A DNA stretch of 64,000 nt from NCBI GenBank assembly GCA_008087055.1, contig VIEA01000001.1:971118-1035117 (forward strand), in the 5' to 3' direction. A program made the position numbers and the translations under genes. Under the pieces are notes generated by a model that was not told the DNA's origin, did not search any database, and worked only from the letters and a program-made list of their open reading frames with translations. Numbering within the stretch: position 1 is the stretch's first letter; every line of letters begins with the position of its first letter. This DNA is from Gammaproteobacteria bacterium LSUCC0096 (GTDB lineage: Bacteria; Pseudomonadota; Gammaproteobacteria; Pseudomonadales; Litorivicinaceae). This document shows positions 1 to 64,000 of this stretch, one piece after another.

Positions 1-809
1 TTTCCTGCAACGGCAACAATTCGTGCCTTCTGAAGATGCTTATTCCCGTCCGAATCCGCATACAAAACGCCAGTAACCTTGCCGCTCTTATCATGCTCAA
101 TCTTGAGCACGTGCGCATTGGGACGCACTTCCAAGTGACCCGTTGCCTCACCTTTTGGAATTTCTGTGTAGGCAGAGGACCACTTTGCACCGAACTTACA
201 TCCCTGGAAACAGAAACCAACCTGTTGACAACCTGGGCGACCATCCCTTGGTTGGCTGTTTATGGCCATATTCCCTGTATGTACTTTTTTATATCCTAGC
301 TTTTTAGCACCAGCCTCGAAGACCTTATAGTTATTGTTCCCTGGCAATCCTGGTATACCGTTGGTTCGAGTCACTCCCATTTTCGCCTCAGCTTTGGCGT
401 AATAAGGCTCGAGTTCAGACAAACCGATCGGCCAGTCCAATAGGTTAGCTCCATGCACGTTGCCGTATACGGTTTGGGTCTTAAACTCATGCTCTTGAAA
501 CCTCAGAGAAGCACCTGCCCAATGAACAGTTGAGCCACCGACGGCTTTTACAATCCACGCTGGCAATCCGGAAAAGTCCTTCGCAACTCGCCAGTCGCCA
601 GACGTTGTCCGAGCGTCGAGCCAACTGATCTGTCCGAAGCTACCCCACTCATCGTTTTGATAGTCCTGAGGCAGATGACGTCCACCTGCTTCCAAACAAA
701 CAACATTAATACCTTTTTGGGCCAACTCATTCGAGAGCGTTCCACCACCGGCACCCGAACCTATTACAACGACGACACCATCATCATTTAAATCAAATTT
801 TGCACTCAT
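1..809 (-). CDS. GMC family oxidoreductase, large subunit (C-terminus outside window)
   Basis: The first about 269 residues of a flavoprotein dehydrogenase read leftward and run off the window edge. The N-terminus has the Rossmann FAD motif VIGSGAGGG (around residues 15-23), a following LEAGG acidic turn near residue 40, and a GGSTVHWAG stretch typical of glucose-methanol-choline (GMC) oxidoreductases of the gluconate/sorbitol/FAD-sugar dehydrogenase type. The ATG at 809 is the natural start. The small Tat-exported subunit lies 27 bases upstream in the same direction, so both are probably one operon encoding a periplasmic, electron-transfer-linked alcohol or sugar dehydrogenase. The substrate cannot be told. 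A cytochrome subunit, often the third partner, would lie outside the window if present. Confidence 0.9.
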   Translation of the reverse strand, partial: MSAKFDLNDDGVVVVIGSGAGGGTLSNELAQKGINVVCLEAGGRHLPQDYQNDEWGSFGQISWLDARTTSGDWRVAKDFSGLPAWIVKAVGGSTVHWAGASLRFQEHEFKTQTVYGNVHGANLLDWPIGLSELEPYYAKAEAKMGVTRTNGIPGLPGNNNYKVFEAGAKKLGYKKVHTGNMAINSQPRDGRPGCQQVGFCFQGCKFGAKWSSAYTEIPKGEATGHLEVRPNAHVLKIEHDKSGKVTGVLYADSDGNKHLQKARIVAVAG

Positions 810-836
810 TATTATGTTCTCCAATAGTTCCGATAA

Positions 837-1361
837 TCAGACCCAAGTGATGTCGTCAAATCCGCGGTTGATGTAACCGCCTTTGCTGTAAGACTCGCCC
901 TCATACCCGAATAACGGCCAAACTTCTTTATTGTTGTAGAGGCCTGTGACTAAGTTGCCTCGCATTGTCTGGAAGAAACTGCTCTGTTCCATCCCTCGAA
1001 GAATCTCGACACGCTCGAGTTCCCAAGGTACGGATAAATAATCCGCGTATCCGCGACCCTGAGCTGCCGCATCGAGTGCAGCAACACCGTCAGCAATACG
1101 CGCTTTGGATTCTTCAGAATCAAAACCTTTTACAGCTGCTGCGTAATACTGATCTGCCACATGGTTATGCGGATAGATATCTCGCGCCATCTGGATAAGC
1201 GCAGCCATCTCTTTAGGCGCGACATACTTGGTTTCCATGGCCCAAGTCGCGGTACTACCAGCAACAAAGCCTGTCCCAACAGCTAGTCCCGCACCAACAA
1301 CCATGCACCGCTTCAGTAGCTCACGGCGGCTGATGCCCTTTGATGAAGTGATCGTCTCCAT
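837..1361 (-). CDS. Tat-exported gluconate 2-dehydrogenase subunit 3-like protein
   Basis: A 174-residue protein with a twin-arginine signal (SRRELLKR at residues 11-18, then a hydrophobic stretch and an Ala-rich cleavage region near residue 42). The mature part matches the small gamma subunit that accompanies GMC dehydrogenases, which helps fold the flavin subunit and carries it through the Tat pathway. It lies directly upstream of the GMC subunit, same strand, 27 bases apart. The family call is by sequence character and context; the partner gene makes it likely. Confidence 0.82.
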   Translation of the reverse strand: METITSSKGISRRELLKRCMVVGAGLAVGTGFVAGSTATWAMETKYVAPKEMAALIQMARDIYPHNHVADQYYAAAVKGFDSEESKARIADGVAALDAAAQGRGYADYLSVPWELERVEILRGMEQSSFFQTMRGNLVTGLYNNKEVWPLFGYEGESYSKGGYINRGFDDITWV

Positions 1362-1612
1362 GTTTACCTTTCCTCTTTGTTATTCTAGAAATCGCTTCCG
1401 TCGATAAGCGACGAACCAAAAACCTCATTCGGAACGACGCGAGTTCTTGGCTTGATAGTGACGTGAATTGATCAAGAGGGGGTAGCACTGGAGTACTACA
1501 TTTTGAAAAAATATAAAAATATATTCGTTTTATATCAATAATTTAGATGGCTAACAGAGAATAGCCGCCGTCGCTAAACGAAAGCGGCCTTACAAAGATC
1601 AGAGCAGTTTAC

Positions 1613-1915
1613 TTAACTTGCTTTTAAATGCCGCTCTTCTTCCATCCTGGTCGCAAGTCGGTTGTCCATATAAATCAAACAAGCAGAACGCAGTAGCGAT
1701 GTGAAATTTTGTGGGGCACCTCTTAATTCTAGAACTTCATGATGAAGTTTCGAAATAAATGCCGGTGTTGTAAAACCTTGCGACTCAGCAACATCATCCA
1801 AGATCGACCAATACAAACCTTCGAGTCGGATACTTGTGACTTGCCCATCAAGGCGAATGCTTCGAGAGATGTAGGAATAGTTATCAGGATCTTGCCCAGC
1901 AAAAATCTGACACAT
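1613..1915 (-). CDS. Ribbon-helix-helix domain protein
   Basis: A 100-residue protein. After a short N-terminal tail it shows SRSIRLDGQVTSIRLEGLYW, then LDDVAESQGFTTPAFISKL. This beta-strand plus two-helix pattern is typical of the RHH_4 type of ribbon-helix-helix proteins, small dimeric DNA-binding proteins. It is likely a local regulator, but the target is unknown. It lies between the GMC dehydrogenase operon and the racemase, all on the minus strand, separated by about 250 and 170 bases, so it probably has its own promoter. An inverted repeat at 1994-2009 upstream could be its own operator. Confidence 0.7.
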   Translation of the reverse strand: MCQIFAGQDPDNYSYISRSIRLDGQVTSIRLEGLYWSILDDVAESQGFTTPAFISKLHHEVLELRGAPQNFTSLLRSACLIYMDNRLATRMEEERHLKAS

Positions 1916-1993
1916 AACTAACCCTCCTAGTTTTTAGTTATTTATTATTAATGACTGATTCGAGAATACTCTTTTACTTCGATAACACAACCT

Positions 1994-2009
1994 TTTTGGG
2001 ATACCAAAA
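1994..2009. promoter_or_regulatory. Inverted repeat upstream of the ribbon-helix-helix gene
   Basis: TTTTGG-GATA-CCAAAA, a perfect 6-base inverted repeat with a 4-base spacer, about 80 bases upstream of the ribbon-helix-helix start. Small RHH repressors bind such short inverted sites, so autoregulation is possible. This is inference only. Confidence 0.3.
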
Positions 2010-2085
2010 GTGCATAAGCCTCAAATTCGAACAAAATTTGAGCAACAAAATGAATGATATGGTATTCCTTATGTGCCAAAAAGAC

Positions 2086-2781
2086 TCAATTGCTCAAAGA
2101 GAAATCAACAAGGCTTTCTGAGTGCAATGCAGTTGTATCGAGGATGGGAACTAAGGTTTGTGACTGATTAATCAGTAAGCCGATTTCTGTGCAACCAAGA
2201 ACCACGCCATCAGCACCTTGACTTGATAATTCACCGATCACAGTTAAAAAATAATTGCGGGATGCAGCATTAATTTCCCCATTGCAGAGCTCCTCATAAA
2301 TGATTCGATGTATTTCATGGCGCTGGGTCTCAGTAGGGGTGATGATGTTAACCGAAAAATTATTTTCCAGACGATCTGACAAAAATGGTTTTTCCATAGT
2401 GAACCGCGTACCCAATAATCCGAGGCATCGATGATTATGAACCACTGCAAAGGAGCCAAGTGCGTCACCGATGTGGATCAAGGGAATAGTGACTTGAGAG
2501 CGAATATGATCAAACACAACGTGCATCGTGTTTGTGCAAATCGCAATGCAATCTGCACCTGCTCGCTCGAGACGTTTTGCTGCATACGCAAGCATAGCTG
2601 CAGCCGAATCCCAATCGCCATCTGATTGACATTTTTCAATTTCGGCGAAATCGACACTCACCATCACGATCTTTGCGGAATGAAAGCCACCAAGTTTCTC
2701 ATTAATTGCTCGGTTGATGAGCGTGTAGTAAGTCCGTGTGCTTTCCCAACTCATTCCGCCCAAGAGCCCGATGGTTTTCAT
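2086..2781 (-). CDS. Aspartate/glutamate racemase family protein (YgeA-like)
   Basis: A 231-residue cofactor-independent amino acid racemase. It has the N-terminal MKTIGLLGGMSWEST signature and both catalytic cysteines in family context: CTNTMH (Cys82) and LGCTEI (Cys197). The family interconverts L- and D-amino acids by two-base chemistry; E. coli YgeA is the nearest well-known relative. The ATG overlaps the stop of an upstream 42-residue peptide (TGATG), which suggests translational coupling. Substrate specificity (Asp, Glu, homoserine or other) cannot be read from the sequence. Both Cys residues are present, so the enzyme should be active. Confidence 0.88.
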   Translation of the reverse strand: MKTIGLLGGMSWESTRTYYTLINRAINEKLGGFHSAKIVMVSVDFAEIEKCQSDGDWDSAAAMLAYAAKRLERAGADCIAICTNTMHVVFDHIRSQVTIPLIHIGDALGSFAVVHNHRCLGLLGTRFTMEKPFLSDRLENNFSVNIITPTETQRHEIHRIIYEELCNGEINAASRNYFLTVIGELSSQGADGVVLGCTEIGLLINQSQTLVPILDTTALHSESLVDFSLSN

Positions 2782-2909
2782 CAGCTAAACCAACCACCTA
2801 ATTCACTGACATATAAAATGAGAAGAACAAAGGAGATGCCCTTCCATACCCACAAATTCTGACGAAGCTCTTCGGCTTCCTTCTCTAAGACTTTTAAGTC
2901 ATCGCTCAT
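2781..2909 (-). CDS. 42-residue single-span membrane peptide
   Basis: A short ORF: charged N-terminal helix (MSDDLKVLEKEAEELRQ) followed by a hydrophobic span (GISFVLLILYV) and a short tail. It has AGGGGG 11 bases before the ATG, and its TGA overlaps the racemase ATG by one base (TGATG). The good ribosome site, one clear membrane span and coupling argue that it is real. Function unknown; topology is probably N-in. Confidence 0.6.
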   Translation of the reverse strand: MSDDLKVLEKEAEELRQNLWVWKGISFVLLILYVSELGGWFS

Positions 2910-3057
2910 AAGTTTCTTAACCCCCTAAAGCTCATATCAGGCCCGCTAGCTGCGTTACGGCGCAATGACACAACCTTCTCATTTTCAACCATGATTGAAA
3001 ATACAAACCGCGGTACTATGTGTTCATCAAAGAGCTTTTTAACCGTATGAGGATTGA

Positions 3058-3399
3058 ATGAAACAAGTAATCAAGACAATTGCCACCGTTTTATTGGTCG
3101 GCTTTGCATCAATCGCACAAGCGGCTGCACCGCTGACCTATCGTTGTGTTGATGTGATTACTAAACGAGCGTTTCAGTTTGAGATCCCAGCAGATGGTAA
3201 TGGAATGCTCACAATTGCACCTGGATTTCCAGTGCGATCTCGCGACGAATTACCAATGACTGGTTTTGGTTCGAAGACGTCATTTCGATTTGGGAACGAA
3301 GTCGAAGGCGGAATGTTCCGTAATGGAATTTTCTACTACCATCGTCACGACACAGGGACAGGAACCAAAGTCGTCAGTGGCACCTGCCGGATCATCTAA
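3058..3399 (+). CDS. Small secreted protein of unknown function
   Basis: 113 residues with a clear Sec signal peptide (MKQVIK then a hydrophobic stretch ending in AQA-A around residue 22). The mature domain has two Cys (YRCVDV near the start and GTCRII at the very end), which could form a disulfide in the periplasm. GAGGA sits about 6 bases before the ATG. I do not recognise the family. It is monocistronic and divergent from the racemase pair. Confidence 0.65.
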   Translation: MKQVIKTIATVLLVGFASIAQAAAPLTYRCVDVITKRAFQFEIPADGNGMLTIAPGFPVRSRDELPMTGFGSKTSFRFGNEVEGGMFRNGIFYYHRHDTGTGTKVVSGTCRII

Positions 3400-3573
3400 C
3401 TAGAGAATTCGGCACCAGCCCTTTTTGCCTAAGACATCATTAAATCCGCGAAGCTCTCGGTAATGGCACCGGTCTGATTCGTAATCGATGATTGCATAGG
3501 CGCAAAATGACAAAGTCCCGCCAATGCAGAGCAGTGCAACAAACGTTTGCATGTGATGCTTTATCCAACCCAT
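3400..3573 (-). CDS. 57-residue putative single-span membrane protein
   Basis: An ORF on the strand opposite its neighbours, in the gap between two secreted-protein genes. It begins MGWIKHHMQTFVALLCIGGT, has one hydrophobic span (residues 9-29), then a polar tail with two Cys (RCHYREL and GWCRIL). AGGA lies about 9 bases upstream of the ATG. Its stop touches the end of the + strand gene at 3399, a convergent arrangement. No family is recognised; a chance ORF cannot be excluded. Confidence 0.42.
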   Translation of the reverse strand: MGWIKHHMQTFVALLCIGGTLSFCAYAIIDYESDRCHYRELRGFNDVLGKKGWCRIL

Positions 3574-3719
3574 CGCTCGATCCTGGCTACACCTACCCTA
3601 TCAATCGGCCGTGCCAAACAAAACTTCAGATTCATAGGCATAAATGATTCAAATCATGTCTCCCTAACAGCTTATGCGATATCGTGAGACTGTTAAAAGG
3701 CCATAACGAGGAGGAGGCC

Positions 3720-4022
3720 ATGAGATATTGGCTGGCCTGCGTAACAACGGTGACACTTGGATTGACGGCCCCGCTTTCGTCTGCAAACACGGAGGCAGCT
3801 AAAGAAAAGCTGATCCAGCATTACATGGAGCCAGGGCGAGTTGAGGTGCAGTGGACAGAAGATAAGTTTCAGATCGCCGTTAAATCCATGCCCATGAGCT
3901 CAAAGCTGTTTCTGATGTCTGTCTGCCGAACAGCAGCGCTCGAATATTATCTCAACAAGTTTTCAGTCGAGCTGCGGCGCATCGGATCGCAGAAAATCGA
4001 GGCGACCCGCCATTGTCGCTAA
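3720..4022 (+). CDS. Small secreted hypothetical protein
   Basis: 100 residues starting at MRYWLACVTTVTL, a signal peptide cut near LSSANT. A very strong ribosome site (GAGGAGG) lies directly before this ATG, so it is preferred over an upstream in-frame ATG at 3684. The mature part is charged and contains two Cys (SVCRTAAL and the C-terminal RHCR). I do not recognise a family. Its stop overlaps the end of the convergent OsmC gene by 4 bases. Confidence 0.6.
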   Translation: MRYWLACVTTVTLGLTAPLSSANTEAAKEKLIQHYMEPGRVEVQWTEDKFQIAVKSMPMSSKLFLMSVCRTAALEYYLNKFSVELRRIGSQKIEATRHCR

Positions 4023-4402
4023 TCAGACGATTTCAATTGAAACGTAATTTGCCTCGATAAAGTTGTCTTTACCGGGCAACGACTCAAAACATCTCGGATT
4101 CTCTCTCGAACATCGTCAGCACAACAATCATCAAAACAAATATCGTATTCAAACCGTGTCGCTTGATCAGATCGCATGAGCTCAACCCGAACGGATGACT
4201 CACCAACCTCAATATCATGCTCTCTAGCATACATACGCATCGTAATCTGCAGGCATGATGCCAAAGCGGCTTCAAGGAGGTCATGCGGCCGACAGCCATT
4301 CCCCTGCCCACCTTTATCCAATCCAACATCTGAGAAAATGTATTGATCACCGCATGTGAGCTTGGTGAGGTAGTCAGTAAACTGAAAGTCTGCACGAACC
4401 AT
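4019..4402 (-). CDS. OsmC family protein
   Basis: 127 residues of the OsmC/Ohr fold. The two family cysteines are present: ASCLQITMRMYA (first, after the GxRPHDLLEAALASC helix start) and SRCPVKTTL (second). Members reduce organic hydroperoxides with a reactive Cys pair, or act as stress proteins; the exact subtype is unclear. It is the last gene of the TRAP/CoA-transferase/lyase operon, 9 bases after the HMG-CoA lyase, and may simply protect against by-products of that catabolism. Confidence 0.82.
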   Translation of the reverse strand: MVRADFQFTDYLTKLTCGDQYIFSDVGLDKGGQGNGCRPHDLLEAALASCLQITMRMYAREHDIEVGESSVRVELMRSDQATRFEYDICFDDCCADDVRERIRDVLSRCPVKTTLSRQITFQLKSSD

Positions 4403-4411
4403 CTCGAACCC

Positions 4412-5365
4412 TTAAGCTGGGAGGCCTAAACGACAACGTAAATCATCTGACATCGGATGCGTTGTGAGTTTTGAGCCCGCATGGCGAACCAAACCTGGCA
4501 ATGGATCCGACAACAGATCTTCAAGCTGTCCTGCAATGTTCACTAATGCATCGAGATCAACATCGCAACTGTAACCGTCAAAAATCAACGCGTGCACAAG
4601 ATCTTCGGTACAGACATTACCGGTCGCTCCAGGCGCATAAGGGCAACCTCCGATACCACCGATTGACGCATCTAAGTGTCGAACACCAGCATCAATTCCC
4701 GCCAGCGCATTCGCAATCCCAAGGCCACGCGTGTTGTGGAGGTGCAACGTCACCTCCGTGCGTGGAAATGCGTCGAGAACCTGTTTGCACACATCAAATA
4801 TTTGATGCGGTGTTGCAGTCCCTACGGTGTCGGCAAGCGTTAACGAATCGATTCCAACATCGACATAGCGCTTGGCCCAATCCAAAACCGATGATGGCTC
4901 AACTTTACCAACAAACGGACATCCAAAGGCAGTTGCAAGTGTCCCGTTTACTTTCAATGATCCTCGATTAGCGCAAATCTCTCGGAATTGATTCAGCGAG
5001 TCTTCACAGGTCATCCGAAGATTGGCCATGTTGTGCGCGTTACTGACCGACATCACGACATTCACTTCGTCAAGATCCACAGCCAAAGCACGCTCAAGAC
5101 CGCGGATATTCGGAATTAATGCACTGTATGTAACGCCTGATGCACGCTCAATCGCGTTCAACACATTTTCGGCGTCAGCGAGCAGTGGAACCGCTTTCGG
5201 CGAAACAAAAGATGTCACTTCAATTTTTGACAAACCTGTCTGAGATAACTGGTTCAATAACCGGATCTTATCTGCCGTTTCAACAAATTGTCCCGCGCTC
5301 TGCAGACCGTCCCGCATGCCAACTTCTTGAATCCGAATCACCTCATTCGGCACATCATTCATCAT
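4412..5365 (-). CDS. mvaB: Hydroxymethylglutaryl-CoA lyase
   Basis: 317 residues, a full-length HMG-CoA lyase. It shows the N-terminal GMRDGLQ catalytic motif (residues 16-22), the metal-binding HLHNTRG motif, and the diagnostic GGIGGCPYAPGATGN loop with the catalytic cysteine. It cleaves (S)-HMG-CoA to acetyl-CoA and acetoacetate, as in leucine breakdown. Here no isovaleryl-CoA or methylcrotonyl-CoA genes are near; instead it overlaps a CaiB-type CoA-transferase and a TRAP transporter, so the HMG-CoA may come from an imported acid. CAGGAGG before the ATG sets the start. A closely related acyl-CoA lyase activity cannot be excluded. Confidence 0.93.
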   Translation of the reverse strand: MMNDVPNEVIRIQEVGMRDGLQSAGQFVETADKIRLLNQLSQTGLSKIEVTSFVSPKAVPLLADAENVLNAIERASGVTYSALIPNIRGLERALAVDLDEVNVVMSVSNAHNMANLRMTCEDSLNQFREICANRGSLKVNGTLATAFGCPFVGKVEPSSVLDWAKRYVDVGIDSLTLADTVGTATPHQIFDVCKQVLDAFPRTEVTLHLHNTRGLGIANALAGIDAGVRHLDASIGGIGGCPYAPGATGNVCTEDLVHALIFDGYSCDVDLDALVNIAGQLEDLLSDPLPGLVRHAGSKLTTHPMSDDLRCRLGLPA

Positions 5366-6560
5366 TGCCTCCTGATACCTTTCTGATCATCTCTGCATCA
5401 AGACCTAAACGCTCCAATATTTCTTGGTTATGCGCACCCAACTGAGGCCCGAGCCAACGAGTTTCACCCGGTGTTTTTGTGAGTTTTGGAACTGCTGCAG
5501 GCATGTAAAGATCAAGACCTGATTGCAACGCATGATGCTCAATTGCTCCTCGAGCTTTGATCTGTTCATCCTCAAACACTTCGGCGACGGAATTAATCCC
5601 TGATGCCGGCACTGCGGCTGCTTCAAGAATATCGAGTGCCTCTGTCAAACTGACGGAAGCTGACCACCCGCCAAGGATTTCATCGAGCTGATCTGAGGCT
5701 CTCGCACGACCATCGTTATGTTTGAACCGCGGATCGTTAGCCACATCAGAGCGACCAATTGCCTGCATCAGTCGTTGAAAAATACTGTCACCATTAGCGG
5801 CCAGCACCAGATATCTTCCGTCTTTTGTCATATAGGTATTCGAAGGCGCTATTCCAGGAAGGCTGGAGCCTGTTCGCTCTCGCACAGTACCATCTGCACC
5901 GTACTCAGGGATCAAACTCTCAGTCACCGCGAGCACAGATTCAATCAGCGAAACATCAACGACCTGACCTTCCCCTGTTTGTTCCGCATGACGCAAAGCC
6001 ATCAGTGTTCCTACGACGCCGTAGAGTGACGCAAGTGTGTCCCCAATACTCACTCCTGTGCGCACTGGTGCGCGATCAGGATATCCAATGAGATAACGTA
6101 ACCCACCAATCGCCTCAGCGATCGCTGCAAAGCCTGGTTTATTTGCATAGGGGCCCGACTGCCCATAACCCGAGACACGCAACATGACGAGCTTTGGATT
6201 CACCGTCGATAGCGTATCCCACCCCAGATTCCATTTTTCAAGAGTACCTGGCCTGAAGTTTTCGACCAGCACATCGGCTTCCTTGACGAGATCGCGTAAT
6301 ACAGCCTGTGCATCTGAGTCCTTCAAATTCAGCGCCAAAGACTTTTTGTTCCGACTCTGGGAATACCACCACAGTGATGTGTCACCATCCATTTTTCGCC
6401 ATTTTCGTAGAGGATCACCAATGCCTGGTGGCTCGATCTTGATAACCTCAGCGCCAAACTGAGCGAGCAATGCACCAGCGTAGGGTCCTGCGATTAGCGA
6501 GCCCATCTCAAGCACTCGAATACCGGTTAAGGGTCCCGATCCAGATTGCACTGTCTTCAT
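5355..6560 (-). CDS. CaiB/BaiF family (class III) CoA-transferase
   Basis: About 401 residues. The N-terminus GIRVLEMGSLIAGPYAGALLAQFGAEVIKIE and KSLALNLK are classic for family III CoA-transferases; the catalytic Asp lies in the GVSIGDTLASLYG region. These enzymes move CoA from a donor such as succinyl-CoA to an acid. The AAGGGGGG site before the ATG at 6560 supports this start rather than an earlier one inside dctM. It overlaps the lyase gene by 11 bases. By context the acceptor is likely 3-hydroxy-3-methylglutarate or a relative (compare human SUGCT and succinyl-CoA:citramalate transferases), which is inference. Confidence 0.9.
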   Translation of the reverse strand: MKTVQSGSGPLTGIRVLEMGSLIAGPYAGALLAQFGAEVIKIEPPGIGDPLRKWRKMDGDTSLWWYSQSRNKKSLALNLKDSDAQAVLRDLVKEADVLVENFRPGTLEKWNLGWDTLSTVNPKLVMLRVSGYGQSGPYANKPGFAAIAEAIGGLRYLIGYPDRAPVRTGVSIGDTLASLYGVVGTLMALRHAEQTGEGQVVDVSLIESVLAVTESLIPEYGADGTVRERTGSSLPGIAPSNTYMTKDGRYLVLAANGDSIFQRLMQAIGRSDVANDPRFKHNDGRARASDQLDEILGGWSASVSLTEALDILEAAAVPASGINSVAEVFEDEQIKARGAIEHHALQSGLDLYMPAAVPKLTKTPGETRWLGPQLGAHNQEILERLGLDAEMIRKVSGGNDE

Positions 6561-6570
6561 AATGCCCCCC

Positions 6571-7872
6571 TTATCCAAACGGCAACCACAGTACGAGATT
6601 CGGGAAAATAGTGAAGAGAATCACTGCGAGCACAAGAATCAAGAAAAATGGGAATGAGCCCCGAGCAACTGTCATGAGCGATGTTTGACCCGGAGAGATA
6701 CCCTGAATTACAAACAAATTGAGCCCAACTGGCGGGGTAATTACAGCCATTTCTGTCACGATCGCCATCACAATCCCAAACCAAATCGGGTCGTAATTGA
6801 AATTTTTAATGATGGGCAACAAAAGCGGTGTTGCGATCAAGATGACAGAAACAACATCCATGAACATCCCCATGACAATCAAGAGCAAAAAGATCGCCAC
6901 TAACACCATGTATTTATCAAATCCCTGCTCAACGATCCAAGCGACCAGATCCTGAGGAACGCGCAGCCGAGTGAGCAAGTAACCGAACACGAGCGCACTG
7001 GCCAAGATAGCTAAGATCATCCCTGTAGTTCGGGTTGTATCAGAAATAATTCGGCCAATAGATTCGAAATTGAGGGTACGTTTATAGGCAGCAATTGCCA
7101 GTGCACCAATACACCCCACTGCAGCGGATTCACTCGGTGTTGCGATACCAAAATAGATTGATCCGAGTACAGCAAATACCAAAAGAAGAGCTGGAATGGT
7201 GACAATCCATGGATTATCACGTTGACCATCCTCGAGCTCCGATAGATCAACTGCTGGCATCAATTCAGGTTTGACGTATCCAAGGATCAGCAGATACACC
7301 ATCATCATGACTGAAATGATTATTCCCGGAATCACACCTGCAATGAATAAATAGCCAACTGACTCCCCAGCGACCAGACCATACAGAATCAGCCCAACAC
7401 TTGGAGGAATGAGGAGTGCTAAACTCCCAGCTGACGCAATTACACCTGTCGCTACTGTCTTTGCGTAGCCTGCCTTCAACATTTCAGGAATCGCGAACTT
7501 ACCAATCGTCGCAGCGCCTGCCAAAGACACCCCACACATTGCACCAAACACCGCGCAAGCAAACACACTGGCAACGGCCAGTGATCCTCGAACACGATGC
7601 AGACTGATACGAATCGCGCGATAGATATCGCCACCAAGTCCGGATACGAAGATGATCTCGCCCATCAGTATGAAGAGTGGAACTGCGACGAGCGTAAAGC
7701 TTGCCATCCGGTCGTACATAACACCTGGTAACGCACTGAGTGCATCAAAGCCCTGCAGAAGAAAGATGCCGATCGCACTCGAAACACCAAGCGCCACGAA
7801 TACAGGAACACCAATCGCCATCATGGCAAACAGCGCTGCAATCGCTAGGATTGCCATTGTTGCTGTATCCAT
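6571..7872 (-). CDS. dctM: TRAP transporter large permease (DctM-like)
   Basis: 433 residues with about a dozen hydrophobic segments and the DctM signature regions (FVSGLGGDIYRAI, AGSLALLIPPSVGLILYG, VITPPVGLNLFVIQGI). It is the sodium- or proton-coupled membrane subunit of a tripartite ATP-independent periplasmic transporter. The ATG at 7872 overlaps the dctQ stop (TAATG) and has GGGAG upstream, so an N-terminal extension inside dctQ is rejected. Confidence 0.95.
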   Translation of the reverse strand: MDTATMAILAIAALFAMMAIGVPVFVALGVSSAIGIFLLQGFDALSALPGVMYDRMASFTLVAVPLFILMGEIIFVSGLGGDIYRAIRISLHRVRGSLAVASVFACAVFGAMCGVSLAGAATIGKFAIPEMLKAGYAKTVATGVIASAGSLALLIPPSVGLILYGLVAGESVGYLFIAGVIPGIIISVMMMVYLLILGYVKPELMPAVDLSELEDGQRDNPWIVTIPALLLVFAVLGSIYFGIATPSESAAVGCIGALAIAAYKRTLNFESIGRIISDTTRTTGMILAILASALVFGYLLTRLRVPQDLVAWIVEQGFDKYMVLVAIFLLLIVMGMFMDVVSVILIATPLLLPIIKNFNYDPIWFGIVMAIVTEMAVITPPVGLNLFVIQGISPGQTSLMTVARGSFPFFLILVLAVILFTIFPNLVLWLPFG

Positions 7873-8357
7873 TATTGATCTCCCTCTTGAGCTACATTCT
7901 GAGATAACAGGTCCAACGCTGACTGAAAGCCTAGCGCCAAAAATCCGAGCGGAATCGGTAAATACGCAATCCACATCGGGAAGGCCATTAACGATGACGA
8001 TGCGGTTTGTGATTCAAACGCATGCAAAGTCATTCCCATACCAAACCAAAACACGAGAAAACTGAAGGCGGCAGTGATGACTGCGGAAACTTTATTGCAG
8101 ATCGTCTTAGCATCAGTTGGCAGTAAATCAATCAGTAGCTCAACGGACACATGACCGCCCCGCCGGTAAATCATTGCTAATGGGAGGAAGCCCATGGCGA
8201 CCAAACAATATTCGGTAATCTCAAGTGAAGACTGTGTCGGACTATTAAAAATATACCGAGCAACAACCTCTCCTGTAACAACTGCGAGTGTGCCCAGAAT
8301 CGAAATTTGGGCAACACGATAGGTCACGAGCGACAATACTCGAATGAGACTTAACAT
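7872..8357 (-). CDS. dctQ: TRAP transporter small permease (DctQ-like)
   Basis: 161 residues with four hydrophobic segments and the conserved EVVARYIFNSP and RRGGHVSVELL motifs of TRAP small subunits. It joins DctM in the inner membrane. It lies between the binding-protein gene (about 50 bases upstream with a hairpin) and dctM (1-base overlap). Confidence 0.92.
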   Translation of the reverse strand: MLSLIRVLSLVTYRVAQISILGTLAVVTGEVVARYIFNSPTQSSLEITEYCLVAMGFLPLAMIYRRGGHVSVELLIDLLPTDAKTICNKVSAVITAAFSFLVFWFGMGMTLHAFESQTASSSLMAFPMWIAYLPIPLGFLALGFQSALDLLSQNVAQEGDQ

Positions 8358-8372
8358 GGGATTGACCTCGAA

Positions 8373-8392
8373 CTGCCCGGCGAACCGGGCAG
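8373..8392 (-). terminator. Intercistronic hairpin between dctP and dctQ
   Basis: CTGCCCGG-TTCG-CCGGGCAG on the coding strand: a perfect 8-base stem with a UUCG loop, 16 bases after the binding-protein stop and with no T-tract. More likely an mRNA-stabilising or attenuating element that keeps the binding protein in excess over the permeases than a full terminator. Confidence 0.6.
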
Positions 8393-8408
8393 TATTTAAC
8401 GATAGGTA

Positions 8409-9407
8409 TTATTGATTTTTCTTGGCAAACTCGATGAACTTATTACCGTCAGCGACTTCACCTTTCCACCAGTCATACACTGGTGCAACAGCCTTTTGGA
8501 ACTCAGCTAGCTCCGCATCTGTCGCTACGTGGTAGTTCACTTTATTCTTCTCGAACAACCCTTCAGCCTCTGCCATATATGCCTCAAGCATTTGAAGCTG
8601 TTCTTGGCCACGTTCATCAGCCGCTTCTTGCATGATCTTCTGAATATCTGCAGGAAGCTTGTTCCATGTATTCAAGTTGATCGCGAGAGCGGTCGAGAAA
8701 TATGACATGTTGACTACAGTCACATTATCAAGAACCTCGTAAAGCTTACGACCAATACCTGTGATCAGTGGACGCGAGGTCGCATCGATTGTACCCCGCT
8801 GCAACGCGACATACAGATCGCCTGAACTCATCGCAGTTGGAGATGCACCAACGAGCTCCATTGCACGGCTTGCTGCTGATCCACTCACCGCAATTTTCTT
8901 GCCTTCAAGATCAGATGGCTTGCGAATTTCGAAGCCTTTACCATACAACTGATAAGGACCACCGGCTGCTACGTTGAGTACCTTGACCCCTCGTGCTTCC
9001 ATCGCCTGGTTCACACCCAGATCCCAGAGACCTGCATCCAAACTCTTCTGCATCGCTCGGGGATTTGGCCATAAGAACGGCATACTTGCGATCCCCAGTT
9101 CTGGAATCGAACCTGTGTTGTAAGTATCCATTGGCGCTGACATATCGATATCACCGCGCTCTAGAGCCCCGAACTCTTCCTTACCGCCAAACAATTGCTT
9201 GGAATGGAACACCTCGATTTCAACGCGGCCATTGGTGCGCTCTTTGACCTTCTTCGCATAAGAAAAGATTGGGTCCATCAGATAGTTATATGAGGTTGGC
9301 CAGTAAGTTGAGAAAGTCAGCTTATATTCAGCTTCAGCTTGGGTCAGTCCAGATAAGGATGCTGCTAACAACCCAGCAAGAACGCCGGTCTTAAAACGCT
9401 TCACCAT
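8409..9407 (-). CDS. dctP: TRAP transporter substrate-binding protein (DctP family)
   Basis: 332 residues with a Sec signal (MVKRFKTGVLAGLLAASLSG, cut after TQAEA) and the typical DctP body (YWPTSYNYL, KVKERTNGRVEIEVF, NVTVVNMSYFSTALAINLNTW). It captures an organic acid in the periplasm. First gene of the operon dctP-dctQ-dctM-CoA-transferase-mvaB-osmC. The ligand cannot be read directly; the downstream enzymes suggest a carboxylic acid that needs CoA activation and retro-aldol cleavage. Confidence 0.92.
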   Translation of the reverse strand: MVKRFKTGVLAGLLAASLSGLTQAEAEYKLTFSTYWPTSYNYLMDPIFSYAKKVKERTNGRVEIEVFHSKQLFGGKEEFGALERGDIDMSAPMDTYNTGSIPELGIASMPFLWPNPRAMQKSLDAGLWDLGVNQAMEARGVKVLNVAAGGPYQLYGKGFEIRKPSDLEGKKIAVSGSAASRAMELVGASPTAMSSGDLYVALQRGTIDATSRPLITGIGRKLYEVLDNVTVVNMSYFSTALAINLNTWNKLPADIQKIMQEAADERGQEQLQMLEAYMAEAEGLFEKNKVNYHVATDAELAEFQKAVAPVYDWWKGEVADGNKFIEFAKKNQ

Positions 9408-9440
9408 GATAGTGCTCCAATATTATGTTTATAGTAATGG

Positions 9441-9454
9441 CTTGGTATACCAAG
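9441..9454. promoter_or_regulatory. Palindromic operator of the FCD regulator
   Basis: CTTGGTATACCAAG, a perfect 14-base palindrome, lies 34 bases upstream of dctP and 123 bases before the divergent regulator. A second, partial copy (core GGTATACC at 9540-9547) sits 30 bases before the regulator start. TGGTATACCA-like sites are typical of FadR/FCD-type GntR regulators, so this is a good candidate for control of both the transport operon and the regulator. Confidence 0.65.
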
Positions 9455-9576
9455 TTCGTTTGATGTTGCTCCTGTTGTTCTACATTTGCAATACCAAAAA
9501 TCGAATTTTTTCTTGTTTACTGCTTAAACCAAGCATTAAGGTATACCAAATAATTGATCGTTACCAAGGACCACAC

Positions 9577-10206
9577 ATGTCAGATTCGCTGAGTCTTAAA
9601 GCTCGACAACAAACCGAAGAGTTTATTTTGCAAGGGATCTTGAAAGCTGGCGATAAAATCACGGAACGTGATTTAGCGGAACGTCTTGGCATGTCGAGGG
9701 CTCCCGTCCGCGAAGCCATTCGGGAGCTCATCAGTGTTGGTCTCTTGGAGCAAATCAGCGCGCGCCAGATTGTGGTGCGTCAGTTATTGTTATCTGAGGT
9801 CAAAGAAATCTTTTCAATTCGTGAAATGCTTGAGGCCAAGGCCGCCGCCACTGCAGCAGAGCGCATTGCCGAGTCGGATTTACAGGAGCTCGATGAGTTG
9901 CACGCCGAGATGAAAAGAATCGCGAATAGCGATGATCTCGCCGATTACTTTGACCTGAATATCCAATTCCATAAACTTATTCACACAGTTGCTGATTCAC
10001 CTAGACTGATGAACCTGATCGATCAGGTTATGCGGGAGTCTCTTCTATTTCGTAGCCGGAGCTTGGCAAATCACGAAAATATTCAAAAATCGATCGAGGA
10101 ACATGAGCAACTCATCAAGGCTTTCAAAGAGCACGATCAGCAGCTAGCTTCGATCTTGATGGCTCGACACATACACGGAGGCTTTAAGCGACTTGAGCTC
10201 TTATAA
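9577..10206 (+). CDS. GntR family transcriptional regulator, FCD subfamily
   Basis: 209 residues: an N-terminal winged helix (FILQGILKAGDKITERDLAERLGMSRAPVREAIREL) and a C-terminal FCD all-helical ligand domain (IREMLEAKAAATAAERI, DLNIQFHKLIHTVADSPRL) with candidate metal-binding Asp/His residues. The start at MSDSL has AAGGA 6 bases upstream; an upstream in-frame extension would run through the operator region and is rejected. Divergent from the TRAP operon, it probably represses it until the substrate or its CoA ester appears. Confidence 0.92.
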   Translation: MSDSLSLKARQQTEEFILQGILKAGDKITERDLAERLGMSRAPVREAIRELISVGLLEQISARQIVVRQLLLSEVKEIFSIREMLEAKAAATAAERIAESDLQELDELHAEMKRIANSDDLADYFDLNIQFHKLIHTVADSPRLMNLIDQVMRESLLFRSRSLANHENIQKSIEEHEQLIKAFKEHDQQLASILMARHIHGGFKRLELL

Positions 10207-10207
10207 G

Positions 10208-10879
10208 TTAGTCGAACGTGATTCCAACTAATTCATTCTTATAATCGATCTCTATGAGCGATTGCTGGAAAAAAGATGTTCCGAGAATCGCGTCAATTTT
10301 AGCTGTTTCCATCAATTGACCCAGTTGATCTGTAGCTAAGCCAAAGGTTTCAGTTACTGATTGCTCGCCAACCACGATCGCACAAGCGACCGTCTCAACC
10401 TCAAACGAGCCAAGAATGGGATGAAAATCGTGTTGCTTGCCAAGGGCCTGCCCCAAACTAGCAACCTCACGACGTTTGAGATATGACAATCCGGATCCAG
10501 TATCCAAAACACAGCGCAGCTTGTCCTCACCGATCTGACAATGAATAACCGGTGAGCCCATCACAAACTCTGCAGACTCTCCCTGAATTGGCGACTCAAG
10601 CCTCACTATGGTGTCATTTGCAATGTCAAATCCAAGTGCAGCATCAGAAAATGCATCAACTCCGATTAAACCAACCGCATCAAAAGGAAGGCTCGCCCTG
10701 ACATCAGCCCAAGCATAATTTCCGAAGCTTGAATTCAGTTGCACAACCGAGCCTAGTACACGTACAGCAATATCCGGCCCCAGAGAAACCGGAGAACCTG
10801 TATCGATAATCAGGCGCCCCTCATTGAAATCGGCACACAGAATGCCTTCGCATACATTCACTTCAATTGACTGTGACAC
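10208..10879 (-). CDS. Compact two-lobed aspartic protease-like protein
   Basis: 223 residues with GTG start (GGGG 8 bases upstream) and no signal peptide. It carries two DTGS active-site motifs, IIDTGSPVSL (Asp26) and VLDTGSGLSYL (Asp126), each followed about 45-70 residues later by a hydrophobic-Gly motif (LIGVDAF 71-77 and ILGTSFF 198-204). This is the pattern of a duplicated, pepsin-like fold in one chain, but much shorter than the about 330 residues of pepsins. Single-lobe retropepsin-like proteins are common in bacteria; two lobes are rare. Probably cytoplasmic. It is convergent with the regulator gene with one base between the stops. Confidence 0.7.
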   Translation of the reverse strand: MSQSIEVNVCEGILCADFNEGRLIIDTGSPVSLGPDIAVRVLGSVVQLNSSFGNYAWADVRASLPFDAVGLIGVDAFSDAALGFDIANDTIVRLESPIQGESAEFVMGSPVIHCQIGEDKLRCVLDTGSGLSYLKRREVASLGQALGKQHDFHPILGSFEVETVACAIVVGEQSVTETFGLATDQLGQLMETAKIDAILGTSFFQQSLIEIDYKNELVGITFD

Positions 10880-10928
10880 AGGTCGCCCCTTTCGAATTCC
10901 CAGTCAAAGTGTACTGTGATTCAGCCGG

Positions 10929-11741
10929 TTAGTAATAGCTTCTGCGATCAGCGGAGACGTTGGCAGATGATTCGCTATCGGTGGTCTCAGAGGCAGCCTC
11001 AGTGGTTGCATCCGTTGTCGCCTCTGAGGTGTCTGCGACACTTTGGTCAGGTGATGCTGAAACTGTTGAATCAGGGGCTGTTACTTCATTCGAACTTACC
11101 GTTGCCGTCGAACCGCCCGAGTCAGAACCAGAATCACTGTCGGAACCACTGCCTGATGAAACCGTCGCCACGCTCCGACCCCAATTCACACGTTGGGCTT
11201 CTGGTTTTGCAGCTTCTTTTCCACGGGATCGAATTAAATGAAGAACTCGGGCCATTCCACCCGACTGATCATTCAGCAATGCGTCTTCGATTGCCTGCAC
11301 CTCCCTCCCACTCAATAACAAAGCTTCCATCCAAGCGAACTGACGCGAGGTCCGGATTTCCACAATGGAGGTCGGCACACCCGCTGAACGCATTGCTGGG
11401 AATGAGACCTCAGTGGAGTGACTGTCATCAAACGCGTCGCGAATCGTGAGACGGTTAAGTCCTAAACGAGGCCTCGCATGAATCACTGAATTTCGGCGTA
11501 TTGAACCTAAATTCTCTCCATTCAACGACACCTCATAAACGCTCAACAGGCCTTGGATATTTCGCAAAGGACTTGATTGATCTGCTGGACTATCGATAAA
11601 TGCGAGCACGACAGTGCCGTTATTTTGTTTCAATGCATCCAGTACCGCGCTGGGCGATCCGAGCGATTGTGCGCAAACAGTCTGCACACCAACTGATAAT
11701 AGAAAACCAATCAAGGCAACCAATCGTTTACCGAGAAACAC
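10929..11741 (-). CDS. Secreted protein with Ser/Asp/Thr-rich tail, unknown function
   Basis: 270 residues with a GTG start (AAGGG about 8 bases upstream) and a Sec signal (FLGKRLVALIGFLLSVGVQTVCAQS). The body (residues about 26-185) has no family I recognise. Residues about 195-265 are low complexity, rich in Ser, Asp, Thr, Ala and Glu (SSGSGSDSDSGSDSGG), so acidic and disordered. Possibly a periplasmic or surface protein. It lies upstream of the protease-like gene on the same strand, about 50 bases apart; shared function is only a guess. Confidence 0.6.
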   Translation of the reverse strand: MFLGKRLVALIGFLLSVGVQTVCAQSLGSPSAVLDALKQNNGTVVLAFIDSPADQSSPLRNIQGLLSVYEVSLNGENLGSIRRNSVIHARPRLGLNRLTIRDAFDDSHSTEVSFPAMRSAGVPTSIVEIRTSRQFAWMEALLLSGREVQAIEDALLNDQSGGMARVLHLIRSRGKEAAKPEAQRVNWGRSVATVSSGSGSDSDSGSDSGGSTATVSSNEVTAPDSTVSASPDQSVADTSEATTDATTEAASETTDSESSANVSADRRSYY

Positions 11742-11828
11742 GAATTTAACCCTTCCAAACCAATCAATTCTTTGTATCGGCAGAAACCTTCGTATACTGA
11801 AGTCCGTCTTATTGTTTTCTGGAATTTC

Positions 11829-12470
11829 ATGTTCGGCATTACCGATCTCGTTACCTTTATGGTTGGTACGATCATTATCGTTCTACTACCTGGTCCCAAC
11901 TCGATGTACGTCATGACCGTGGCTGCGCGCGATGGTTTGCGACATGGCTTTGCTGGTGCTCTCGGTATTTTCACCGGAGATAGCATCTTGATGATTCTTT
12001 CTGTTGCCGGAGTCGCTTCACTTATTCAAACCACTCCTGTTTTGTTTTTTATCCTCAAGTACCTGGGCGGCGGTTATTTGGCATGGCTTGGATTTGGACT
12101 GTTGCGCAATGCATATCAGCGGACTAACACTGAGGCGGTAGACACAACGACAGAGCGGTTGACGCATCGACATTCGCGTCCCTTTCGAACAGCGCTCACC
12201 ATTAGCCTTCTCAATCCCAAAGCGATTTTGTTTTTCATCTCATTCTTTATTCAGTTTGTGGATCCAGAATACGATGAGCCGTTGCTTTCATTTTTTATTT
12301 TGGGAATTTTGGTACAAATCGTCAGTCAGATTTATTTGGCTTCGATTATCGGCTTGGCGGTATTTACGAAAAATAGCTTTACGACAGGCCATTGGGTTGG
12401 GCGTATTGCCAAAGCGCTCGCTGGAAGCGCTTTTGTAGGCTATGGGCTGAAAATGGCCCTATCGACTTAA
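11829..12470 (+). CDS. leuE: Leucine/amino-acid exporter, LysE/RhtB family (LeuE-like)
   Basis: 213 residues, six hydrophobic segments, and the family N-terminal motif IVLLPGPNSMYVMTVAARDG followed by LLNPKAILFFISFFIQFVDP. These regions resemble E. coli LeuE closely. It exports leucine and some analogues. The start at MFGITDLV is chosen because earlier in-frame codons code for a non-conserved tail. The stop overlaps that of the convergent flavin reductase gene. Confidence 0.85.
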   Translation: MFGITDLVTFMVGTIIIVLLPGPNSMYVMTVAARDGLRHGFAGALGIFTGDSILMILSVAGVASLIQTTPVLFFILKYLGGGYLAWLGFGLLRNAYQRTNTEAVDTTTERLTHRHSRPFRTALTISLLNPKAILFFISFFIQFVDPEYDEPLLSFFILGILVQIVSQIYLASIIGLAVFTKNSFTTGHWVGRIAKALAGSAFVGYGLKMALST

Positions 12471-13066
12471 GGCCGATCAAGTTCAAATAGAGAACCTGCC
12501 GCCATGTAATCCATATATCCACACCGACTCGGAATCTTGGCTTTTGCTGTATCGAATCGTCCATCGGATGTAATGAAATCAGGATCAATGTATAGACCGA
12601 CCACTTGGCCAATGGTTAGCCACGTTTGGCTCAACTTACCCTCAATATCTGCTAGCTGCTTTATTTCAACGACACGACACTCGAGGGCAGCTGGGGTGCG
12701 AGCAACTCTTGGCGGCGACACGAACTGAGAGTCACTCATCGCTAATCCACATAAATCGAATTCACTCTCCTCCGCCGGAATTGCACTTGAGCTTCGATTC
12801 ATACTGGTAAGCAACTCGTCAGTCACCACGTTAAATACAAACTCTCCAGAGCTCTCACAGTTCGAAACTGTATCTTTCCAGCCTGCACTACTGAAGCCGA
12901 TCAGGTGCGGATCACTACTTAGGGCGTTAAAAAAACTATAGGGCGCAAGATTAGGGATCCCATCAGATGAAATGGTTGAGATCCATCCAATTGGACGTGG
13001 AGAAATAATCGCCTTGAAGGGATCAAATGGTAGTTGGTCCCGAATGGAACTCATTGCAACGTGCAT
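12467..13066 (-). CDS. Flavin reductase-like (FMN-binding split barrel) protein
   Basis: 199 residues with ISPRPIGWISTISSDGIPNLAPYSFFNALSSDPHLIGFSS, typical of the flavin reductase / NTA monooxygenase component B family; FVFNVV and GRF-like regions follow. It binds FMN and may supply reduced flavin to an oxygenase, or act in reductive chemistry; no oxygenase is nearby. Met1 (13066) and Met5 (13054) are both possible starts, neither with a clear ribosome site. Confidence 0.83.
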   Translation of the reverse strand: MHVAMSSIRDQLPFDPFKAIISPRPIGWISTISSDGIPNLAPYSFFNALSSDPHLIGFSSAGWKDTVSNCESSGEFVFNVVTDELLTSMNRSSSAIPAEESEFDLCGLAMSDSQFVSPPRVARTPAALECRVVEIKQLADIEGKLSQTWLTIGQVVGLYIDPDFITSDGRFDTAKAKIPSRCGYMDYMAAGSLFELDRP

Positions 13067-13120
13067 TTCAGGGCACTCATCTCAAAACCAAGAGTGTAAT
13101 CCCGAAATGACGTTTCTCAA

Positions 13121-13333
13121 TCAGTTAATGAGCGCTTTGGATCCAAGAGCAACTTCTTTAATCAGTTGGATCTTGTCTAATTCAGCTTGTGATTTGGCAC
13201 CTTTGGTGCGTTCGATCAAACCATCGATCTCAGCCGCCATACCCTCGTTGATTAGCGCACGACATTGAGCAAACAAGCTGATGTTGACACAATGCGTGTC
13301 GCGTTCGAATTCGATTTTTGTTAATGCTGACAT
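13121..13333 (-). CDS. 70-residue hypothetical protein
   Basis: Starts MSALTKIEFERDTHCVNISLF with GGAG about 11 bases upstream. It is mostly helical, with two Cys (THCVNI, AQCRAL) and a charged middle (IDGLIERTKGAKSQAELDKIQLIKEVA). No family recognised. It sits alone, divergent from the ArsC-like gene. An N-terminal extension to 13465 lacks coding character and would overlap the arsC start. Confidence 0.5.
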   Translation of the reverse strand: MSALTKIEFERDTHCVNISLFAQCRALINEGMAAEIDGLIERTKGAKSQAELDKIQLIKEVALGSKALIN

Positions 13334-13422
13334 TTTTAGAGTCTCCGTCAAAAAATTAACACAGAGAGATCTATGCAAATACAATACCAACTTTGCAAAA
13401 AGCGCAAAATATTGAGGATTCC

Positions 13423-13815
13423 ATGAGAGCAACGATTTACCACAATCCCCGATGCAGCAAGTCACGCGACGCGCTTAAATTGCTCAAGGATGCAGGATTC
13501 CAGCCTGAAATTATTCTGTACATCGATGCTGGATGGAGAGCAGAAACCCTCATAGCACTCAAGACAGACTCTGGCTTATCTTGGGGAGACATGCTGCGAG
13601 CCGATGCTGCAAAAGAGTTGGAAGCTTCTTTGGACAGTGATGATGAGCAAACCATCATCGACTACATTGTCGCAAATCCAGCGGCTCTCGAGAGGCCATT
13701 CGTCACCACCCCCAAAGGCACTCGCCTTTGCCGACCGATCACTCAACTCCTCGAAATCGTCGATCAACAACCGGCATCACCATGGTTCACTGAAAAAGGC
13801 GAGCAAATCCTTTAG
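13423..13815 (+). CDS. ArsC family reductase (arsenate reductase-like)
   Basis: 130 residues with the thioredoxin-fold ArsC motif YHNPRCSKSRDAL (Cys11) and RPFVTTPKGTRLCRP near the C-terminus. E. coli-type ArsC uses this Cys with glutathione and glutaredoxin to reduce arsenate; some relatives are not arsenate-specific. No arsB, arsR or acr3 is nearby, so a true arsenic role is uncertain. The ATG at 13423 follows TTGAGGA. Its stop overlaps the stop of a convergent 31-residue microprotein. Confidence 0.83.
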   Translation: MRATIYHNPRCSKSRDALKLLKDAGFQPEIILYIDAGWRAETLIALKTDSGLSWGDMLRADAAKELEASLDSDDEQTIIDYIVANPAALERPFVTTPKGTRLCRPITQLLEIVDQQPASPWFTEKGEQIL

Positions 13816-13907
13816 CCCTGACCCAAGATAGCAATCACAACAATGGTTCCCACAATGATAAGCCAGTTGATCCACCAGGCTTTCTCGGGTTTGTCGTTCT
13901 CATTCAT
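13812..13907 (-). CDS. 31-residue single-span microprotein
   Basis: MNENDKPEKAWWINWLIIVG followed by more hydrophobic residues and a short GQG end. A charged start, a WWINW interface belt and one membrane span are typical of small bacterial membrane proteins. AGGA lies 4-7 bases before the ATG. It is convergent with the ArsC gene and its stop overlaps it. Function unknown. Confidence 0.5.
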   Translation of the reverse strand: MNENDKPEKAWWINWLIIVGTIVVIAILGQG

Positions 13908-13950
13908 ATCCTGCCCCCCATCCAACTGATAGTACCGAGGGTACACAATT

Positions 13951-13982
13951 AAAAAAGGCCGAGCATCTGCTCAGCCTTTTTT
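13951..13982. terminator. Bidirectional rho-independent terminator
   Basis: AAAAAAGGCCGAGCATCTGCTCAGCCTTTTTT: a GC-rich stem of about 9 pairs flanked by A and T runs. It would end arsC transcription on the + strand and transcripts arriving from the cNMP-domain gene on the minus strand. The clearest terminator in the window. Confidence 0.9.
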
Positions 13983-13998
13983 GACCTCTTGGATATGT

Positions 13999-14015
13999 TT
14001 CGGGTTGAACCCGAA
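13999..14015. repeat. Perfect 17-base palindrome in a 230-base gene-free stretch
   Basis: TTCGGGTT-G-AACCCGAA lies between the terminator and the cNMP-domain gene (13983-14211). No convincing gene is seen in this stretch. It could be a protein-binding site or a hairpin at the 3' end of the downstream transcript; there is no T-tract. Confidence 0.4.
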
Positions 14016-14211
14016 CGCAATCACTCAATGGACTCTGTCATTCTTCGTCTACCTGTCAACACAGATGCCCTCATCGGGACTCTTACGAAGCGCCCTCTTG
14101 GTCATTGCAACTTTCTCAATCGAGAAGCACCAGAGATCGCATTCAGTATCCTCTGATTTTCATGATGATCAAGATGTGAATGGTCGACTAGAGATGCTGC
14201 AAATGCGCACA

Positions 14212-14997
14212 TCACCACGAGATGCTATCGCCCTCTAAAAACAATTTGCTGTGGTTTTCGAACATCAAATGTTTCGACAGCTGCAATAGGCTTAGTTGAA
14301 CCAGTGGGTGTTCCCCTTCGATTTGGTCTTTAAAAAACTTCGCATCTAACGTTCTCAATACACAGTCTGTGTTCGCCACAGCCTTCAGAGATCTTTGTGT
14401 ATTGGTGATTAAACTTGCTTCACCAAAGCACTCAGTCGGCTTTAATACACCAACCTCATTTCCGTTATCGGAAAATAACCCGACCTGACCCTGCTCGATA
14501 AAATAGAAGTGGGTCGCGAACGCCGATTGTTCGTAAATGGTTTCACCAGAATGGACCTCGACTTCTCCGACGCGATCGCCATATGCAGCAAGCAATTGGT
14601 CTTCAAAAACCGCATTTGGACGTGGACGTTTTCGGTCAAAAATCCGTGATAAGTTGTAGCGAATCATTTCACGCGCAAGGAGTCCGGCCTTAGCGACTCG
14701 CTCCCGAATGAAATCAGCATCGATCTGCAAAATCTCAACATCACGGGTCGAGGTGAATGTAAAAAATGATTGCTTTCGGGTCAGGACTTCACCGAAACCG
14801 ATCGGATCACCCTCTCGAACCATATGCGATGACTCAAGCCCCGAAGAGATAACAATTGTATCAATGATGTAGCCTGAACCTTTCGCGATCACAAACCCAT
14901 ATTCACGTGCTTCTTTGAAGCGAAGTGACTGGATATCGAATTCTGAAACTGTGGCGTATGGCTGAATCGCCTGCAATAACTCGTCTCTCGAGAGCAT
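14212..14997 (-). CDS. Tandem cyclic-nucleotide-binding-domain protein without output domain
   Basis: 261 residues. The second half has a clear cNMP-binding fold (HSGETIYEQSAFATHFYFIEQGQVGLFSDNG, then FGEASLITNTQRSLKAVANTDCVL). The first half (IAKGSGYIIDTIVISSGLES, VREGDPIGFGEVLTRKQSFFTFTSTRDVEIL) looks like a second, more divergent copy. No DNA-binding helix-turn-helix or enzyme domain is present. The start MLSRDELLQ (14997, GGTGA upstream) is preferred to an extension into the next gene. It probably acts by protein contact; the ligand and partner are unknown. Confidence 0.68.
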   Translation of the reverse strand: MLSRDELLQAIQPYATVSEFDIQSLRFKEAREYGFVIAKGSGYIIDTIVISSGLESSHMVREGDPIGFGEVLTRKQSFFTFTSTRDVEILQIDADFIRERVAKAGLLAREMIRYNLSRIFDRKRPRPNAVFEDQLLAAYGDRVGEVEVHSGETIYEQSAFATHFYFIEQGQVGLFSDNGNEVGVLKPTECFGEASLITNTQRSLKAVANTDCVLRTLDAKFFKDQIEGEHPLVQLSLLQLSKHLMFENHSKLFLEGDSISW

Positions 14998-15053
14998 GAA
15001 TTCACCATAAAAAAATCGGCCCGGAGAATACCATAGCCAACGAGACAAATGAT

Positions 15054-15791
15054 CTAGCGTGTCGCAAAGACTCCTTTGACTAAACGAGCATGCTCCCGCA
15101 ACCATTGTTTCGAGTCTCTAAAACGCGGTAGTTGCGACTCAACACATTGCCAAAATTCGGGTGAATGGTTGAAATGATGTAAGTGCGCAAGCTCATGAAC
15201 CACCAGGTAATCAATCACGTTGTCAGGCGCTTGGATGACTCGCCAATCAAAAGCGATCTCGTGACGAGCGTTACATCGCCCCCACATCGAACGGTACGCT
15301 TTCAATTGCACTTTCGCGGGCTGAACATTCATACGCTCTGAAAAGTGTGCTGTCCGACTAAGCAAATGGCTTTCGGCTTGCCTGTAGTACCAATCCCTCA
15401 AAAGACGCTCAGCATCTGCTAGATCCGAATAAACAGTTAGAAAGTTCCCTTCTAGGAGGACCCGTGCATCACCTGTCTCAAGCTTTAATGTGAACTGTTG
15501 GCCTCGAAAACGCCACAGTGAACCGTCCTTAAGCAATGGGGGAGACTCCACTTGCCTCGATGCAATTTGACTCAGCTTTGATTCAATCCACGATGATTTT
15601 GAGTCAATGAACGCCCCGATCTGAGAATCAGTCATTGCGATTGGGCACAACACTCGGACAGCGCCTCCAACAGATACCCGCAACTCAATTGATCGCCTTT
15701 TAGATGAGCGTCGAACAGATACGGGAAATGCGAGATTGAGAGTTGATTCAATCACCTTGGGTTGTGGTTTGTTTGGCTTTCGAAACCACAT
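15054..15791 (-). CDS. YgjP-like M48-family metallopeptidase
   Basis: 245 residues with the zinc motif HELAHLHHFNHSPEFW (HExxH plus downstream His) and the family pattern WGRCNARHEIAFDWRVIQAP. These DUF45/YgjP proteins are putative cytoplasmic zinc peptidases, sometimes linked to restriction or DNA-protein crosslink repair; no such partner is visible here. It follows the YaiI gene by 2 bases and precedes the cNMP-domain gene. Confidence 0.85.
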   Translation of the reverse strand: MWFRKPNKPQPKVIESTLNLAFPVSVRRSSKRRSIELRVSVGGAVRVLCPIAMTDSQIGAFIDSKSSWIESKLSQIASRQVESPPLLKDGSLWRFRGQQFTLKLETGDARVLLEGNFLTVYSDLADAERLLRDWYYRQAESHLLSRTAHFSERMNVQPAKVQLKAYRSMWGRCNARHEIAFDWRVIQAPDNVIDYLVVHELAHLHHFNHSPEFWQCVESQLPRFRDSKQWLREHARLVKGVFATR

Positions 15792-15793
15792 GG

Positions 15794-16249
15794 CTAGCGC
15801 TTGAGTCTCGCCAAAAATTGATCAAAGACACGTGCGAATTGCTGTGTATCTTTTGCTGAAAATGGTGCAGGACCACCTGAAATCATTCCCGCCTCACGCA
15901 TTTCTTCGCGTTCATTACGACGACGTAAATAGGCTTTCACCGACTCTTTATCGTACCAAGTGCCACGTGGATTGACGGCCAAGCCGCCAGCTTCCACAAC
16001 CTCAGAGGCTAGAGGTACATCTTGTGTTACAACCAGATCACCTGGATTCATGCGCTCTAAGATAACGTTGTCCGCCACATCAAATCCTTTCGAGACTTGC
16101 ACGACCGACACATGCGGATGTGGTGGATTTTGTAAGAACCCATTCGCAACGAGGAATACCGGGATGTGAAGACGATCGGATGCACGAAATACCAACGCCT
16201 TAATCGGTTTCGGACAGGCGTCTGCATCAACCCAAATCGTAAAGCTCAT
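15794..16249 (-). CDS. yaiI: UPF0178/DUF188 protein (YaiI family)
   Basis: 151 residues. IWVDADACPKPIK, VSKGFDVADNVILERMNPGDLVVTQDVPLA and NPRGTWYD are diagnostic for the YaiI/YqxD family, which has a PIN-like fold and unknown function. Stable and widespread. It forms a tight cluster with the downstream YgjP gene and follows the PLP-enzyme gene by 12 bases. Confidence 0.92.
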   Translation of the reverse strand: MSFTIWVDADACPKPIKALVFRASDRLHIPVFLVANGFLQNPPHPHVSVVQVSKGFDVADNVILERMNPGDLVVTQDVPLASEVVEAGGLAVNPRGTWYDKESVKAYLRRRNEREEMREAGMISGGPAPFSAKDTQQFARVFDQFLARLKR

Positions 16250-16261
16250 CAGCCCTCCAGA

Positions 16262-17401
16262 TCACAGCGATCGACCACGGGCGGAGACGGGCCAAAGTGC
16301 CTCAACAACACCATTTCTTACACAAACGTACCAATCGTGCAGATTACATGTGGGGTCACAATGACCCGGAATAAGACGAACACGGTCATTCATTCTTAAA
16401 ACCGACTGTGGATCCTCGATCATTGAATGCTCATCATTGCATTTGAGCACTCGACAATCTTGCGCGCCTGAGACCTCTGGCAACCCGCTCTCAAGGGTCA
16501 TGGATTTTAATCCGGCATCCAATACTGCCAACTGATCGTGCTGGCTCATGACCGATGCAACAACGAACAATGCATGCTCCCACTCGGTCTCATCGCATCG
16601 ATTCGCCTCAGCATCCTCGATCCGACCGTAGTCTGCATCCATGAAAGCATACGAACCGCATTGTAGTTCGTTAAACACATCAGACGATGCTTCGAATGAA
16701 TAAGAACCAGTACCTGCACCAGTCACCAACTCACATGCGATTTGATGACTCGATAGGCAGTCCAACACCTCATTCACTCGCTCGATGAGATGTTGAAAAG
16801 CGGCTTCGCGCTCGCGGTAGGAAACTATATGCTGAGCCGAGCCGTTGTAGGCTTGAATCCCTGTAAATTTAAGATGCGATGCGCTGATGGTTGCTTTCGC
16901 GATCGCCAATGCATCTCCTGGACTGCGTGTTCCACACCGCCCTGCGCCACAGTCAATTTCAACAAGCACTTCGATCTGCACGTCTATTGCCGAAGCTGCC
17001 AAATTGAGCTCCTCAATATTCAGAACATCATCAACGCATACGATGATCCTGGCGCCTGTCGTCGCGAGTCGTGCGAGACGATCAATCTTTACTGGATCAC
17101 GGATCTGGTTCGAAATTAAAATGTCACGGAAGCCAGCATTAACGAACACTTCAGCTTCACTTACTTTCTGACAACACAGCCCCGAAATTCCACCCAATCG
17201 TTCTTGGAGACGCGCGACATCAACCGACTTATGCATCTTTGCATGCGCACGATGTTTTACTCCATGCGAAGATGCAAACTCACCCATACGTTGGATGTTT
17301 CGTTCAAGTGCATCCAAATCCAGCACGAGACACGGTGTTTGTATTTGAGACTCAGGCATTCCGACATGCGCTGGAATATCGAAGCCTAACGTATCGGTCA
17401 T
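16262..17401 (-). CDS. DSD1-family PLP enzyme (D-threonine aldolase / D-threo-3-hydroxyaspartate dehydratase-like)
   Basis: 379 residues of the fold-III PLP family. It shows IQTPCLVLDLDALERNIQRM, the PLP-lysine region HRAHAKMHKSVDVARLQ, and the C-terminal metal motif GHCDPTCNLHDWYV with His and Cys ligands. Relatives cleave D-threonine or related D-3-hydroxy amino acids, or dehydrate D-threo-3-hydroxyaspartate or D-serine. The metal site is intact. Substrate choice cannot be settled from sequence. Confidence 0.85.
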   Translation of the reverse strand: MTDTLGFDIPAHVGMPESQIQTPCLVLDLDALERNIQRMGEFASSHGVKHRAHAKMHKSVDVARLQERLGGISGLCCQKVSEAEVFVNAGFRDILISNQIRDPVKIDRLARLATTGARIIVCVDDVLNIEELNLAASAIDVQIEVLVEIDCGAGRCGTRSPGDALAIAKATISASHLKFTGIQAYNGSAQHIVSYREREAAFQHLIERVNEVLDCLSSHQIACELVTGAGTGSYSFEASSDVFNELQCGSYAFMDADYGRIEDAEANRCDETEWEHALFVVASVMSQHDQLAVLDAGLKSMTLESGLPEVSGAQDCRVLKCNDEHSMIEDPQSVLRMNDRVRLIPGHCDPTCNLHDWYVCVRNGVVEALWPVSARGRSL

Positions 17402-17447
17402 TGGTTAATTCCTGGAAGTGACTGATCGCCCTTTTTCATTGCACACA

Positions 17448-17873
17448 TCATAGAGAAGATATCGTCAGAAATCCTAGTACCAGATAACGCGTGACTTTAG
17501 CGAATGTAACGATAAGAACAAATCGCCACAACGGCTCCTTCATCACGCCTGAGATAAATGTGATGGGGTCACCGATTATTGGAACCCAACTCGCAAACAA
17601 TGAGACCCATCCCCAGCGCTGATACCACTGAACCGCTCGCTGAACAGCACCTGACTCCGGATCAAAAAAGCGCTGGCAGCGGTCACTAAAAAACCGACCC
17701 ATAGCCCAATTGATCGACGCGCCCAAGACATTACCGACAGACGCGACAGCGACCAGGTGAAATAATGCATCAGGGATGAGTAGGATAGATCCAATAAGAA
17801 CTGCTTCAGACTGCGCAGGTATGAGTGTCGCTGCGAGTAAAGACGACCCAAATAATGAGAGATAAATTTCCAA
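17448..17873 (-). CDS. yqaA: YqaA family membrane protein (SNARE-associated/VTT fold)
   Basis: 141 residues, TTG start. AATLIPAQSEAVLIGSIL, GNVLGASINWAMGRFF, and WGWVSLFASWVPIIGDPITFISGVMK match the YqaA branch of the DedA/VTT superfamily, inner-membrane proteins with a re-entrant-helix fold linked to lipid transport in relatives. The start is uncertain because no ATG precedes the conserved N-terminus. Confidence 0.85.
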   Translation of the reverse strand: MEIYLSLFGSSLLAATLIPAQSEAVLIGSILLIPDALFHLVAVASVGNVLGASINWAMGRFFSDRCQRFFDPESGAVQRAVQWYQRWGWVSLFASWVPIIGDPITFISGVMKEPLWRFVLIVTFAKVTRYLVLGFLTISSL

Positions 17874-17949
17874 CGAACTGAACTCAAGGAATAATTGGCT
17901 CAGTCTAATCGCACCCGTTCCTTGGGTGCGAGCTTCAAATGATCTTGGT

Positions 17950-18060
17950 TTAAAAACCAGTTAATTCTGAACGGTATTGATACTTATCAATCACGAGATC
18001 CAGTAAGCCAATCACCGAGATCATCCCAATAAATCCGATTGTTCCAACAAAAACGTCCAT
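17950..18060 (-). CDS. 36-residue single-span microprotein
   Basis: MDVFVGTIGFIGMISVIGLL then DLVIDKYQYRSELTGF: one hydrophobic span and a charged tail. GGAG lies 11 bases before the ATG. It is 77 bases upstream of yqaA on the same strand and may share its promoter. Unknown function; a chance ORF remains possible. Confidence 0.42.
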   Translation of the reverse strand: MDVFVGTIGFIGMISVIGLLDLVIDKYQYRSELTGF

Positions 18061-18180
18061 CTAAACGTACTCCAAAAAATTGACACCATGAAGTTCTTGC
18101 AATTGGCAGGCCAACTTTCGACGATTGAAAATTAATTAAGCAGTACTACTAATCACAGATACACACAAACGAGAATAATC

Positions 18181-18870
18181 ATGAGAAAACGAGCTCTACT
18201 CATCCTGACTTCACACACCGTTCTCGGTAACACAGGCCGTGGAACAGGTTTCTACTATGACGAAATGGCTGCTCCATACTGGACAATTCGTGACCTCGGA
18301 TGGGATATCACTCTGGCTTCAGTCGCTGGTGGGCCCGGACTCCCCGATCCAAAAACACTCGTCGAGCCCGAAAAACGACCACCCAATGTTGCACGATTCA
18401 TGGATGATCAAGATGCGATGTCCGCACTCGAAACCACCATCAAAGCATCGGACGTCAAAGGATCCGATTACGATTGCGTATTTTTACCAGGAGGCCACGG
18501 TGCAATGTGGGACTTTGATACCACGACGATTGGCCAAATTGTCACCGATGCATGGGCATCTGGCGCGATCGTTGGAGCGGTCTGTCATGGTCCTTCAGGA
18601 CTTTTACAGGCAAAAGAAACGAACGGAGATCCGTTGGTGCATAACAAACACGTCAATAGCTTTACGAACCGTGAAACTGAGCAGATTGAACTTATCGGAG
18701 TTGAGCCATTTCTTTTGGAGACGCGACTACGCGAAGCGGGAGCGTTATTCGAATGCAGTGATAATTTTACGTCGCATGCCGTTCGCGATGGCCGCTTAAT
18801 CACTGGTCAAAATCCGCAATCAACAGAAGCGGTTTGCCAGTTGCTTAAGGAATCTCTCGAGACTTTATGA
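18181..18870 (+). CDS. DJ-1/PfpI superfamily, type 1 glutamine amidotransferase-like protein
   Basis: 229 residues. GNTGRGTGFYYDEMAAPYW, YDCVFLPGGHGAMWDF and the nucleophile elbow VGAVCHGPSGLL (catalytic Cys) identify the Hsp31-like subgroup, which includes glutathione-independent glyoxalases (lactate from methylglyoxal) and chaperones. Intact Cys, and Glu in the FYYDE region, fit the glyoxalase type. The next gene overlaps its stop by 4 bases. Confidence 0.87.
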   Translation: MRKRALLILTSHTVLGNTGRGTGFYYDEMAAPYWTIRDLGWDITLASVAGGPGLPDPKTLVEPEKRPPNVARFMDDQDAMSALETTIKASDVKGSDYDCVFLPGGHGAMWDFDTTTIGQIVTDAWASGAIVGAVCHGPSGLLQAKETNGDPLVHNKHVNSFTNRETEQIELIGVEPFLLETRLREAGALFECSDNFTSHAVRDGRLITGQNPQSTEAVCQLLKESLETL

Positions 18871-19298
18871 TGCTAGAGACGTTACACGCACTCATTTGGG
18901 CTTGGATTGGCGCTATTACAATGTTTACGGTAACAGTCTCCCCAACTGTTTTTGCAACACTCGAGGGACCTCAGGCCAGCGCGTTTTTAAGAGCTTACTT
19001 CCCTCGATTATTTAAATACGAAATCCTCGTGGGTCTCACCATTATTGGATTAAGCATCGGCCTTTCCACACATGGTGTAACTTATCAATACGGCATCAGC
19101 GTTGGATTGGTTGTCACACTCCTCGCTTATTTAAATCTCCGAGTAATTATGCCAAAAGTGAATGATGTGTCAGATCAACTGGTTGCGGAACCGAACCCTG
19201 AAACGAAGAAGCAGTTCGCGTTGCTCCACGGTTTGTCTGTCGGGTTTTTCTTAATCAATGCGATCTCAATGATTGCGTTGTATGCATTTGGATCATGA
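18867..19298 (+). CDS. Four-helix membrane protein (DUF4149-like)
   Basis: 143 residues, four hydrophobic segments, starting MMLETLHALIWAWIGAITMF. The pattern of a short Pro-Thr-Val-Phe loop (SPTVFATL) after helix one and LFKYEI resembles DUF4149/TMEM205-like proteins. ATGA overlap with the DJ-1 gene indicates co-expression. Function unknown. Confidence 0.6.
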   Translation: MMLETLHALIWAWIGAITMFTVTVSPTVFATLEGPQASAFLRAYFPRLFKYEILVGLTIIGLSIGLSTHGVTYQYGISVGLVVTLLAYLNLRVIMPKVNDVSDQLVAEPNPETKKQFALLHGLSVGFFLINAISMIALYAFGS

Positions 19299-19319
19299 TC
19301 AAAATAATACCGAGTGCAA

Positions 19320-20321
19320 TTAGGGGACATTAACAACGTCATTCCAGCGGTTAAAAAACCGTCGACGATTAGTCTCATCCAAATGCACGATCAGTGCCGG
19401 AGTAATTCGAATTGGCTTGATAGGCCCTCCTCTACGATTGGATTGCACAATGTCCAAACGCACACTAGGAACCAATCGGCTTTGACCGTCGTTACTAACG
19501 AAATAGTTTACCAACCTATTGGCAAGATCTGAGTCATTTGCCTGCTTTGGTACAAACGCTGTACGAGGAATAGCCAGCTGATAGTCCTCAAATCTTAGAA
19601 TGTCCAACAAGGGCGCATTCTCAAGACGAGGAAGAACATATGACTCCAACACATTATAAGCGAGCGCTGACTGCCCCGAAATTACCTGATCAATCATGTC
19701 TCCAGAACAACAATTCGGCTTTAAGTTATGTCTCTCTAGCTTTTCCAATAATTGCCAGAAATGTTCATCTTGAATGAGATCTTGACGACTTAGCAAATAC
19801 CCCACGCCGGATACAGCTGGGTTATACATGGTGATTGAAACACGTTTTTCCTCTTTAGAATCAAGTACTAGCGCAAGCTCTCGCCGCGTCTTCACAGCAC
19901 CTAAATGAGGCAGTGATGAGCGGTTGAAAATAGTCACAACCGGCTCGATAGCCACTTGAACGAGTTCGTTCCGCCAACTCATTTGTTGATCAAATCGTGC
20001 ATCAAATGGCTGCGCATAACCGTCATTAACAAGCCTTACTTGCAGATCAACCGCTGAAGACATCACAAGATCTATGTTCGGTGACAGTCCCGATCGCACA
20101 GCCGCATCAATTTCTCGACTGGACATCTGTAAATAATGAATCCGAACAGATTGATTTACCGCGACAAAACCTGCAAAGACGGGTTGTACGCGGGAAAAGT
20201 CTGAGGTTCCGATGAGAGTCAGTTCATCTGTACCTTGGCCAACAAAAAACTCACCTTCGATTTCAAGCGAGTAGGATTGAAAACTTAGAAGAATTAAGAC
20301 GCAGCAAACAAGAGATCGCAC
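19320..20321 (-). CDS. Periplasmic solute-binding protein linked to TctE
   Basis: About 333 residues. The GTG at 20321 has a very strong site (AAGGAGGAGG) and starts a signal peptide (RSLVCCVLILLSFQSYS), so it is preferred over ATG 20354. The body (VFAGFVAVNQSVRIHYLQMSS, LVMSSAVDLQVRLVNDGYAQPF, TMYNPAVSGVGYLLSRQD, RLVNYFVSNDGQSRLV) fits the iron(III)/thiamine-type extracellular binding-protein fold. There is no ABC permease beside it; it follows tctE with a 28-base overlap, so it may serve as a periplasmic sensor partner of the kinase. Confidence 0.78.
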   Translation of the reverse strand: MRSLVCCVLILLSFQSYSLEIEGEFFVGQGTDELTLIGTSDFSRVQPVFAGFVAVNQSVRIHYLQMSSREIDAAVRSGLSPNIDLVMSSAVDLQVRLVNDGYAQPFDARFDQQMSWRNELVQVAIEPVVTIFNRSSLPHLGAVKTRRELALVLDSKEEKRVSITMYNPAVSGVGYLLSRQDLIQDEHFWQLLEKLERHNLKPNCCSGDMIDQVISGQSALAYNVLESYVLPRLENAPLLDILRFEDYQLAIPRTAFVPKQANDSDLANRLVNYFVSNDGQSRLVPSVRLDIVQSNRRGGPIKPIRITPALIVHLDETNRRRFFNRWNDVVNVP

Positions 20322-21637
20322 TGTGTTCCTCCTCCTTCCCGATTGGAAATACATAACTGCCCCTGATGCGAAGCTGCGACTTTTTCTACGATGCTGAGAC
20401 CTAGGCCCATATGGCCACTACTGCGTTTATCTGTATCAAATGTCTCGCCGAGCTCATCCGTGTCGATACCTGGACCTCGATCCATCACGGTGACACGGAC
20501 TCGTTTGTCATCTAGGCATACGTTGACTTCGACATCGGTCAGTATGGGCGCGTAATCAATCGCGTTATCAATTAAACACGTGATCGCTTCTCTGAGTGCG
20601 ATTCGGTCGCCGAAAACAATGAGATCAGAAGATTCTAAATCAACGCCTACGAGACCCACATCTTTAATCTCCGCCACTGGATCAAGGGTTCTTAAAATAC
20701 TTGCGACCAAAGCACCCACATCCACCTGCTCTCTCGCTCCTAGTACCTCTCGGTACGTCAGCGTTGCTCTCATTAATAATTGAGTCGTAAGTTTGCTCGC
20801 ATAGCGCGCGCGAATGATCAGATCTCTGACAGCGCTTCGTGACTGCTGTTCCACTTCGCGTTCAAGTAATTCGGCCCGCATCAATATTGCAGCGATGGGT
20901 GTTTTGATTTGGTGGGTTGCTTCAGCAATAAATGCTCGATTTTCTTGTAACAAGCCTCGATGCTGTTCAAAAATCCGATTCAGCGTTTGGACCAACCGCA
21001 CAACTTCACTCGGCACTGGACGCTCAATTGGTGAAAAGTCATCAGCTGAGCGTTCGATCAGGTCTTGCTCAATAGCGACAACTGGCTTCAGTGCGTGACG
21101 CAGACTGAGTTCGGCCCAAAGGGCTAATAACGCAAAAGAAACCAGCACAGCAAAAGCAATCCAAGCCGCGATTGTCGATGATTGCTTCTGATAGCTCGTC
21201 TCTGTCTGCCCTACGACTACACGCAAACTTTCAGAGCTACCAGGGCGAATCGACTTACTTGCTACGACGAAGCGCGTTGACTCACCTCTATAAATGTCTC
21301 CAAAACTTGATGCTTCGGCATGTTCGCGTAAAGGAATGTCTTCGTAACCCGATAGGATCTCAGAGCCTAGGAAGACAGCATAGTAAATGCGCTCTGGGGC
21401 TGAATATGCCAAGACTTCAAACGCTTGATAAGGAAGCTCAAAATTTATCGAGCCGTCTGTTTTAACTGCACTGTCTAAAATTACCTGTGCGACTGCTTGT
21501 AAATTCCTGTCCTGCCCTTCACGCAACGATCGTTCAACCACAGCGTTTGTTGCCCAATACACAGCGATCGAAACAATCACTAGCATCAAAAGCCATAAAC
21601 CGAATAGCCGGCCTCGGATACTCCAACCGCTATTCAA
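20294..21637 (-). CDS. tctE: TctE-like sensor histidine kinase
   Basis: 447 residues, TTG start. Two membrane spans (about 9-29 and 155-175) flank a periplasmic TctE-type domain; then HAMP-like linker, phosphoacceptor THQIKTPIAA (His242) and an ATPase domain with DNAIDYAP, DRGPGID and GLGLSIVEKV. Together with TctD it should sense tricarboxylate-type substrates and control the divergent tctCBA operon. It overlaps tctD by 8 bases. Confidence 0.9.
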   Translation of the reverse strand: MNSGWSIRGRLFGLWLLMLVIVSIAVYWATNAVVERSLREGQDRNLQAVAQVILDSAVKTDGSINFELPYQAFEVLAYSAPERIYYAVFLGSEILSGYEDIPLREHAEASSFGDIYRGESTRFVVASKSIRPGSSESLRVVVGQTETSYQKQSSTIAAWIAFAVLVSFALLALWAELSLRHALKPVVAIEQDLIERSADDFSPIERPVPSEVVRLVQTLNRIFEQHRGLLQENRAFIAEATHQIKTPIAAILMRAELLEREVEQQSRSAVRDLIIRARYASKLTTQLLMRATLTYREVLGAREQVDVGALVASILRTLDPVAEIKDVGLVGVDLESSDLIVFGDRIALREAITCLIDNAIDYAPILTDVEVNVCLDDKRVRVTVMDRGPGIDTDELGETFDTDKRSSGHMGLGLSIVEKVAASHQGQLCISNREGGGTQCDLLFAAS

Positions 21638-22310
21638 CTGAACGCACCTTCAACTGATAGCCATAACCTCGAATTGTTTCGATATCGAGTCCATGTGGTG
21701 CGAGTTTCCTCCGCAATCGACTCACGTGCACCTCAATCGCATTGGATGATGCATCTTGATCAAGTCCATACAGGTGATCAAACAAAAATTCCTTTGCTGC
21801 TGTCCAACCATTGGCCTGAATCAGACCCTCAAACAGCTTGAGCTCCTGCGATCTCAACTGTAATTGTTCAGAGCCAGACCATAAGGTTCGGTTTGTTGGA
21901 TCGTAAGCTAAGTTACCTACTTCTTTCGTGACTAAAGGTTTCGCAATATGTCGCCTTTTAACAGCACGTAATCGCGCATCGAGTTCGTCAAGCACAAAGG
22001 GTTTAGTTAAGTAATCATCAGCACCAACATCCAATAGATACACTTTATCCTCAACCTCCGAACGTGCCGTGAGAACCAAAACTCCGACGGGAAGACCTGA
22101 AGCTCGCACCTGTTTTAATAGCGTTGTGCCTTCACCATCAGGAAGTTCGATATCAAGAATAATCACATCGTAGGCATCACGTTCTGACGACCAAAAGCCT
22201 TCAGCCGCACTGAGTGAGGAGGCATGATCGGTAGTATGGCCCGCTTGCCTTAAGTGTTTAAGCAAGGCATCGGCTAAATCTTTAGTATCTTCAACAAGTA
22301 ATAAACGCAT
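21630..22310 (-). CDS. tctD: TctD-like response regulator, OmpR family
   Basis: 226 residues: receiver domain (LLLVEDTKDLADALL, phosphoacceptor Asp53 in ILDIELPDG, LTKPF lysine) and an OmpR winged helix ending VSRLRRKLAPHGLDIETIRGYGYQL. It is divergent from tctC. A TGTCAG tandem repeat at 22310-22326 is a likely binding site. Confidence 0.92.
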   Translation of the reverse strand: MRLLLVEDTKDLADALLKHLRQAGHTTDHASSLSAAEGFWSSERDAYDVIILDIELPDGEGTTLLKQVRASGLPVGVLVLTARSEVEDKVYLLDVGADDYLTKPFVLDELDARLRAVKRRHIAKPLVTKEVGNLAYDPTNRTLWSGSEQLQLRSQELKLFEGLIQANGWTAAKEFLFDHLYGLDQDASSNAIEVHVSRLRRKLAPHGLDIETIRGYGYQLKVRSVE

Positions 22311-22326
22311 GTCAGCTTGGTGTCAG
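22310..22326. promoter_or_regulatory. Candidate TctD box
   Basis: TGTCAG-CTTGG-TGTCAG: two identical 6-base direct repeats with an 11-base period, the spacing preferred by OmpR-family dimers. It lies between the divergent tctD and tctC, touching the tctD start. A TGAGAC/GTCTCA inverted repeat (22346-22365) lies between it and tctC. Confidence 0.45.
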
Positions 22327-22391
22327 GTTATCGTGTTTTTATAGCTGAGACGCATCAGTGTCTCAATTAAAACCATAACAGGAGAGTCCGC

Positions 22392-23369
22392 ATGAAACTT
22401 TCTTTTTTTAAGGCTGCAGCGGTTGCAGGCTTAGCAAGTATCGTGGCTTTCAGCCCTGTAACACAGGCTGGCGGTCATGGTGGAAAAATCGACAACATCC
22501 ATTTCCTAATCCCTGGCGGCGCCGGTGGTGGTTGGGATGGCACAGCACGCGGTACCGGTGATGCCCTAACGCGCTCTGGTCTGATTAAAAATGCATCATA
22601 CGAAAACATGTCTGGTGGCGGTGGTGGTAAGGCCATCGGTTATCTGATCGAGAACGCAAAATCGAACTCAGGTACGTTGATGGTGAATTCAACACCAATC
22701 GTGATCCGCTCACTTACAAAAGTGTTCCCACAGAGCTTCCGTGATCTCACGCCGATCGCAGGAACAATTGGTGACTACGCAGCGCTCGTTGTGAAAGCTG
22801 ATAGCAACATCAAATCATTCAAAGATCTGGTAAAGATCTACGAAAAGGACCCAAATGAACTCGCAATTGCGGGTGGTTCAGTCGCTGGCGGCATGGACCA
22901 TTTGGTTGCTGCACTCGCGATGAAATCAGCAGGCGCTGATCCATTGTCAGTGAAATATCTTCCGTTCGACGCAGGTGGAGAGGCGATGGCGTCTTTGCTA
23001 TCTGGTGAAGCTGATGCGCTCTCAACTGGTCTATCAGAAGCAGTCGGCCTTGCTGAGCAAGGTGAAGTTCGTATTCTAGTCACAACAGCGCCAAAAGCGA
23101 TCGACGGCATTCCATCATTGAAGAGCGAAGGCTATGACGCTGAGTTCGTAAACTGGCGCGGATTCTTCGCTGCTCCTGGCATCTCTGCCGATCAAAAAGC
23201 GAAGTACGTCAAAGTTCTTGGCGATATGTACAAAACGAAAGAATGGGAAGAAGTGCGCGCACAGAATAAGTGGGTGAACATCTATCAGCCAGGCGACGAT
23301 TTCATCAAGTTCCTCGAAAAGCAGGAAGCAGAAATTGGTGGCCTCATGAAAGAACTCGGATTCCTGTAA
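22392..23369 (+). CDS. tctC: TTT transporter substrate-binding protein (TctC)
   Basis: 325 residues with a signal peptide (to about TQAGG) and the TctC features IHFLIPGGAGGGWDGTARGTG, MSGGGGGKAIGYL and AGGSVAGGMDHLVAALA. It binds a carboxylate in the periplasm for the tripartite tricarboxylate transporter. First gene of tctCBA-CoA-transferase-citryl-CoA lyase; GGAGAG precedes the ATG. Confidence 0.93.
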   Translation: MKLSFFKAAAVAGLASIVAFSPVTQAGGHGGKIDNIHFLIPGGAGGGWDGTARGTGDALTRSGLIKNASYENMSGGGGGKAIGYLIENAKSNSGTLMVNSTPIVIRSLTKVFPQSFRDLTPIAGTIGDYAALVVKADSNIKSFKDLVKIYEKDPNELAIAGGSVAGGMDHLVAALAMKSAGADPLSVKYLPFDAGGEAMASLLSGEADALSTGLSEAVGLAEQGEVRILVTTAPKAIDGIPSLKSEGYDAEFVNWRGFFAAPGISADQKAKYVKVLGDMYKTKEWEEVRAQNKWVNIYQPGDDFIKFLEKQEAEIGGLMKELGFL

Positions 23370-23373
23370 AACC

Positions 23374-23847
23374 ATGGCCCGTATAGATCGCTACATCGCA
23401 TTAGCTCTGCTCGCGTTTTCGATCGGTTACGGGTATCTGGCTTGGGTGCATCCGCTGCTTCCATTTGAAGCACGGATGCCCTTCAAGCCGAATACCATGC
23501 CACTCGGATTAGCCGTCCTAGGAATTCTGTTTTCATCGCTTTTATTGTTGCTACCCAACAATGATGAACCACCGAAAGATGCAGAAGGCTGGCGTGGATT
23601 TGCTTGGAAAGACACCGCACTGCTTATCGGCTTAGCAATTGGTTATGCCATCTTGCTACGGCCCATCGGATTCATTGCCTCGACGACGCTATTTATCATC
23701 TTGTCATCACGTGTCCTTGGCGAAACAAACCTTTTTCGATCGACAATTACCGGACTCATTACCAGTGGGCTTATCTGGTATCTCGTTGATGAAGTGCTCG
23801 GAATTTATCTTGTCGCAACACCTGGTTTTCTCGGAGGTTCATTATGA
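23374..23847 (+). CDS. tctB: TTT transporter small membrane subunit (TctB)
   Basis: 157 residues with four hydrophobic segments, starting 4 bases after tctC and overlapping tctA by 4 bases. Size, topology and gene order identify TctB, the poorly conserved small permease. Confidence 0.88.
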   Translation: MARIDRYIALALLAFSIGYGYLAWVHPLLPFEARMPFKPNTMPLGLAVLGILFSSLLLLLPNNDEPPKDAEGWRGFAWKDTALLIGLAIGYAILLRPIGFIASTTLFIILSSRVLGETNLFRSTITGLITSGLIWYLVDEVLGIYLVATPGFLGGSL

Positions 23848-25340
23848 TTGATGGACTATTGATGGGGCTTGGTGCTGCCATTAGCCCATTTAACTTAATG
23901 ATGGTTTTCATTGGGTGTTTTTTAGGCACGTTCATTGGCATGTTGCCTGGACTCGGCCCTATGTCCATTATTGCCATCATGATCCCAATTGCGATCCAAC
24001 TTGGCGATCCAGCATCTGCTCTCATTTTGCTATCTGGAGTGTATTACGGCGCTATTTTTGGTGGATCCACCTCTTCAATTTTGATCAACGCTCCTGGTGT
24101 TGCCGGGACCGTTGCTTCGTCATTTGATGGTTATCCACTTGCACGTGCCGGGCAGGCCGGTAAAGCGCTGACAATCGCAGCACTATGCTCATTTGCTGGC
24201 GGTACTGTCGGCGCACTCTTGCTAATGATTTTTGCACCGGTTCTTTCAACAGTCGCAAAACTCTTTTGGTCTGCTGAATATTTTGCGCTCATGGTGCTTG
24301 GGTTGACTGCAATCGCTGCATTCGCCGGCAAAGGAAAAATCATCAAAGCCATGTGTATGACCGTCTTTGGCGTCATGCTAGCAACGGTCGGCGAGTCTGC
24401 TTTACATAACGCTGCTCGATTCACGATGGGCATCATGGATTTACAAAGCGGCATCTATTTCGTCACCCTTGTCATGGGTCTATTCGCCCTCCCTGAGGCG
24501 ATCTTTCTTATTCTCGATAAGAGTCGAAGTAAGGCCATGGCTAACAACAATAAGATTGAGAATTTGCGCATTTCCAAAGAAGAAGCGAAAGAAATTGCAC
24601 CTGTTATTGCACGTCAGTCGTTACTCGGCTTCTTTGTCGGCGTATTACCTGGAGCTGGAGCGACAATGGCTTCGTTCTTAGGTTACGGAATTGAGAGAAA
24701 CCTCGCACCAGCGGGCGAGCGCGAAAAATTTGGCAAAGGCTCAATTCGGGGCTTGGCTGCACCAGAAACAGCAAACAACGCAGCCTGCACAGGTTCGTTT
24801 GTGCCAATGTTGACTCTTGGCATTCCGGGATCGGGTACCACAGCGATCCTTTTAGGTGCCCTTGTTGCCTTAAGCATTACTCCTGGTCCTCGGTTAATGG
24901 AAGATCAGCCCGAGGTGTTTTGGGCGGTCATTATTTCGATGTATCTAGGCAATCTCGTGCTGTTGATATTGAATCTTCCACTGATCCCATATATCGCGAA
25001 ATTGCTGACAGTCCCACGTCATTATCTCATCCCGTTTGTGATTTTCTTTTCACTGATAGGCGCTTATATCGGTCAGAATAATGCGACGGAACTTCTCATC
25101 ATGATTGGCTTGGGTTGCATGGCCACTATTTTGAGATTTGGAGGCTTCCCTCTTCCACCTTTGATCATCGGATTCATTCTTGGTGGGATGCTGGAAGACA
25201 ACTTAGGCCGAGCAATGCGAAAGGCAGGTGGTATGGAATTTATGTGGGAGCGCCCGATGACCCTTGCGATTCTTGCTCTTGCTTTAGTTCTATTGGTGTA
25301 CCCAATATGGCGTGACAGGACCAAAAAGCAAAGTGACTAA
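23844..25340 (+). CDS. tctA: TTT transporter large membrane subunit (TctA)
   Basis: 498 residues with about 12 hydrophobic segments and the TctA signatures GTFIGMLPGLGPMSIIAIMIPIA (in part), YYGAIFGGSTSSILINAPG and APETANNAACTGSFVPMLTLGIPGS. It carries the coupled uptake of a tricarboxylate-like substrate. It overlaps the CoA-transferase gene by 29 bases if the GTG at 25312 is used. Confidence 0.95.
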   Translation: MIDGLLMGLGAAISPFNLMMVFIGCFLGTFIGMLPGLGPMSIIAIMIPIAIQLGDPASALILLSGVYYGAIFGGSTSSILINAPGVAGTVASSFDGYPLARAGQAGKALTIAALCSFAGGTVGALLLMIFAPVLSTVAKLFWSAEYFALMVLGLTAIAAFAGKGKIIKAMCMTVFGVMLATVGESALHNAARFTMGIMDLQSGIYFVTLVMGLFALPEAIFLILDKSRSKAMANNNKIENLRISKEEAKEIAPVIARQSLLGFFVGVLPGAGATMASFLGYGIERNLAPAGEREKFGKGSIRGLAAPETANNAACTGSFVPMLTLGIPGSGTTAILLGALVALSITPGPRLMEDQPEVFWAVIISMYLGNLVLLILNLPLIPYIAKLLTVPRHYLIPFVIFFSLIGAYIGQNNATELLIMIGLGCMATILRFGGFPLPPLIIGFILGGMLEDNLGRAMRKAGGMEFMWERPMTLAILALALVLLVYPIWRDRTKKQSD

Positions 25341-26523
25341 TAAACCACTTCAAGGGTTCAGGATTTTGGACGTTACCAATGTCCTTTCTGGCCCCTTTTG
25401 TGGATATCAACTCGGCCTTCTGGGAGCTGAAATCATTAAGATTGAAGCACCTGATGGCGATCTTGCTCGTCAACTCGGTGCTAATGCGCAATGGAATAAA
25501 GAGCGAATGGGTATCTCTTTTCTCGCGCAAAACGCCGGTAAGCGATCCATTGCACTCAATTTAAAATCGGACGATGGAAAACAGGTATTCAAAGACCTGC
25601 TAAAAACGTCAGACGCCATCATTGAAAACTTCAGGCCAGGCGTAATGGAGCGGCTAGGTCTTGGCTTTGAAATATGCCGAGCGGTTAAGGATCCGATCAT
25701 CTATTGCGCAATCTCGGGTTTCGGCCAACAAGGTCCGCTCAAAGACAATCCAGCATACGATCAAATCATTCAGGGGATGAGTGGTGTCATGGATATCACC
25801 GGCGATGCAAATACACCACCCTATCGTGTTGGCTATCCAATCGCAGATACCATCGGGGGATTGACAGCTGCCTTAGCCGTTTCTGCGGCCCTTCATCAAA
25901 AAACATCACAATACATCGATGTATCCATGCTTGAGAGTGTTTTGACAACCATGGGTTGGGCCGTCTCAAATTTACTGATGAATCACGTAGAGCCAACCCG
26001 GGTCGGCAATGAAAATATGACATCTGCACCAAGTGGCGCATTTCAGACTCAAGACGGACTGATCAACATTGCAGCGAACCAAGATCGTCAATGGGATCTG
26101 TTAACACAGGTGCTCGGCCAATCCAGCCTCAAAAACAATCCAAAATTCCATACGCGCGAGCTCAGAAAAGCGAATCGTTATGAACTCAAAGATGCGCTAG
26201 AGCGCGTTTTAAAAACGCGAACGACAGAAGAATGGTTAGAGCGGTTGAACGAGGCCAATATTCCGGCTGGACCGGTTCTCTCTGTCAAAGGCGCCTTACA
26301 ACTTGAACAAGTTCAAGGACGACAGTTCACACAATCGCTTCAGCAGGGCAACCCAAGTCAGCAAATCGATGTCGTCACAAACGGTTTTCTATGGAACCAA
26401 GAGCGTTTGGTTCCTGAGTCACCTGTCGAAACCTTGGGCGAATCGACTGATTCGATTTTATCGGAATTAGGATACGATGCGGATCTAATCAAAAAGCTCA
26501 AAGAAGAAGGTTCGATTGGATGA
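25312..26523 (+). CDS. CaiB/BaiF family (class III) CoA-transferase, second copy
   Basis: About 403 residues with FRILDVTNVLSGPFCGYQLGLLGAEIIKIE in two conserved blocks, RSIALNLKSDDG and a catalytic Asp in GYPIADTIGGL. The start is GTG at 25312 or GTG at 25333; the latter overlaps the tctA stop more naturally but neither has a good ribosome site. It is not a recent duplicate of the enzyme at 5355-6560. By context it likely makes the CoA ester of the acid imported by TctABC, which the next enzyme cleaves. Confidence 0.88.
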   Translation: MTGPKSKVTNKPLQGFRILDVTNVLSGPFCGYQLGLLGAEIIKIEAPDGDLARQLGANAQWNKERMGISFLAQNAGKRSIALNLKSDDGKQVFKDLLKTSDAIIENFRPGVMERLGLGFEICRAVKDPIIYCAISGFGQQGPLKDNPAYDQIIQGMSGVMDITGDANTPPYRVGYPIADTIGGLTAALAVSAALHQKTSQYIDVSMLESVLTTMGWAVSNLLMNHVEPTRVGNENMTSAPSGAFQTQDGLINIAANQDRQWDLLTQVLGQSSLKNNPKFHTRELRKANRYELKDALERVLKTRTTEEWLERLNEANIPAGPVLSVKGALQLEQVQGRQFTQSLQQGNPSQQIDVVTNGFLWNQERLVPESPVETLGESTDSILSELGYDADLIKKLKEEGSIG

Positions 26524-27311
26524 GTGACGTCACGGATTGGTGGAAGACTAAGATTATTCGCATGGAACCGGGTGAAATCGAATTTCGAGGTCAGCCGATT
26601 CAAGACCTAATCCAGACTCAGACTTTTACTCAAATGATTTGGTTGATGGTCATGGGGCAAACCCCATCGCCTGCACAAACGAGGTTACTTGACGCAGCAC
26701 TCGTCGCATCAGTCGATCATGGGCCGCAAGCACCATCAATCGCTGCAAGTCGAATGGCGATCACCTGTGGAGTCGGAATTAACAACGCCATTGCATCGGG
26801 TGTCAACATGCTCGGCGATGTCCACGGGGGTGCGGGAGAGCAAGCTCTCGAGCTCTATCAGCAAATTCTCACCACAATGATCCATCATCAATCGATCCAA
26901 GACGCGACTGACGATGTATTAGCCGACCGAACCGGTACTGGGGAAAAATTCATACCTGGCTTCGGTCACAGATTCCACAAGCCCGAAGATCCCAGGGCGC
27001 AGCCACTCATGGCGATATTACGACAATGCGCCGATGAAGACCCATCGATCGACAAACGGTTTGCCGATATCGCTGAAGCCGTTCAAGATGCAATCGAGAG
27101 GATAAAGGGTACGCGAATCGCTATGAATATTGACGGCGCAACGGCAGCAATCTACGGGGCGCTTGGTGTTCCGCCTACCCTGGCACGCGGTCTTTTCTGC
27201 CTTTCCCGAAGTGTGGGCCTTACCGCACACGCCTACGAGCAATCTCTCAACTGTGAAAGAAATAAGGGCCCAACACCGCCTAGCTATAGGTGGACCTATG
27301 ATCAAACTTAG
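26520..27311 (+). CDS. Citryl-CoA lyase-like enzyme (citrate synthase superfamily)
   Basis: 263 residues, far shorter than citrate synthase (about 430). All three catalytic positions are visible: His in LGDVHGGAGEQALEL, His in GFGHRFHKPEDPR and Asp in MNIDGATAAIYGALG. Short members of this superfamily cleave citryl-CoA to acetyl-CoA and oxaloacetate. The gene overlaps the CoA-transferase (ATGA), so acid import, CoA transfer and cleavage form one path. The actual substrate could be citrate or a citrate analogue. Confidence 0.82.
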   Translation: MSDVTDWWKTKIIRMEPGEIEFRGQPIQDLIQTQTFTQMIWLMVMGQTPSPAQTRLLDAALVASVDHGPQAPSIAASRMAITCGVGINNAIASGVNMLGDVHGGAGEQALELYQQILTTMIHHQSIQDATDDVLADRTGTGEKFIPGFGHRFHKPEDPRAQPLMAILRQCADEDPSIDKRFADIAEAVQDAIERIKGTRIAMNIDGATAAIYGALGVPPTLARGLFCLSRSVGLTAHAYEQSLNCERNKGPTPPSYRWTYDQT

Positions 27312-27331
27312 CACAGTCTCCAGGAACCATT

Positions 27332-27532
27332 ATGTCTGACCCTTTCGGTCTACTCTATGCCATTGTTGTTTGCGCGCTTGGCGGCTTCATCGGGCAATAT
27401 GTGTTTCAGTTTTTTCGCCCCAAGATTGGGATTATTTTTGGTGGTGGAGTGGCAATGTTGATCGCTTTTTTTGCCATGGTGATGATCGCAGGACTGACTC
27501 AAATCGCCTTCAATTATCCGCCCATCAATTAA
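27332..27532 (+). CDS. 66-residue two-span membrane protein
   Basis: MSDPFGLLYAIVVCALGGFI begins a first hydrophobic segment; a short FFRPKIG loop follows, then a second segment to residue about 58. It starts 20 bases after the citryl-CoA lyase gene and may be the last gene of that operon. No family recognised. Confidence 0.55.
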   Translation: MSDPFGLLYAIVVCALGGFIGQYVFQFFRPKIGIIFGGGVAMLIAFFAMVMIAGLTQIAFNYPPIN

Positions 27533-27604
27533 TTTGTTGCATCGCACATAATTAGACCTTAGTATAGTTACCTATCGTAACAATCTCTCAAAAGGAGTTT
27601 CACC

Positions 27605-27835
27605 ATGTCTAGTGCACAAGCCACAAGCTTTTTTTTGTTTCACACAACCTGCAACGTCTGCATCACCATTCGCAATAAAGTTGCTCAAATCGCAAAAATG
27701 ACGTACGACGGAATCATTCTGTCCCGTCAGCTCAATGCGAACTTTCGAGTTGCTCAACAGCTTGCTGGAAGTGGAGATTTCAAAGGGATGTCTGTTGCTG
27801 AAGTTGCTAACTTCATCAATCAAAAAACACTTTAA
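27605..27835 (+). CDS. 76-residue hypothetical protein
   Basis: AAAGGAG lies 8 bases before the ATG. The sequence (FFLFHTTCNVCITIRNKVAQ, FRVAQQLAGSG, MSVAEVANFINQK) has a CxxC pair (residues 16-19) and a short helical C-terminus. It ends in a perfect hairpin. No family recognised; likely a small cytoplasmic protein. Confidence 0.55.
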   Translation: MSSAQATSFFLFHTTCNVCITIRNKVAQIAKMTYDGIILSRQLNANFRVAQQLAGSGDFKGMSVAEVANFINQKTL

Positions 27836-27843
27836 TTATTCTT

Positions 27844-27865
27844 CTGGGCAGCTTTGGCTGCCCAG
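27844..27865 (+). terminator. Hairpin after the 76-residue gene
   Basis: CTGGGCAGC-TTTG-GCTGCCCAG: a perfect 9-base stem 8 bases after the stop. The downstream sequence (CTGTCTTCT) is only weakly T-rich, so termination is probable but not certain. Confidence 0.6.
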
Positions 27866-27926
27866 CTGTCTTCTAACATCTCCCAATCAAGCCTTTTATT
27901 ATCGACCCTCTAACACCGATAACAAA

Positions 27927-27944
27927 GACGCTTACTAGGGCGTC
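27927..27944 (-). terminator. Weak terminator-like hairpin for the DUF6435 gene
   Basis: Minus strand GACGC-8-GCGTC followed by TTTGTT, about 90 bases after the stop of the gene at 28032. A short stem, so low confidence. Confidence 0.35.
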
Positions 27945-28031
27945 ACCTGACAATCAGTGGTCAAAATGTGCAGTGGTAAAAGTGTGGATTGCACAAAAAC
28001 CCGATAAGCGCTCGAAACTGGAATCGACAGA

Positions 28032-28205
28032 TCAGTCAACAGAAGAGAGTCGATCAAGCTCACTCTTTTTCGCTTCTGCGAGTTCCGTTAGCTCTGAGTA
28101 CTTCCGGATATCACCACTTCTTTGAGCCTGCATCGCTTGCTCCAAAAGTGCTTTATATTCCTTATCCAGTTTCTTCTTTGGATCGCCTTTAAATAAACCA
28201 AACAT
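28032..28205 (-). CDS. DUF6435 family small protein
   Basis: 57 residues starting MFGLFKGDPKKKLDKEYKAL, the hallmark N-terminus of this small family (also called Lacal_2735-like), followed by a charged helix (QAQRSGDIRKYSELTELAEAK in part). AGGAG lies upstream of this ATG; the longer reading to 28247 adds a non-conserved tail and is rejected. Function unknown. Confidence 0.72.
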   Translation of the reverse strand: MFGLFKGDPKKKLDKEYKALLEQAMQAQRSGDIRKYSELTELAEAKKSELDRLSSVD

Positions 28206-28281
28206 GTCGATAGCTCCTGTAGCTCTGGATCTAATGATTGGCATCAATCGAATGTTTTAAACCCAGACGAATGAAATTTAA

Positions 28282-29478
28282 CTAGACCGCGCTTCCCGCT
28301 GCATAACCTGAAGACCAAGCCCACTGGAAGTTATAGCCGCCCAAATGCCCTGTGACGTCCACCACTTCTCCAATAAAGTAAAGTCCAGGATGATCCAAAC
28401 ACTCCATGGTTTTTGACGACAGGTGGCGTGTATCGATACCACGTAATGTGACCTCTGCGGTTCGATAGCCCTCTGTTCCGGAAGGCTTCAGTGTCCAAGC
28501 TTGCAAGTTTGATCCCAGCGCTCGAATGACAGAATCGGGGATCTCAGCCAATGGTGTTCTTGCATAAGTCGGCCAAAGTAAGCCCTCGAGCTCGACAATT
28601 AAGGTCTTCGGTAAGACTTGATTCAAAACCGACTTAAGCAATGACTTTCCCAGGGAAGCTTTTGCACGCAGTAAGTAGTCGATTGCATCTTCATCCGGCA
28701 ACAAATTGATCTCTATCGACTCTCCCGGACTCCAATAACTCGAGATTTGAAGGGCAACAGGCCCTGAAAGGCCGCGATGCGTGAATAAAAGTCCCTCGCG
28801 AAACGACTGACCACCACTACTCATGATCACATCGACAGAAAGCCCAGAGAGGTTTTCACAAACAGGCTTCATGAAGTCACTGAAGGTAAATGGAACCAAT
28901 GCAGGCGTTCGATCGAGTACGGTGAGACCAAATTGCTCCGCAAGTTCATAGCCAAAGCCTGATGAACCGAGCGTCGGTATCGAGAGCCCACCTGTTGCAA
29001 CCACGACACGGTCCGCCCTTACCTCACCGATATTGGAATGAAGCACGAAGCCATGCTCAGTCTTCTCCAAAGTGTCAATCTGACAATGAGTCTTCACTGA
29101 TACGCCAGCATCAGCGCACTCATCCAAAAGCATTTTTAAGATGAGCTTTGATGACTCATCACAAAACAACTGCCCCAATGTTTTTTCGTGATACGCAATG
29201 CCGTGTTTTTCGACAAGGGAAATAAAATCCCATTGGGTATAGGAGCTCAACGCAGACTTTACAAAATGTGGATTCGACGAAATGTAGTTTTCAGGCTCAA
29301 TATGAAGGTTTGTGAAGTTACAACGCCCACCACCTGACATCAGAATCTTCTTACCGACTTTGTTACTGCTGTCGAGCACCATTACACGACGCCCCCGCTG
29401 GCCGGCTGTCAACGCGCAAAAAAGACCTGCTGCGCCTCCGCCAATCACCACAACATCAACATGTAATTTTTTTGCCAA
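28282..29478 (-). CDS. yhiN: NAD(P)/FAD-dependent oxidoreductase, YhiN/HI0933 family
   Basis: About 398 residues. It has DVVVIGGGAAGLFCALTAGQ (FAD-binding), KKILMSGGGRCNFTNL, ATGGLSIPTLGSSGFGY and the C-terminal GEVVDVTGHLGGYNFQWAW, all diagnostic for the BaiN/YhiN flavoproteins. There is no in-frame ATG ahead of the conserved start; the TTG at 29478 (GAGAG about 10 bases upstream) gives the usual length of about 400. Another TTG at 29592 would add 38 residues with no conservation. Physiological substrate unknown. Confidence 0.88.
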   Translation of the reverse strand: MAKKLHVDVVVIGGGAAGLFCALTAGQRGRRVMVLDSSNKVGKKILMSGGGRCNFTNLHIEPENYISSNPHFVKSALSSYTQWDFISLVEKHGIAYHEKTLGQLFCDESSKLILKMLLDECADAGVSVKTHCQIDTLEKTEHGFVLHSNIGEVRADRVVVATGGLSIPTLGSSGFGYELAEQFGLTVLDRTPALVPFTFSDFMKPVCENLSGLSVDVIMSSGGQSFREGLLFTHRGLSGPVALQISSYWSPGESIEINLLPDEDAIDYLLRAKASLGKSLLKSVLNQVLPKTLIVELEGLLWPTYARTPLAEIPDSVIRALGSNLQAWTLKPSGTEGYRTAEVTLRGIDTRHLSSKTMECLDHPGLYFIGEVVDVTGHLGGYNFQWAWSSGYAAGSAV

Positions 29479-29680
29479 ACCGGATTCATCTCTCGATAAA
29501 AGAAGGTTGATACGATAACAGAGCAGACTATCAGGACATATTGCAGCAAATATCCCGATACAGGATTGAGCCAGGAGCTTGTAACGGCTCAATCAATGCA
29601 TACTGAATTTGTACCAAGGAAATATAGTGCAGACTATTGCTCGAGGACAGCTTAACCATCCGAAACCCTTTCAAACCGGG

Positions 29681-30346
29681 CTATTTAAATACGGGAGGAT
29701 TCGCTAATTGATATCCAAATCCCGTCTTATTTGAAATGACCGACGAACTTGTGACCTCACTTAATTTTTTACGAAGTCTCGAGATTGCGACTTCAAGATT
29801 CGCAATACCTCGCTCATCAAAAGAAATACCGACCACGTCCATCAGCGCGTGATATTCCACACCGGCTTCGCCAGCAAGCGCCATCAGTCGCATCATCTGC
29901 ACTTCACGATCAGTCAAACGAATCTGAGCACTATCAATCCGGAGCATTTTATTTTCGATCACGCCGCTCTGGGTGTGATTCATAGATAAACGCGTCAAAC
30001 GTCGAGCGATAGCCAGTAACTCTTCAGGCTCAAATGGTTTCGCGAGGAACGTCACCCCTCCGGCATGGGTGGCAGCAATTCGGTTCTCCACATGTGCAAA
30101 CGCACTCAAAAACATAATGGGAATCGAAGGCAAGTGACGTGAGATAGATTCAGCGATCTCAATCCCAGACTCGCCAGGTAGCTGAATATCAAGAATCAAT
30201 AAATCAGGAATTGCACCAGCGAGTAACTCTCGAAGCTCGTCACCATCAAATGCTCGAGTGACCTGAAACCCGCCATCAATAATTAACAAATCACTGATCG
30301 CCTCGCCGAGTGCCAAGTCGTCTTCACAGAGATAAATGGTCTTCAT
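29681..30346 (-). CDS. OmpR-type response regulator of the giant-protein operon
   Basis: 221 residues: receiver domain (LCEDDLALGEAI, Asp53 in ILDIQLPGESG, LAKPFEPEEL) and a C-terminal winged helix (RLTDREVQMMRLMA, ISRLRRKLSEV, SNKTGFGYQL). The ATG overlaps the kinase stop (ATGA). It is the last gene of the seven-gene run that begins with the giant surface protein and is the obvious candidate to control it. Confidence 0.9.
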   Translation of the reverse strand: MKTIYLCEDDLALGEAISDLLIIDGGFQVTRAFDGDELRELLAGAIPDLLILDIQLPGESGIEIAESISRHLPSIPIMFLSAFAHVENRIAATHAGGVTFLAKPFEPEELLAIARRLTRLSMNHTQSGVIENKMLRIDSAQIRLTDREVQMMRLMALAGEAGVEYHALMDVVGISFDERGIANLEVAISRLRKKLSEVTSSSVISNKTGFGYQLANPPVFK

Positions 30347-32220
30347 CGATATGCAGTCCGGAAAACAACTTCAATCACAAACTGATCATCAATCATTTTA
30401 CATTTGATTTGATAGCCATTTGCGCGACAAATCTTTTTCAAAATCCACAATCCAAGACCTGTGCCGCGGATGCCTGTGACACGATCCGAGCGCCAATATT
30501 TCTCAAACACATCCGCTGGGTCGGAAATCGGGTAGAGGGTGTGATTTCTGATTCTTAATCCCAAGTATCCTCTTACATCGAAAATGCTTAAGAAGATCCG
30601 AGTATTCGGTGTTCGGTATTTATTGGCGTTTTCAAGGAGGTTACGAATAATTGTCGTAACGACCACCGGATCACTTTGCATCAATGTTTGACCGCGCCAA
30701 CGAAACACCACCTCAGCTGGATTCTCAGTCGTCTGAGATAAGCGATTGATTTCAGCTAAGACAAGGTTTTGCAAATCAACTTCTCGCTCGGTGGTGGAAC
30801 CTGTCACCATCATCTCGAGCATTCGAGTCTGATCCACCACGTGGTCAATATGATTAATTTGAGCACCCACCGCATCGCTCTGTGCAATTTTCCGCGTCAT
30901 CAACTTGAGAGTCGTTAAAGGCGTTTTGATTTCGTGCGTTAGCATTGAAACAAACGATCGCTGATCTTGAAGTTGATCCTCGAGCAGCATTTTCGCTTGT
31001 TTTAATGTTCGGTTCCGAATTTGGGAACGGACATAAAAGCGGCGTTCCAACGATGACCGTGTCAACATTAAGAACATCAGGACAATCATGGTCAATAATG
31101 CATGGAAATAGGTCAGTGATAATTGATTACCAACCCCAAGCCCCGAAACAGCTGTTACCGAGACAATCACAAATAAGCCAGCATAAAAGACCCGGATGCG
31201 TCGCCAAAAAATCCCCACAATTCGGTTGCGAGGCTTCACGATCAAGACCCCAATGAACATGATGAGCGGAATAATGCTGATCATGATGATATTGGTCTGG
31301 AGCGCTTGACGCTGAAACCCAAAGATATATGCGGCGATTAATACAATCGCAGCGAAAGACACGGCTCGTAAAATCAACGATAACAACTTTGATCGTGTTC
31401 CATACTCAATGATCCGAGCATGCGTATAGGCCCCAAGTCCTGTCGCAGACAATGCACCCAGGCTCACAAAATAATCAGATAGTTGATTGGTTTCCGGGTA
31501 ATAGACCCGAACAAGATTGGATAGGCCCAAAAGCAGGATAGACCACGCTGACAGATAGCAACCAACAGCAACTAATATCCCATCACGACTAAAGAGACCA
31601 AAACTCAGACTGGCTAGTGCCCCGAAAAATAGTAATGCGAGCACGAAATATTGAATGCCAGCACCGTGGAATGTTGCGCGAATCAGCTCTGATTGATTGA
31701 GGACATTCACATGGGCTCTGAGATTGCCCGTCCCTGAAAGCATGAGTGTTGAACGACTGGCATTTGAGGGCACTTCAAAGACATAGCTTCCGAAATCAAA
31801 ATCCCAACGTTTAGTTGGTGAATGTGCGACCCGGTCACCCTTCCACTCGACTTTAATCTGGTTATTCCAGGCATCAAAGTGCTTCACTTGGATATAGTCG
31901 GTATAGCTTGGGCCAACAGACAAATAGCGTTGACGGCGAAGAAAGTCAGTATTTGCGTAGATAATATCGAACTCAAGTGAGTCTTTGGTGAAACCGAGAT
32001 TTGCGAATTGGGATTGCCCGATGACCACTTTTTCACCGTTTTGTGAGTAACTCGTAGCCGTGATCGCAGCGATTTCTTGAGAGCGGTCGAATTGATTCGA
32101 TGCGCCGAGCATCAACGCCAAAAACAAAACAACACAAATAAGCGATAGCAGTGAAAATCGATCCCGATACAAATACTCAAGGTTTTCGATTGCACTAGTA
32201 TCGATATAGCGGGCACTCAA
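30343..32220 (-). CDS. 7TMR-DISM histidine kinase
   Basis: 625 residues, TTG start overlapping the stop of the M50 gene. One N-terminal membrane helix (22-40), a periplasmic beta-sandwich sensor domain (about 45-180, 7TMR-DISM extracellular type 2 style), seven membrane helices (about 188-390), a coiled linker, HisKA with MLTHEIKTPLTT (His429) and an ATPase domain with NLLENANKY (528-535) and GTGLGLWIL (586-594). DISM domains often bind carbohydrates or other small ligands. It pairs with the response regulator by overlap and probably couples an outside signal, or secretion status, to giant-protein expression. Confidence 0.9.
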   Translation of the reverse strand: MSARYIDTSAIENLEYLYRDRFSLLSLICVVLFLALMLGASNQFDRSQEIAAITATSYSQNGEKVVIGQSQFANLGFTKDSLEFDIIYANTDFLRRQRYLSVGPSYTDYIQVKHFDAWNNQIKVEWKGDRVAHSPTKRWDFDFGSYVFEVPSNASRSTLMLSGTGNLRAHVNVLNQSELIRATFHGAGIQYFVLALLFFGALASLSFGLFSRDGILVAVGCYLSAWSILLLGLSNLVRVYYPETNQLSDYFVSLGALSATGLGAYTHARIIEYGTRSKLLSLILRAVSFAAIVLIAAYIFGFQRQALQTNIIMISIIPLIMFIGVLIVKPRNRIVGIFWRRIRVFYAGLFVIVSVTAVSGLGVGNQLSLTYFHALLTMIVLMFLMLTRSSLERRFYVRSQIRNRTLKQAKMLLEDQLQDQRSFVSMLTHEIKTPLTTLKLMTRKIAQSDAVGAQINHIDHVVDQTRMLEMMVTGSTTEREVDLQNLVLAEINRLSQTTENPAEVVFRWRGQTLMQSDPVVVTTIIRNLLENANKYRTPNTRIFLSIFDVRGYLGLRIRNHTLYPISDPADVFEKYWRSDRVTGIRGTGLGLWILKKICRANGYQIKCKMIDDQFVIEVVFRTAYR

Positions 32221-34358
32221 AACTGAAGTTCCTTAATTGATATCGAGTACATCACCCTCCACCACTTTTGCGCGAACGAGATCTGATCTTGTTCAGCAAT
32301 AACCATTGCTGATTCACGTATCACAGATTGTTCTGAATTGGTGTTGAGTAACTCAAACGTGACCCGATGATGCGGTGCGAATAGCTTTGGTTGCTCAGAA
32401 TTCGCAGAAGGCGCCGACTGATTCATATCGATCAATTCACCACCCCAAGATGATAATAACTCGGGATATTCAACAGTCTGTGCGGCTACGTTATCGACTG
32501 TCGCAACGCGAAGTGGCTGCGAACCGAGAGCACCTACCCCTCTGATCAGAGTCGCTGAGTCACCAGGACTTAGCGCGTCTCTATATTCAGTTGGGAGGTA
32601 GCCAATAACGAGACTCTTCTGCAATGGAACGATTTCGAAGAGTAATGCACCCTTTTCGATAATCTGACCGAGATGGGGCGTCGCATTGCCTCGGATCTGA
32701 CCACTTGTCTTGGCTCGAATCTCAAGATTAGCCAGTCGTTTATCGATGGAGTCGAAGGTCTCTTGATAGCGAGCAATTTGACGCATGAGGACAAGCTGCC
32801 CCTCTTGGCCAGAACTCGCTACCGATGCATCCTTGAGTTCATCAGCATATCGCTCCAAAAGAATTTGGGTACGTTGCCGCTCGAAAAGAAGTTGCTGATC
32901 CCTCAATCGAGCGATTAACTGGCCTTTCTCAATCCATTCGCCTTCACGAACAAACAGCTCGTTAAGTTCAGCAGATTCAGGGGCAAATACTGGCTGATAG
33001 TCCGCATCAGTTAATACCACAGGAATATGGACTCGATTGACTTGCGGCACGAACACAGCGCCAATTAAAGCGACCGCTATCAACAACGAAAGACCACTTG
33101 TCGACGTCCAGCGCATCCCTAGCGCATTTTTCACAACATAAATGGCTTCGCGCGCGATAGGCAGCAGGATGAAGTATAGGATCTCGATTACAAAAAGAAT
33201 GATTCCCAGTACTTTAAACACCAGTTGATAAACCAAAACGGCGATACCCAAAAACAGGAAGAAGCGATAGATCCACGTCCCAAATGCATACAGCGTAAGC
33301 GTTCTTCTAAGAGTTGGTTCAAATTGCTCGGGTGGGGATTCCTGGAATCCAAAGAGAAAGCGCCTCAGTCTCCACTTTGCCATCGCAAACGATCTGGTTT
33401 GTAGATTTTCAACACCGACCAGATCGGACATCGCAAAATAGCCATCAAATCTTAGAAACGGCGAAATGTTGACAATGACCGATGCAATCAGCGATGTCGT
33501 TGCAAAAACAAAAGCAACCGATCTAACGAGGTCAGAATCTGATACCGCCCAAATGCCGCACGCAACTAATCCGATATGGAACTCTGTCGCTATGCCTGCG
33601 ATTGCAATTTTAAAACGTTGATAACGATCAGTAAGACGCCATGCATCGGTCACGTCGGTATATAACACTGGGAACAACACTAAGAATGCTATCCCCATCG
33701 ACGAAACACGCGCGCCATAGCGGGTTGCCGCATAGGCGTGCCCGAGTTCATGCAGTGATTTCACGACAGCCAAACAGACTGCATATAAAGCAGCGCCCTC
33801 CCAACTCAGTAACAAACTAAAGGTTGACCAAAACTGATCGAATTGCGTCACGATTGAGCCAACACCGAACAGTCCGAATAACCAAATGCCCCATACAACC
33901 AACGGCAACATCATGAGTTTTGGGACCCAGGCTGTGTTGCGAAGGAATTGTTGTGGACGCATCAAGGGGATGCGGAAGAACAAATAATTGTGAATCAATC
34001 GAGAAATCCAAGATTTTTGCTTGGATTGATGTTGTTTTAAGAGGTATTGAGAGGCGACCTCAGAATCTAACTGGATCAGATTTTGACTCGCTAGAAACGA
34101 AACCAACTCCCTCAACTCAGTATCTGTTACATCGCTCAGATCACCATCCAATCCATCACGAAACTCATCCGCATTTGCACCAGGAACCCATACACCTAAT
34201 AAATGGACAATCCGCGACGAGATTTTGAAATAACGATGCTGCAATCCGTCATAAATCATCCAGCTTCGTTCAAACGTGATTGGATCTTGATCACCTTCAA
34301 TGAGCTGCAGATCCTCTCTAAGTCTTGGAAGAATTAACTGCTCTTGAGACGGGTTCAT
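32217..34358 (-). CDS. PqqD-like / M50 site-2 protease / HlyD adaptor fusion
   Basis: 713 residues. Residues 1-100 resemble a PqqD-type winged domain (LREDLQLIEG, RYFKISSRIVHLL). Residues about 145-440 are multi-spanning membrane with both M50 motifs: HELGH at 203-207 and NISPFLRFDG at 297-306 (NxxPxxxxDG), so the zinc site looks intact. Residues about 445-713 form a periplasmic biotinyl-lipoyl/coiled-coil adaptor of the HlyD type (LFVREGEWIEKGQLIARL, a long helical hairpin, EIVPLQKSLVIGYLP). It is directly adjacent to the GAF-HlyD gene (TAA then ATG). It may process or thread the giant protein across the inner membrane; no ATPase is found in the operon. Confidence 0.88.
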   Translation of the reverse strand: MNPSQEQLILPRLREDLQLIEGDQDPITFERSWMIYDGLQHRYFKISSRIVHLLGVWVPGANADEFRDGLDGDLSDVTDTELRELVSFLASQNLIQLDSEVASQYLLKQHQSKQKSWISRLIHNYLFFRIPLMRPQQFLRNTAWVPKLMMLPLVVWGIWLFGLFGVGSIVTQFDQFWSTFSLLLSWEGAALYAVCLAVVKSLHELGHAYAATRYGARVSSMGIAFLVLFPVLYTDVTDAWRLTDRYQRFKIAIAGIATEFHIGLVACGIWAVSDSDLVRSVAFVFATTSLIASVIVNISPFLRFDGYFAMSDLVGVENLQTRSFAMAKWRLRRFLFGFQESPPEQFEPTLRRTLTLYAFGTWIYRFFLFLGIAVLVYQLVFKVLGIILFVIEILYFILLPIAREAIYVVKNALGMRWTSTSGLSLLIAVALIGAVFVPQVNRVHIPVVLTDADYQPVFAPESAELNELFVREGEWIEKGQLIARLRDQQLLFERQRTQILLERYADELKDASVASSGQEGQLVLMRQIARYQETFDSIDKRLANLEIRAKTSGQIRGNATPHLGQIIEKGALLFEIVPLQKSLVIGYLPTEYRDALSPGDSATLIRGVGALGSQPLRVATVDNVAAQTVEYPELLSSWGGELIDMNQSAPSANSEQPKLFAPHHRVTFELLNTNSEQSVIRESAMVIAEQDQISFAQKWWRVMYSISIKELQF

Positions 34359-35645
34359 TTAGATACCCAAACGCTGAACCACAAACAACAGTGGTCTACG
34401 GAATAAGTAATACAACAATGAAACATCATCTGAGTACACTCGGGCACTTCCTCTTACACCAAGGCCAACATCAGTTGGCTGCTCAGGAAACCTGACCAAC
34501 ACCTCATAAGACATCACATTCAATGGAGAAGGTTTGGGCGCATATGAGAACGAAGCAATTTGTCCCTCGATTGGCTTATCAGGACGGTCGTCCAAGAAAA
34601 TCCGCACAGTATTCCCAATCTTGAGCGCCACGGCATCTTTGACCGGAACAAATACAGACGCTTCAACAGATGATGGATCAGAGATCTCAAGGACACGCTG
34701 ACCCGCTCTAACAGGTCGACCGATCCAACTGTCAGACTCTTCCAATCGAACGATCCCGGCACGCTCTGCAATTATTTGTGAACGACTTAATCTGTCTTCA
34801 GCAATTTGTGCTTCCAATAGACGAAGGCGGTATTCAGCCTCTTTCGAAGCCACAGCACGTCTTGCCTCTGCGTCTCGAAAACCCTGCTTCTGTACTCGAT
34901 TAAAGTCTGCTTTAGCAACCTCGGCCGCTTGAACAGAGACTTCTAAATCTGCCTCCAATTGCGACTTTTCAAGGGAAAATAGTGGATCGCCGACGGTCAC
35001 CGAAACACCATCATCAATGATCAAATCAGCAACAATGCCATCGAACGGAACCGTCACGATTTGTGACTGTTCTGCCTCAATCTGTGCCTCACCCAAGACT
35101 GTCATCGGCACCTGAATGACAGAAGCCACACCGAGCAGCCCAAGTAGTGCAAATGTGGATACCAGACCGCGCCTTTTAACTCGTCGCTCACGCTGATTAC
35201 GCGTTGCCAAGGCCCAAACAGAACCGATCGTTTGAGCAATACCCATCTCTCCGTGGCTGAATGGGTCATGGCGCGCAAACCCCAGAACCGCCTTGATCGA
35301 ACCATTCGGGTCAAAAATGGGGATCAAAAGAAGCGCAGGTGGACAAAGATCGTTCCAATCTGTAGCGAGACCCTCCGACAGATTCGCCACGTTCACTACA
35401 AATGGCTCAGGCCCCATCCGGTCAAGCTGCTCTGAGCATACAGATTCAAGCCATTGGACAAAGGGAACGTTGCGATCTACGACCGGCACATGAGAGACGG
35501 CAGCAACCTTCGCTGTCTGGTGATGGATTTGAACGAGGCTGCAATGCTCACAGGCAACTAATGCTCGAGCTTCGTTCACTACAAGTAACGACAGCTCTTT
35601 GAGGCTTTTTGTTTGAGCAGCGCGTGCGAGCAAGCCTTCGATCAA
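34359..35645 (-). CDS. HlyD-type adaptor with cytoplasmic GAF-like domain
   Basis: 428 residues, TTG start with AAGGG upstream that overlaps the previous stop. Residues about 10-150 look like a GAF-type domain (VACEHCSLVQIHHQTAKVAA, LLLIPIFDPNGSIKAVLGF). A membrane helix at about 160-180 is preceded by a positive stretch (RERRVKRRG). Residues about 185-428 are a lipoyl/HlyD adaptor (VTVPFDGIVADLIIDDG, AGIVRLEESDSWIGRPVRAG). This places a ligand-sensing domain on the cytoplasmic side of a periplasmic adaptor, an uncommon layout. Confidence 0.85.
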   Translation of the reverse strand: MIEGLLARAAQTKSLKELSLLVVNEARALVACEHCSLVQIHHQTAKVAAVSHVPVVDRNVPFVQWLESVCSEQLDRMGPEPFVVNVANLSEGLATDWNDLCPPALLLIPIFDPNGSIKAVLGFARHDPFSHGEMGIAQTIGSVWALATRNQRERRVKRRGLVSTFALLGLLGVASVIQVPMTVLGEAQIEAEQSQIVTVPFDGIVADLIIDDGVSVTVGDPLFSLEKSQLEADLEVSVQAAEVAKADFNRVQKQGFRDAEARRAVASKEAEYRLRLLEAQIAEDRLSRSQIIAERAGIVRLEESDSWIGRPVRAGQRVLEISDPSSVEASVFVPVKDAVALKIGNTVRIFLDDRPDKPIEGQIASFSYAPKPSPLNVMSYEVLVRFPEQPTDVGLGVRGSARVYSDDVSLLYYLFRRPLLFVVQRLGI

Positions 35646-35650
35646 CTGAA

Positions 35651-36370
35651 CTACCCTTCCGTAACCGGAATTTCTAGTGTTGCTGAACCACTCATCCCTG
35701 GCAGCGCACCAATACCTTCTGGAATCGCAACGCTGACTTCAACCGTCTCGCTCACCGGATCAATCTCGACACCAATACGCGCGATTGTTGTTGGAATTTG
35801 CGTATCGATCTCCGCGATATAGACAGTCACTGCATCACCTACCGATAAACTCTTCAATGCCGCTGATGGCAAAGAAATGCGCCCTTCGAGTGTATCTAGA
35901 CGAATCAGCTTAAACAGCGGTGTACCAACAGAAACCATTTCATATTGATTAACCTGACTCTCAGCTACAACACCAGGCCAGGGTGCTCGAATGGTGCATC
36001 GACGCTGATTCAATTGGGCGATATTTGCTTCGGCTTTGGCTTGTTTGAGATCCGCTTCAGCCAATATGACATCCAATTGGCTCGCTGACTTGAGACTTTC
36101 TAAGCGCTTGATGTTGTCATGGCGAGCCTGTGCACGGTCGACATCCGAACTAACGCGGTCCACTTCTGCATCATGTAAACGACAATCAAAACGAATAAGG
36201 GTCTGACCCTTTTTAACTGCATCACCCTCACGCAATTGATATTTGGCAATAGTCGCTCCGATCTCGGAACTGAAAGTCGCCTGAGTCGAGGGTTCAAGAA
36301 CCACAGGATACTCGGCGAAGCATGACGCTGAAGCCAACGCCATGCTTACCACAACTGCAAAGCGGATCAT
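35651..36370 (-). CDS. Short periplasmic adaptor (HlyD/RND MFP type)
   Basis: 239 residues with a Sec signal (MIRFAVVVSMALASASCFAE) and an adaptor body: lipoyl half (ATIAKYQLREGDAVKKGQTLIRFD), short helical hairpin, second lipoyl half (CTIRAPWPGVVAESQVNQYEMVSVG) and beta-barrel. It lacks a membrane anchor. It begins immediately after the TolC gene stop, so it probably connects the outer-membrane channel with the two membrane-bound adaptors. Confidence 0.86.
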   Translation of the reverse strand: MIRFAVVVSMALASASCFAEYPVVLEPSTQATFSSEIGATIAKYQLREGDAVKKGQTLIRFDCRLHDAEVDRVSSDVDRAQARHDNIKRLESLKSASQLDVILAEADLKQAKAEANIAQLNQRRCTIRAPWPGVVAESQVNQYEMVSVGTPLFKLIRLDTLEGRISLPSAALKSLSVGDAVTVYIAEIDTQIPTTIARIGVEIDPVSETVEVSVAIPEGIGALPGMSGSATLEIPVTEG

Positions 36371-39145
36371 TTAGTCCACATCAACCAAAGCAACGGAATT
36401 GTCAGGTTGATCAGTGACCGTCAAAGCGACTTCGAGAACTTTCTCACCACCATCTTCGTCAATCGCTGCCAAACGAACTTTTTTATTACCTTGAATGTAC
36501 GGCGTTCCGTCTTCTTTAGTTTTAATCGCAACCCGGCCAGTCACAGGCTCAATCTCTAAGAATTCATACATTGAATTGTTGAAGTTCGGTGGCGCCCACT
36601 TATAGTCCAAACGAGTCCCTTCTGGATCCACAACGTCTGCTAAATTCAAAAATCCAATGTAGCGACCGGCTGATGGAGAGACTGTTACAGCCAACTCAGA
36701 ACCCTGAAGAACAGGTTTGTCGTTTTGACCATGGACTGTAATCGCGATCTCTACCGGGTCACTCATGGCTCCATGCTCGTCATAGAGCTCAACTTTAAAG
36801 CGCTCTACTAATGTTTCACCTTCGCGAAGCTTCTGGAAACGCTCTTGCCTTGGATTGATAACAACTTTGTTGTACTCGTCCAGCGTGACACCTTCTGGAA
36901 CATCTGAAAGTGGATCGAATCGATACTTCACAGGCTTACTGCGTTTGTCGGGGTCATGTGCACGAATCCATACCGACTTACTCGCCGTGTCGTCTTCGTT
37001 AAAAGTCACAGCATGATAAGTTGAGGAGACAACTGGTGCGTCGTTCACGCCTTGGACCAGGAAGTCCACATCAACCACACTCCGCTCACCATTCGGGTCA
37101 ACGATTTGGAACTTCACGAGATCTGACAACTGCTCACCTTCGTTCAGCGCCTTGATTCTGTAATCTTCCTGCGTTGGATCGTAACGCCACATTCCATCAC
37201 GAGAGATTGAGAACCCTTTCGGACCTTCGAGGAGATCAAAGACCAACAGTTCCCCTTCCACATCGGTTTGCGGGAATTGACCAGTCACTAGAGAACCCGC
37301 CTCAACTTTGATGTCATCAAGCGATGATAAAGTCGGGACATCGTTTGTGTCTTCAAACATGAAGCGGACAACGTCCTGCGAAGATAGCCCCATATCATTT
37401 GAAGCGGTCAGAATCACATCCAGGTGTTCAATACCACCCGGTGGGTTACCCTTAAACGTGCGGGTTTCAGCATCGAGCGTCCACCAAGTTGGTAGCGCTT
37501 CGCCATTCACCTGACGCGCGTTATAGGCAACGTTTCCACCCAATACAAACGTTTCGGTATTAAACGTAAATGCATGATCGCCTGGGCCTTCATAGACTTC
37601 TTGAACTTGATCAAATAGCGGTGCAGCAACGAGACCAAGACGCCCTGCATCCCAATCCATCAACTGGTGCGTCAATGCTTTAGCCAGTCCATCGACCGTG
37701 ACGTCAGGCACCGTTGCTGGGAATGGATCCAAGCCAGCGGTGACGAAGATACGGCCGTAACTGTTCTGAAGATCTGCATACGCAACATCACGACGAACTT
37801 CAGCCAGCATTGTTGTAAATTCTTCACGAATGAGATCAAGCTCTGTGTAGTTTTCAGCACCAACGCGCGCAGCCATTTGCGCCCGGATACGCTCAACGAC
37901 ATCGAGATATTTCACAGCATTTTCATAGGCTTCAATCGACTGACCATAAGCCACATGCGATAGATACACCTGACTTAAGACACCTACTGTCAGCGCCATA
38001 CGCTGCTCTTCTGCGAGTGACTTAGCTGCTTCGGCATCACGCTTTTGCGCTGGGTACCGAAACACGTTCAAGAGGTTTACACCTACTGTAGCGCCAAGCG
38101 AAGTCCAATCATTATTTAACTGGAACATATTACTGTCGTAATACGCTCCAGCTGACAGCGACAAGTTAGGCATCAACTGCAAAAGCGCAGCTGTACCCTC
38201 TTTATCAGTGATACGACGTGTGTACTGCGCTTCAGCCAACTCAGGACGGAACGCAAGGGCCGCGCGCTCCATCGTCTTGACGTCATATTTCAGTGCAGGC
38301 ATCGCACCAGGGCCGTTATCTGACAAACGATATTCTTCGTCTGGAGACATCCCCATCAAGCTCGCCAATGTGTTTTTCGCACCGACGAGATCCTTGTGCA
38401 AACCATCGAGGTTTCGCTGAATATCCAATAAGTCTCGTTGGAACTGCAGCGCCTCGAGTGGATTTTCCAGCTGTTCAAGCTCGATTTGACGCGAATTTTC
38501 GATAGCAATTGATACACGAGATGCCAAAGGCTCAACGCGATCAAGAAGCCGCTGGGCAGATACGGCTCTCCAATACGCTGTGCGAACATCTTGCATTAGG
38601 TTATGGACAGCTTTGCGCTCACGCTCTTTGGCGATGAGATATCGGTCTGTCCCTTGCTGGGCACGAACATATGACAAACCGAAATCCAACACACTCCAAT
38701 TCAATACCGCACTTCCTGTAGTGTTTTCGCGCTCTGAACCGGTAGATAAATCCGTATCACTCTTGCCAGCGATAAAACCCGTGGTATTTACATCGTTGAT
38801 GGTGACTGAAGATGCCCACGGCAAATTACTTCTTTTTGAGTAGCCGCCTGATACAGCAAGCTGTGGAAGCATATCGAAGGATGTCATTTCCAAGCGAGAC
38901 GCCGATAATGCTGTCTCCAACATCTGAACACGACGCTCACGGTTATACAGAAGCGCTCGTGAAATCGATTGCTCCAAGGTGAGATCACCGCTCGTTGGTT
39001 CGTTATCTGCATACAGTGCTTCGCGATCCTCCTCAGCAAGCTTCAACAGATCCTGCCGCGAGAAGAAATCTGGACTGCTCGAACAGCCCGTTAACACTAC
39101 TAATGAAAATACACTGACGAGACTCAGCTTATTTTTCCATTCCAT
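36371..39145 (-). CDS. TolC-family outer-membrane lipoprotein with cadherin-like C-terminal repeats
   Basis: 924 residues from ATG 39145 (AAGGG 7 bases upstream), giving a lipoprotein signal with lipobox VVLTGC (Cys21); an ATG at 39169 is less likely. Residues about 50-490 are a TolC/OEP fold (two helical repeats: LTLEQSISRALLYNRERR, MLPQLAVSGGYSKRSN; then LMPNLSLSAGAYYDSN). Residues about 510-924 are an extra region of four or so Ig/cadherin-like modules (LPTWWTLDAETRTFKGNPPG; FSISRDGMWRYDPTQEDYR; VNDAPVVSSTYHAVTFNEDD; DEDGGEKVLEVALTVTDQ). TolC proteins usually end shortly after the helical domain, so the extension is notable and should lie in the periplasm. Confidence 0.87.
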   Translation of the reverse strand: MEWKNKLSLVSVFSLVVLTGCSSSPDFFSRQDLLKLAEEDREALYADNEPTSGDLTLEQSISRALLYNRERRVQMLETALSASRLEMTSFDMLPQLAVSGGYSKRSNLPWASSVTINDVNTTGFIAGKSDTDLSTGSERENTTGSAVLNWSVLDFGLSYVRAQQGTDRYLIAKERERKAVHNLMQDVRTAYWRAVSAQRLLDRVEPLASRVSIAIENSRQIELEQLENPLEALQFQRDLLDIQRNLDGLHKDLVGAKNTLASLMGMSPDEEYRLSDNGPGAMPALKYDVKTMERAALAFRPELAEAQYTRRITDKEGTAALLQLMPNLSLSAGAYYDSNMFQLNNDWTSLGATVGVNLLNVFRYPAQKRDAEAAKSLAEEQRMALTVGVLSQVYLSHVAYGQSIEAYENAVKYLDVVERIRAQMAARVGAENYTELDLIREEFTTMLAEVRRDVAYADLQNSYGRIFVTAGLDPFPATVPDVTVDGLAKALTHQLMDWDAGRLGLVAAPLFDQVQEVYEGPGDHAFTFNTETFVLGGNVAYNARQVNGEALPTWWTLDAETRTFKGNPPGGIEHLDVILTASNDMGLSSQDVVRFMFEDTNDVPTLSSLDDIKVEAGSLVTGQFPQTDVEGELLVFDLLEGPKGFSISRDGMWRYDPTQEDYRIKALNEGEQLSDLVKFQIVDPNGERSVVDVDFLVQGVNDAPVVSSTYHAVTFNEDDTASKSVWIRAHDPDKRSKPVKYRFDPLSDVPEGVTLDEYNKVVINPRQERFQKLREGETLVERFKVELYDEHGAMSDPVEIAITVHGQNDKPVLQGSELAVTVSPSAGRYIGFLNLADVVDPEGTRLDYKWAPPNFNNSMYEFLEIEPVTGRVAIKTKEDGTPYIQGNKKVRLAAIDEDGGEKVLEVALTVTDQPDNSVALVDVD

Positions 39146-39171
39146 GACTATGCCCTTGTATTTGCCCATTA

Positions 39172-42100
39172 TTAAGCGACAGCGCGCACGCTTCGCTTTA
39201 ATTGCTCTGTGAACCGTTCAGTCCCATGAGACTTCAACGATTCAACCGAACCCACATTATTGTCTCCAGCAGGTGCTTCAGTCGCACCGTCAGAGACATT
39301 TAAATTCAGAATGATGACTCGAGATTCACCTGTTACGTCGACAGCCTTAATCGCCAGATTAATAGAATCGACACCCGCTGGAGGTTCTCCAGTTAATTTG
39401 CCTGTTTCTGCATCAATCTTGATCCAGTCAGGAAGCGGTTGCTGCGATCCATCCGGTGCAACCAACACCGCTTGATACTCTTGAACCTGAGCGTTGTTAT
39501 TGTCAGCTAAATCAGCCTCAATCGAGCGCCCTTCTTGCACCACACGTACGATTTGTAGACCCGATGGATTCTCTGCATCATTTCGCGCAAGCGTCGATGA
39601 GCTCACCTGGCCATCCGCACCCACTTGAACAACCACTCGGTCGATCTGACGGGTCATCGTTGTACCCATCTTCATTAAACTGTTGCTGACTTTGGCATCG
39701 ACAACACCAGTTGTTGGATCAATCACCGATTCAGTTGAACGCTGGGCTGTCGCCTGCTCAGCTGTTGCTGTCTGCGCGTCGGCGTCACCACCCGATGCTT
39801 GAGCATCACCGCCAGGCGATGCATTTGGATTAGCCGATTGCGCTGTAATTTGAGCATTTGAAGGCGCTGTACCAGCTTCACCAACGGACTCAACAGGCCC
39901 CCGAGTGATTTGAGCATTGGCCACACCCTCAACTGGAGTAGACTCACCCGATCCATCAGCTACTTGCTGATTCGATCCAGCGCTCGCCTGAGCGTCTCCA
40001 CTTGCCGCATCAGCTCCTTGCGCACTCTCAACGCCTCCAGAACTCGCAGCAGCATCCGCTGAACCAGTATCTCCACCTGAAGCATTCGCACCAGGGCTCA
40101 CTGTACCAGGCGCACCATTGACCGTTGGCTGCGCAGACCCTGCGTCACCACTTGTACTAGTAGGACCCGCAACAGCACTAGCCTGATTTGCGACCGAACC
40201 AGGACCAGCCTGTGGCGCAAACGCCAACGAGCCGATACCACCGTCACCACCAGTTGCCGCACCATCTTGAGCAGCCGATGCTCCAGGTCCACCAGCCAAA
40301 CCATTGGTTTGTAGAGAACCATTCGGCTCACCTGAACCACCATCAGCTCTCGTAGATCCTGCTAAACCTGTCGACCCAGGCCCTGCAAAACCAGCAAAAT
40401 CAGAGTCACCCTCGCCACTGCGCTCGGCAGCAGATGGCCCACCGACCCCACCAAGTGGCGGCGCGTTAAAGCCAAAATTCTCCGACCCACCGTCAGTACC
40501 ATTACTCTGAGCAGCGCCACTTTGGGCGAGCGCATTGAGTCCGCCTGCTGTTGATGCGTTAACAGTAGCATCAGGGCCTCCTATTGCTGATCCGGGCGCT
40601 CCCAATGATCCTGGAGAAACTCCACTACCAGCAACCGTTGAACCACCACCGGCTACAGCATTGCCTGTCGCGCCACCCAATGGCGACTGAATCCCACCGA
40701 CTGATCCAGGTAGGGACGATCCAGACAAATTCGACGCATTATTACCGACAATAGAGCTCGAGGTGATTACATTAGAGCCTGCTATATTTGAGCTCCCGTT
40801 CGACGGCGTACTGGTTCCATAACCACCGTTGAAAACCGATTGAGGATTAATTGCTGCCTGCAATCCAGTCTGTGTGAGGGACTGAATGGTGGATTGAGCT
40901 GAGTCATTCCTCGACTGATTGGAAACCAAACCTCCATTAGACCCCTGCGCACCGAAAGCTCCAGCGTATCGTGCTTCTTGATTCGTTGTGATGATTTCAG
41001 AGTTTTTATTAATTGTATCGCGGGCGCCTGCCTCGGCTGCTGAATCACGACTCACGGGCAATGGCGTTACAATCATCGAAAACTGAACACTCGCCGTATG
41101 ATTGAAACTATTAGTAACGGTTACCGTAACCGAATATGGACCAGCCACAGAAACACGGCCTGTCAGAACACCAGTCGTCGTATTAAACTCAAGGCCGGGT
41201 GGAATCACATCGATAGAGAATCCTGTCGTACTGGCATGTTTAGATGTCCACAGTGAGTTAAAGTCAAACTCATAATCCTGACCTTGACGAACATTAACGC
41301 TGCTTGGAGCAGCAATTCCTGTCCGAGTCGGTAGATCAGGATTCACAGTAAACGTGATCTGCCCACTATCTGATAACCCACCGGCATCGGTCGCTGTGAG
41401 TGATACAGTATGAATATCATCTGTTGTCGAAGTGCCTGAGAGAATCCCGCTAGAGGTATCAAATGCAAGACCAGCAGGGATGTCTGTCGCAGCAAAGGTC
41501 AGCGTATCGCCATCAACATCAGAAAAATAACCTGAAAAATCAGTATTGAAGGTGTCACCTTGGATAATCGAGATATCCGACGGCCTCGAATCCAACACCG
41601 GACTATCGTTCACAGAAGTTACAGAGTGAGTCAGACTGTAACTTGAATAGCTCACGTGGGATTCCAGTGAAACCGCGGTTTTCCCAGCGTTGTTGGCTAC
41701 CGTATCGAAATACACCAACGCACCGGCCGCGCTAAAGGTTTGTGAGATCCCATCATCAACAGCAAATACAGTCAACGGACCTGGTGTTCCGTGGTAGTTT
41801 GCCGCTGGCAGGAAGCGTATCAAAGTCGACGCATCAAGCATAAGTGCTGAAGTCGTTGTGACACTGCCAACATCAGACCAAGCCGCACCATCAAACGAAT
41901 ATTGCCATACACCTTCGCCCGAATTTGATGCATCTCCGGAAATCGCAATCCCAGCCAGCCCGTCGTTATCACCATCATCAAAAACAGAGCTAAACCTTGA
42001 TGAAATTAGAGTACCTGCAGGAGAAGCGTCCTCGGTAATCGCGGGTAACGTTGGGTTACCCGTTAGCGTTGGAGCGTCAATGACAGCCGTAACATCAATA

Positions 42101-45100
42101 TTCGAAGTGACCGAATAGACAGTCGCCGGACTCGTTGAATCTTGAACGACTGACAAAGTCATCACTTTCGTGTTTGTGTCTGGATCGTCTGAGTCGTTTG
42201 AGTACTGAACGGCTCGAATGATCGACTCAACCACCCAATCATTGATTGGATATGGATCTTCAGCACGAATGTTATCGATTGTCATCGAGGCACCCGCGGC
42301 TTTGCCACCGGACTTATCGAAGGTGCCAGTAATGAAAACAAAACGATAAGAGCCATCATGGTCGATCGTGACCGAAGCCGTATCAGATACGCTCTTACCA
42401 GTATCGTTTAAAACCATTTTGTAGAGATCGCCCGAAGAATCAACCAAATACCCAGCTACGTGATACCAGTCACCAGAGCCGTCTGCCGAGTAATCCAACT
42501 TAAGGACGTCGCCGGCACTAGCCACAAATAAGTCACTCATTACACCAGGCCCGTGAACGACCCCATATGACTCGATATTCATCGATCCAGTGTAAAGAAA
42601 AAGGGAATCAGCTTCACCGGTAATGGCAGCGGTTCTACCGGTCGGTCCAGAGTTAAAAGCGGTATTGTCATCCTGCTGAATGCTCGGTGCTGACGCCATC
42701 TTTTTCCAATCCGCGACATCATCATCGAGGTCATAAGGCGTCTCGATGCTCACACCTCCTACGGTAATTCGCGAACCAAAATCGACTCGACCCGAGTAAA
42801 CAGTCCAGCCCGAGCCTGGGGAACCTAGAGCTATATCGCTATTAAAATCACCATTGGTTATCGGTGATGAACCCGGAATACTTGCGTCAGTTAAGAGGTG
42901 AATACGAAGCTTCGTACCCCCCTCCCCATCGTATGTTGAATCAATCTGACCAACCTGAATCCAAGCGGCACTCGCACCCTCAGCAGGCTGCGTATCGTAA
43001 TACTCAACAAAGCGACCGTTGACCCGCACATCACCGTGAACAGGATTAGCAGGATCAGCGGAATTGGCGACCACACTGAACACATCACCCGTAGAATTCC
43101 GATCGGCATCACCATTCGCGGTAATTTCAAAATCGATATAGCCGGCTTGACCTGACACATTGAACAGGCCTTCCCAAATATGTGATGCAAAATTGGATGC
43201 GGCTAACTCGACAGGCGATGCTTGTTCCACATAGGTCTCGTCCGCAATTGCAGAAAGATCTGGAGCACCTGCATTATCAAGCTCAAAAGTAAAATTGACG
43301 CTATTTGATGGGGCTCCATTGGTATCTACAGCGCTCCAACCGAATGTATCAGTGCCTGTAAAACTGGAACGAACCGTATAGACCAAACCACCCAAGCTCG
43401 CCAAGGCAATGGTATCGTCAACAGCAACACTTGATCCATTGAGCGTTAAATAACCGCCAGTTGGCAATGAATTGATTTTAATCGACGTCCAACCGTAAAC
43501 ATCCGACGTGTAGCTGAATTCATCTGTAAAATCTGCTGCTGCGAATGTATGGGTTGAGCCTGTCTCAATGTAATAGTGCTCTGTACCGTTAACGACCACA
43601 ACAGGCGGGTTGTAAACCATGTCAACGGTGGTATTAGCTGTCGTTTCTTTCTTACCGTCAGACACACCCCAAACGATTGTGCGGTCAGCAGCCGGATAAC
43701 TCACGTCAGTCGATGTAAACTCAATCGAAGCAAGCGCGGCATCCCATTCAGCATCCGTCGCTCCACTTGCACTTGAAAGCGTTAAAATTCCAGTGCCTGA
43801 TACGAAGGTTCCCGTTATATCGCCCATCGTGTTAGCGTCATATGTATATTTAAGCGAATCCGTACTTGAGGAATAGTTAGTTGTGATCTTGACGTACGCG
43901 GAGTCAATATCACTATCGGTATCAGCAACACTAACTCCAGAAGCAAGCGATACTGTTGAATCAGTACCAACGTTAAACTCTCCATCACCCGTTGGCGCAG
44001 TAACTGAAACAGTCGGTGCAGCATTTCGCGAAACGGCTAATTCAAAAGTACCGCCCACAGGTGTGTATTCGGTCGCGGAGTTATATTCGACGACGTAGCC
44101 AGCAATGCTATCGGATTGCACAGGATAGTCATTCCACTTACCAGAACTTCCCTTGAAGTGTGCATAATCCTCATTGCCATTATAATTATTTGGCTCATTA
44201 GAATCCCAGCTCGCATACTGCCCTGCAACTACTGAACCAAAGTCACCGGTAATCGTAGCGCCTACCGGCGGAGTTGCTGGCCCTTGGAAAAATTGAGTGT
44301 TGGCCTCAGGCCCGGTAGCCCATTTCCAAGTACCTTCAGTAATACTGTCTGTCGCACCCATCCATGCGTCGGCGGCCAACTTAGATTGCAAGAACGTATT
44401 TTCGACCTCTGACGTCACGGTCACGAGATAACCTGTCAGGGTGTTACCACCCTGATCAACCATGGTCTTTGCGGCAGCATCAGTAACAGCATCGGTCCAG
44501 GTGATTCCGGGATCAGCAACATACTCGTAGTAATGCGATTCGCCGCCGAAGTTTAAAGACACATGCGGCGACACTTGGAGAACAATCGAGCGGCTCGCCT
44601 CGCTAGGATCTGTTTCCGTATTCTTGAAAGTTACCGTGCGTAGTAATGCCTGATATTCAGCTCGAGTCGCTGACCCTGTGAATGACAACCGTCCCGAGGC
44701 AGAGTTGTATGATGTCGTAATACTAGCTGACGTCCCAGTCACGTCGAGAACGTCGCCCGACTGCACATTGTCGATATACAGCTGCAACCCTGTGAGGGTG
44801 TCGCCCAAACTACTCGGTAAATTAGCATATGGCATCAAAAGCACCGGCTGGTCACCTTCGACATACTCGTCTGCAGTCGGGCCTAGAACAGTCAAGTACT
44901 CAACATTAATTTTTGATCCATCAACTACTTCATTAATTCCATCACTTACCGTCCAACTGAGTTCTCGAATACTCGGACCAGTTTCGGCTGTTGTAGCGAA
45001 CGTAACAGCACCGAGCGCATTTTCCCAATGCGTCATTGTTGCGGTTTGATCAGAGCTGGTCAGGACGAGAGTACCTGTCGCCGAGTCATATGCAGACGCA

Positions 45101-48100
45101 GCGATATTACCCATCGATTCGTTATCGTTAGTGAACGCAAGAACATCACCGGCGGTGAGATTTTTCGCTATGGTAACGCTAACCGATTTTAGCAGACTAT
45201 CAACATCTGTAACTGTAAATCCGGGGCCTGCAGATATTGCGGTCCCGGCATTCTGAGAATACGTCAATCCATCAAGTCGCAATGTGGAATTCACCCACTC
45301 TGGATCGTCATTTAGAGTAAGGTTAGCCCCTGAAGGCACCCGATTAGATAGCGTGCTTCCAGACCCCTCATCTAAGTTCCAATAGCCGATCAACCCCCTT
45401 TCTGTTCCCTGCAACTTTTCGTTGGTTAATTCGGCCATTGCTGCATCATTCAGAGAAATATTCCAAATCGATATCTCATCCAAAGACCCAGCAAAGTAAC
45501 CTGGAGCTAGGTCATCTTGGACGTATCCACCCACTTTGAAATTTTTTGTACGGGAGTCAGAGTCAGAACCATCATATTTCACCGAAGAAACGTGGGTTCC
45601 TTCTGCCACGAATTCTCCATTAACGAAAACCTCCACTAAACCCGCCACCGAATCACCTCGGATTCCAATGTGAGACCACTCTCCATCGGATATTTCAGGA
45701 ACCTCAATGCTGACACCGCCCGCGGTTTTATTCCAAAACACCAGAGTTGGTGTGCTTACACCCCCTTGTAAAAAAATCTCAAAAGTATCATTTTGGCCGA
45801 CGAGACTCTGAAGTGAGCCCGTTTTCGCATTATCAGGATTAATCCAAAAAGAGACCGTGAATGTTGAAAGATCATTTAGAAGTGGTTCGCCAGCGTCCAG
45901 GTAATCACCGGACCCATCAAAATCTAGAGAATATGGATTCGACGAGGTAATCGAGAAATTGGGATCATCATCAACATTCCCAACGGTAATGACAGCCGCC
46001 TTGCGATCAGACCACGACCCGCTAACGTAACCCTCCCAGAGTATTGAGTCGATACCAGAAAATTCGTCATCTGGCACATAGGTCATTAAAGCCACGTCAT
46101 CAATTGCGATTTCTTGATCTTCGTCAACCAAAGTACCCGACAAATATAGTGATCCGTGGACCGGCCCCCGGGTAATTCTCACATTCTCAAGATCTTTTCC
46201 GCCATACACGGACGAAAAGTCAGAGGCCTTTAAACTGGTGGTCGTATCTTCGAGACCGGCTATCGAAGTGGTTTTAGATACAGCCAAAGAATTTTTATAA
46301 GTATCAAAATCAGTATAGAAGAAAGCTCCCGTTAGTGGGTTTCTTCCGAGAAAAGTTGGGTTCTGATAAGTAACCGTATCGACTTCGACTACCCGCAAAT
46401 CCCAGGTAGTCACATCTTCAGAACCGTCATAGGCAACAAGCCCTGTCGTTAAACTGTACGATCGATAACCACCAGAATCTGAGGACAACGTTTCAGGTCT
46501 ATTCGTGTAGTCGCCAAGTATCGGATAAGCAGAGGCGTCACCATCCTTAAAGCGTGTCACAAATAAATGATCACCGTCAGTCTCAAGGCCATGAAAATAT
46601 TCTAGAAATTGATCATCATTAATGAGTGTGATCGACGAATCAAAAGTAATAGAAGACCGATCCTCAGAAACGTTGTAAAACGAAACAACAGCTTCGTATT
46701 TTCCGGAAACAACGTTGTATGTGTTTTCCCCCAAAGCTGCTAAACGGCCATCTCCCATACCCAGAATATTCCAGGTATTCCAACCTTCACGAATGGGCAA
46801 AGGATGAGTGCCGTCCTGAGTCACTGTAATTAATGTCGCAAGATTATCTACCGGGCGAGCATATAGAAGATCATCAGATGTATCCGCTAATGCTGTGCCA
46901 TTGTTATTTCTGTAAAACAAATATCCATTCGTATAGGTCAGTGTATGTTGCGCTCCAGGTAGCTCAGGAGCAGATACCGACTTAACGTATGCACCAGCCA
47001 TATCGTAAACGCGAAGATTAAGACCGTTGTCGTTTACGTAATAATATGTGCCATCGCTCGCCACACCGTAGGCCTGTGTAATTCCCGAACCATTGGGCAT
47101 TAGCTCTAGAGCTAAATATTCAATGGTGCTCTTTGAGATCACCGCAGGATTAGTAGGAGCGCTAATATCCGGGGTTATGGAAATATCAACCTCCGCGACG
47201 ACCGGGCTAAGCCCATCAACAGATGTTCCAACAAAAGAAACCACCCGAGTATCAAGAGATTGATTTGCATTGATGTTGTAATATTCCACCGCCTCGAGCG
47301 CAGAAGCCCATTCGGCTTCTGTGGAGACATTTTCGGAAGTAAGCGACAAAACACCTGATGAGTCATCATAGCTCGAGAGTATATATCCCATCGTAGATTC
47401 ATCGTTTACAAACGATAAGTAATCGCCTTCCTCAAAGTTAGAAGTAATGGACACTGTTGCTGAGGATATATTTTTTACAGATACCGAAGAAACTAAATCA
47501 ATCGGCAACCCTGAGCCTTTGGAGTAATCCCTCAAAACATTATCGACCGCATATATTCTAGGACCGCCAATCGTTTTACCATCTTGAGGAATCGCACTAA
47601 AATCCCGCTCAGTGGTGTCGCTGAATGTGAGGCCAGATAACATCGCCAAATCATCGGCGTCACCAATATCCGAATCATTGGCACCTAAAGTCGTCAACTG
47701 CACACTAGTAATAGTTCTATGAGAATACAAAGACAAATCAAACTTCCGGACGTCGAGACGTTGAAACGAATCGGCGCCTGCGTCTCCCTCTTCATAGTTA
47801 CTCCACCAGACAGTTACGTCAGATGAAGTCAGATCATTAGAATCCTTTTCATTAAAATCTCGAGTCGTTTCTTGGGCGGTAGCGAAAAATTCTATAAAGC
47901 TAACTTCACTTTCGGCAGGCGCAAAGTTGACTCGCACTTTATACTCAGCCACTCCAGCAGCATCACCAGAAAAATTGTTAAGCAGCGCGTACATCGTTTT
48001 CTGCCCCGACAAGTCACCCACGTCGATTGTCACAGACTCATTAGCCGCGCCTGGACTAAGCACATAACCTAAAACACCGTTATTTGGATCATTCGGATTA

Positions 48101-48981
48101 CCCGAATCATATGCAAATGTTGTAAATGGGATACCCGTACCCGTATTACCTAACTGATCGCTTCCAACGGGAGCACCAAAATCTTGCAATGGCGCATACC
48201 CTGTTATTTGAAGTGTTTCGCCGGATAAGTCGACTTGCGTAAAAGTCTCGGTACTCAAAGAGGTCTGCAGAACATCCGCCAAAGCAAGCTCATCTGCATC
48301 TACTCGGCCTTCAGACACCTCCAAATCACTGTCACCTGCCCCACCAGTTTGATCATCTGATGCTGCAATATCCGCTTCGGTAACTAGCGATAGCTTTTGG
48401 ATGAACTCTCGACCATCGTCAGTCGCGCCAAGATCACAAGCGTAGAATAAGATGTCGCCTGAGTCAGTCAGAGCTGAACCCAATGCAGACAAATCTGCTC
48501 GGTATGTTTCAAAATTGTTTGATGTATAGGTCTCATTACCAAGCAATAGCTCACCATCCGCACCGTGAGAAATCACATGGATGGCATCCACCTGCTCAAA
48601 TGAACCAGTGATTTCAGCCATATACGCGAACGCATCCACATCATTGGAAATCACAAACGTCCGATCAGCAGTAATTTCTTCAACCGATGACAGATCGACT
48701 CGACTATCAATGAACACTAACTCATTGCGTCGATCTGACTGCGTACTCGAGGTTGGCGCAAGATACAACGCGTCTGATTCAGAAGGATTGGTTTGTTCAC
48801 TGGACTCTCGAGTCGTCGTTAGACCGAGTTCAGACAGCAAGGTTGGACTGCTTTGGGTTAGCGTCTCAATACCATCGACTACAGCCGCACCATCAAGCAT
48901 GACGCGGGGTTCAAGCATGATGAAGGGCTTTGATCGCAGATTTTTCAGAAGCTTTGAGTTCAATCTATTCAGTCCAACCAA
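39172..48981 (-). CDS. Giant multidomain surface/secreted protein (LEPR motif, DUF4347, LamG, C-type lectin, cadherin-like)
   Basis: 3269 residues from TTG 48981; ATG at 48918 (Met22) is an alternative. In order: LEPRVMLDG (23-31); DUF4347-like domain (about 87-240) with HVISHG (135-140) and FYACD (179-183); long beta-rich region; LamG/concanavalin-like domain (about 1017-1227); repeated about 110-residue modules (SYDxxTGxLxLTS...W..AL..V.F pattern, at about 480-600, 1255-1370, 1370-1480, 1660-1780); C-type lectin-like domain (about 1475-1640; YVADPGITWTDAVTDA, DSNEPNNYNGNEDYAHF); cadherin-like/He_PIG modules (about 2445-2640); a Gly/Ala/Ser/Asn-rich disordered region (about 2640-3095); a final cadherin-like module (LPDWIKIDAETGKLTGEPP) and a basic tail (RFTEQLKRSVRAVA). 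No RTX nonapeptides and no classical signal peptide. It heads the secretion operon and is presumably its substrate, acting in adhesion or carbohydrate binding. Confidence 0.88.
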   Translation of the reverse strand: MVGLNRLNSKLLKNLRSKPFIMLEPRVMLDGAAVVDGIETLTQSSPTLLSELGLTTTRESSEQTNPSESDALYLAPTSSTQSDRRNELVFIDSRVDLSSVEEITADRTFVISNDVDAFAYMAEITGSFEQVDAIHVISHGADGELLLGNETYTSNNFETYRADLSALGSALTDSGDILFYACDLGATDDGREFIQKLSLVTEADIAASDDQTGGAGDSDLEVSEGRVDADELALADVLQTSLSTETFTQVDLSGETLQITGYAPLQDFGAPVGSDQLGNTGTGIPFTTFAYDSGNPNDPNNGVLGYVLSPGAANESVTIDVGDLSGQKTMYALLNNFSGDAAGVAEYKVRVNFAPAESEVSFIEFFATAQETTRDFNEKDSNDLTSSDVTVWWSNYEEGDAGADSFQRLDVRKFDLSLYSHRTITSVQLTTLGANDSDIGDADDLAMLSGLTFSDTTERDFSAIPQDGKTIGGPRIYAVDNVLRDYSKGSGLPIDLVSSVSVKNISSATVSITSNFEEGDYLSFVNDESTMGYILSSYDDSSGVLSLTSENVSTEAEWASALEAVEYYNINANQSLDTRVVSFVGTSVDGLSPVVAEVDISITPDISAPTNPAVISKSTIEYLALELMPNGSGITQAYGVASDGTYYYVNDNGLNLRVYDMAGAYVKSVSAPELPGAQHTLTYTNGYLFYRNNNGTALADTSDDLLYARPVDNLATLITVTQDGTHPLPIREGWNTWNILGMGDGRLAALGENTYNVVSGKYEAVVSFYNVSEDRSSITFDSSITLINDDQFLEYFHGLETDGDHLFVTRFKDGDASAYPILGDYTNRPETLSSDSGGYRSYSLTTGLVAYDGSEDVTTWDLRVVEVDTVTYQNPTFLGRNPLTGAFFYTDFDTYKNSLAVSKTTSIAGLEDTTTSLKASDFSSVYGGKDLENVRITRGPVHGSLYLSGTLVDEDQEIAIDDVALMTYVPDDEFSGIDSILWEGYVSGSWSDRKAAVITVGNVDDDPNFSITSSNPYSLDFDGSGDYLDAGEPLLNDLSTFTVSFWINPDNAKTGSLQSLVGQNDTFEIFLQGGVSTPTLVFWNKTAGGVSIEVPEISDGEWSHIGIRGDSVAGLVEVFVNGEFVAEGTHVSSVKYDGSDSDSRTKNFKVGGYVQDDLAPGYFAGSLDEISIWNISLNDAAMAELTNEKLQGTERGLIGYWNLDEGSGSTLSNRVPSGANLTLNDDPEWVNSTLRLDGLTYSQNAGTAISAGPGFTVTDVDSLLKSVSVTIAKNLTAGDVLAFTNDNESMGNIAASAYDSATGTLVLTSSDQTATMTHWENALGAVTFATTAETGPSIRELSWTVSDGINEVVDGSKINVEYLTVLGPTADEYVEGDQPVLLMPYANLPSSLGDTLTGLQLYIDNVQSGDVLDVTGTSASITTSYNSASGRLSFTGSATRAEYQALLRTVTFKNTETDPSEASRSIVLQVSPHVSLNFGGESHYYEYVADPGITWTDAVTDAAAKTMVDQGGNTLTGYLVTVTSEVENTFLQSKLAADAWMGATDSITEGTWKWATGPEANTQFFQGPATPPVGATITGDFGSVVAGQYASWDSNEPNNYNGNEDYAHFKGSSGKWNDYPVQSDSIAGYVVEYNSATEYTPVGGTFELAVSRNAAPTVSVTAPTGDGEFNVGTDSTVSLASGVSVADTDSDIDSAYVKITTNYSSSTDSLKYTYDANTMGDITGTFVSGTGILTLSSASGATDAEWDAALASIEFTSTDVSYPAADRTIVWGVSDGKKETTANTTVDMVYNPPVVVVNGTEHYYIETGSTHTFAAADFTDEFSYTSDVYGWTSIKINSLPTGGYLTLNGSSVAVDDTIALASLGGLVYTVRSSFTGTDTFGWSAVDTNGAPSNSVNFTFELDNAGAPDLSAIADETYVEQASPVELAASNFASHIWEGLFNVSGQAGYIDFEITANGDADRNSTGDVFSVVANSADPANPVHGDVRVNGRFVEYYDTQPAEGASAAWIQVGQIDSTYDGEGGTKLRIHLLTDASIPGSSPITNGDFNSDIALGSPGSGWTVYSGRVDFGSRITVGGVSIETPYDLDDDVADWKKMASAPSIQQDDNTAFNSGPTGRTAAITGEADSLFLYTGSMNIESYGVVHGPGVMSDLFVASAGDVLKLDYSADGSGDWYHVAGYLVDSSGDLYKMVLNDTGKSVSDTASVTIDHDGSYRFVFITGTFDKSGGKAAGASMTIDNIRAEDPYPINDWVVESIIRAVQYSNDSDDPDTNTKVMTLSVVQDSTSPATVYSVTSNIDVTAVIDAPTLTGNPTLPAITEDASPAGTLISSRFSSVFDDGDNDGLAGIAISGDASNSGEGVWQYSFDGAAWSDVGSVTTTSALMLDASTLIRFLPAANYHGTPGPLTVFAVDDGISQTFSAAGALVYFDTVANNAGKTAVSLESHVSYSSYSLTHSVTSVNDSPVLDSRPSDISIIQGDTFNTDFSGYFSDVDGDTLTFAATDIPAGLAFDTSSGILSGTSTTDDIHTVSLTATDAGGLSDSGQITFTVNPDLPTRTGIAAPSSVNVRQGQDYEFDFNSLWTSKHASTTGFSIDVIPPGLEFNTTTGVLTGRVSVAGPYSVTVTVTNSFNHTASVQFSMIVTPLPVSRDSAAEAGARDTINKNSEIITTNQEARYAGAFGAQGSNGGLVSNQSRNDSAQSTIQSLTQTGLQAAINPQSVFNGGYGTSTPSNGSSNIAGSNVITSSSIVGNNASNLSGSSLPGSVGGIQSPLGGATGNAVAGGGSTVAGSGVSPGSLGAPGSAIGGPDATVNASTAGGLNALAQSGAAQSNGTDGGSENFGFNAPPLGGVGGPSAAERSGEGDSDFAGFAGPGSTGLAGSTRADGGSGEPNGSLQTNGLAGGPGASAAQDGAATGGDGGIGSLAFAPQAGPGSVANQASAVAGPTSTSGDAGSAQPTVNGAPGTVSPGANASGGDTGSADAAASSGGVESAQGADAASGDAQASAGSNQQVADGSGESTPVEGVANAQITRGPVESVGEAGTAPSNAQITAQSANPNASPGGDAQASGGDADAQTATAEQATAQRSTESVIDPTTGVVDAKVSNSLMKMGTTMTRQIDRVVVQVGADGQVSSSTLARNDAENPSGLQIVRVVQEGRSIEADLADNNNAQVQEYQAVLVAPDGSQQPLPDWIKIDAETGKLTGEPPAGVDSINLAIKAVDVTGESRVIILNLNVSDGATEAPAGDNNVGSVESLKSHGTERFTEQLKRSVRAVA

Positions 48982-49098
48982 TTAAATCAGGTGGGGCATT
49001 CCATACGTGCGCTAGCTAGAAAACTTTGCAGCCATTTCTGACTGATCAAAATTTATATGCAATGCCCCAATCTCAAGATACCAAGGTTGGACCCAAGA

Positions 49099-49116
49099 TT
49101 CTTACAGGTTCTTACA
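49099..49116 (-). promoter_or_regulatory. Candidate response-regulator box upstream of the giant-protein operon
   Basis: On the coding strand, two near-identical 10-mers in tandem: TGTAAGAACC then TGTAAGAATC (the second continues to 49097). A looser third copy, CGTAAGTTAC, lies further upstream (about 49125-49134). Tandem direct repeats at one helical turn are how OmpR-type regulators bind, and this operon encodes one. The gene-free stretch 48982-49378 (397 bases) holds nothing else I can name. Confidence 0.45.
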
Positions 49117-49378
49117 ATTAATCAGTAACTTACGACTAATATCGAACCTTTCAGATCGTATTATCGACGGACAAGCGAAAAACTTCATTTGTACATAAAA
49201 AATACCAAACCGAAACAAGGGTCATTATTGCTGGTTAGGGGGAACTTTCAGGAAATAATGGGGAGAGGATTGAAGGAAATCGAAACCACCCTGTCTCAAA
49301 CATCCAATCCAATAAGCTGGGCACACAGACTTCCTTGATGCATGCGTACCGTAACATCTTTGGTCTTCGATTACGATC

Positions 49379-50962
49379 TCAATCGACAGATCGTAGTGGA
49401 CTCTTCTGAATCATATAAACCGTCACTATTGGAGCTACGATCGTAATCAGCGCGACTGCGATTAAAAGCAACCCAAGCTCTGAATAATCAGCCGACGTCA
49501 CTACTTGGTTGGTCGCGTTATCAACCACCTCGCGCGAGACCACAAAAATCTGGTTCATGTATTTGGTCGCCAACGCGCTCGCTGAGAGAGCAAGATTGGT
49601 AAAGGAGGCGAATACTGCGAAAAACGTTGCTTTTAAAGCATCGGGTGCATTTTTAGCGATCCATGCCAAGAGTGGAATCATCGAGATCTGACCGAGCGGT
49701 GACTCAAGCGCCGTATTCAAAATCGCGATAAATCGCGCATCAACAATCCCTGCTGTTAACGATGACGTCCAATGATGTAGACCGTAATACAGTCCGATGC
49801 TTGGCAAAAATAAAACACCACCGATCAAAGACAACACCACAATGATTCGAGCAATCGAATACTGCGCAACGAGCGGCCTTAACAATACAATTCCGAGAAG
49901 TGTTAGCGCCGAGGAAATCGCAGCCAGAACAGAGAGGAATTGCTCGTCAAACGAGAGCACATCAATTTCAAACCAGGTTAATCCAAGCCCAGGCGAAGGG
50001 ACTGCCCTGAATACAAAAATTGCAATTGCCGTTCCAACCACCATCAGTCGCTTATTCGGCGGAAGATACGCAATCAATTGAGTCATTAGGAATACGATAA
50101 TGACCATCGATCCCAAAAAGACGAGTTCTTGAGCAAGCGGCAAGCTTGATGCGCCAACAGAGACAGAGAACAAAACAAACGCGAGACTTCCATACAGAAC
50201 AGCCCAGTTTGGACGCACATCGCTGCGCTCGTCCACATTCAATCGACCACCCTGCCCTTGGCGAAGAGACTGACTTAGCAGGACCCCTAGAATGGATACA
50301 CACGGAATCGCTAATGCATATAGGTAGATGTTGGCATAAATCGCACGCTTCTCGACCTCATCCAACGCTTCAACACCACCAAATACAGCCACGTTTAAGA
50401 GTGCAACAAGGAGGCTTCCACCAATGACAGCAAAGCGACCCAGTGCTTGCATGGTGGTATGCATCTCTTTAACTTCAGCCTCCGGAAGAGGACGACCAGA
50501 TTCATCAAACTCAGGAACGGCCTCCACAGTCATCGCGTCAGCAACAACGTCCTGCAACACATATCCAATTGGCGCTAGAAGCACGCTTAAAACATACCAA
50601 GCCTCAACTGCAAGTATTGCTGCCATCGTCTCAGTGTGCTGGATAAGCCCGTACATAATGAGAAGACTTCCAGCGATCACCAGTGCGCCGAGATACACAA
50701 GATAGTTTTTGCGCTTCCAAAAGAGGTCGACAAGATGGCCGATTGGCATTTTTAACGCCCACGGGAGTCCAGCCCAAAATCCAAGACCTGCCAAAAATGC
50801 AGCAGAAAGGCCCAGGTAGTCTTTGACGAAGAAAGTGCCAACGATTGCCGTCAGGCCAGATATACCGGCTGCGAGATACACCATCAGCGGAGGCAAATAA
50901 CTCCACCTCAACGTCCGAGATAAACCAAAAAAGGCTTCATACAAATAACTAATAAACGACAT
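49379..50962 (-). CDS. MFS transporter (BT1/AmpG-like)
   Basis: About 527 residues, 12 or more hydrophobic segments. AGISGLTAIVGTFFVKDYLG, FWAGLPWALKMPIGHLVDLFWKRK and IGYVLQDVVADAMTVEAVP resemble folate-biopterin (BT1) and AmpG-like major facilitator proteins. Substrate unknown. ATG 50962 (MSFISYLYEAFFG) is preferred to a TTG at 50998. A leader-like peptide and hairpin precede it on the same strand. Confidence 0.75.
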   Translation of the reverse strand: MSFISYLYEAFFGLSRTLRWSYLPPLMVYLAAGISGLTAIVGTFFVKDYLGLSAAFLAGLGFWAGLPWALKMPIGHLVDLFWKRKNYLVYLGALVIAGSLLIMYGLIQHTETMAAILAVEAWYVLSVLLAPIGYVLQDVVADAMTVEAVPEFDESGRPLPEAEVKEMHTTMQALGRFAVIGGSLLVALLNVAVFGGVEALDEVEKRAIYANIYLYALAIPCVSILGVLLSQSLRQGQGGRLNVDERSDVRPNWAVLYGSLAFVLFSVSVGASSLPLAQELVFLGSMVIIVFLMTQLIAYLPPNKRLMVVGTAIAIFVFRAVPSPGLGLTWFEIDVLSFDEQFLSVLAAISSALTLLGIVLLRPLVAQYSIARIIVVLSLIGGVLFLPSIGLYYGLHHWTSSLTAGIVDARFIAILNTALESPLGQISMIPLLAWIAKNAPDALKATFFAVFASFTNLALSASALATKYMNQIFVVSREVVDNATNQVVTSADYSELGLLLIAVALITIVAPIVTVYMIQKSPLRSVD

Positions 50963-51160
50963 ACCAAAGATAATGAAGCACTGTGCCGAACCTTCCAAGC
51001 TGTCCAGTGAATAAAGTTGGCATTACCTATGCTTTAATCATCACAGATGCCTAGACGGTGTCATAAAACAGACGGGTCATTCTGGTCTCAGCGGGAATCG
51101 CATGTATTGGGTGAGTCGGTCTAGAGATAAATACGAGTAATCTGTTTTAATCTCCAAGGA

Positions 51161-51197
51161 ATCAAACCCGTGAAGCTTTTGGCCTCATGGGTTTGAT
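51161..51197. repeat. Long imperfect hairpin upstream of the MFS gene
   Basis: ATCAAACCC at 51161-51169 pairs with GGGTTTGAT at 51189-51197, with further inner pairs TGA/TCA and GC/GC around a short loop. No T-tract follows on either strand. It lies 20 bases after the stop of the 21-residue peptide, a layout seen in attenuators and in small-toxin loci. Confidence 0.6.
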
Positions 51198-51217
51198 GCG
51201 TTATGGGCAGACAAAAC

Positions 51218-51283
51218 TCAGATCGATAATCCGCTCATCAATAAGCACATAAAAACGATCGCATACTGCAATTGGATAGCCAT
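51218..51283 (-). CDS. 21-residue hydrophobic leader-like peptide
   Basis: MAIQLQYAIVFMCLLMSGLS plus one Ile. The ribosome site is very strong (AGGAGGGGG, 4 bases before the ATG). The peptide is almost wholly hydrophobic, of the size of Ibs-like toxins and leader peptides. About 255 bases upstream of the MFS start on the same strand. Confidence 0.5.
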   Translation of the reverse strand: MAIQLQYAIVFMCLLMSGLSI

Positions 51284-51362
51284 GGCGCCCCCTCCTTTTA
51301 AATTGCACAATCTAAGGTAAGAGAGTGAAGAAATATGGGAGAAAAGAGGGTTAATCAGTGGG

Positions 51363-51770
51363 TTAGTTATTGCTAACCTTCACGCCATTGACAAAAGTTC
51401 CAGATAACATCTGCCAAACTTCTCCGCTTGATTGGTACGTCACCCAATCGCCCGACCGCTTGCCGTCTTTGTAACTTCCCGTCGCTCGAACATCACCACT
51501 ACTTTGGTACGACTCAAAAGGGCCATTAAGTACACCATTTTCGAAATGCGCTTTACTCAATACTCTTCCGTCACTGAAGTAGGTGATCCAAAGCCCTTCT
51601 TTTTTACCGTCTCGAATCAACCCTTCCTCAATACCGTCGATGCGTCCTGTGAATGGAGTACTGGTTTCTTTTTCATAGTAAACACCATCACGTTCCACCA
51701 GGTCATCAAAGCCCGTAGCACTCGCGAAAGAGCTAAAGAAAATCCACACGAGTAATACAACTGAGCGCAT
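51363..51770 (-). CDS. Secreted MORN/YwqK-like repeat protein
   Basis: 135 residues with a Sec signal (MRSVVLLVWIFFSSFASA) and three or four MORN-like repeats (GKKEGLWITYFSDGRVLSKA, NGVLNGPFESYQSSGDVRAT, DGKRSGDWVTYQSSGEVW). Such repeats occur in YwqK-type proteins and in secreted or surface proteins; function is not known. Monocistronic, with AGGAG upstream of the ATG. Confidence 0.75.
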   Translation of the reverse strand: MRSVVLLVWIFFSSFASATGFDDLVERDGVYYEKETSTPFTGRIDGIEEGLIRDGKKEGLWITYFSDGRVLSKAHFENGVLNGPFESYQSSGDVRATGSYKDGKRSGDWVTYQSSGEVWQMLSGTFVNGVKVSNN

Positions 51771-51840
51771 ATCAACTCCTTTTTCTTTTCGAAAAAATAC
51801 AAAATATTCTTTGCTAAGAAAAGCCTCAGAAATGACCCAC

Positions 51841-52239
51841 CTAGAACAGGTTCAGCTGCTTTTCTGGCTCACTCCCACTTTTAATCGAATCGGCAAACAC
51901 TTTAGTAAGCAAACCATAAAATAAAGGAAGAACAGCAAGCTTCCATTCAGAGGATTGTTCTTTTAATGGAAGATCAAGCATCAACATGACGCCAATCAAA
52001 AACCCGAAAATACCACCATAGAGTGCGCCCAAACCGATCGACTCCATGTTAATCGTTCGGGTGTTATCGACCATAAACGAATAAATCAGGGTAAATAAGA
52101 TCACGAAAAACAGCGCTTTTGCGTCAAACAAAACGAGCTCTTCCGGAGTCGTCGTAAAGCCCTCGGTCAGCGTAAACGTGATAAGCCCTGTGATCATGAC
52201 CATACCTGTCACTGGGCGGATCAAAAGCCGCTTTCTCAT
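51841..52239 (-). CDS. Membrane protein of unknown function
   Basis: 132 residues with four hydrophobic segments (about 10-26, 40-57, 68-88, 102-116) and a charged C-terminal tail. A hint of gene-flanking charge (MRKRLL) suggests N-in. No family recognised. Confidence 0.55.
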   Translation of the reverse strand: MRKRLLIRPVTGMVMITGLITFTLTEGFTTTPEELVLFDAKALFFVILFTLIYSFMVDNTRTINMESIGLGALYGGIFGFLIGVMLMLDLPLKEQSSEWKLAVLPLFYGLLTKVFADSIKSGSEPEKQLNLF

Positions 52240-52328
52240 CGCTTTGCTCCAATTGATTTATTGTTATGCTCTAACCTTACCCGACTAATAATTAGAGGTC
52301 ACTAACACCATGCTTAAGCAATTACTCG

Positions 52329-52604
52329 ATGATTAAAGAGCTATTTGTGATCTTGATGATTTTGAGCGATGACACCTCGATTATCTCAGTGAATCACGCG
52401 ACCGCAGATAAAAGCCTTAATGTCTTTGATAATCAGAAAGCATGTGAGCAAGCGCTGCCAGCATTCGTGACGGAGACGTATCCAGAATTCACACCAAGAC
52501 CAAATATTTTGGATCACCAAGTTGTCATGAACGGGATCGCTGATTCACCAGCGGGCACCCGATCCGCAACATGGCGATGCTCAGCTATTTTTTACAAGAA
52601 CTAA
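52329..52604 (+). CDS. 91-residue secreted hypothetical protein
   Basis: Starts MIKELFVILMILSDDTSIIS, a short hydrophobic start that may be a signal peptide, and has two Cys (KACEQAL and RCSAIF) that could form a disulfide. The ribosome site is weak. No family recognised. Confidence 0.45.
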   Translation: MIKELFVILMILSDDTSIISVNHATADKSLNVFDNQKACEQALPAFVTETYPEFTPRPNILDHQVVMNGIADSPAGTRSATWRCSAIFYKN

Positions 52605-52750
52605 CCATCTCAAATAATCCGACGCACTGAAGACTGCGAGGAGAACTCATTAAGTCTAATTCCGACCGAATGAAAGAACTGTTCATCCCTTTCAAACGGA
52701 ATAAAGACCCTCATAATTTCACCAGGATTTAATCACTGGTGAGAAATTCA

Positions 52751-53326
52751 ATGAGTAGTCATATTCTTTTGGTATCTGGTAGTGCCCAGGGCACTGACGC
52801 ATCGAGCTTTGCAGTAGCGCAACAAATTGTTGAAAAGCTTCAAGGGGCTGAACTCAAAGTCCGAAATCTCTCAAGCGGGCTTCCTAGTATCAATCAAGAG
52901 TGGGTTTCAGCGAACTTCACCGAACAGTCTGCGCGATCAGATGATCAACAAAAGACCCTGAGTCTCTCTGACGAGCTTATCAGTGAACTCCAATGGGCAG
53001 ACACGATCATTCTTGCGTCACCCATCTACAATTTTAGCGTACCAAGTGCTCTCAAAGCATGGATTGATCACATCTGTCGCGCAGGACTCACATTTAACTA
53101 CACGGAAAATGGACCTGTGGGTTTGCTCTCTGACAAGCGAGTCATTCTCGTGATGACATCAGGTGGAGTACCAGTGGATTCAGCTGTGGACTTTGCGACA
53201 CCTTACCTAAGACAAGTATTCAATTTTATCGGTATTACAGACATTCAAACTGTGCGAGCAGACCAACAGGTCACCACAACCGACTTCATGGAACGTGCGA
53301 CTAGCGACATTATCAATCTTGCTTGA
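52751..53326 (+). CDS. azoR: FMN-dependent NADH-azoreductase
   Basis: 191 residues of the flavodoxin-like AzoR family: LLVSGSAQGTDASSFAVAQQ, DTIILASPIYNFSVPSALKAWIDHI in two conserved blocks and FTYT-like NYTENGPVGLL followed by VMTSGG. It reduces azo compounds and quinones with NAD(P)H. ATG 52751 has GGTGAG upstream and is chosen over a GTG at 52739. Confidence 0.88.
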   Translation: MSSHILLVSGSAQGTDASSFAVAQQIVEKLQGAELKVRNLSSGLPSINQEWVSANFTEQSARSDDQQKTLSLSDELISELQWADTIILASPIYNFSVPSALKAWIDHICRAGLTFNYTENGPVGLLSDKRVILVMTSGGVPVDSAVDFATPYLRQVFNFIGITDIQTVRADQQVTTTDFMERATSDIINLA

Positions 53327-53407
53327 GATTTCGCTTCCATTCTGTTCACGGTACCATTGAGTCATAGTTGATCAGAGTAGGTGTACCCAAGGAAGGTGTG
53401 ACGCAGT

Positions 53408-54184
53408 ATGCAACGACTCAGTGCGCACTCAGCGCAACACAAAGGCACGCCGAAAATCGTAGTGATTCTTGGTAGTGGTCCGAAGGCGAGTCAGATAGCC
53501 GAATGGGATGCGCGTTTTTGGAATCAGCTGGTCGTCATTAACAATGCATGGCGAATCCGTGCTGATTGGGATGCCTGCGTGTTTCCAGAAGATTTTCCAG
53601 ATGAAAATCGACCGGCTGACCGAGCCTCAGATCAGCGTTTGATTCAAGCGGAGCAATTCGTGCCGCAACAAAACGAGTTTGGCGGAGTGGTCTACGTAGG
53701 CGGCACTATGGCCTTTACTACAGCCTATTGGGCGCTCGGCGCACTCAAACCCGATGTAATGGCATTTTTTGGTTGTGACCTTGTCTACCCAGAATCTGGA
53801 CCGACTCATTTTTATGGAACAGGGACACCGGACCCTCTACGCAAAGATGTGACGCTGCAATCCCTGGAAGCCAAGGCTGCTCGGTTACAGTTGATCGCCG
53901 CAAAACACGGATGTGCTTGCTTGAATTTGTCTAAAGAGCGGAGCCGGTTGGTGTTTCCCCGTGCGGAGCTTGAGAGTCTGTTAAAAGTCGAGTGCATTGA
54001 ACCCGATCATCGGACGATCGAAAAAGTATTGTTATGCGAGCGCACATTGGGCTATCAAGTACCATCGGGGCGGTACTGGGAATCAGTTGAGCAGTTTGAT
54101 GCTAATGCCTTGGCAAATATAGACAAGTTATGGCTTCAGGCCCATGAGAATCATCTGCTTGGTAGTCAGACACAGACAGCATAA
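53408..54184 (+). CDS. Unknown protein with Rossmann-like fold, possible glycosyltransferase or DUF115-like
   Basis: 258 residues. The N-terminus has IVVILGSGPKASQIAEWD, then WNQLVVINNAWRIRADWDAC and MAFFGCDLVYPESGPTHFYG. This glycine loop, VINNAW and GCDLVY arrangement is similar to DUF115 and to GT42-type sialyltransferases, where a nucleotide-sugar loop precedes an acidic stretch. I do not recognise a specific family. Monocistronic, before tRNA-Lys. Confidence 0.5.
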   Translation: MQRLSAHSAQHKGTPKIVVILGSGPKASQIAEWDARFWNQLVVINNAWRIRADWDACVFPEDFPDENRPADRASDQRLIQAEQFVPQQNEFGGVVYVGGTMAFTTAYWALGALKPDVMAFFGCDLVYPESGPTHFYGTGTPDPLRKDVTLQSLEAKAARLQLIAAKHGCACLNLSKERSRLVFPRAELESLLKVECIEPDHRTIEKVLLCERTLGYQVPSGRYWESVEQFDANALANIDKLWLQAHENHLLGSQTQTA

Positions 54185-54240
54185 GCTCACAGGCACTCAC
54201 CCAGAAAGCAGTCAACTATAACGGATTAAGGATTGAAAAA

Positions 54241-54316
54241 TGGTGGGTCGTGCAGGATTCGAACCTGCGACCAATTGGTTAAAAGCCAACTGCTCTACCA
54301 GCTGAGCTAACGACCC
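54241..54316 (-). tRNA. tRNA-Lys (anticodon UUU)
   Basis: 76 nt with encoded CCA. Acceptor GGGTCGT pairs with ACGACCC, D-arm GCTCAGCTGGTAGAGC, anticodon loop CTTTTAA and T-arm GCAGGTTCGAATCCTGC are all intact. It is downstream of queC, as in Pseudomonas-like genomes. Confidence 0.98.
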
Positions 54317-54323
54317 ACACCGG

Positions 54324-54341
54324 CGGATTAGAGTTAATCCG
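54324..54341 (-). repeat. Hairpin between queC and tRNA-Lys
   Basis: CGGATTA-GAGT-TAATCCG on the + strand, a perfect 7-base stem, 7 bases before the mature 5' end of tRNA-Lys. Probably a processing or partial termination structure; no T-tract. Confidence 0.5.
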
Positions 54342-54398
54342 ATAGGGCGCGTATGATACCGGCCGGGATGAATTTGGCAAGTAACTTCGGGCATTTTT

Positions 54399-55100
54399 TT
54401 AGATTTTCGGCGAAATTCCGCTTTGATAGTTCGTCGGATCTTCAAGCCCCGCATCTAAAAAGCCTTTTCTGCGCAATCGGCAGGCGTCGCAAGCACCGCA
54501 AGCAGCACCCGCCTCGTCTGCCTGATAGCACGATACCGTCAAACTGTAATCAACACCTAAGGAGCTTCCTGCAGTCACGATGTCCGATTTGGACATGGTC
54601 ATAAGAGGTGCCTCTACTACCCAAGGCTCACCACCATCAACCGCTGCCGTCGCAACATTGGCCAACCTCTGAAATTGCTCAATGAACGCTGGACGACAAT
54701 CCGGATACCCTGAGTAATCAACAGCATTAGCGCCAATAAAAAGATGGGTGGCACCAATCACTTCGCCGTATCCCAAAGCGATCGAGAGGAAGACCGTATT
54801 ACGTGCCGGGACATAAGTCACAGGGATGCCACTGTCAGCAACCCCACCGACAGGAACATCGATTTCGTCACTTGTTAGAGCTGACCCACCAATCGACCCG
54901 AGATCGAGACGAATCACCTTGTGCGGATGATCACCGAGAGCCGCCGCCACTCGATGCGCAGCTTGAAGCTCTGAATTATGTTTCTGGCCGTAATCAAACC
55001 CAATCGTATAACAATCAAATCCACGTGCTTTCGCCATCGCAAGTACAGTCGCAGAATCCAGACCACCGGATAGGAGAACAACTGCCTTTGGTTTACTCAT
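54399..55100 (-). CDS. queC: 7-cyano-7-deazaguanine synthase QueC
   Basis: 233 residues. [13 protein letters not shown] is the ATP-pyrophosphatase loop and [20 protein letters not shown] carries the four-Cys zinc site in two pieces. It makes preQ0 from 7-carboxy-7-deazaguanine for queuosine in tRNA. The ATG overlaps the queE stop (ATGA). Confidence 0.96.
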
Positions 55101-55750
55101 CGACCACTCTCCTCTCCCCAAATTTGTTTATGCAACTGCAACTGCATCCGATAGGGATGTTTCGATGACAGAATTAATGAGGCCAATTGCGCCAAATCGA
55201 TCTCGCCATAGGATGGAGAAACCCAAACCACACTAGCGTTGAAGACTGATGGATACTCATCACAGAATAGTTCGAACCATCGAAAATCGTCTTCACTGGT
55301 CACAACGACTTTGATTTGATCCTTAGATTTGATCAGATCAAGATTCGACACAAGATTCTTTGACGACTCTCCAGATCCTGGCGTTTTCAAGTCGAGTACG
55401 ACCGAGACACGCTCATCTACACCGTTGATATCCATAGCCCCTGATGTTTCGAGGGATACTTCAAAACCGGAATCACAGAGAGATTTCAACAAAGGCCAAC
55501 AATTCGGCTGTGCAAGTGGTTCGCCACCAGTCACACACACTCGCGTCACGCCGGCGTCACGAGCCTCAGAGACGAGGCTGGTAATGGATCGCTGGACCCC
55601 ACCCTGAAATGCGTACTCGCTATCGCAGTAGACACAGCGTAAAGGACAGCCTGTGAGGCGAATAAAAGTGGTCGGCAGACCTGATGTGAGAGCCTCACCT
55701 TGGAGGCTCGTAAAAACCTCCGTGATACGGAGGCTCAACGATTCACTCAT
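55097..55750 (-). CDS. queE: 7-carboxy-7-deazaguanine synthase QueE (radical SAM)
   Basis: 217 residues from ATG 55750. It has [20 protein letters not shown] and the radical-SAM cluster motif [16 protein letters not shown] (CxxxCxxC), plus [10 protein letters not shown]. It converts carboxytetrahydropterin to CDG. The upstream in-frame extension into cpoB is rejected because residue 1 of the family matches [13 protein letters not shown]. Confidence 0.95.
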
Positions 55751-55757
55751 GGTGACC

Positions 55758-56507
55758 TCAGTTGGTCTTTTCGAGCTCGCGGGAGGCAAGCCCCGCTTCG
55801 ACGCTCTCAGGCGCTTGAGTGATGACTTCCTGAAGGATCTTTCGGCCATTCATCACATCTTGGTTTTTGATTAGCAGCTTTCCGAGCTTCACCTTCACCT
55901 GAAGAATACGACGGTAGTCAGGAGCAACCAGCGTCAAACTCTTAAATGCCTCGATTGCCTCTTCGTCACGACCCAGCACATCAAATACTTGGCCCCGCCA
56001 AAACCGTGCGTCAAGAATCAATTCGCTATCAGGGTATGCTTCAATGAAAGATTCCATCGCAACAAGAGCGTCTTCAAATTTGCGCTCTCGAATCAACTGA
56101 AATGCTTCGTTGTATACATCCTGATCAGAAGCACTTGGTGATGCCGAAGCCTGAGCGGCCGTCTCACCAAGCTCATCACCTACAGCACTATCCGTTGGCG
56201 CAACTGAAGATCCTTGGGATGGTGCTGTTGCGACAGCATCCCTCTGAATCCGAACCAACTCACCAAGCCGTTGATCGAGATCGAGATAACGCGTTTTCTG
56301 ATCAGTAGACATTTGCCCAAGCTGATATGACAGCTCTTCCATTAACCCACGTAATGCCTGGGTCTCTTGGCGCAACTGTTCAATTTGAAGCAAAAGCTCA
56401 CCCTGCGACTGTCTTAAAGACTCCGCATTGATAGGTTCCGCAGCGTGTGAAAACAAAGACGCCGCGGTCATCACAACGGCGGCGCCTGTAGTCTGAACTA
56501 ACCGCAT
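55758..56507 (-). CDS. cpoB: Cell division coordinator CpoB (YbgF)
   Basis: 249 residues: signal peptide, a coiled coil (about 25-75; LLLQIEQLRQETQALRGLME) and C-terminal TPR repeats (DVYNEAFQLIRERKFEDALV, AYPDSELILDARFWRGQVF). In E. coli it links Tol-Pal with peptidoglycan synthesis during division. It lies between pal and queE. Confidence 0.93.
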   Translation of the reverse strand: MRLVQTTGAAVVMTAASLFSHAAEPINAESLRQSQGELLLQIEQLRQETQALRGLMEELSYQLGQMSTDQKTRYLDLDQRLGELVRIQRDAVATAPSQGSSVAPTDSAVGDELGETAAQASASPSASDQDVYNEAFQLIRERKFEDALVAMESFIEAYPDSELILDARFWRGQVFDVLGRDEEAIEAFKSLTLVAPDYRRILQVKVKLGKLLIKNQDVMNGRKILQEVITQAPESVEAGLASRELEKTN

Positions 56508-56510
56508 CGA

Positions 56511-56996
56511 TTACTGATAAATCAGCTCAACACGACGGTTACGGGACCAACCGTTATCATCACGAGACAGTGATAATGGACGCTCTTCACCGTAGCTTAC
56601 TGTTTCGATTTGCGAGCGGTTCACACCTTGGATAACAAGGTAACGCGCAACTGAGTTTGCACGACGCTCACCCAATGCTAAGTTGTACGCACGCGTTCCA
56701 CGCTCATCCGCGTGACCTTCGAGACGTACTTTTGACGTGCGATCTGCTGAAAGATACTTTGCATGAGCATCCAGGTCGTCAAGAGCTTCCTGCTTGAGAT
56801 CTGATTTATCGAATTCGAAGAAGAACAGAGTGTCCGCGGCCATCGCTTCGCTTTTCAACTGCGCAACATTCGCTGCTGTCGCACCCGAAGTTGAGCTTGC
56901 ACCACCAGCTTGCTCATTGACCTGACCCGCACAACCTGCAAGCACAGCTAAAACCGCTGCAATCCCTACAGCTTTTGCTTGCTTCAAAATATTCAT
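56511..56996 (-). CDS. pal: Peptidoglycan-associated lipoprotein Pal
   Basis: 161 residues with lipobox VLAGC and an OmpA-like domain (FFEFDKSDLKQEALDDLDAH, LEGHADERGTRAYNLALGERRA in part, VSYGEERPL). It anchors the outer membrane to peptidoglycan and partners with TolB. Confidence 0.97.
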   Translation of the reverse strand: MNILKQAKAVGIAAVLAVLAGCAGQVNEQAGGASSTSGATAANVAQLKSEAMAADTLFFFEFDKSDLKQEALDDLDAHAKYLSADRTSKVRLEGHADERGTRAYNLALGERRANSVARYLVIQGVNRSQIETVSYGEERPLSLSRDDNGWSRNRRVELIYQ

Positions 56997-57037
56997 TCCG
57001 TCACCCCTATTAGACTAAGATGGAAATTTGTCTTGTT

Positions 57038-58324
57038 TTAGTTAAAAAACGGGCTCCACGCAGGCTCCCGAACACTTTCACTAATGGAAGGTAACCGAAC
57101 TCGCACCCTTCCGTCCATTGAAACAAGGCCTAACAGCCCTTTTTCTTCATCTGAGGTTGCATAAATTAGCATAGTTCCATTCGGAGCGACACTCGGAGAT
57201 TCATCTAAATCGGTCTCTGTCAGAATTCTGAGCTCCCGGGTTTTGAGATTCATCCGAGCGATATGGAAACGCTCATTCGTACGGTGGACAAAAACGATAC
57301 TTTCACCATCCGGCGTAAACGCACCATTTGAATTGTAGTCGCCATCAAAAGTCACACGTTTAGTCGTTTTGTCAGCAACATTTAACATATACAACTGAGG
57401 TTTTCCGCCACGGCTCGAGGTAAATAGAATCGAACGACCGTCAGGTGACCACGACGCCTCGGTGTCAATCGCAAAATGGTTCGTCATGCGTTCAAGCTCA
57501 CCAGTCCTCAAATTCGCGATGTAGATTTCTGGATTCCCATCACGTGACAACGTTAAAACAAGCTTACGACCATCGGGACTAAACGATGGCGCACTGTTGA
57601 GGCCTTTAAAATCAGTGACCTTTTGAACCTCGCCCGTTGCTAAGGTTTGTACATAGATACCGGGACGCTTGCCACGGAAACTCATATAGGCGACACGCGA
57701 ACCATCGGGAGACCATGCGGGAGACAGAATTGGTTCAGATGACTGAAAAATAGTTCGAGGGCGACCGCCATCAGCGTCCGACAGAATCAACTTAAAGGTT
57801 TGATCTTTTTCAGATCGACGCTCAGCAGACACATATAAAAGTCGCGTTGAGAAAATACCTTTAATTCCAGTCAAGGCCTCATAAATTCGATCTGAAATAT
57901 AGTGTCCAATATCACGCAATGATTCTTGAGACCCTGGAATACGCTCGGCAAACAAAACACGCTCACCAAACACATCGTGAAGGCCATAACGGACAAGCAA
58001 ACCTTGTGCATCACGCTCGATCGAACCGACAACCGTGTATTCAGAGTCGATTGCTCGCCAATCGCGATAGAAAATCTGATCCTCAGGTCCTGGGAGCGAA
58101 AGCATGGTATCTCGGCTCACACGAATAAACTGGCCGCTTCGCTCAAGATTCGATTCGATTAACCGTGCAAGGTCAACATCGAACGCACCGGAGCTTTTTA
58201 CCCGAAATGGCACAACAGCGATTTTGATCGGATTCTCGACACCGCGGGTGATCTCGATCACGAGCTCTGCTCTCGCAGGCATTGCCACCACAAAAGCCAT
58301 CGCGAGCCAAATAAGTAAACGCAT
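57038..58324 (-). CDS. tolB: Tol-Pal system protein TolB
   Basis: 428 residues: signal peptide, N-terminal domain (PIKIAVVPFRVK) and a beta-propeller with repeated SPAWSPDGSRVAYMS-type motifs. Periplasmic partner of Pal. ATG overlaps the tolA stop (TAATG). Confidence 0.97.
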   Translation of the reverse strand: MRLLIWLAMAFVVAMPARAELVIEITRGVENPIKIAVVPFRVKSSGAFDVDLARLIESNLERSGQFIRVSRDTMLSLPGPEDQIFYRDWRAIDSEYTVVGSIERDAQGLLVRYGLHDVFGERVLFAERIPGSQESLRDIGHYISDRIYEALTGIKGIFSTRLLYVSAERRSEKDQTFKLILSDADGGRPRTIFQSSEPILSPAWSPDGSRVAYMSFRGKRPGIYVQTLATGEVQKVTDFKGLNSAPSFSPDGRKLVLTLSRDGNPEIYIANLRTGELERMTNHFAIDTEASWSPDGRSILFTSSRGGKPQLYMLNVADKTTKRVTFDGDYNSNGAFTPDGESIVFVHRTNERFHIARMNLKTRELRILTETDLDESPSVAPNGTMLIYATSDEEKGLLGLVSMDGRVRVRLPSISESVREPAWSPFFN

Positions 58325-59247
58325 TAATCCTCCGGTCTAAACTTCACGGTCAGTGATCTAAATTTTTCTTCAAATGTCGCAGCATCAAACTGCTTCACTT
58401 CATCAAATGGTGCGGCTCTTTGCACCGCAGTCAAGGCCGACCGGTCAAACAATACATCACCACTGGTCTTAACGACACGAACATCCACTAGTTCTCCATT
58501 AGATGCCAAGGACATCCGGAGATACACCTCGAGCCCACCCTTGAACGCAACAGGCCGTCTCCAGGCTCGCGTAATGCGAGTTGTCATTGCATCAAGCACA
58601 TTAGCGGCAGCTTTTTCAGACGCCAAAGCATTTAAAACAGCAAGCTCCGCCTCTTCTTTTTTCTTCAGTTCTTCAAGTGCTCTCGCTTCAGCTTCAGCCT
58701 GCTTAAAGGCTTCTTCCAATGCTTTTTCTTTTTCCTGTCGCTCAGCCTCGAGAGCCGCTTGCTTTTCGATCACTTCAGCTTTCGCCTCGGATTCGGCTTT
58801 GGCTTCTGCTTCGGCTTTCTTATCTGCCTCGGCCTTCGCTTCAGCCATCGCTTGCTTCTTAGCGTCTTCAGCCTTTTTCAAATTAGCTTGACGTTTTGCC
58901 TCAGCTTTCTTTTTGGCCTCTTCCTGCTTCTTCTTTTCTTCAGCCTTTTTCTTCGCCTCTTCTCGCTTCTTTTGCTCTTCAGCTTTCTTCTTGGCTTCTT
59001 CCTGACGCTTTTTCTCTTCAGCTTCACGCTTTTTACGATCAGCTTCTGCTTTTTGCTGTTTCGCTCGCGCCTCAGCAGCTGCCGACGGTGCAAATGTCAG
59101 CTCTGTCGCCTGAATGATGACCACAGGTGGTGGCGTAATTGTTTTTGCCTCAGGAGAGACCGCGATAAAAAAAGTCGACAGCAAAATGATATGCAGGCCG
59201 ATGGCGAGCATTAAGGGACGAACAAGATTCTCGCCCCGACGATCCAT
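58324..59247 (-). CDS. tolA: Tol-Pal system protein TolA
   Basis: 307 residues: one N-terminal membrane helix (LMLAIGLHIILLSTFFIAV), a long Lys/Glu/Ala-rich helix spanning the periplasm (about 55-200) and a C-terminal TonB-like domain (ITRAWRRPVAFKGGLEVYLR). Connects TolQR with TolB/Pal. Confidence 0.96.
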   Translation of the reverse strand: MDRRGENLVRPLMLAIGLHIILLSTFFIAVSPEAKTITPPPVVIIQATELTFAPSAAAEARAKQQKAEADRKKREAEEKKRQEEAKKKAEEQKKREEAKKKAEEKKKQEEAKKKAEAKRQANLKKAEDAKKQAMAEAKAEADKKAEAEAKAESEAKAEVIEKQAALEAERQEKEKALEEAFKQAEAEARALEELKKKEEAELAVLNALASEKAAANVLDAMTTRITRAWRRPVAFKGGLEVYLRMSLASNGELVDVRVVKTSGDVLFDRSALTAVQRAAPFDEVKQFDAATFEEKFRSLTVKFRPED

Positions 59248-59678
59248 TAAGGCGTCTCCGCTACGAGACCAATTGAGGTCACGCCGACACCTTGCAGTGC
59301 GGCCATCACCTCCATGACGCGACCGTAATCAAGCCCTTGGTCACCACGAAGCTGCACAGGAGTGCCTGGCTTCGCCGCCAAAACCTTCATCACTCGATCT
59401 TTGATGGTTCCCAACGTGACTGGAGTCTCACCATTACCGCCAATATTGATGAACAACTCACCTTTCCCATTCATTGAAACGACCAAGGGCTCTTCATCCG
59501 TTTCAACCGGTAACGGCTCTGTTGATGCCTCTGGCAACTCGATAGGTACACCGGGTGTCAGCATTGGTGCTGTCACCATAAAAATCACCAGTAACACCAA
59601 CATGACATCAATATAGGGGACGACGTTAATCTCTGAGACTAAGCGCTTCCGATTCCGTCGCGACACACGCGCCATCAT
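59247..59678 (-). CDS. tolR: Tol-Pal system protein TolR
   Basis: 143 residues with one membrane helix carrying the proton-path Asp24 (EINVVPYIDVMLVLLVIFMV) and a periplasmic domain. ExbD family. Overlaps tolQ and tolA ends. Confidence 0.96.
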   Translation of the reverse strand: MMARVSRRNRKRLVSEINVVPYIDVMLVLLVIFMVTAPMLTPGVPIELPEASTEPLPVETDEEPLVVSMNGKGELFINIGGNGETPVTLGTIKDRVMKVLAAKPGTPVQLRGDQGLDYGRVMEVMAALQGVGVTSIGLVAETP

Positions 59679-60355
59679 TCACCCCGCTGATGGACGCGAC
59701 GATGCAAAATCGCAGCGAACTCGTCAGAAAAATTCTCATAAGCCATCGAAAGACTGTCGACCTTTGCATTGAAACGGTTATAGGCAATAACAGCAGGAAT
59801 CGCAGCAAACAGACCAATGGCTGTCGCAACCAAGGCCTCAGAAATACCTGGTGCAACAGTTGCAAGCGTCGCCTGCTTGACAGCAGCCAGTCCACGGAAG
59901 GAATTCATAATCCCCCAGACTGTCCCAAAGAGACCGATATAGGGACTGATCGATCCGACCGTAGCTAGAAATGGAAGATGTGCTTCGAGGCGCTCTTCTT
60001 CTTTAGCGCGCGCGACACGCATGGCGCGGTGGACACCTTCCATGACTGCATCAGGGTCAGACTTCACATCTTGACGCAGACGTGTGAACTCCTGAAATCC
60101 TGCTTTAAATACAGCTTCAAGCCCAATTAAATTCGGAGAATTTGCAACCTGCTTATACAGACTGACCAATTCAGCCCCGCTCCAAAAGGTATCTTCAAAC
60201 AAGCGCGCGTGCTTTTGTGCCCGGGATAACACACGAGTCCTTTGAAAAATGACAACCCAAGAAAAGATTGATGCAAGCATAAGCGTCGCCATCACCAGTT
60301 GAACAACAGGGCCGGCTTGCAGCACAAGGCTTAGAATAGAAAGTTCTTCAGACAT
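59675..60355 (-). CDS. tolQ: Tol-Pal system protein TolQ
   Basis: 226 residues, three membrane segments, with LATVGSISPYIGLFGTVWGIM and AVATAIGLFAAIPAVIAYN-like conserved helices (here ALVATAIGLFAAIPAVIAYN). MotA/TolQ/ExbB family; the proton-driven motor with TolR. Confidence 0.96.
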   Translation of the reverse strand: MSEELSILSLVLQAGPVVQLVMATLMLASIFSWVVIFQRTRVLSRAQKHARLFEDTFWSGAELVSLYKQVANSPNLIGLEAVFKAGFQEFTRLRQDVKSDPDAVMEGVHRAMRVARAKEEERLEAHLPFLATVGSISPYIGLFGTVWGIMNSFRGLAAVKQATLATVAPGISEALVATAIGLFAAIPAVIAYNRFNAKVDSLSMAYENFSDEFAAILHRRVHQRGE

Positions 60356-60770
60356 CAGTGTTTCCAGCAGTCATGTGTAATGTTTTGAGTAATGTATCAG
60401 GTAGAGCCCGAGGTTTGAGAGTATCCATACTGACGGCGACAACTTCCACCTCTGCGTTCACAAGATTCGTCCCGTCACTGTCTCGATTCGCTGATTGCGA
60501 GAACATAACACGGGTCGGACGAACCGATTTCACCGCACAGGAGATCGAGAGCACATCATCAAGTCTCGCCGGCGATTGATAGTCGACAGACACACGTCGA
60601 ACCACAAAAATCAGATTATTATCGATTGTCACCGACTGCTCGATCCCGATGCTTCGCAAAAAATCAGTCCGAGCGCGCTCGAAGAATTTCAAATAGTTTG
60701 CGTAGAAAACGATGCCACCCGCATCAGTGTCTTCAATATACACACGCACAGGAATCTCAAAACTCATCAC
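60348..60770 (-). CDS. ybgC: Tol-Pal-associated acyl-CoA thioesterase YbgC
   Basis: 140 residues, hotdog fold, with [20 protein letters not shown] (catalytic Asp) and [13 protein letters not shown]. First gene of the classical tol operon; it hydrolyses short acyl-CoA and may link lipid metabolism to the envelope. Overlaps ruvB stop (ATGA). Confidence 0.95.
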
Positions 60771-61786
60771 GACTCCTGAAACAAATCGTCAGCACCGCCA
60801 TTGAGCCCCACAACCTGATAACCAGCCTGCGTCAACGTTCTCCCACGAGGCGTTCGATGGAGATAGCCTTGCTGAATCAAATACGGCTCTATTACTTCTT
60901 CAAGCGTACCGCGCTCTTCACCAAGGGAAGTCGCTAAGGACTCAATCCCCACGGGACCTCCATTAAAATGATTCGCGAGTACCGATAAGAGTTTGCGGTC
61001 CATTTGATCAAAGCCACGTGCATCCACATGCAACAGATTCAATGCACCGTCAGACACCTGTTGAGTAATAACACCATCAGCGCGGACTTCTGCGAAATCT
61101 CGGACGCGACGCAACAGTCGATTCGCAATCCGGGGCGTACCACGCGAACGCTTCGCGATCTCAGAAGCCCCTTCTGATTCACACTCGATACCCATTAGAC
61201 CCGCAGAACGCGTCACAATCTTGGCTAAATCAGCCTCTGAATAGAATTCAAGCCGCTGAACAATGCCGAAACGATCGCGCAATGGGCTCGTTAAAAGACC
61301 CGCTCGGGTTGTTGCGCCAACCAGCGTAAAAGGCGGTAGATCGAGTTTGATCGAGCGGGCAGCAGGCCCCTCTCCAATCATGATGTCGAGCTGATAGTCT
61401 TCCATTGCGGGATATAACACCTCTTCGACAGAAGCCGACAATCGATGAATTTCATCAATAAAGAGGACATCACCTTCTTCAAGGTTGGTCAGAATTGCAG
61501 CCAAATCGCCCGCGCGTTCAAGAACTGGACCTGATGTTGATTTCAACGAGGCGCCCATTTCATGCGCAATGATGTTTGCCAATGTCGTTTTACCAAGACC
61601 CGGAGGACCGAAAATCAAGGTGTGATCAAGTGGCTCTGAGCGATTCCTTGCAGCATCCACAAACAACTGCATTTGATCACGAACTTTCGGTTGCCCTTCA
61701 TATTCAGCCAACGTTTTCGGCCGCACCGCCCGCTCAATACGGACATCTTCGGGCATCGAATCGCCTTCGATAATCCGCTCGCTCAT
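60767..61786 (-). CDS. ruvB: Holliday junction helicase RuvB
   Basis: 339 residues: Walker [16 protein letters not shown], Walker [12 protein letters not shown], sensor [18 protein letters not shown] and a C-terminal winged helix ([14 protein letters not shown]). Motor of branch migration with RuvA. Confidence 0.98.
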
Positions 61787-62367
61787 GGTGTTCGCAACAT
61801 CTGTTTCAGACTCGACCGAATCAAACTCTCGGGAGTCGCCTCAGGATCTTTAGGTAATGCATTAATCGCCTTGCGCGCCTCAGCCTCTTTATACCCAAGC
61901 GCAATCAGACCAAGAACCGCTTCTTCAACAGGTGATGCCGCGTTACTCGATTGCGAACGCCCACTTGAGGTCATTCGACCTCGTAGTTCAACCACCAAAC
62001 GCTCAGCAGTTTTCTTTCCAACACCTGGGAGACGCGTCAATGTGGCCACATCGTCACGCTCAACGGCAGCAGCAAGCTCATCACCAGAAAGACCAGATAA
62101 TACGCCAATCGCAAGCTTCGGCCCGACGCCTGATATTTTGATTAGAATCCGAAACGATTCCCGATCGTCATGGGTCAAAAAGCCATAGAGAAGTTGTGCG
62201 TCCTCGCGAACAACAAAATGTGTCAGCAAAGTCACCGTTTGACCAACAGCCGGCAATTCACACAATGTGCTGATTGGGCATTCGATCTCGTATCCAACAC
62301 CACCGACGTCAACAAGCGCTGTCTGATGCTCAATTCCCAGTAACGTGCCTGTAATCCGGCCGATCAT
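61783..62367 (-). CDS. ruvA: Holliday junction-binding protein RuvA
   Basis: 194 residues from ATG 62367 ([11 protein letters not shown]). Domains: OB fold, helix-hairpin-helix ([31 protein letters not shown]) and C-terminal RuvB-contact domain. Overlaps ruvC and ruvB ends. Confidence 0.97.
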
Positions 62368-62912
62368 TTCGGACTCTCCTTTAAGCGCCAACGACTACCT
62401 GAGCGTGAACGCGATGACAAACGAAAACGAGCATCTGCTCCGACACCATCTTTACTGTACCCCGCACAGAGCGCAATACCGAGTGCGTCAGCGGCATCTT
62501 CACCTGGATTCTCAGACAAACTCAAAATCCGAATGACCATATTCTGCATTTGTGTTTTGGTCGCCTGACCCTGACCGCAAATTGCTTGTTTGACTGTTTT
62601 TGCAGCGAACTCTTTGACGGGTATCGCCGCATTACCAGCTGATAACAGCGCGACGCCGCGCGCTTGGCCCAACTTCAATGCGGACTGAAAATTTTTGGCT
62701 AAAAACACTTCCTCAACTGCACATTCAGTGGGCTCGAGTCTCTCGATCACTTCTAAAAGGCCTCGATACAAAATAAGTAACCGTTCAGACATATCGCCTG
62801 AGCCGAGACGTAAGATTCCAGATTCCAGATAGGTCACGCGACTTCCCTCGACTTCGATCACGCCCCAACCAGTTTTAATGGAGCCAGGATCGATGCCGAG
62901 GATTCTACGCAT
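62364..62912 (-). CDS. ruvC: Holliday junction resolvase RuvC
   Basis: 182 residues with acidic catalytic residues in ILGIDPGSIKTGWGVIE (Asp), CAVEEVFLAKN (Glu) and EDAADALGIALCAGY (Asp pair). Cuts Holliday junctions. ATG overlaps the yebC stop (TAATG). Confidence 0.97.
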   Translation of the reverse strand: MRRILGIDPGSIKTGWGVIEVEGSRVTYLESGILRLGSGDMSERLLILYRGLLEVIERLEPTECAVEEVFLAKNFQSALKLGQARGVALLSAGNAAIPVKEFAAKTVKQAICGQGQATKTQMQNMVIRILSLSENPGEDAADALGIALCAGYSKDGVGADARFRLSSRSRSGSRWRLKESPK

Positions 62913-63655
62913 TAAGCGAGTAACTCAAGTAACTCATCAGTGAAGTTGGCGTTGGTATAGACGTTTTGCACGTCATCTAAGTCTTCAAGCATGTCGATCA
63001 GCTTCATGACTTTCGGCGCACTGTCTTCATCCAACTCAGCGGTTGTTGATGGAACCAAAGCAACTTCAGCCGATAACACCTCAACGCCCGCGGCAACCAG
63101 TGCATCTTTGACTTCGACAACGTCATTTTGCGTCGTCGCAACATCGATCGACCCATCATCTTGGCTGATGACGTCTTCAGCGCCTGCCTCGAGTGCAGCC
63201 TCCATGACCACATCTTCATCCGCGCCGTCGATTAAAATCTGCCCGCGTTTTGTAAACAAATAGGCAACCGAACCGTCCGTTCCAAGGTTACCACCACACT
63301 TGCTGAACGCATGACGCACTTCAGCAACTGTCCGGTTTTTGTTATCTGTCATCACCTCAACCAAGACAGCAACGCCGCCTGGTCCATAGCCTTCGTAAAC
63401 CAGCTCTTCAACGTTATCGTTATCACCGCCGCCAGCGCCACGATCAATCGCACGCTGAATTGTGTCTTTCGTCATGTTTGCCGATAGCGCCTTATCGACC
63501 GCAGCACGTAAACGCGGGTTATCAGCAGGCTCGCCACCACCCATCTTAGCCGCGACCGTGATTTCACGGATCAGCTTAGTAAAAATCTTGCCACGCTTCG
63601 CGTCCTGCGCAGCCTTCTTGTGCTTAATGTTGGCCCATTTACTATGACCTGCCAT
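62912..63655 (-). CDS. yebC: YebC/PmpR-family (TACO1) protein
   Basis: 247 residues starting [20 protein letters not shown], diagnostic of YebC. Relatives help ribosomes through proline stretches and were first described as regulators. It lies between aspS and ruvC, the usual neighbourhood. Confidence 0.97.
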
Positions 63656-64000
63656 TACATCGACTCCGTTTTATCCTGACGAATCCGTACTCCCACTTCT
63701 TTCAGCTGTTCTGGGCTAACAGCACCTGGCGCGTCTGTAAGCAGGCACGTCGCTGATTGCGTTTTCGGGAAAGCAATCACATCACGGATTGAAGTCGCAC
63801 CAAGCATGAGCATCACAAGACGATCTAAACCAAATGCTAGCCCGCCGTGCGGCGGCGCCCCATAGCGCAGGGCATCCAGCAAGAAGCCAAATTTTTCTTG
63901 TTGTTCTTCTGCAGAAATATTCAGTACCTCAAACACGGCCTGTTGCATTCCTTGGTCGTGAATTCGAATCGATCCACCACCCAGTTCGGTTCCATTTAAC
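63655..64000 (-). CDS. aspS: Aspartyl-tRNA synthetase, C-terminal part
   Basis: The last about 114 residues of a class II synthetase; the N-terminus lies beyond the right edge. [38 protein letters not shown] (motif 3) and [21 protein letters not shown] identify AspRS. Its TAA overlaps the yebC ATG. Confidence 0.97.

Follow-up and report, generated by a model that had tools for sequence, protein, structure and literature searches.

A module in which HlyD, M50 and GAF proteins occur with a secondary SecA_DEAD protein was described by Kamneva, Poudel and Ward in 2015 (PMC4452313). In the part of that paper dealing with the module, the absence of an ABC protein was noted for the SecA-bearing form, SecA was proposed as the ATPase and the M50 protein as the pore, the biological role was given as unknown, and no giant was named as cargo. 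The locus analysed here lies in a 64,000-nucleotide stretch of DNA (the window), and an earlier note on it took this kind of export set to be undescribed, a view overtaken by the 2015 publication of the SecA-bearing sister module. As far as the module is described there, the window locus resembles it in having M50-HlyD, GAF-HlyD and HlyD/biotin-lipoyl proteins encoded side by side, sometimes with TolC, and in having no ABC exporter. It differs in that the window has no SecA gene, the operon lies beside a tagged giant, and the M50 protein belongs to a separate clade (type A), which the M50 tree splits at 100/100 support from a sister clade (type B) with the same parts and, at most of its loci, an added truncated SecA ATPase. 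A type B module is carried by the laboratory strain Methylorubrum (Methylobacterium) extorquens AM1, as META1p2399-2402 in PMC4452313. The window thus holds the M50-HlyD, GAF-HlyD and HlyD components of the secondary SecA_DEAD module without the secondary SecA_DEAD ATPase and, judged by its genes, is a form of this known, still uncharacterised module that does without SecA. No report tying the SecA/M50/GAF module to DUF4347/LEPR giants was found in open-licence PMC text.

Type I secretion uses HlyB/HlyD/TolC, with LapBCE serving giant adhesins. The window operon is like these systems in combining HlyD-type adaptors, TolC and a large repetitive protein, and unlike them in having no ABC exporter, no RTX repeats (0 matches in the window giant) and a giant with an N-terminal tag. 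It also has no MacB or RND subunit, which sets it apart from MacAB-TolC and other tripartite pumps.

Seven ORFs, all on the minus strand, were found at the positions claimed earlier, in the order response regulator, histidine kinase, M50 fusion, GAF-HlyD adaptor, short adaptor, TolC protein and giant. The tight joining described for them was borne out, with overlaps or gaps spanning -4 to +5 bp across the six junctions (-4, -4, 0, +5, 0 and +2 bp in that order), and a Pfam scan of the seven ORFs agreed that the operon has no ABC or RND gene. The OmpR-like regulator (29681..30346) matched Response_reg and Trans_reg_C. The sensor histidine kinase (30343..32220) matched HATPase_c, with HisKA slightly below the cut-off (23.6 vs 26.9 bits). 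Its earlier label as a DISM kinase is weaker than claimed, since its DISM-like region scored 16.9 bits against a cut-off of 22; the kinase in the equivalent position at locus L040 has clear DISM domains, but the two kinases gave no mutual match (phmmer, 1e-4). Regulation, which the earlier note saw as built into the machine, is not a defining trait, since a regulator and a kinase both lie next to the cassette at 4 of the 80 loci closest to the window's M50 (L114, L177, L178 and L182; best 80 of at least 588 confirmed loci). At L114, which comes from the marine type strain Marinobacterium iners DSM 11526, the genes for adaptor, tagged DUF4347 giant, GAF-HlyD, M50, kinase and regulator follow one another.

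The 713-aa fusion protein (32217..34358) matched Peptidase_M50 and HlyD_3 (Pfam). Its HExxH metal site (aa 203-207, 33738..33752) is invariant in 31/31 aligned members, as are H203, E204 and H207 individually and D305, which we take to be the metal-ligand Asp of M50 site-2 proteases. Because HExxH and the downstream Asp are invariant, the window protein is probably a live protease. The PqqD label proposed earlier is weaker than claimed: Pfam gave no PqqD match in the window protein, and PF05402 matched 4 of the 31 aligned members, the window's not among them. The Methylosinus protein matched PF05402 at 1.6e-6, above its cut-off. A structure model of the window N-terminus has strands at 18-21, 33-37 and 42-46 followed by helices, an order that fits the PqqD fold, and with the relatives' matches it tentatively marks aa 1-113 (34020..34358) as a PqqD/RRE-like region. 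A sequence search of this region against solved structures gave no match, and in the fold search with the whole M50 model the matches were filled by the HlyD part. The daptide intramembrane metalloprotease model (NF041824) matched residues 31-398 (E 4e-49), with a score of 167.7 against a cut-off of 300; the window protein has an extra C-terminal HlyD part. That the M50 protein stands in for the inner-membrane transporter is conjecture.

The GAF-HlyD adaptor (34359..35645) has a single hydrophobic segment (161-179) between its GAF and HlyD parts, of which HlyD was matched and GAF fell slightly below the cut-off (21.6 vs 22.4). The short periplasmic adaptor (35651..36370; 239 aa; hydrophobic segment 1-19) matched HlyD in Pfam, with RND_mfp above cut-off. 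The TolC/OprM-like outer-membrane protein (36371..39169) has OEP repeats plus Cadherin_4 and He_PIG matches, and its C-terminal extension (~aa 500-932, 36371..37672) contains He_PIG and VCBS/cadherin-like domains by profile matches. A lipobox-like LVVLTGC was spotted in this protein by eye.

The giant (39172..48981; 3269 aa) has an N-terminal tag, a DUF4347 domain, Lectin_C and He_PIG repeats. The tag, LEPRVMLDG at aa 23-31 (48889..48915), was located by alignment of N-termini and follows the pattern LExRxx[LF]D seen at the N-termini of partner giants; its L, E, R and D are invariant in 31 aligned N-termini. The strict motif, whose last position could be D or S and nothing else, occurred in 44/44 DUF4347 ORFs (293 to 4459 aa, many ended by locus edges) against 1/8800 shuffles, a count partly built in because the selecting profile was seeded with N-termini including the tag. 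Opening up that position brought in 8 more ORFs, and DUF4347 matched none of them. The NCBIfam LEPR-XLL model (NF012209) matched the giant of L065 and did not match the window giant, despite LEPRVML at aa 23. No hydrophobic segment was found in the window giant. A Sec-like segment near the tag was present in 1/44 giants vs 64/91 short adaptors, the stretches compared being 40 residues before the tag to 25 after it for giants and residues 1-60 for adaptors. At the C-terminus, FTEQL (aa 3257-3261, 39199..39213) fits [FLM]xxQ[LIV], which occurs in the last 60 aa of 35/52 type A giants (shuffles mean 5.4), the pattern having been picked by eye from those giants.

DUF4347 (aa 88-234, 48280..48720; Pfam 2.8e-34) was modelled, and a structure search matched the model to the Tce1 and CHAT folds. 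It is predicted to be a caspase-like clan CD fold with a His-Cys dyad, Cys182/His139, assigned by alignment position. Cys182 is the sole cysteine of the giant, and in 29/44 DUF4347 ORFs, the window's included, the predicted catalytic Cys is the single one present. Another residue stands in for the putative catalytic His in 3 of the 31 aligned N-termini (L125, L131 and L148). The fold resembles that of Tce1, from the type VI system of Pseudomonas, and of clan CD cysteine proteases such as caspase, legumain and CHAT; in contrast to those, DUF4347 is part of a giant protein, close to its N-terminus, and its activity is a prediction.

For the locus survey the HlyD families were separated with distinct seed profiles. 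Among the best 80 of at least 588 loci, 79 had GAF-HlyD no more than 100 bp from M50, and an adaptor and TolC lay beside M50 in 68 and 49 (TolC in 44 of the 63 loci whose upstream DNA reached 5 kb or more); in the DNA read around the same best 80 of at least 588, neither a SecA-like gene nor a full-length ABC exporter was found (0/80 each). A separate set of 39 other loci counts one plasmid twice (L033, L075), includes the doubtful M50 of L074 and leaves out L031, an Azospirillum plasmid M50 beside which GAF-HlyD, adaptor and TolC are all absent. The earlier note's statement that adaptor/M50 sets occur near giant DUF4347-type proteins elsewhere was upheld by linkage and co-occurrence in many genomes, including the co-occurrence search it had proposed: in 229 genomes of the class, M50 was found in 30, DUF4347 in 25 and both in 18 (Fisher p 1.2e-13), the two class samples being treated as one set of 229 genomes because their counts and handles agreed. 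DUF4347 was absent from 12 of the 30 M50 genomes.

A fairer tag count than 44/44 comes from 31 regions picked by PF14252 (DUF4347) alone, where 18/25 regions of M50 genomes carry the tag vs 1/6 where the genome gave no M50 match (p 0.02; G181, a weak match, left out). Five DUF4347 proteins of M50 genomes, one with a type A M50, have no tag; L193, L205 and L206 have a Sec-like start by eye, and L204 and L211 have neither. The tag was not readable in L202 (contig end) and L210 (internal copy). In genomes without an M50 match, L214 carries a D tag, L218 has neither tag nor Sec-like start, and by eye the N-termini of L213, L215, L216 and L217 look Sec-like; a stretch VETRVALSD in L213 looks like chance.

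The final letter of the tag follows the machine. A first count gave D with 48/48 type A and S with 7/7 type B, using a pattern restricted to these two letters at the position in question. With an open pattern and the letter forecast beforehand, D was read in 4/4 type A regions (L191, L197, L198, L209) and S in 12/13 type B regions (L188, L189, L190, L192, L194, L195, L196, L199, L200, L201, L207, L208), the exception being L203, the type B giant of G318, which reads A; these counts come from related sequences and are not independent events. Type labels were taken from profile scores for the class sample, from the M50 tree for G022, G049 and others, and from the locus map for G112. Outside the 12/13, L212 (G060, with both machine types) reads S, as forecast for the nearer type B locus.

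A strong second SecA was matched ten times in 40 genomes, each time adjoining a type B M50, and none was found in 12 type-A-only genomes. This dedicated SecA has nothing beyond ~residue 700 of a normal SecA, a part that includes regions working with SecY. Since six type B loci have no SecA (L063, which ends at a contig end, L064 and L070-L073), the SecA motor is not obligatory even there. A dedicated SecA elsewhere in the window genome was sought and rejected: there is one true SecA, and PF07517 gave just one other match, a weak one (4.9e-6). The ABC genes beside the SecA-less L070 were likewise rejected as a substitute motor, being importer-like (ABC ATPase, FecCD permease, binding protein, MFS). 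The gene layout of L071 resembles that of L070.

We lean, by a small measure, towards reading type A as a SecA-less branch of a widespread TolC-dependent export module that carries the neighbouring giant as its cargo; that the giant is the cargo of the window module is very likely. It is highly improbable that the M50 and adaptor proteins serve to export or mature a different substrate, a peptide for instance, and that the giant is a chance neighbour; the relationship of the M50 part to the daptide-maturation protease (NF041824, under cut-off) would suit this, whereas co-occurrence, linkage and the matching of tag and machine count against it, and chance neighbourhood was rejected on the first two. 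Passage of the giant through SecYEG on an unusual signal, leaving only processing and outer-membrane passage to the adaptors, M50 and TolC, is unlikely. A SecA-type motor is present in the sister clade and a true SecA in the window genome, but the giant has no detected hydrophobic segment, the dedicated SecA is without the region that works with SecY, and DUF4347 proteins that look Sec-routed by eye carry no tag.

It is improbable that an unlinked ABC exporter acts at the inner membrane, which would make this type I secretion with a distant ABC gene. Elsewhere the window genome has four PF00664 exporters, three strong RND matches (and one weak) and one MacB_PCD match. The earlier note had proposed checking for an unlinked dedicated exporter, and none emerged: 0/4 PF00664 proteins reach a type I NCBIfam cut-off, three resemble MsbA, CydD and PglK relatives, and the one generic exporter, L036, which could have filled the role, has strong copies (E < 1e-200) in 14/24 relatives, 13 of those 14 without an M50 match. 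The gene with the sole MacB_PCD match is close to that for MsbA and may encode LolC/E. TolC with adaptors is a type I layout, and the C-terminal motif of type A giants recalls the C-terminal signal often found in type I cargo; RTX repeats, common though not universal in such cargo, are missing from the giant. At the related locus L034 a type I ABC gene lies ~4.8 kb from M50 on the opposite strand, yet a full ABC exporter was found in 0/80 loci in the DNA read (best 80 of at least 588).

Under the favoured reading of a SecA-less export module, the giant, having no Sec-like signal, would be marked for export by the conserved LExRxx[LF]D tag. Because tag and machine type co-vary, the tag may be read at the inner membrane by the PqqD/RRE-like end of M50-HlyD, the GAF end of GAF-HlyD, or both. 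From what is known of the family, all three adaptors would dock to TolC through their HlyD portions and form a conduit. Active-site residues suggest that the tag is cut off, as the giant leaves the cell or later, by the M50 site, the caspase-like DUF4347 or both, which would free the giant or fix it at the surface. Energy would come from the dedicated truncated SecA in most of type B; in the window, where a dedicated motor is not linked, a general motor, most likely the housekeeping SecA, may serve, and this is the weakest step. The kinase and regulator would control the operon. More tentatively, and with the odds against it, this could be a secretion system apart from the numbered types, in which a PqqD/RRE-M50-HlyD receptor recognises the tag much as the leaders of peptide antibiotics are recognised. 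Giants would then pass through adaptors and TolC, powered in type B by a motor derived from SecA and in type A by a borrowed motor or none of its own, and their caspase-like domain would clip them after the LExR arginine.

An ABC-less SecA/M50/GAF module thereby gains a testable cargo and signal, LEPR/DUF4347 giants and a tag whose last letter foretells the machine type. A giant taken to be exported also proves to have, near its N-terminus, a caspase-like fold, often with the only cysteine in a protein of thousands of residues. Many bacteria may use this kit to export one enormous surface protein without the usual ATP-driven pump. An E. coli plasmid carries a five-gene type A set, and the annotation of the 33 kb read there lists neither an ABC exporter nor a SecA. 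Records with the M50 gene include those of the SAR11 group, Nitrospira, Azospirillum and enterobacteria as well as E. coli plasmids.

The operon (window 29681..48981, minus strand) was confirmed as a SecA-less variant of a published, uncharacterised module, a SecA-bearing form of which had already been described in 2015 by Kamneva et al. (PMC4452313). The giant protein encoded beside the machine genes (3269 aa, N-terminal tag LEPRVMLDG) is likely its cargo. New here is that the published SecA/M50 module is tied to a likely cargo and a putative address tag. The positions proposed in the earlier note for the seven genes were borne out, neighbouring genes meet at junctions between -4 and +5 bp, and the note's domain calls agreed overall, the DISM, GAF and PqqD labels being the softer ones.

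A relative of the M50 fusion was present in 31 of 115 genomes, the window genome counted. A scan of genome contigs for M50 yielded 592 candidates, at least 588 of them confirmed, and the best 80 of 588 were analysed. In these 80 loci, many of which end at contig ends, the GAF-HlyD gene adjoined M50 in 79, the short adaptor was found in 68 and TolC in 49, and neither a SecA-like gene nor a full ABC exporter was found in any. A second set comprised 39 other M50 loci, taken from plasmids and from relatives in the order (one plasmid appears twice, L031 left out), and a SecA-like gene lay on the M50 strand in 10 of them. The locus left out, on an Azospirillum plasmid, carries an M50 fusion gene (L031 19926-22160) with no other cassette genes adjoining; the distance from it to a DUF4347 giant with the tag is about 10 kb. 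On a Variovorax plasmid (L032 19962-30912), type II secretion genes come directly after a type A cassette.

The M50 tree was divided into two clades (split support 100/100), type A with 41 rows including the window and type B with 18 rows, 12 of which have a SecA-like gene in the same locus. In the scanned SecA-like proteins the domains found were SecA_DEAD, cross-linking and P-loop; the 10 that were aligned keep the Walker A motif (GEGKT or GEGKS) and a DEAD-type box, and end near residue 700 of the 937-residue SecA of the window genome. A second SecA was surveyed in 40 genomes (31 with M50, 9 without), matches at E < 1e-70 being taken as strong. Strong second copies were found in 10 of the 40, each adjacent to a type B M50 gene, and in none of the 12 type-A-only or 9 M50-free genomes. 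The row on Methylosinus plasmid pMSC49a reads LamG giant, DUF3467, GAF adaptor, PqqD/M50, SecA-like, adaptor, TolC; the small DUF3467 gene (L187 7298-7618) of this type B cassette has the giant on one side and an adaptor on the other.

The earlier note had suggested checking the genome for an unlinked dedicated ABC exporter. The window genome (1.94 Mb, completeness 99.4%) encodes four PF00664 exporters: an MsbA-like protein adjoining a competence (ComEC-type) gene, the generic exporter L036, a CydD-like protein adjoining cytochrome bd, and a PglK-like protein adjoining a LIC12162-family transferase gene. None of the four reached a type I NCBIfam cut-off. L036 is hardly dedicated to the operon, because a search of 24 relatives gave strong copies (E < 1e-200) in 14, and M50 had no match in 13 of these. 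A type I ABC gene was found about 4.8 kb from M50 in one of the 39 other loci (L034). The window genome also has three strong matches to RND and one to MacB_PCD, all outside the operon, and its only other TolC-family protein, of two, has uroporphyrinogen decarboxylase and DNA polymerase III alpha as direct neighbours. On an IncF-type E. coli plasmid, a five-gene type A set (L075 8830-28581) encodes a 4459-aa giant with DUF4347 and the tag LESRQLFDG, TolC, adaptor, GAF-HlyD and M50-HlyD; the annotation of the 33 kb examined shows neither an ABC exporter nor a second SecA, so that, if this set works, it would draw on another energy source of the host or need none. Of 5426 E. coli genomes, 22 carry the four machine genes (≥80% of length), and 21 of the 25 places are on plasmids. 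Citrobacter plasmids and some E. coli chromosomes (H42-H44) likewise have either the type A module or the genes of its machine.

DUF4347 was present in 17 of the 31 M50 genomes and in none of 14 named control genomes. Of 229 genomes of the class, 30 had M50, 25 had DUF4347 and 18 had the two together (Fisher p 1.2e-13, or 6.5e-13 when the window genome is removed). The tag, written as [LM]ExRxx[hydrophobic][DS][GA] at most 140 residues from the start, was found in 44/44 DUF4347 ORFs of the maps versus 1/8800 shuffles, a count partly built in because the profile selecting the ORFs spanned the tag region; it occurred in 11 of 1668 other ORFs (≥200 aa), all 11 longer than 900 aa and from the same loci. 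In a fairer sample of 31 regions chosen via Pfam DUF4347, the tag was found in 18/25 from M50 genomes versus 1/6 where the genome had no M50 match (p 0.02). A Sec-like hydrophobic stretch lay near the tag in 1 of 44 DUF4347 ORFs and at the start of 64 of 91 short adaptors. Seven untagged DUF4347 proteins have a Sec-like start by eye (L193, L205, L206, L213, L215, L216, L217), and in four of these cases the genome gave no match to M50.

In the first maps, for which the tag pattern admitted only D or S at the deciding position, the residue after the tag's hydrophobic pair was D in 48/48 type A and S in 7/7 type B partners; rescanning these maps with an open pattern gave no DUF4347 ORF with another letter. 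The D/S rule was set down beforehand and tested on 31 further DUF4347 regions, the count being restricted to regions whose tag could be read and whose genome showed a single M50 type. D was found in 4/4 type A regions (G049, G169, G229, G232) and S in 12/13 type B regions (G022, G112, G122 twice, G165, G184, G194, G207, G219, G275, G291, G302), the sole exception being G318 with A. In G060, which has both types, the letter was S, near the type B locus. This match, together with the Sec-like starts of the untagged proteins, is the pattern expected if the tag were an export address for the cassette machine; shared ancestry could explain part of the match. In G060 (L212, L234, L233), the tag MEPRYLLSG belongs to an open reading frame of some 10,900 aa close to a type B locus, and two type A loci are present in the same genome.

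At the C-terminus, the pattern [FLM]xxQ[LIV], which is loose and was chosen on the same set, was found in 35 of 52 type A giants (shuffle mean 5.4), and in 33 of the 46 whose next gene downstream is TolC, adaptor or GAF-HlyD (shuffle mean 4.6). This motif could serve as an additional signal for export or anchoring. In L071 and L140 the giants instead close with a hydrophobic segment and then PAWxxxDP, which may anchor them in a membrane. The C-terminal part of the window TolC (36371-37672) has about 430 additional residues with He_PIG and VCBS-like domains, many cassette TolC proteins elsewhere being about 500 aa, and the stretch LPTWWTLDAETRTFKG of this TolC is similar to LPDWIKIDAETGKLTG, which lies close to the giant's end. 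Elsewhere in the window, a Tct-like tripartite tricarboxylate transporter (20294-25340, by eye) adjoins its own two-component pair.
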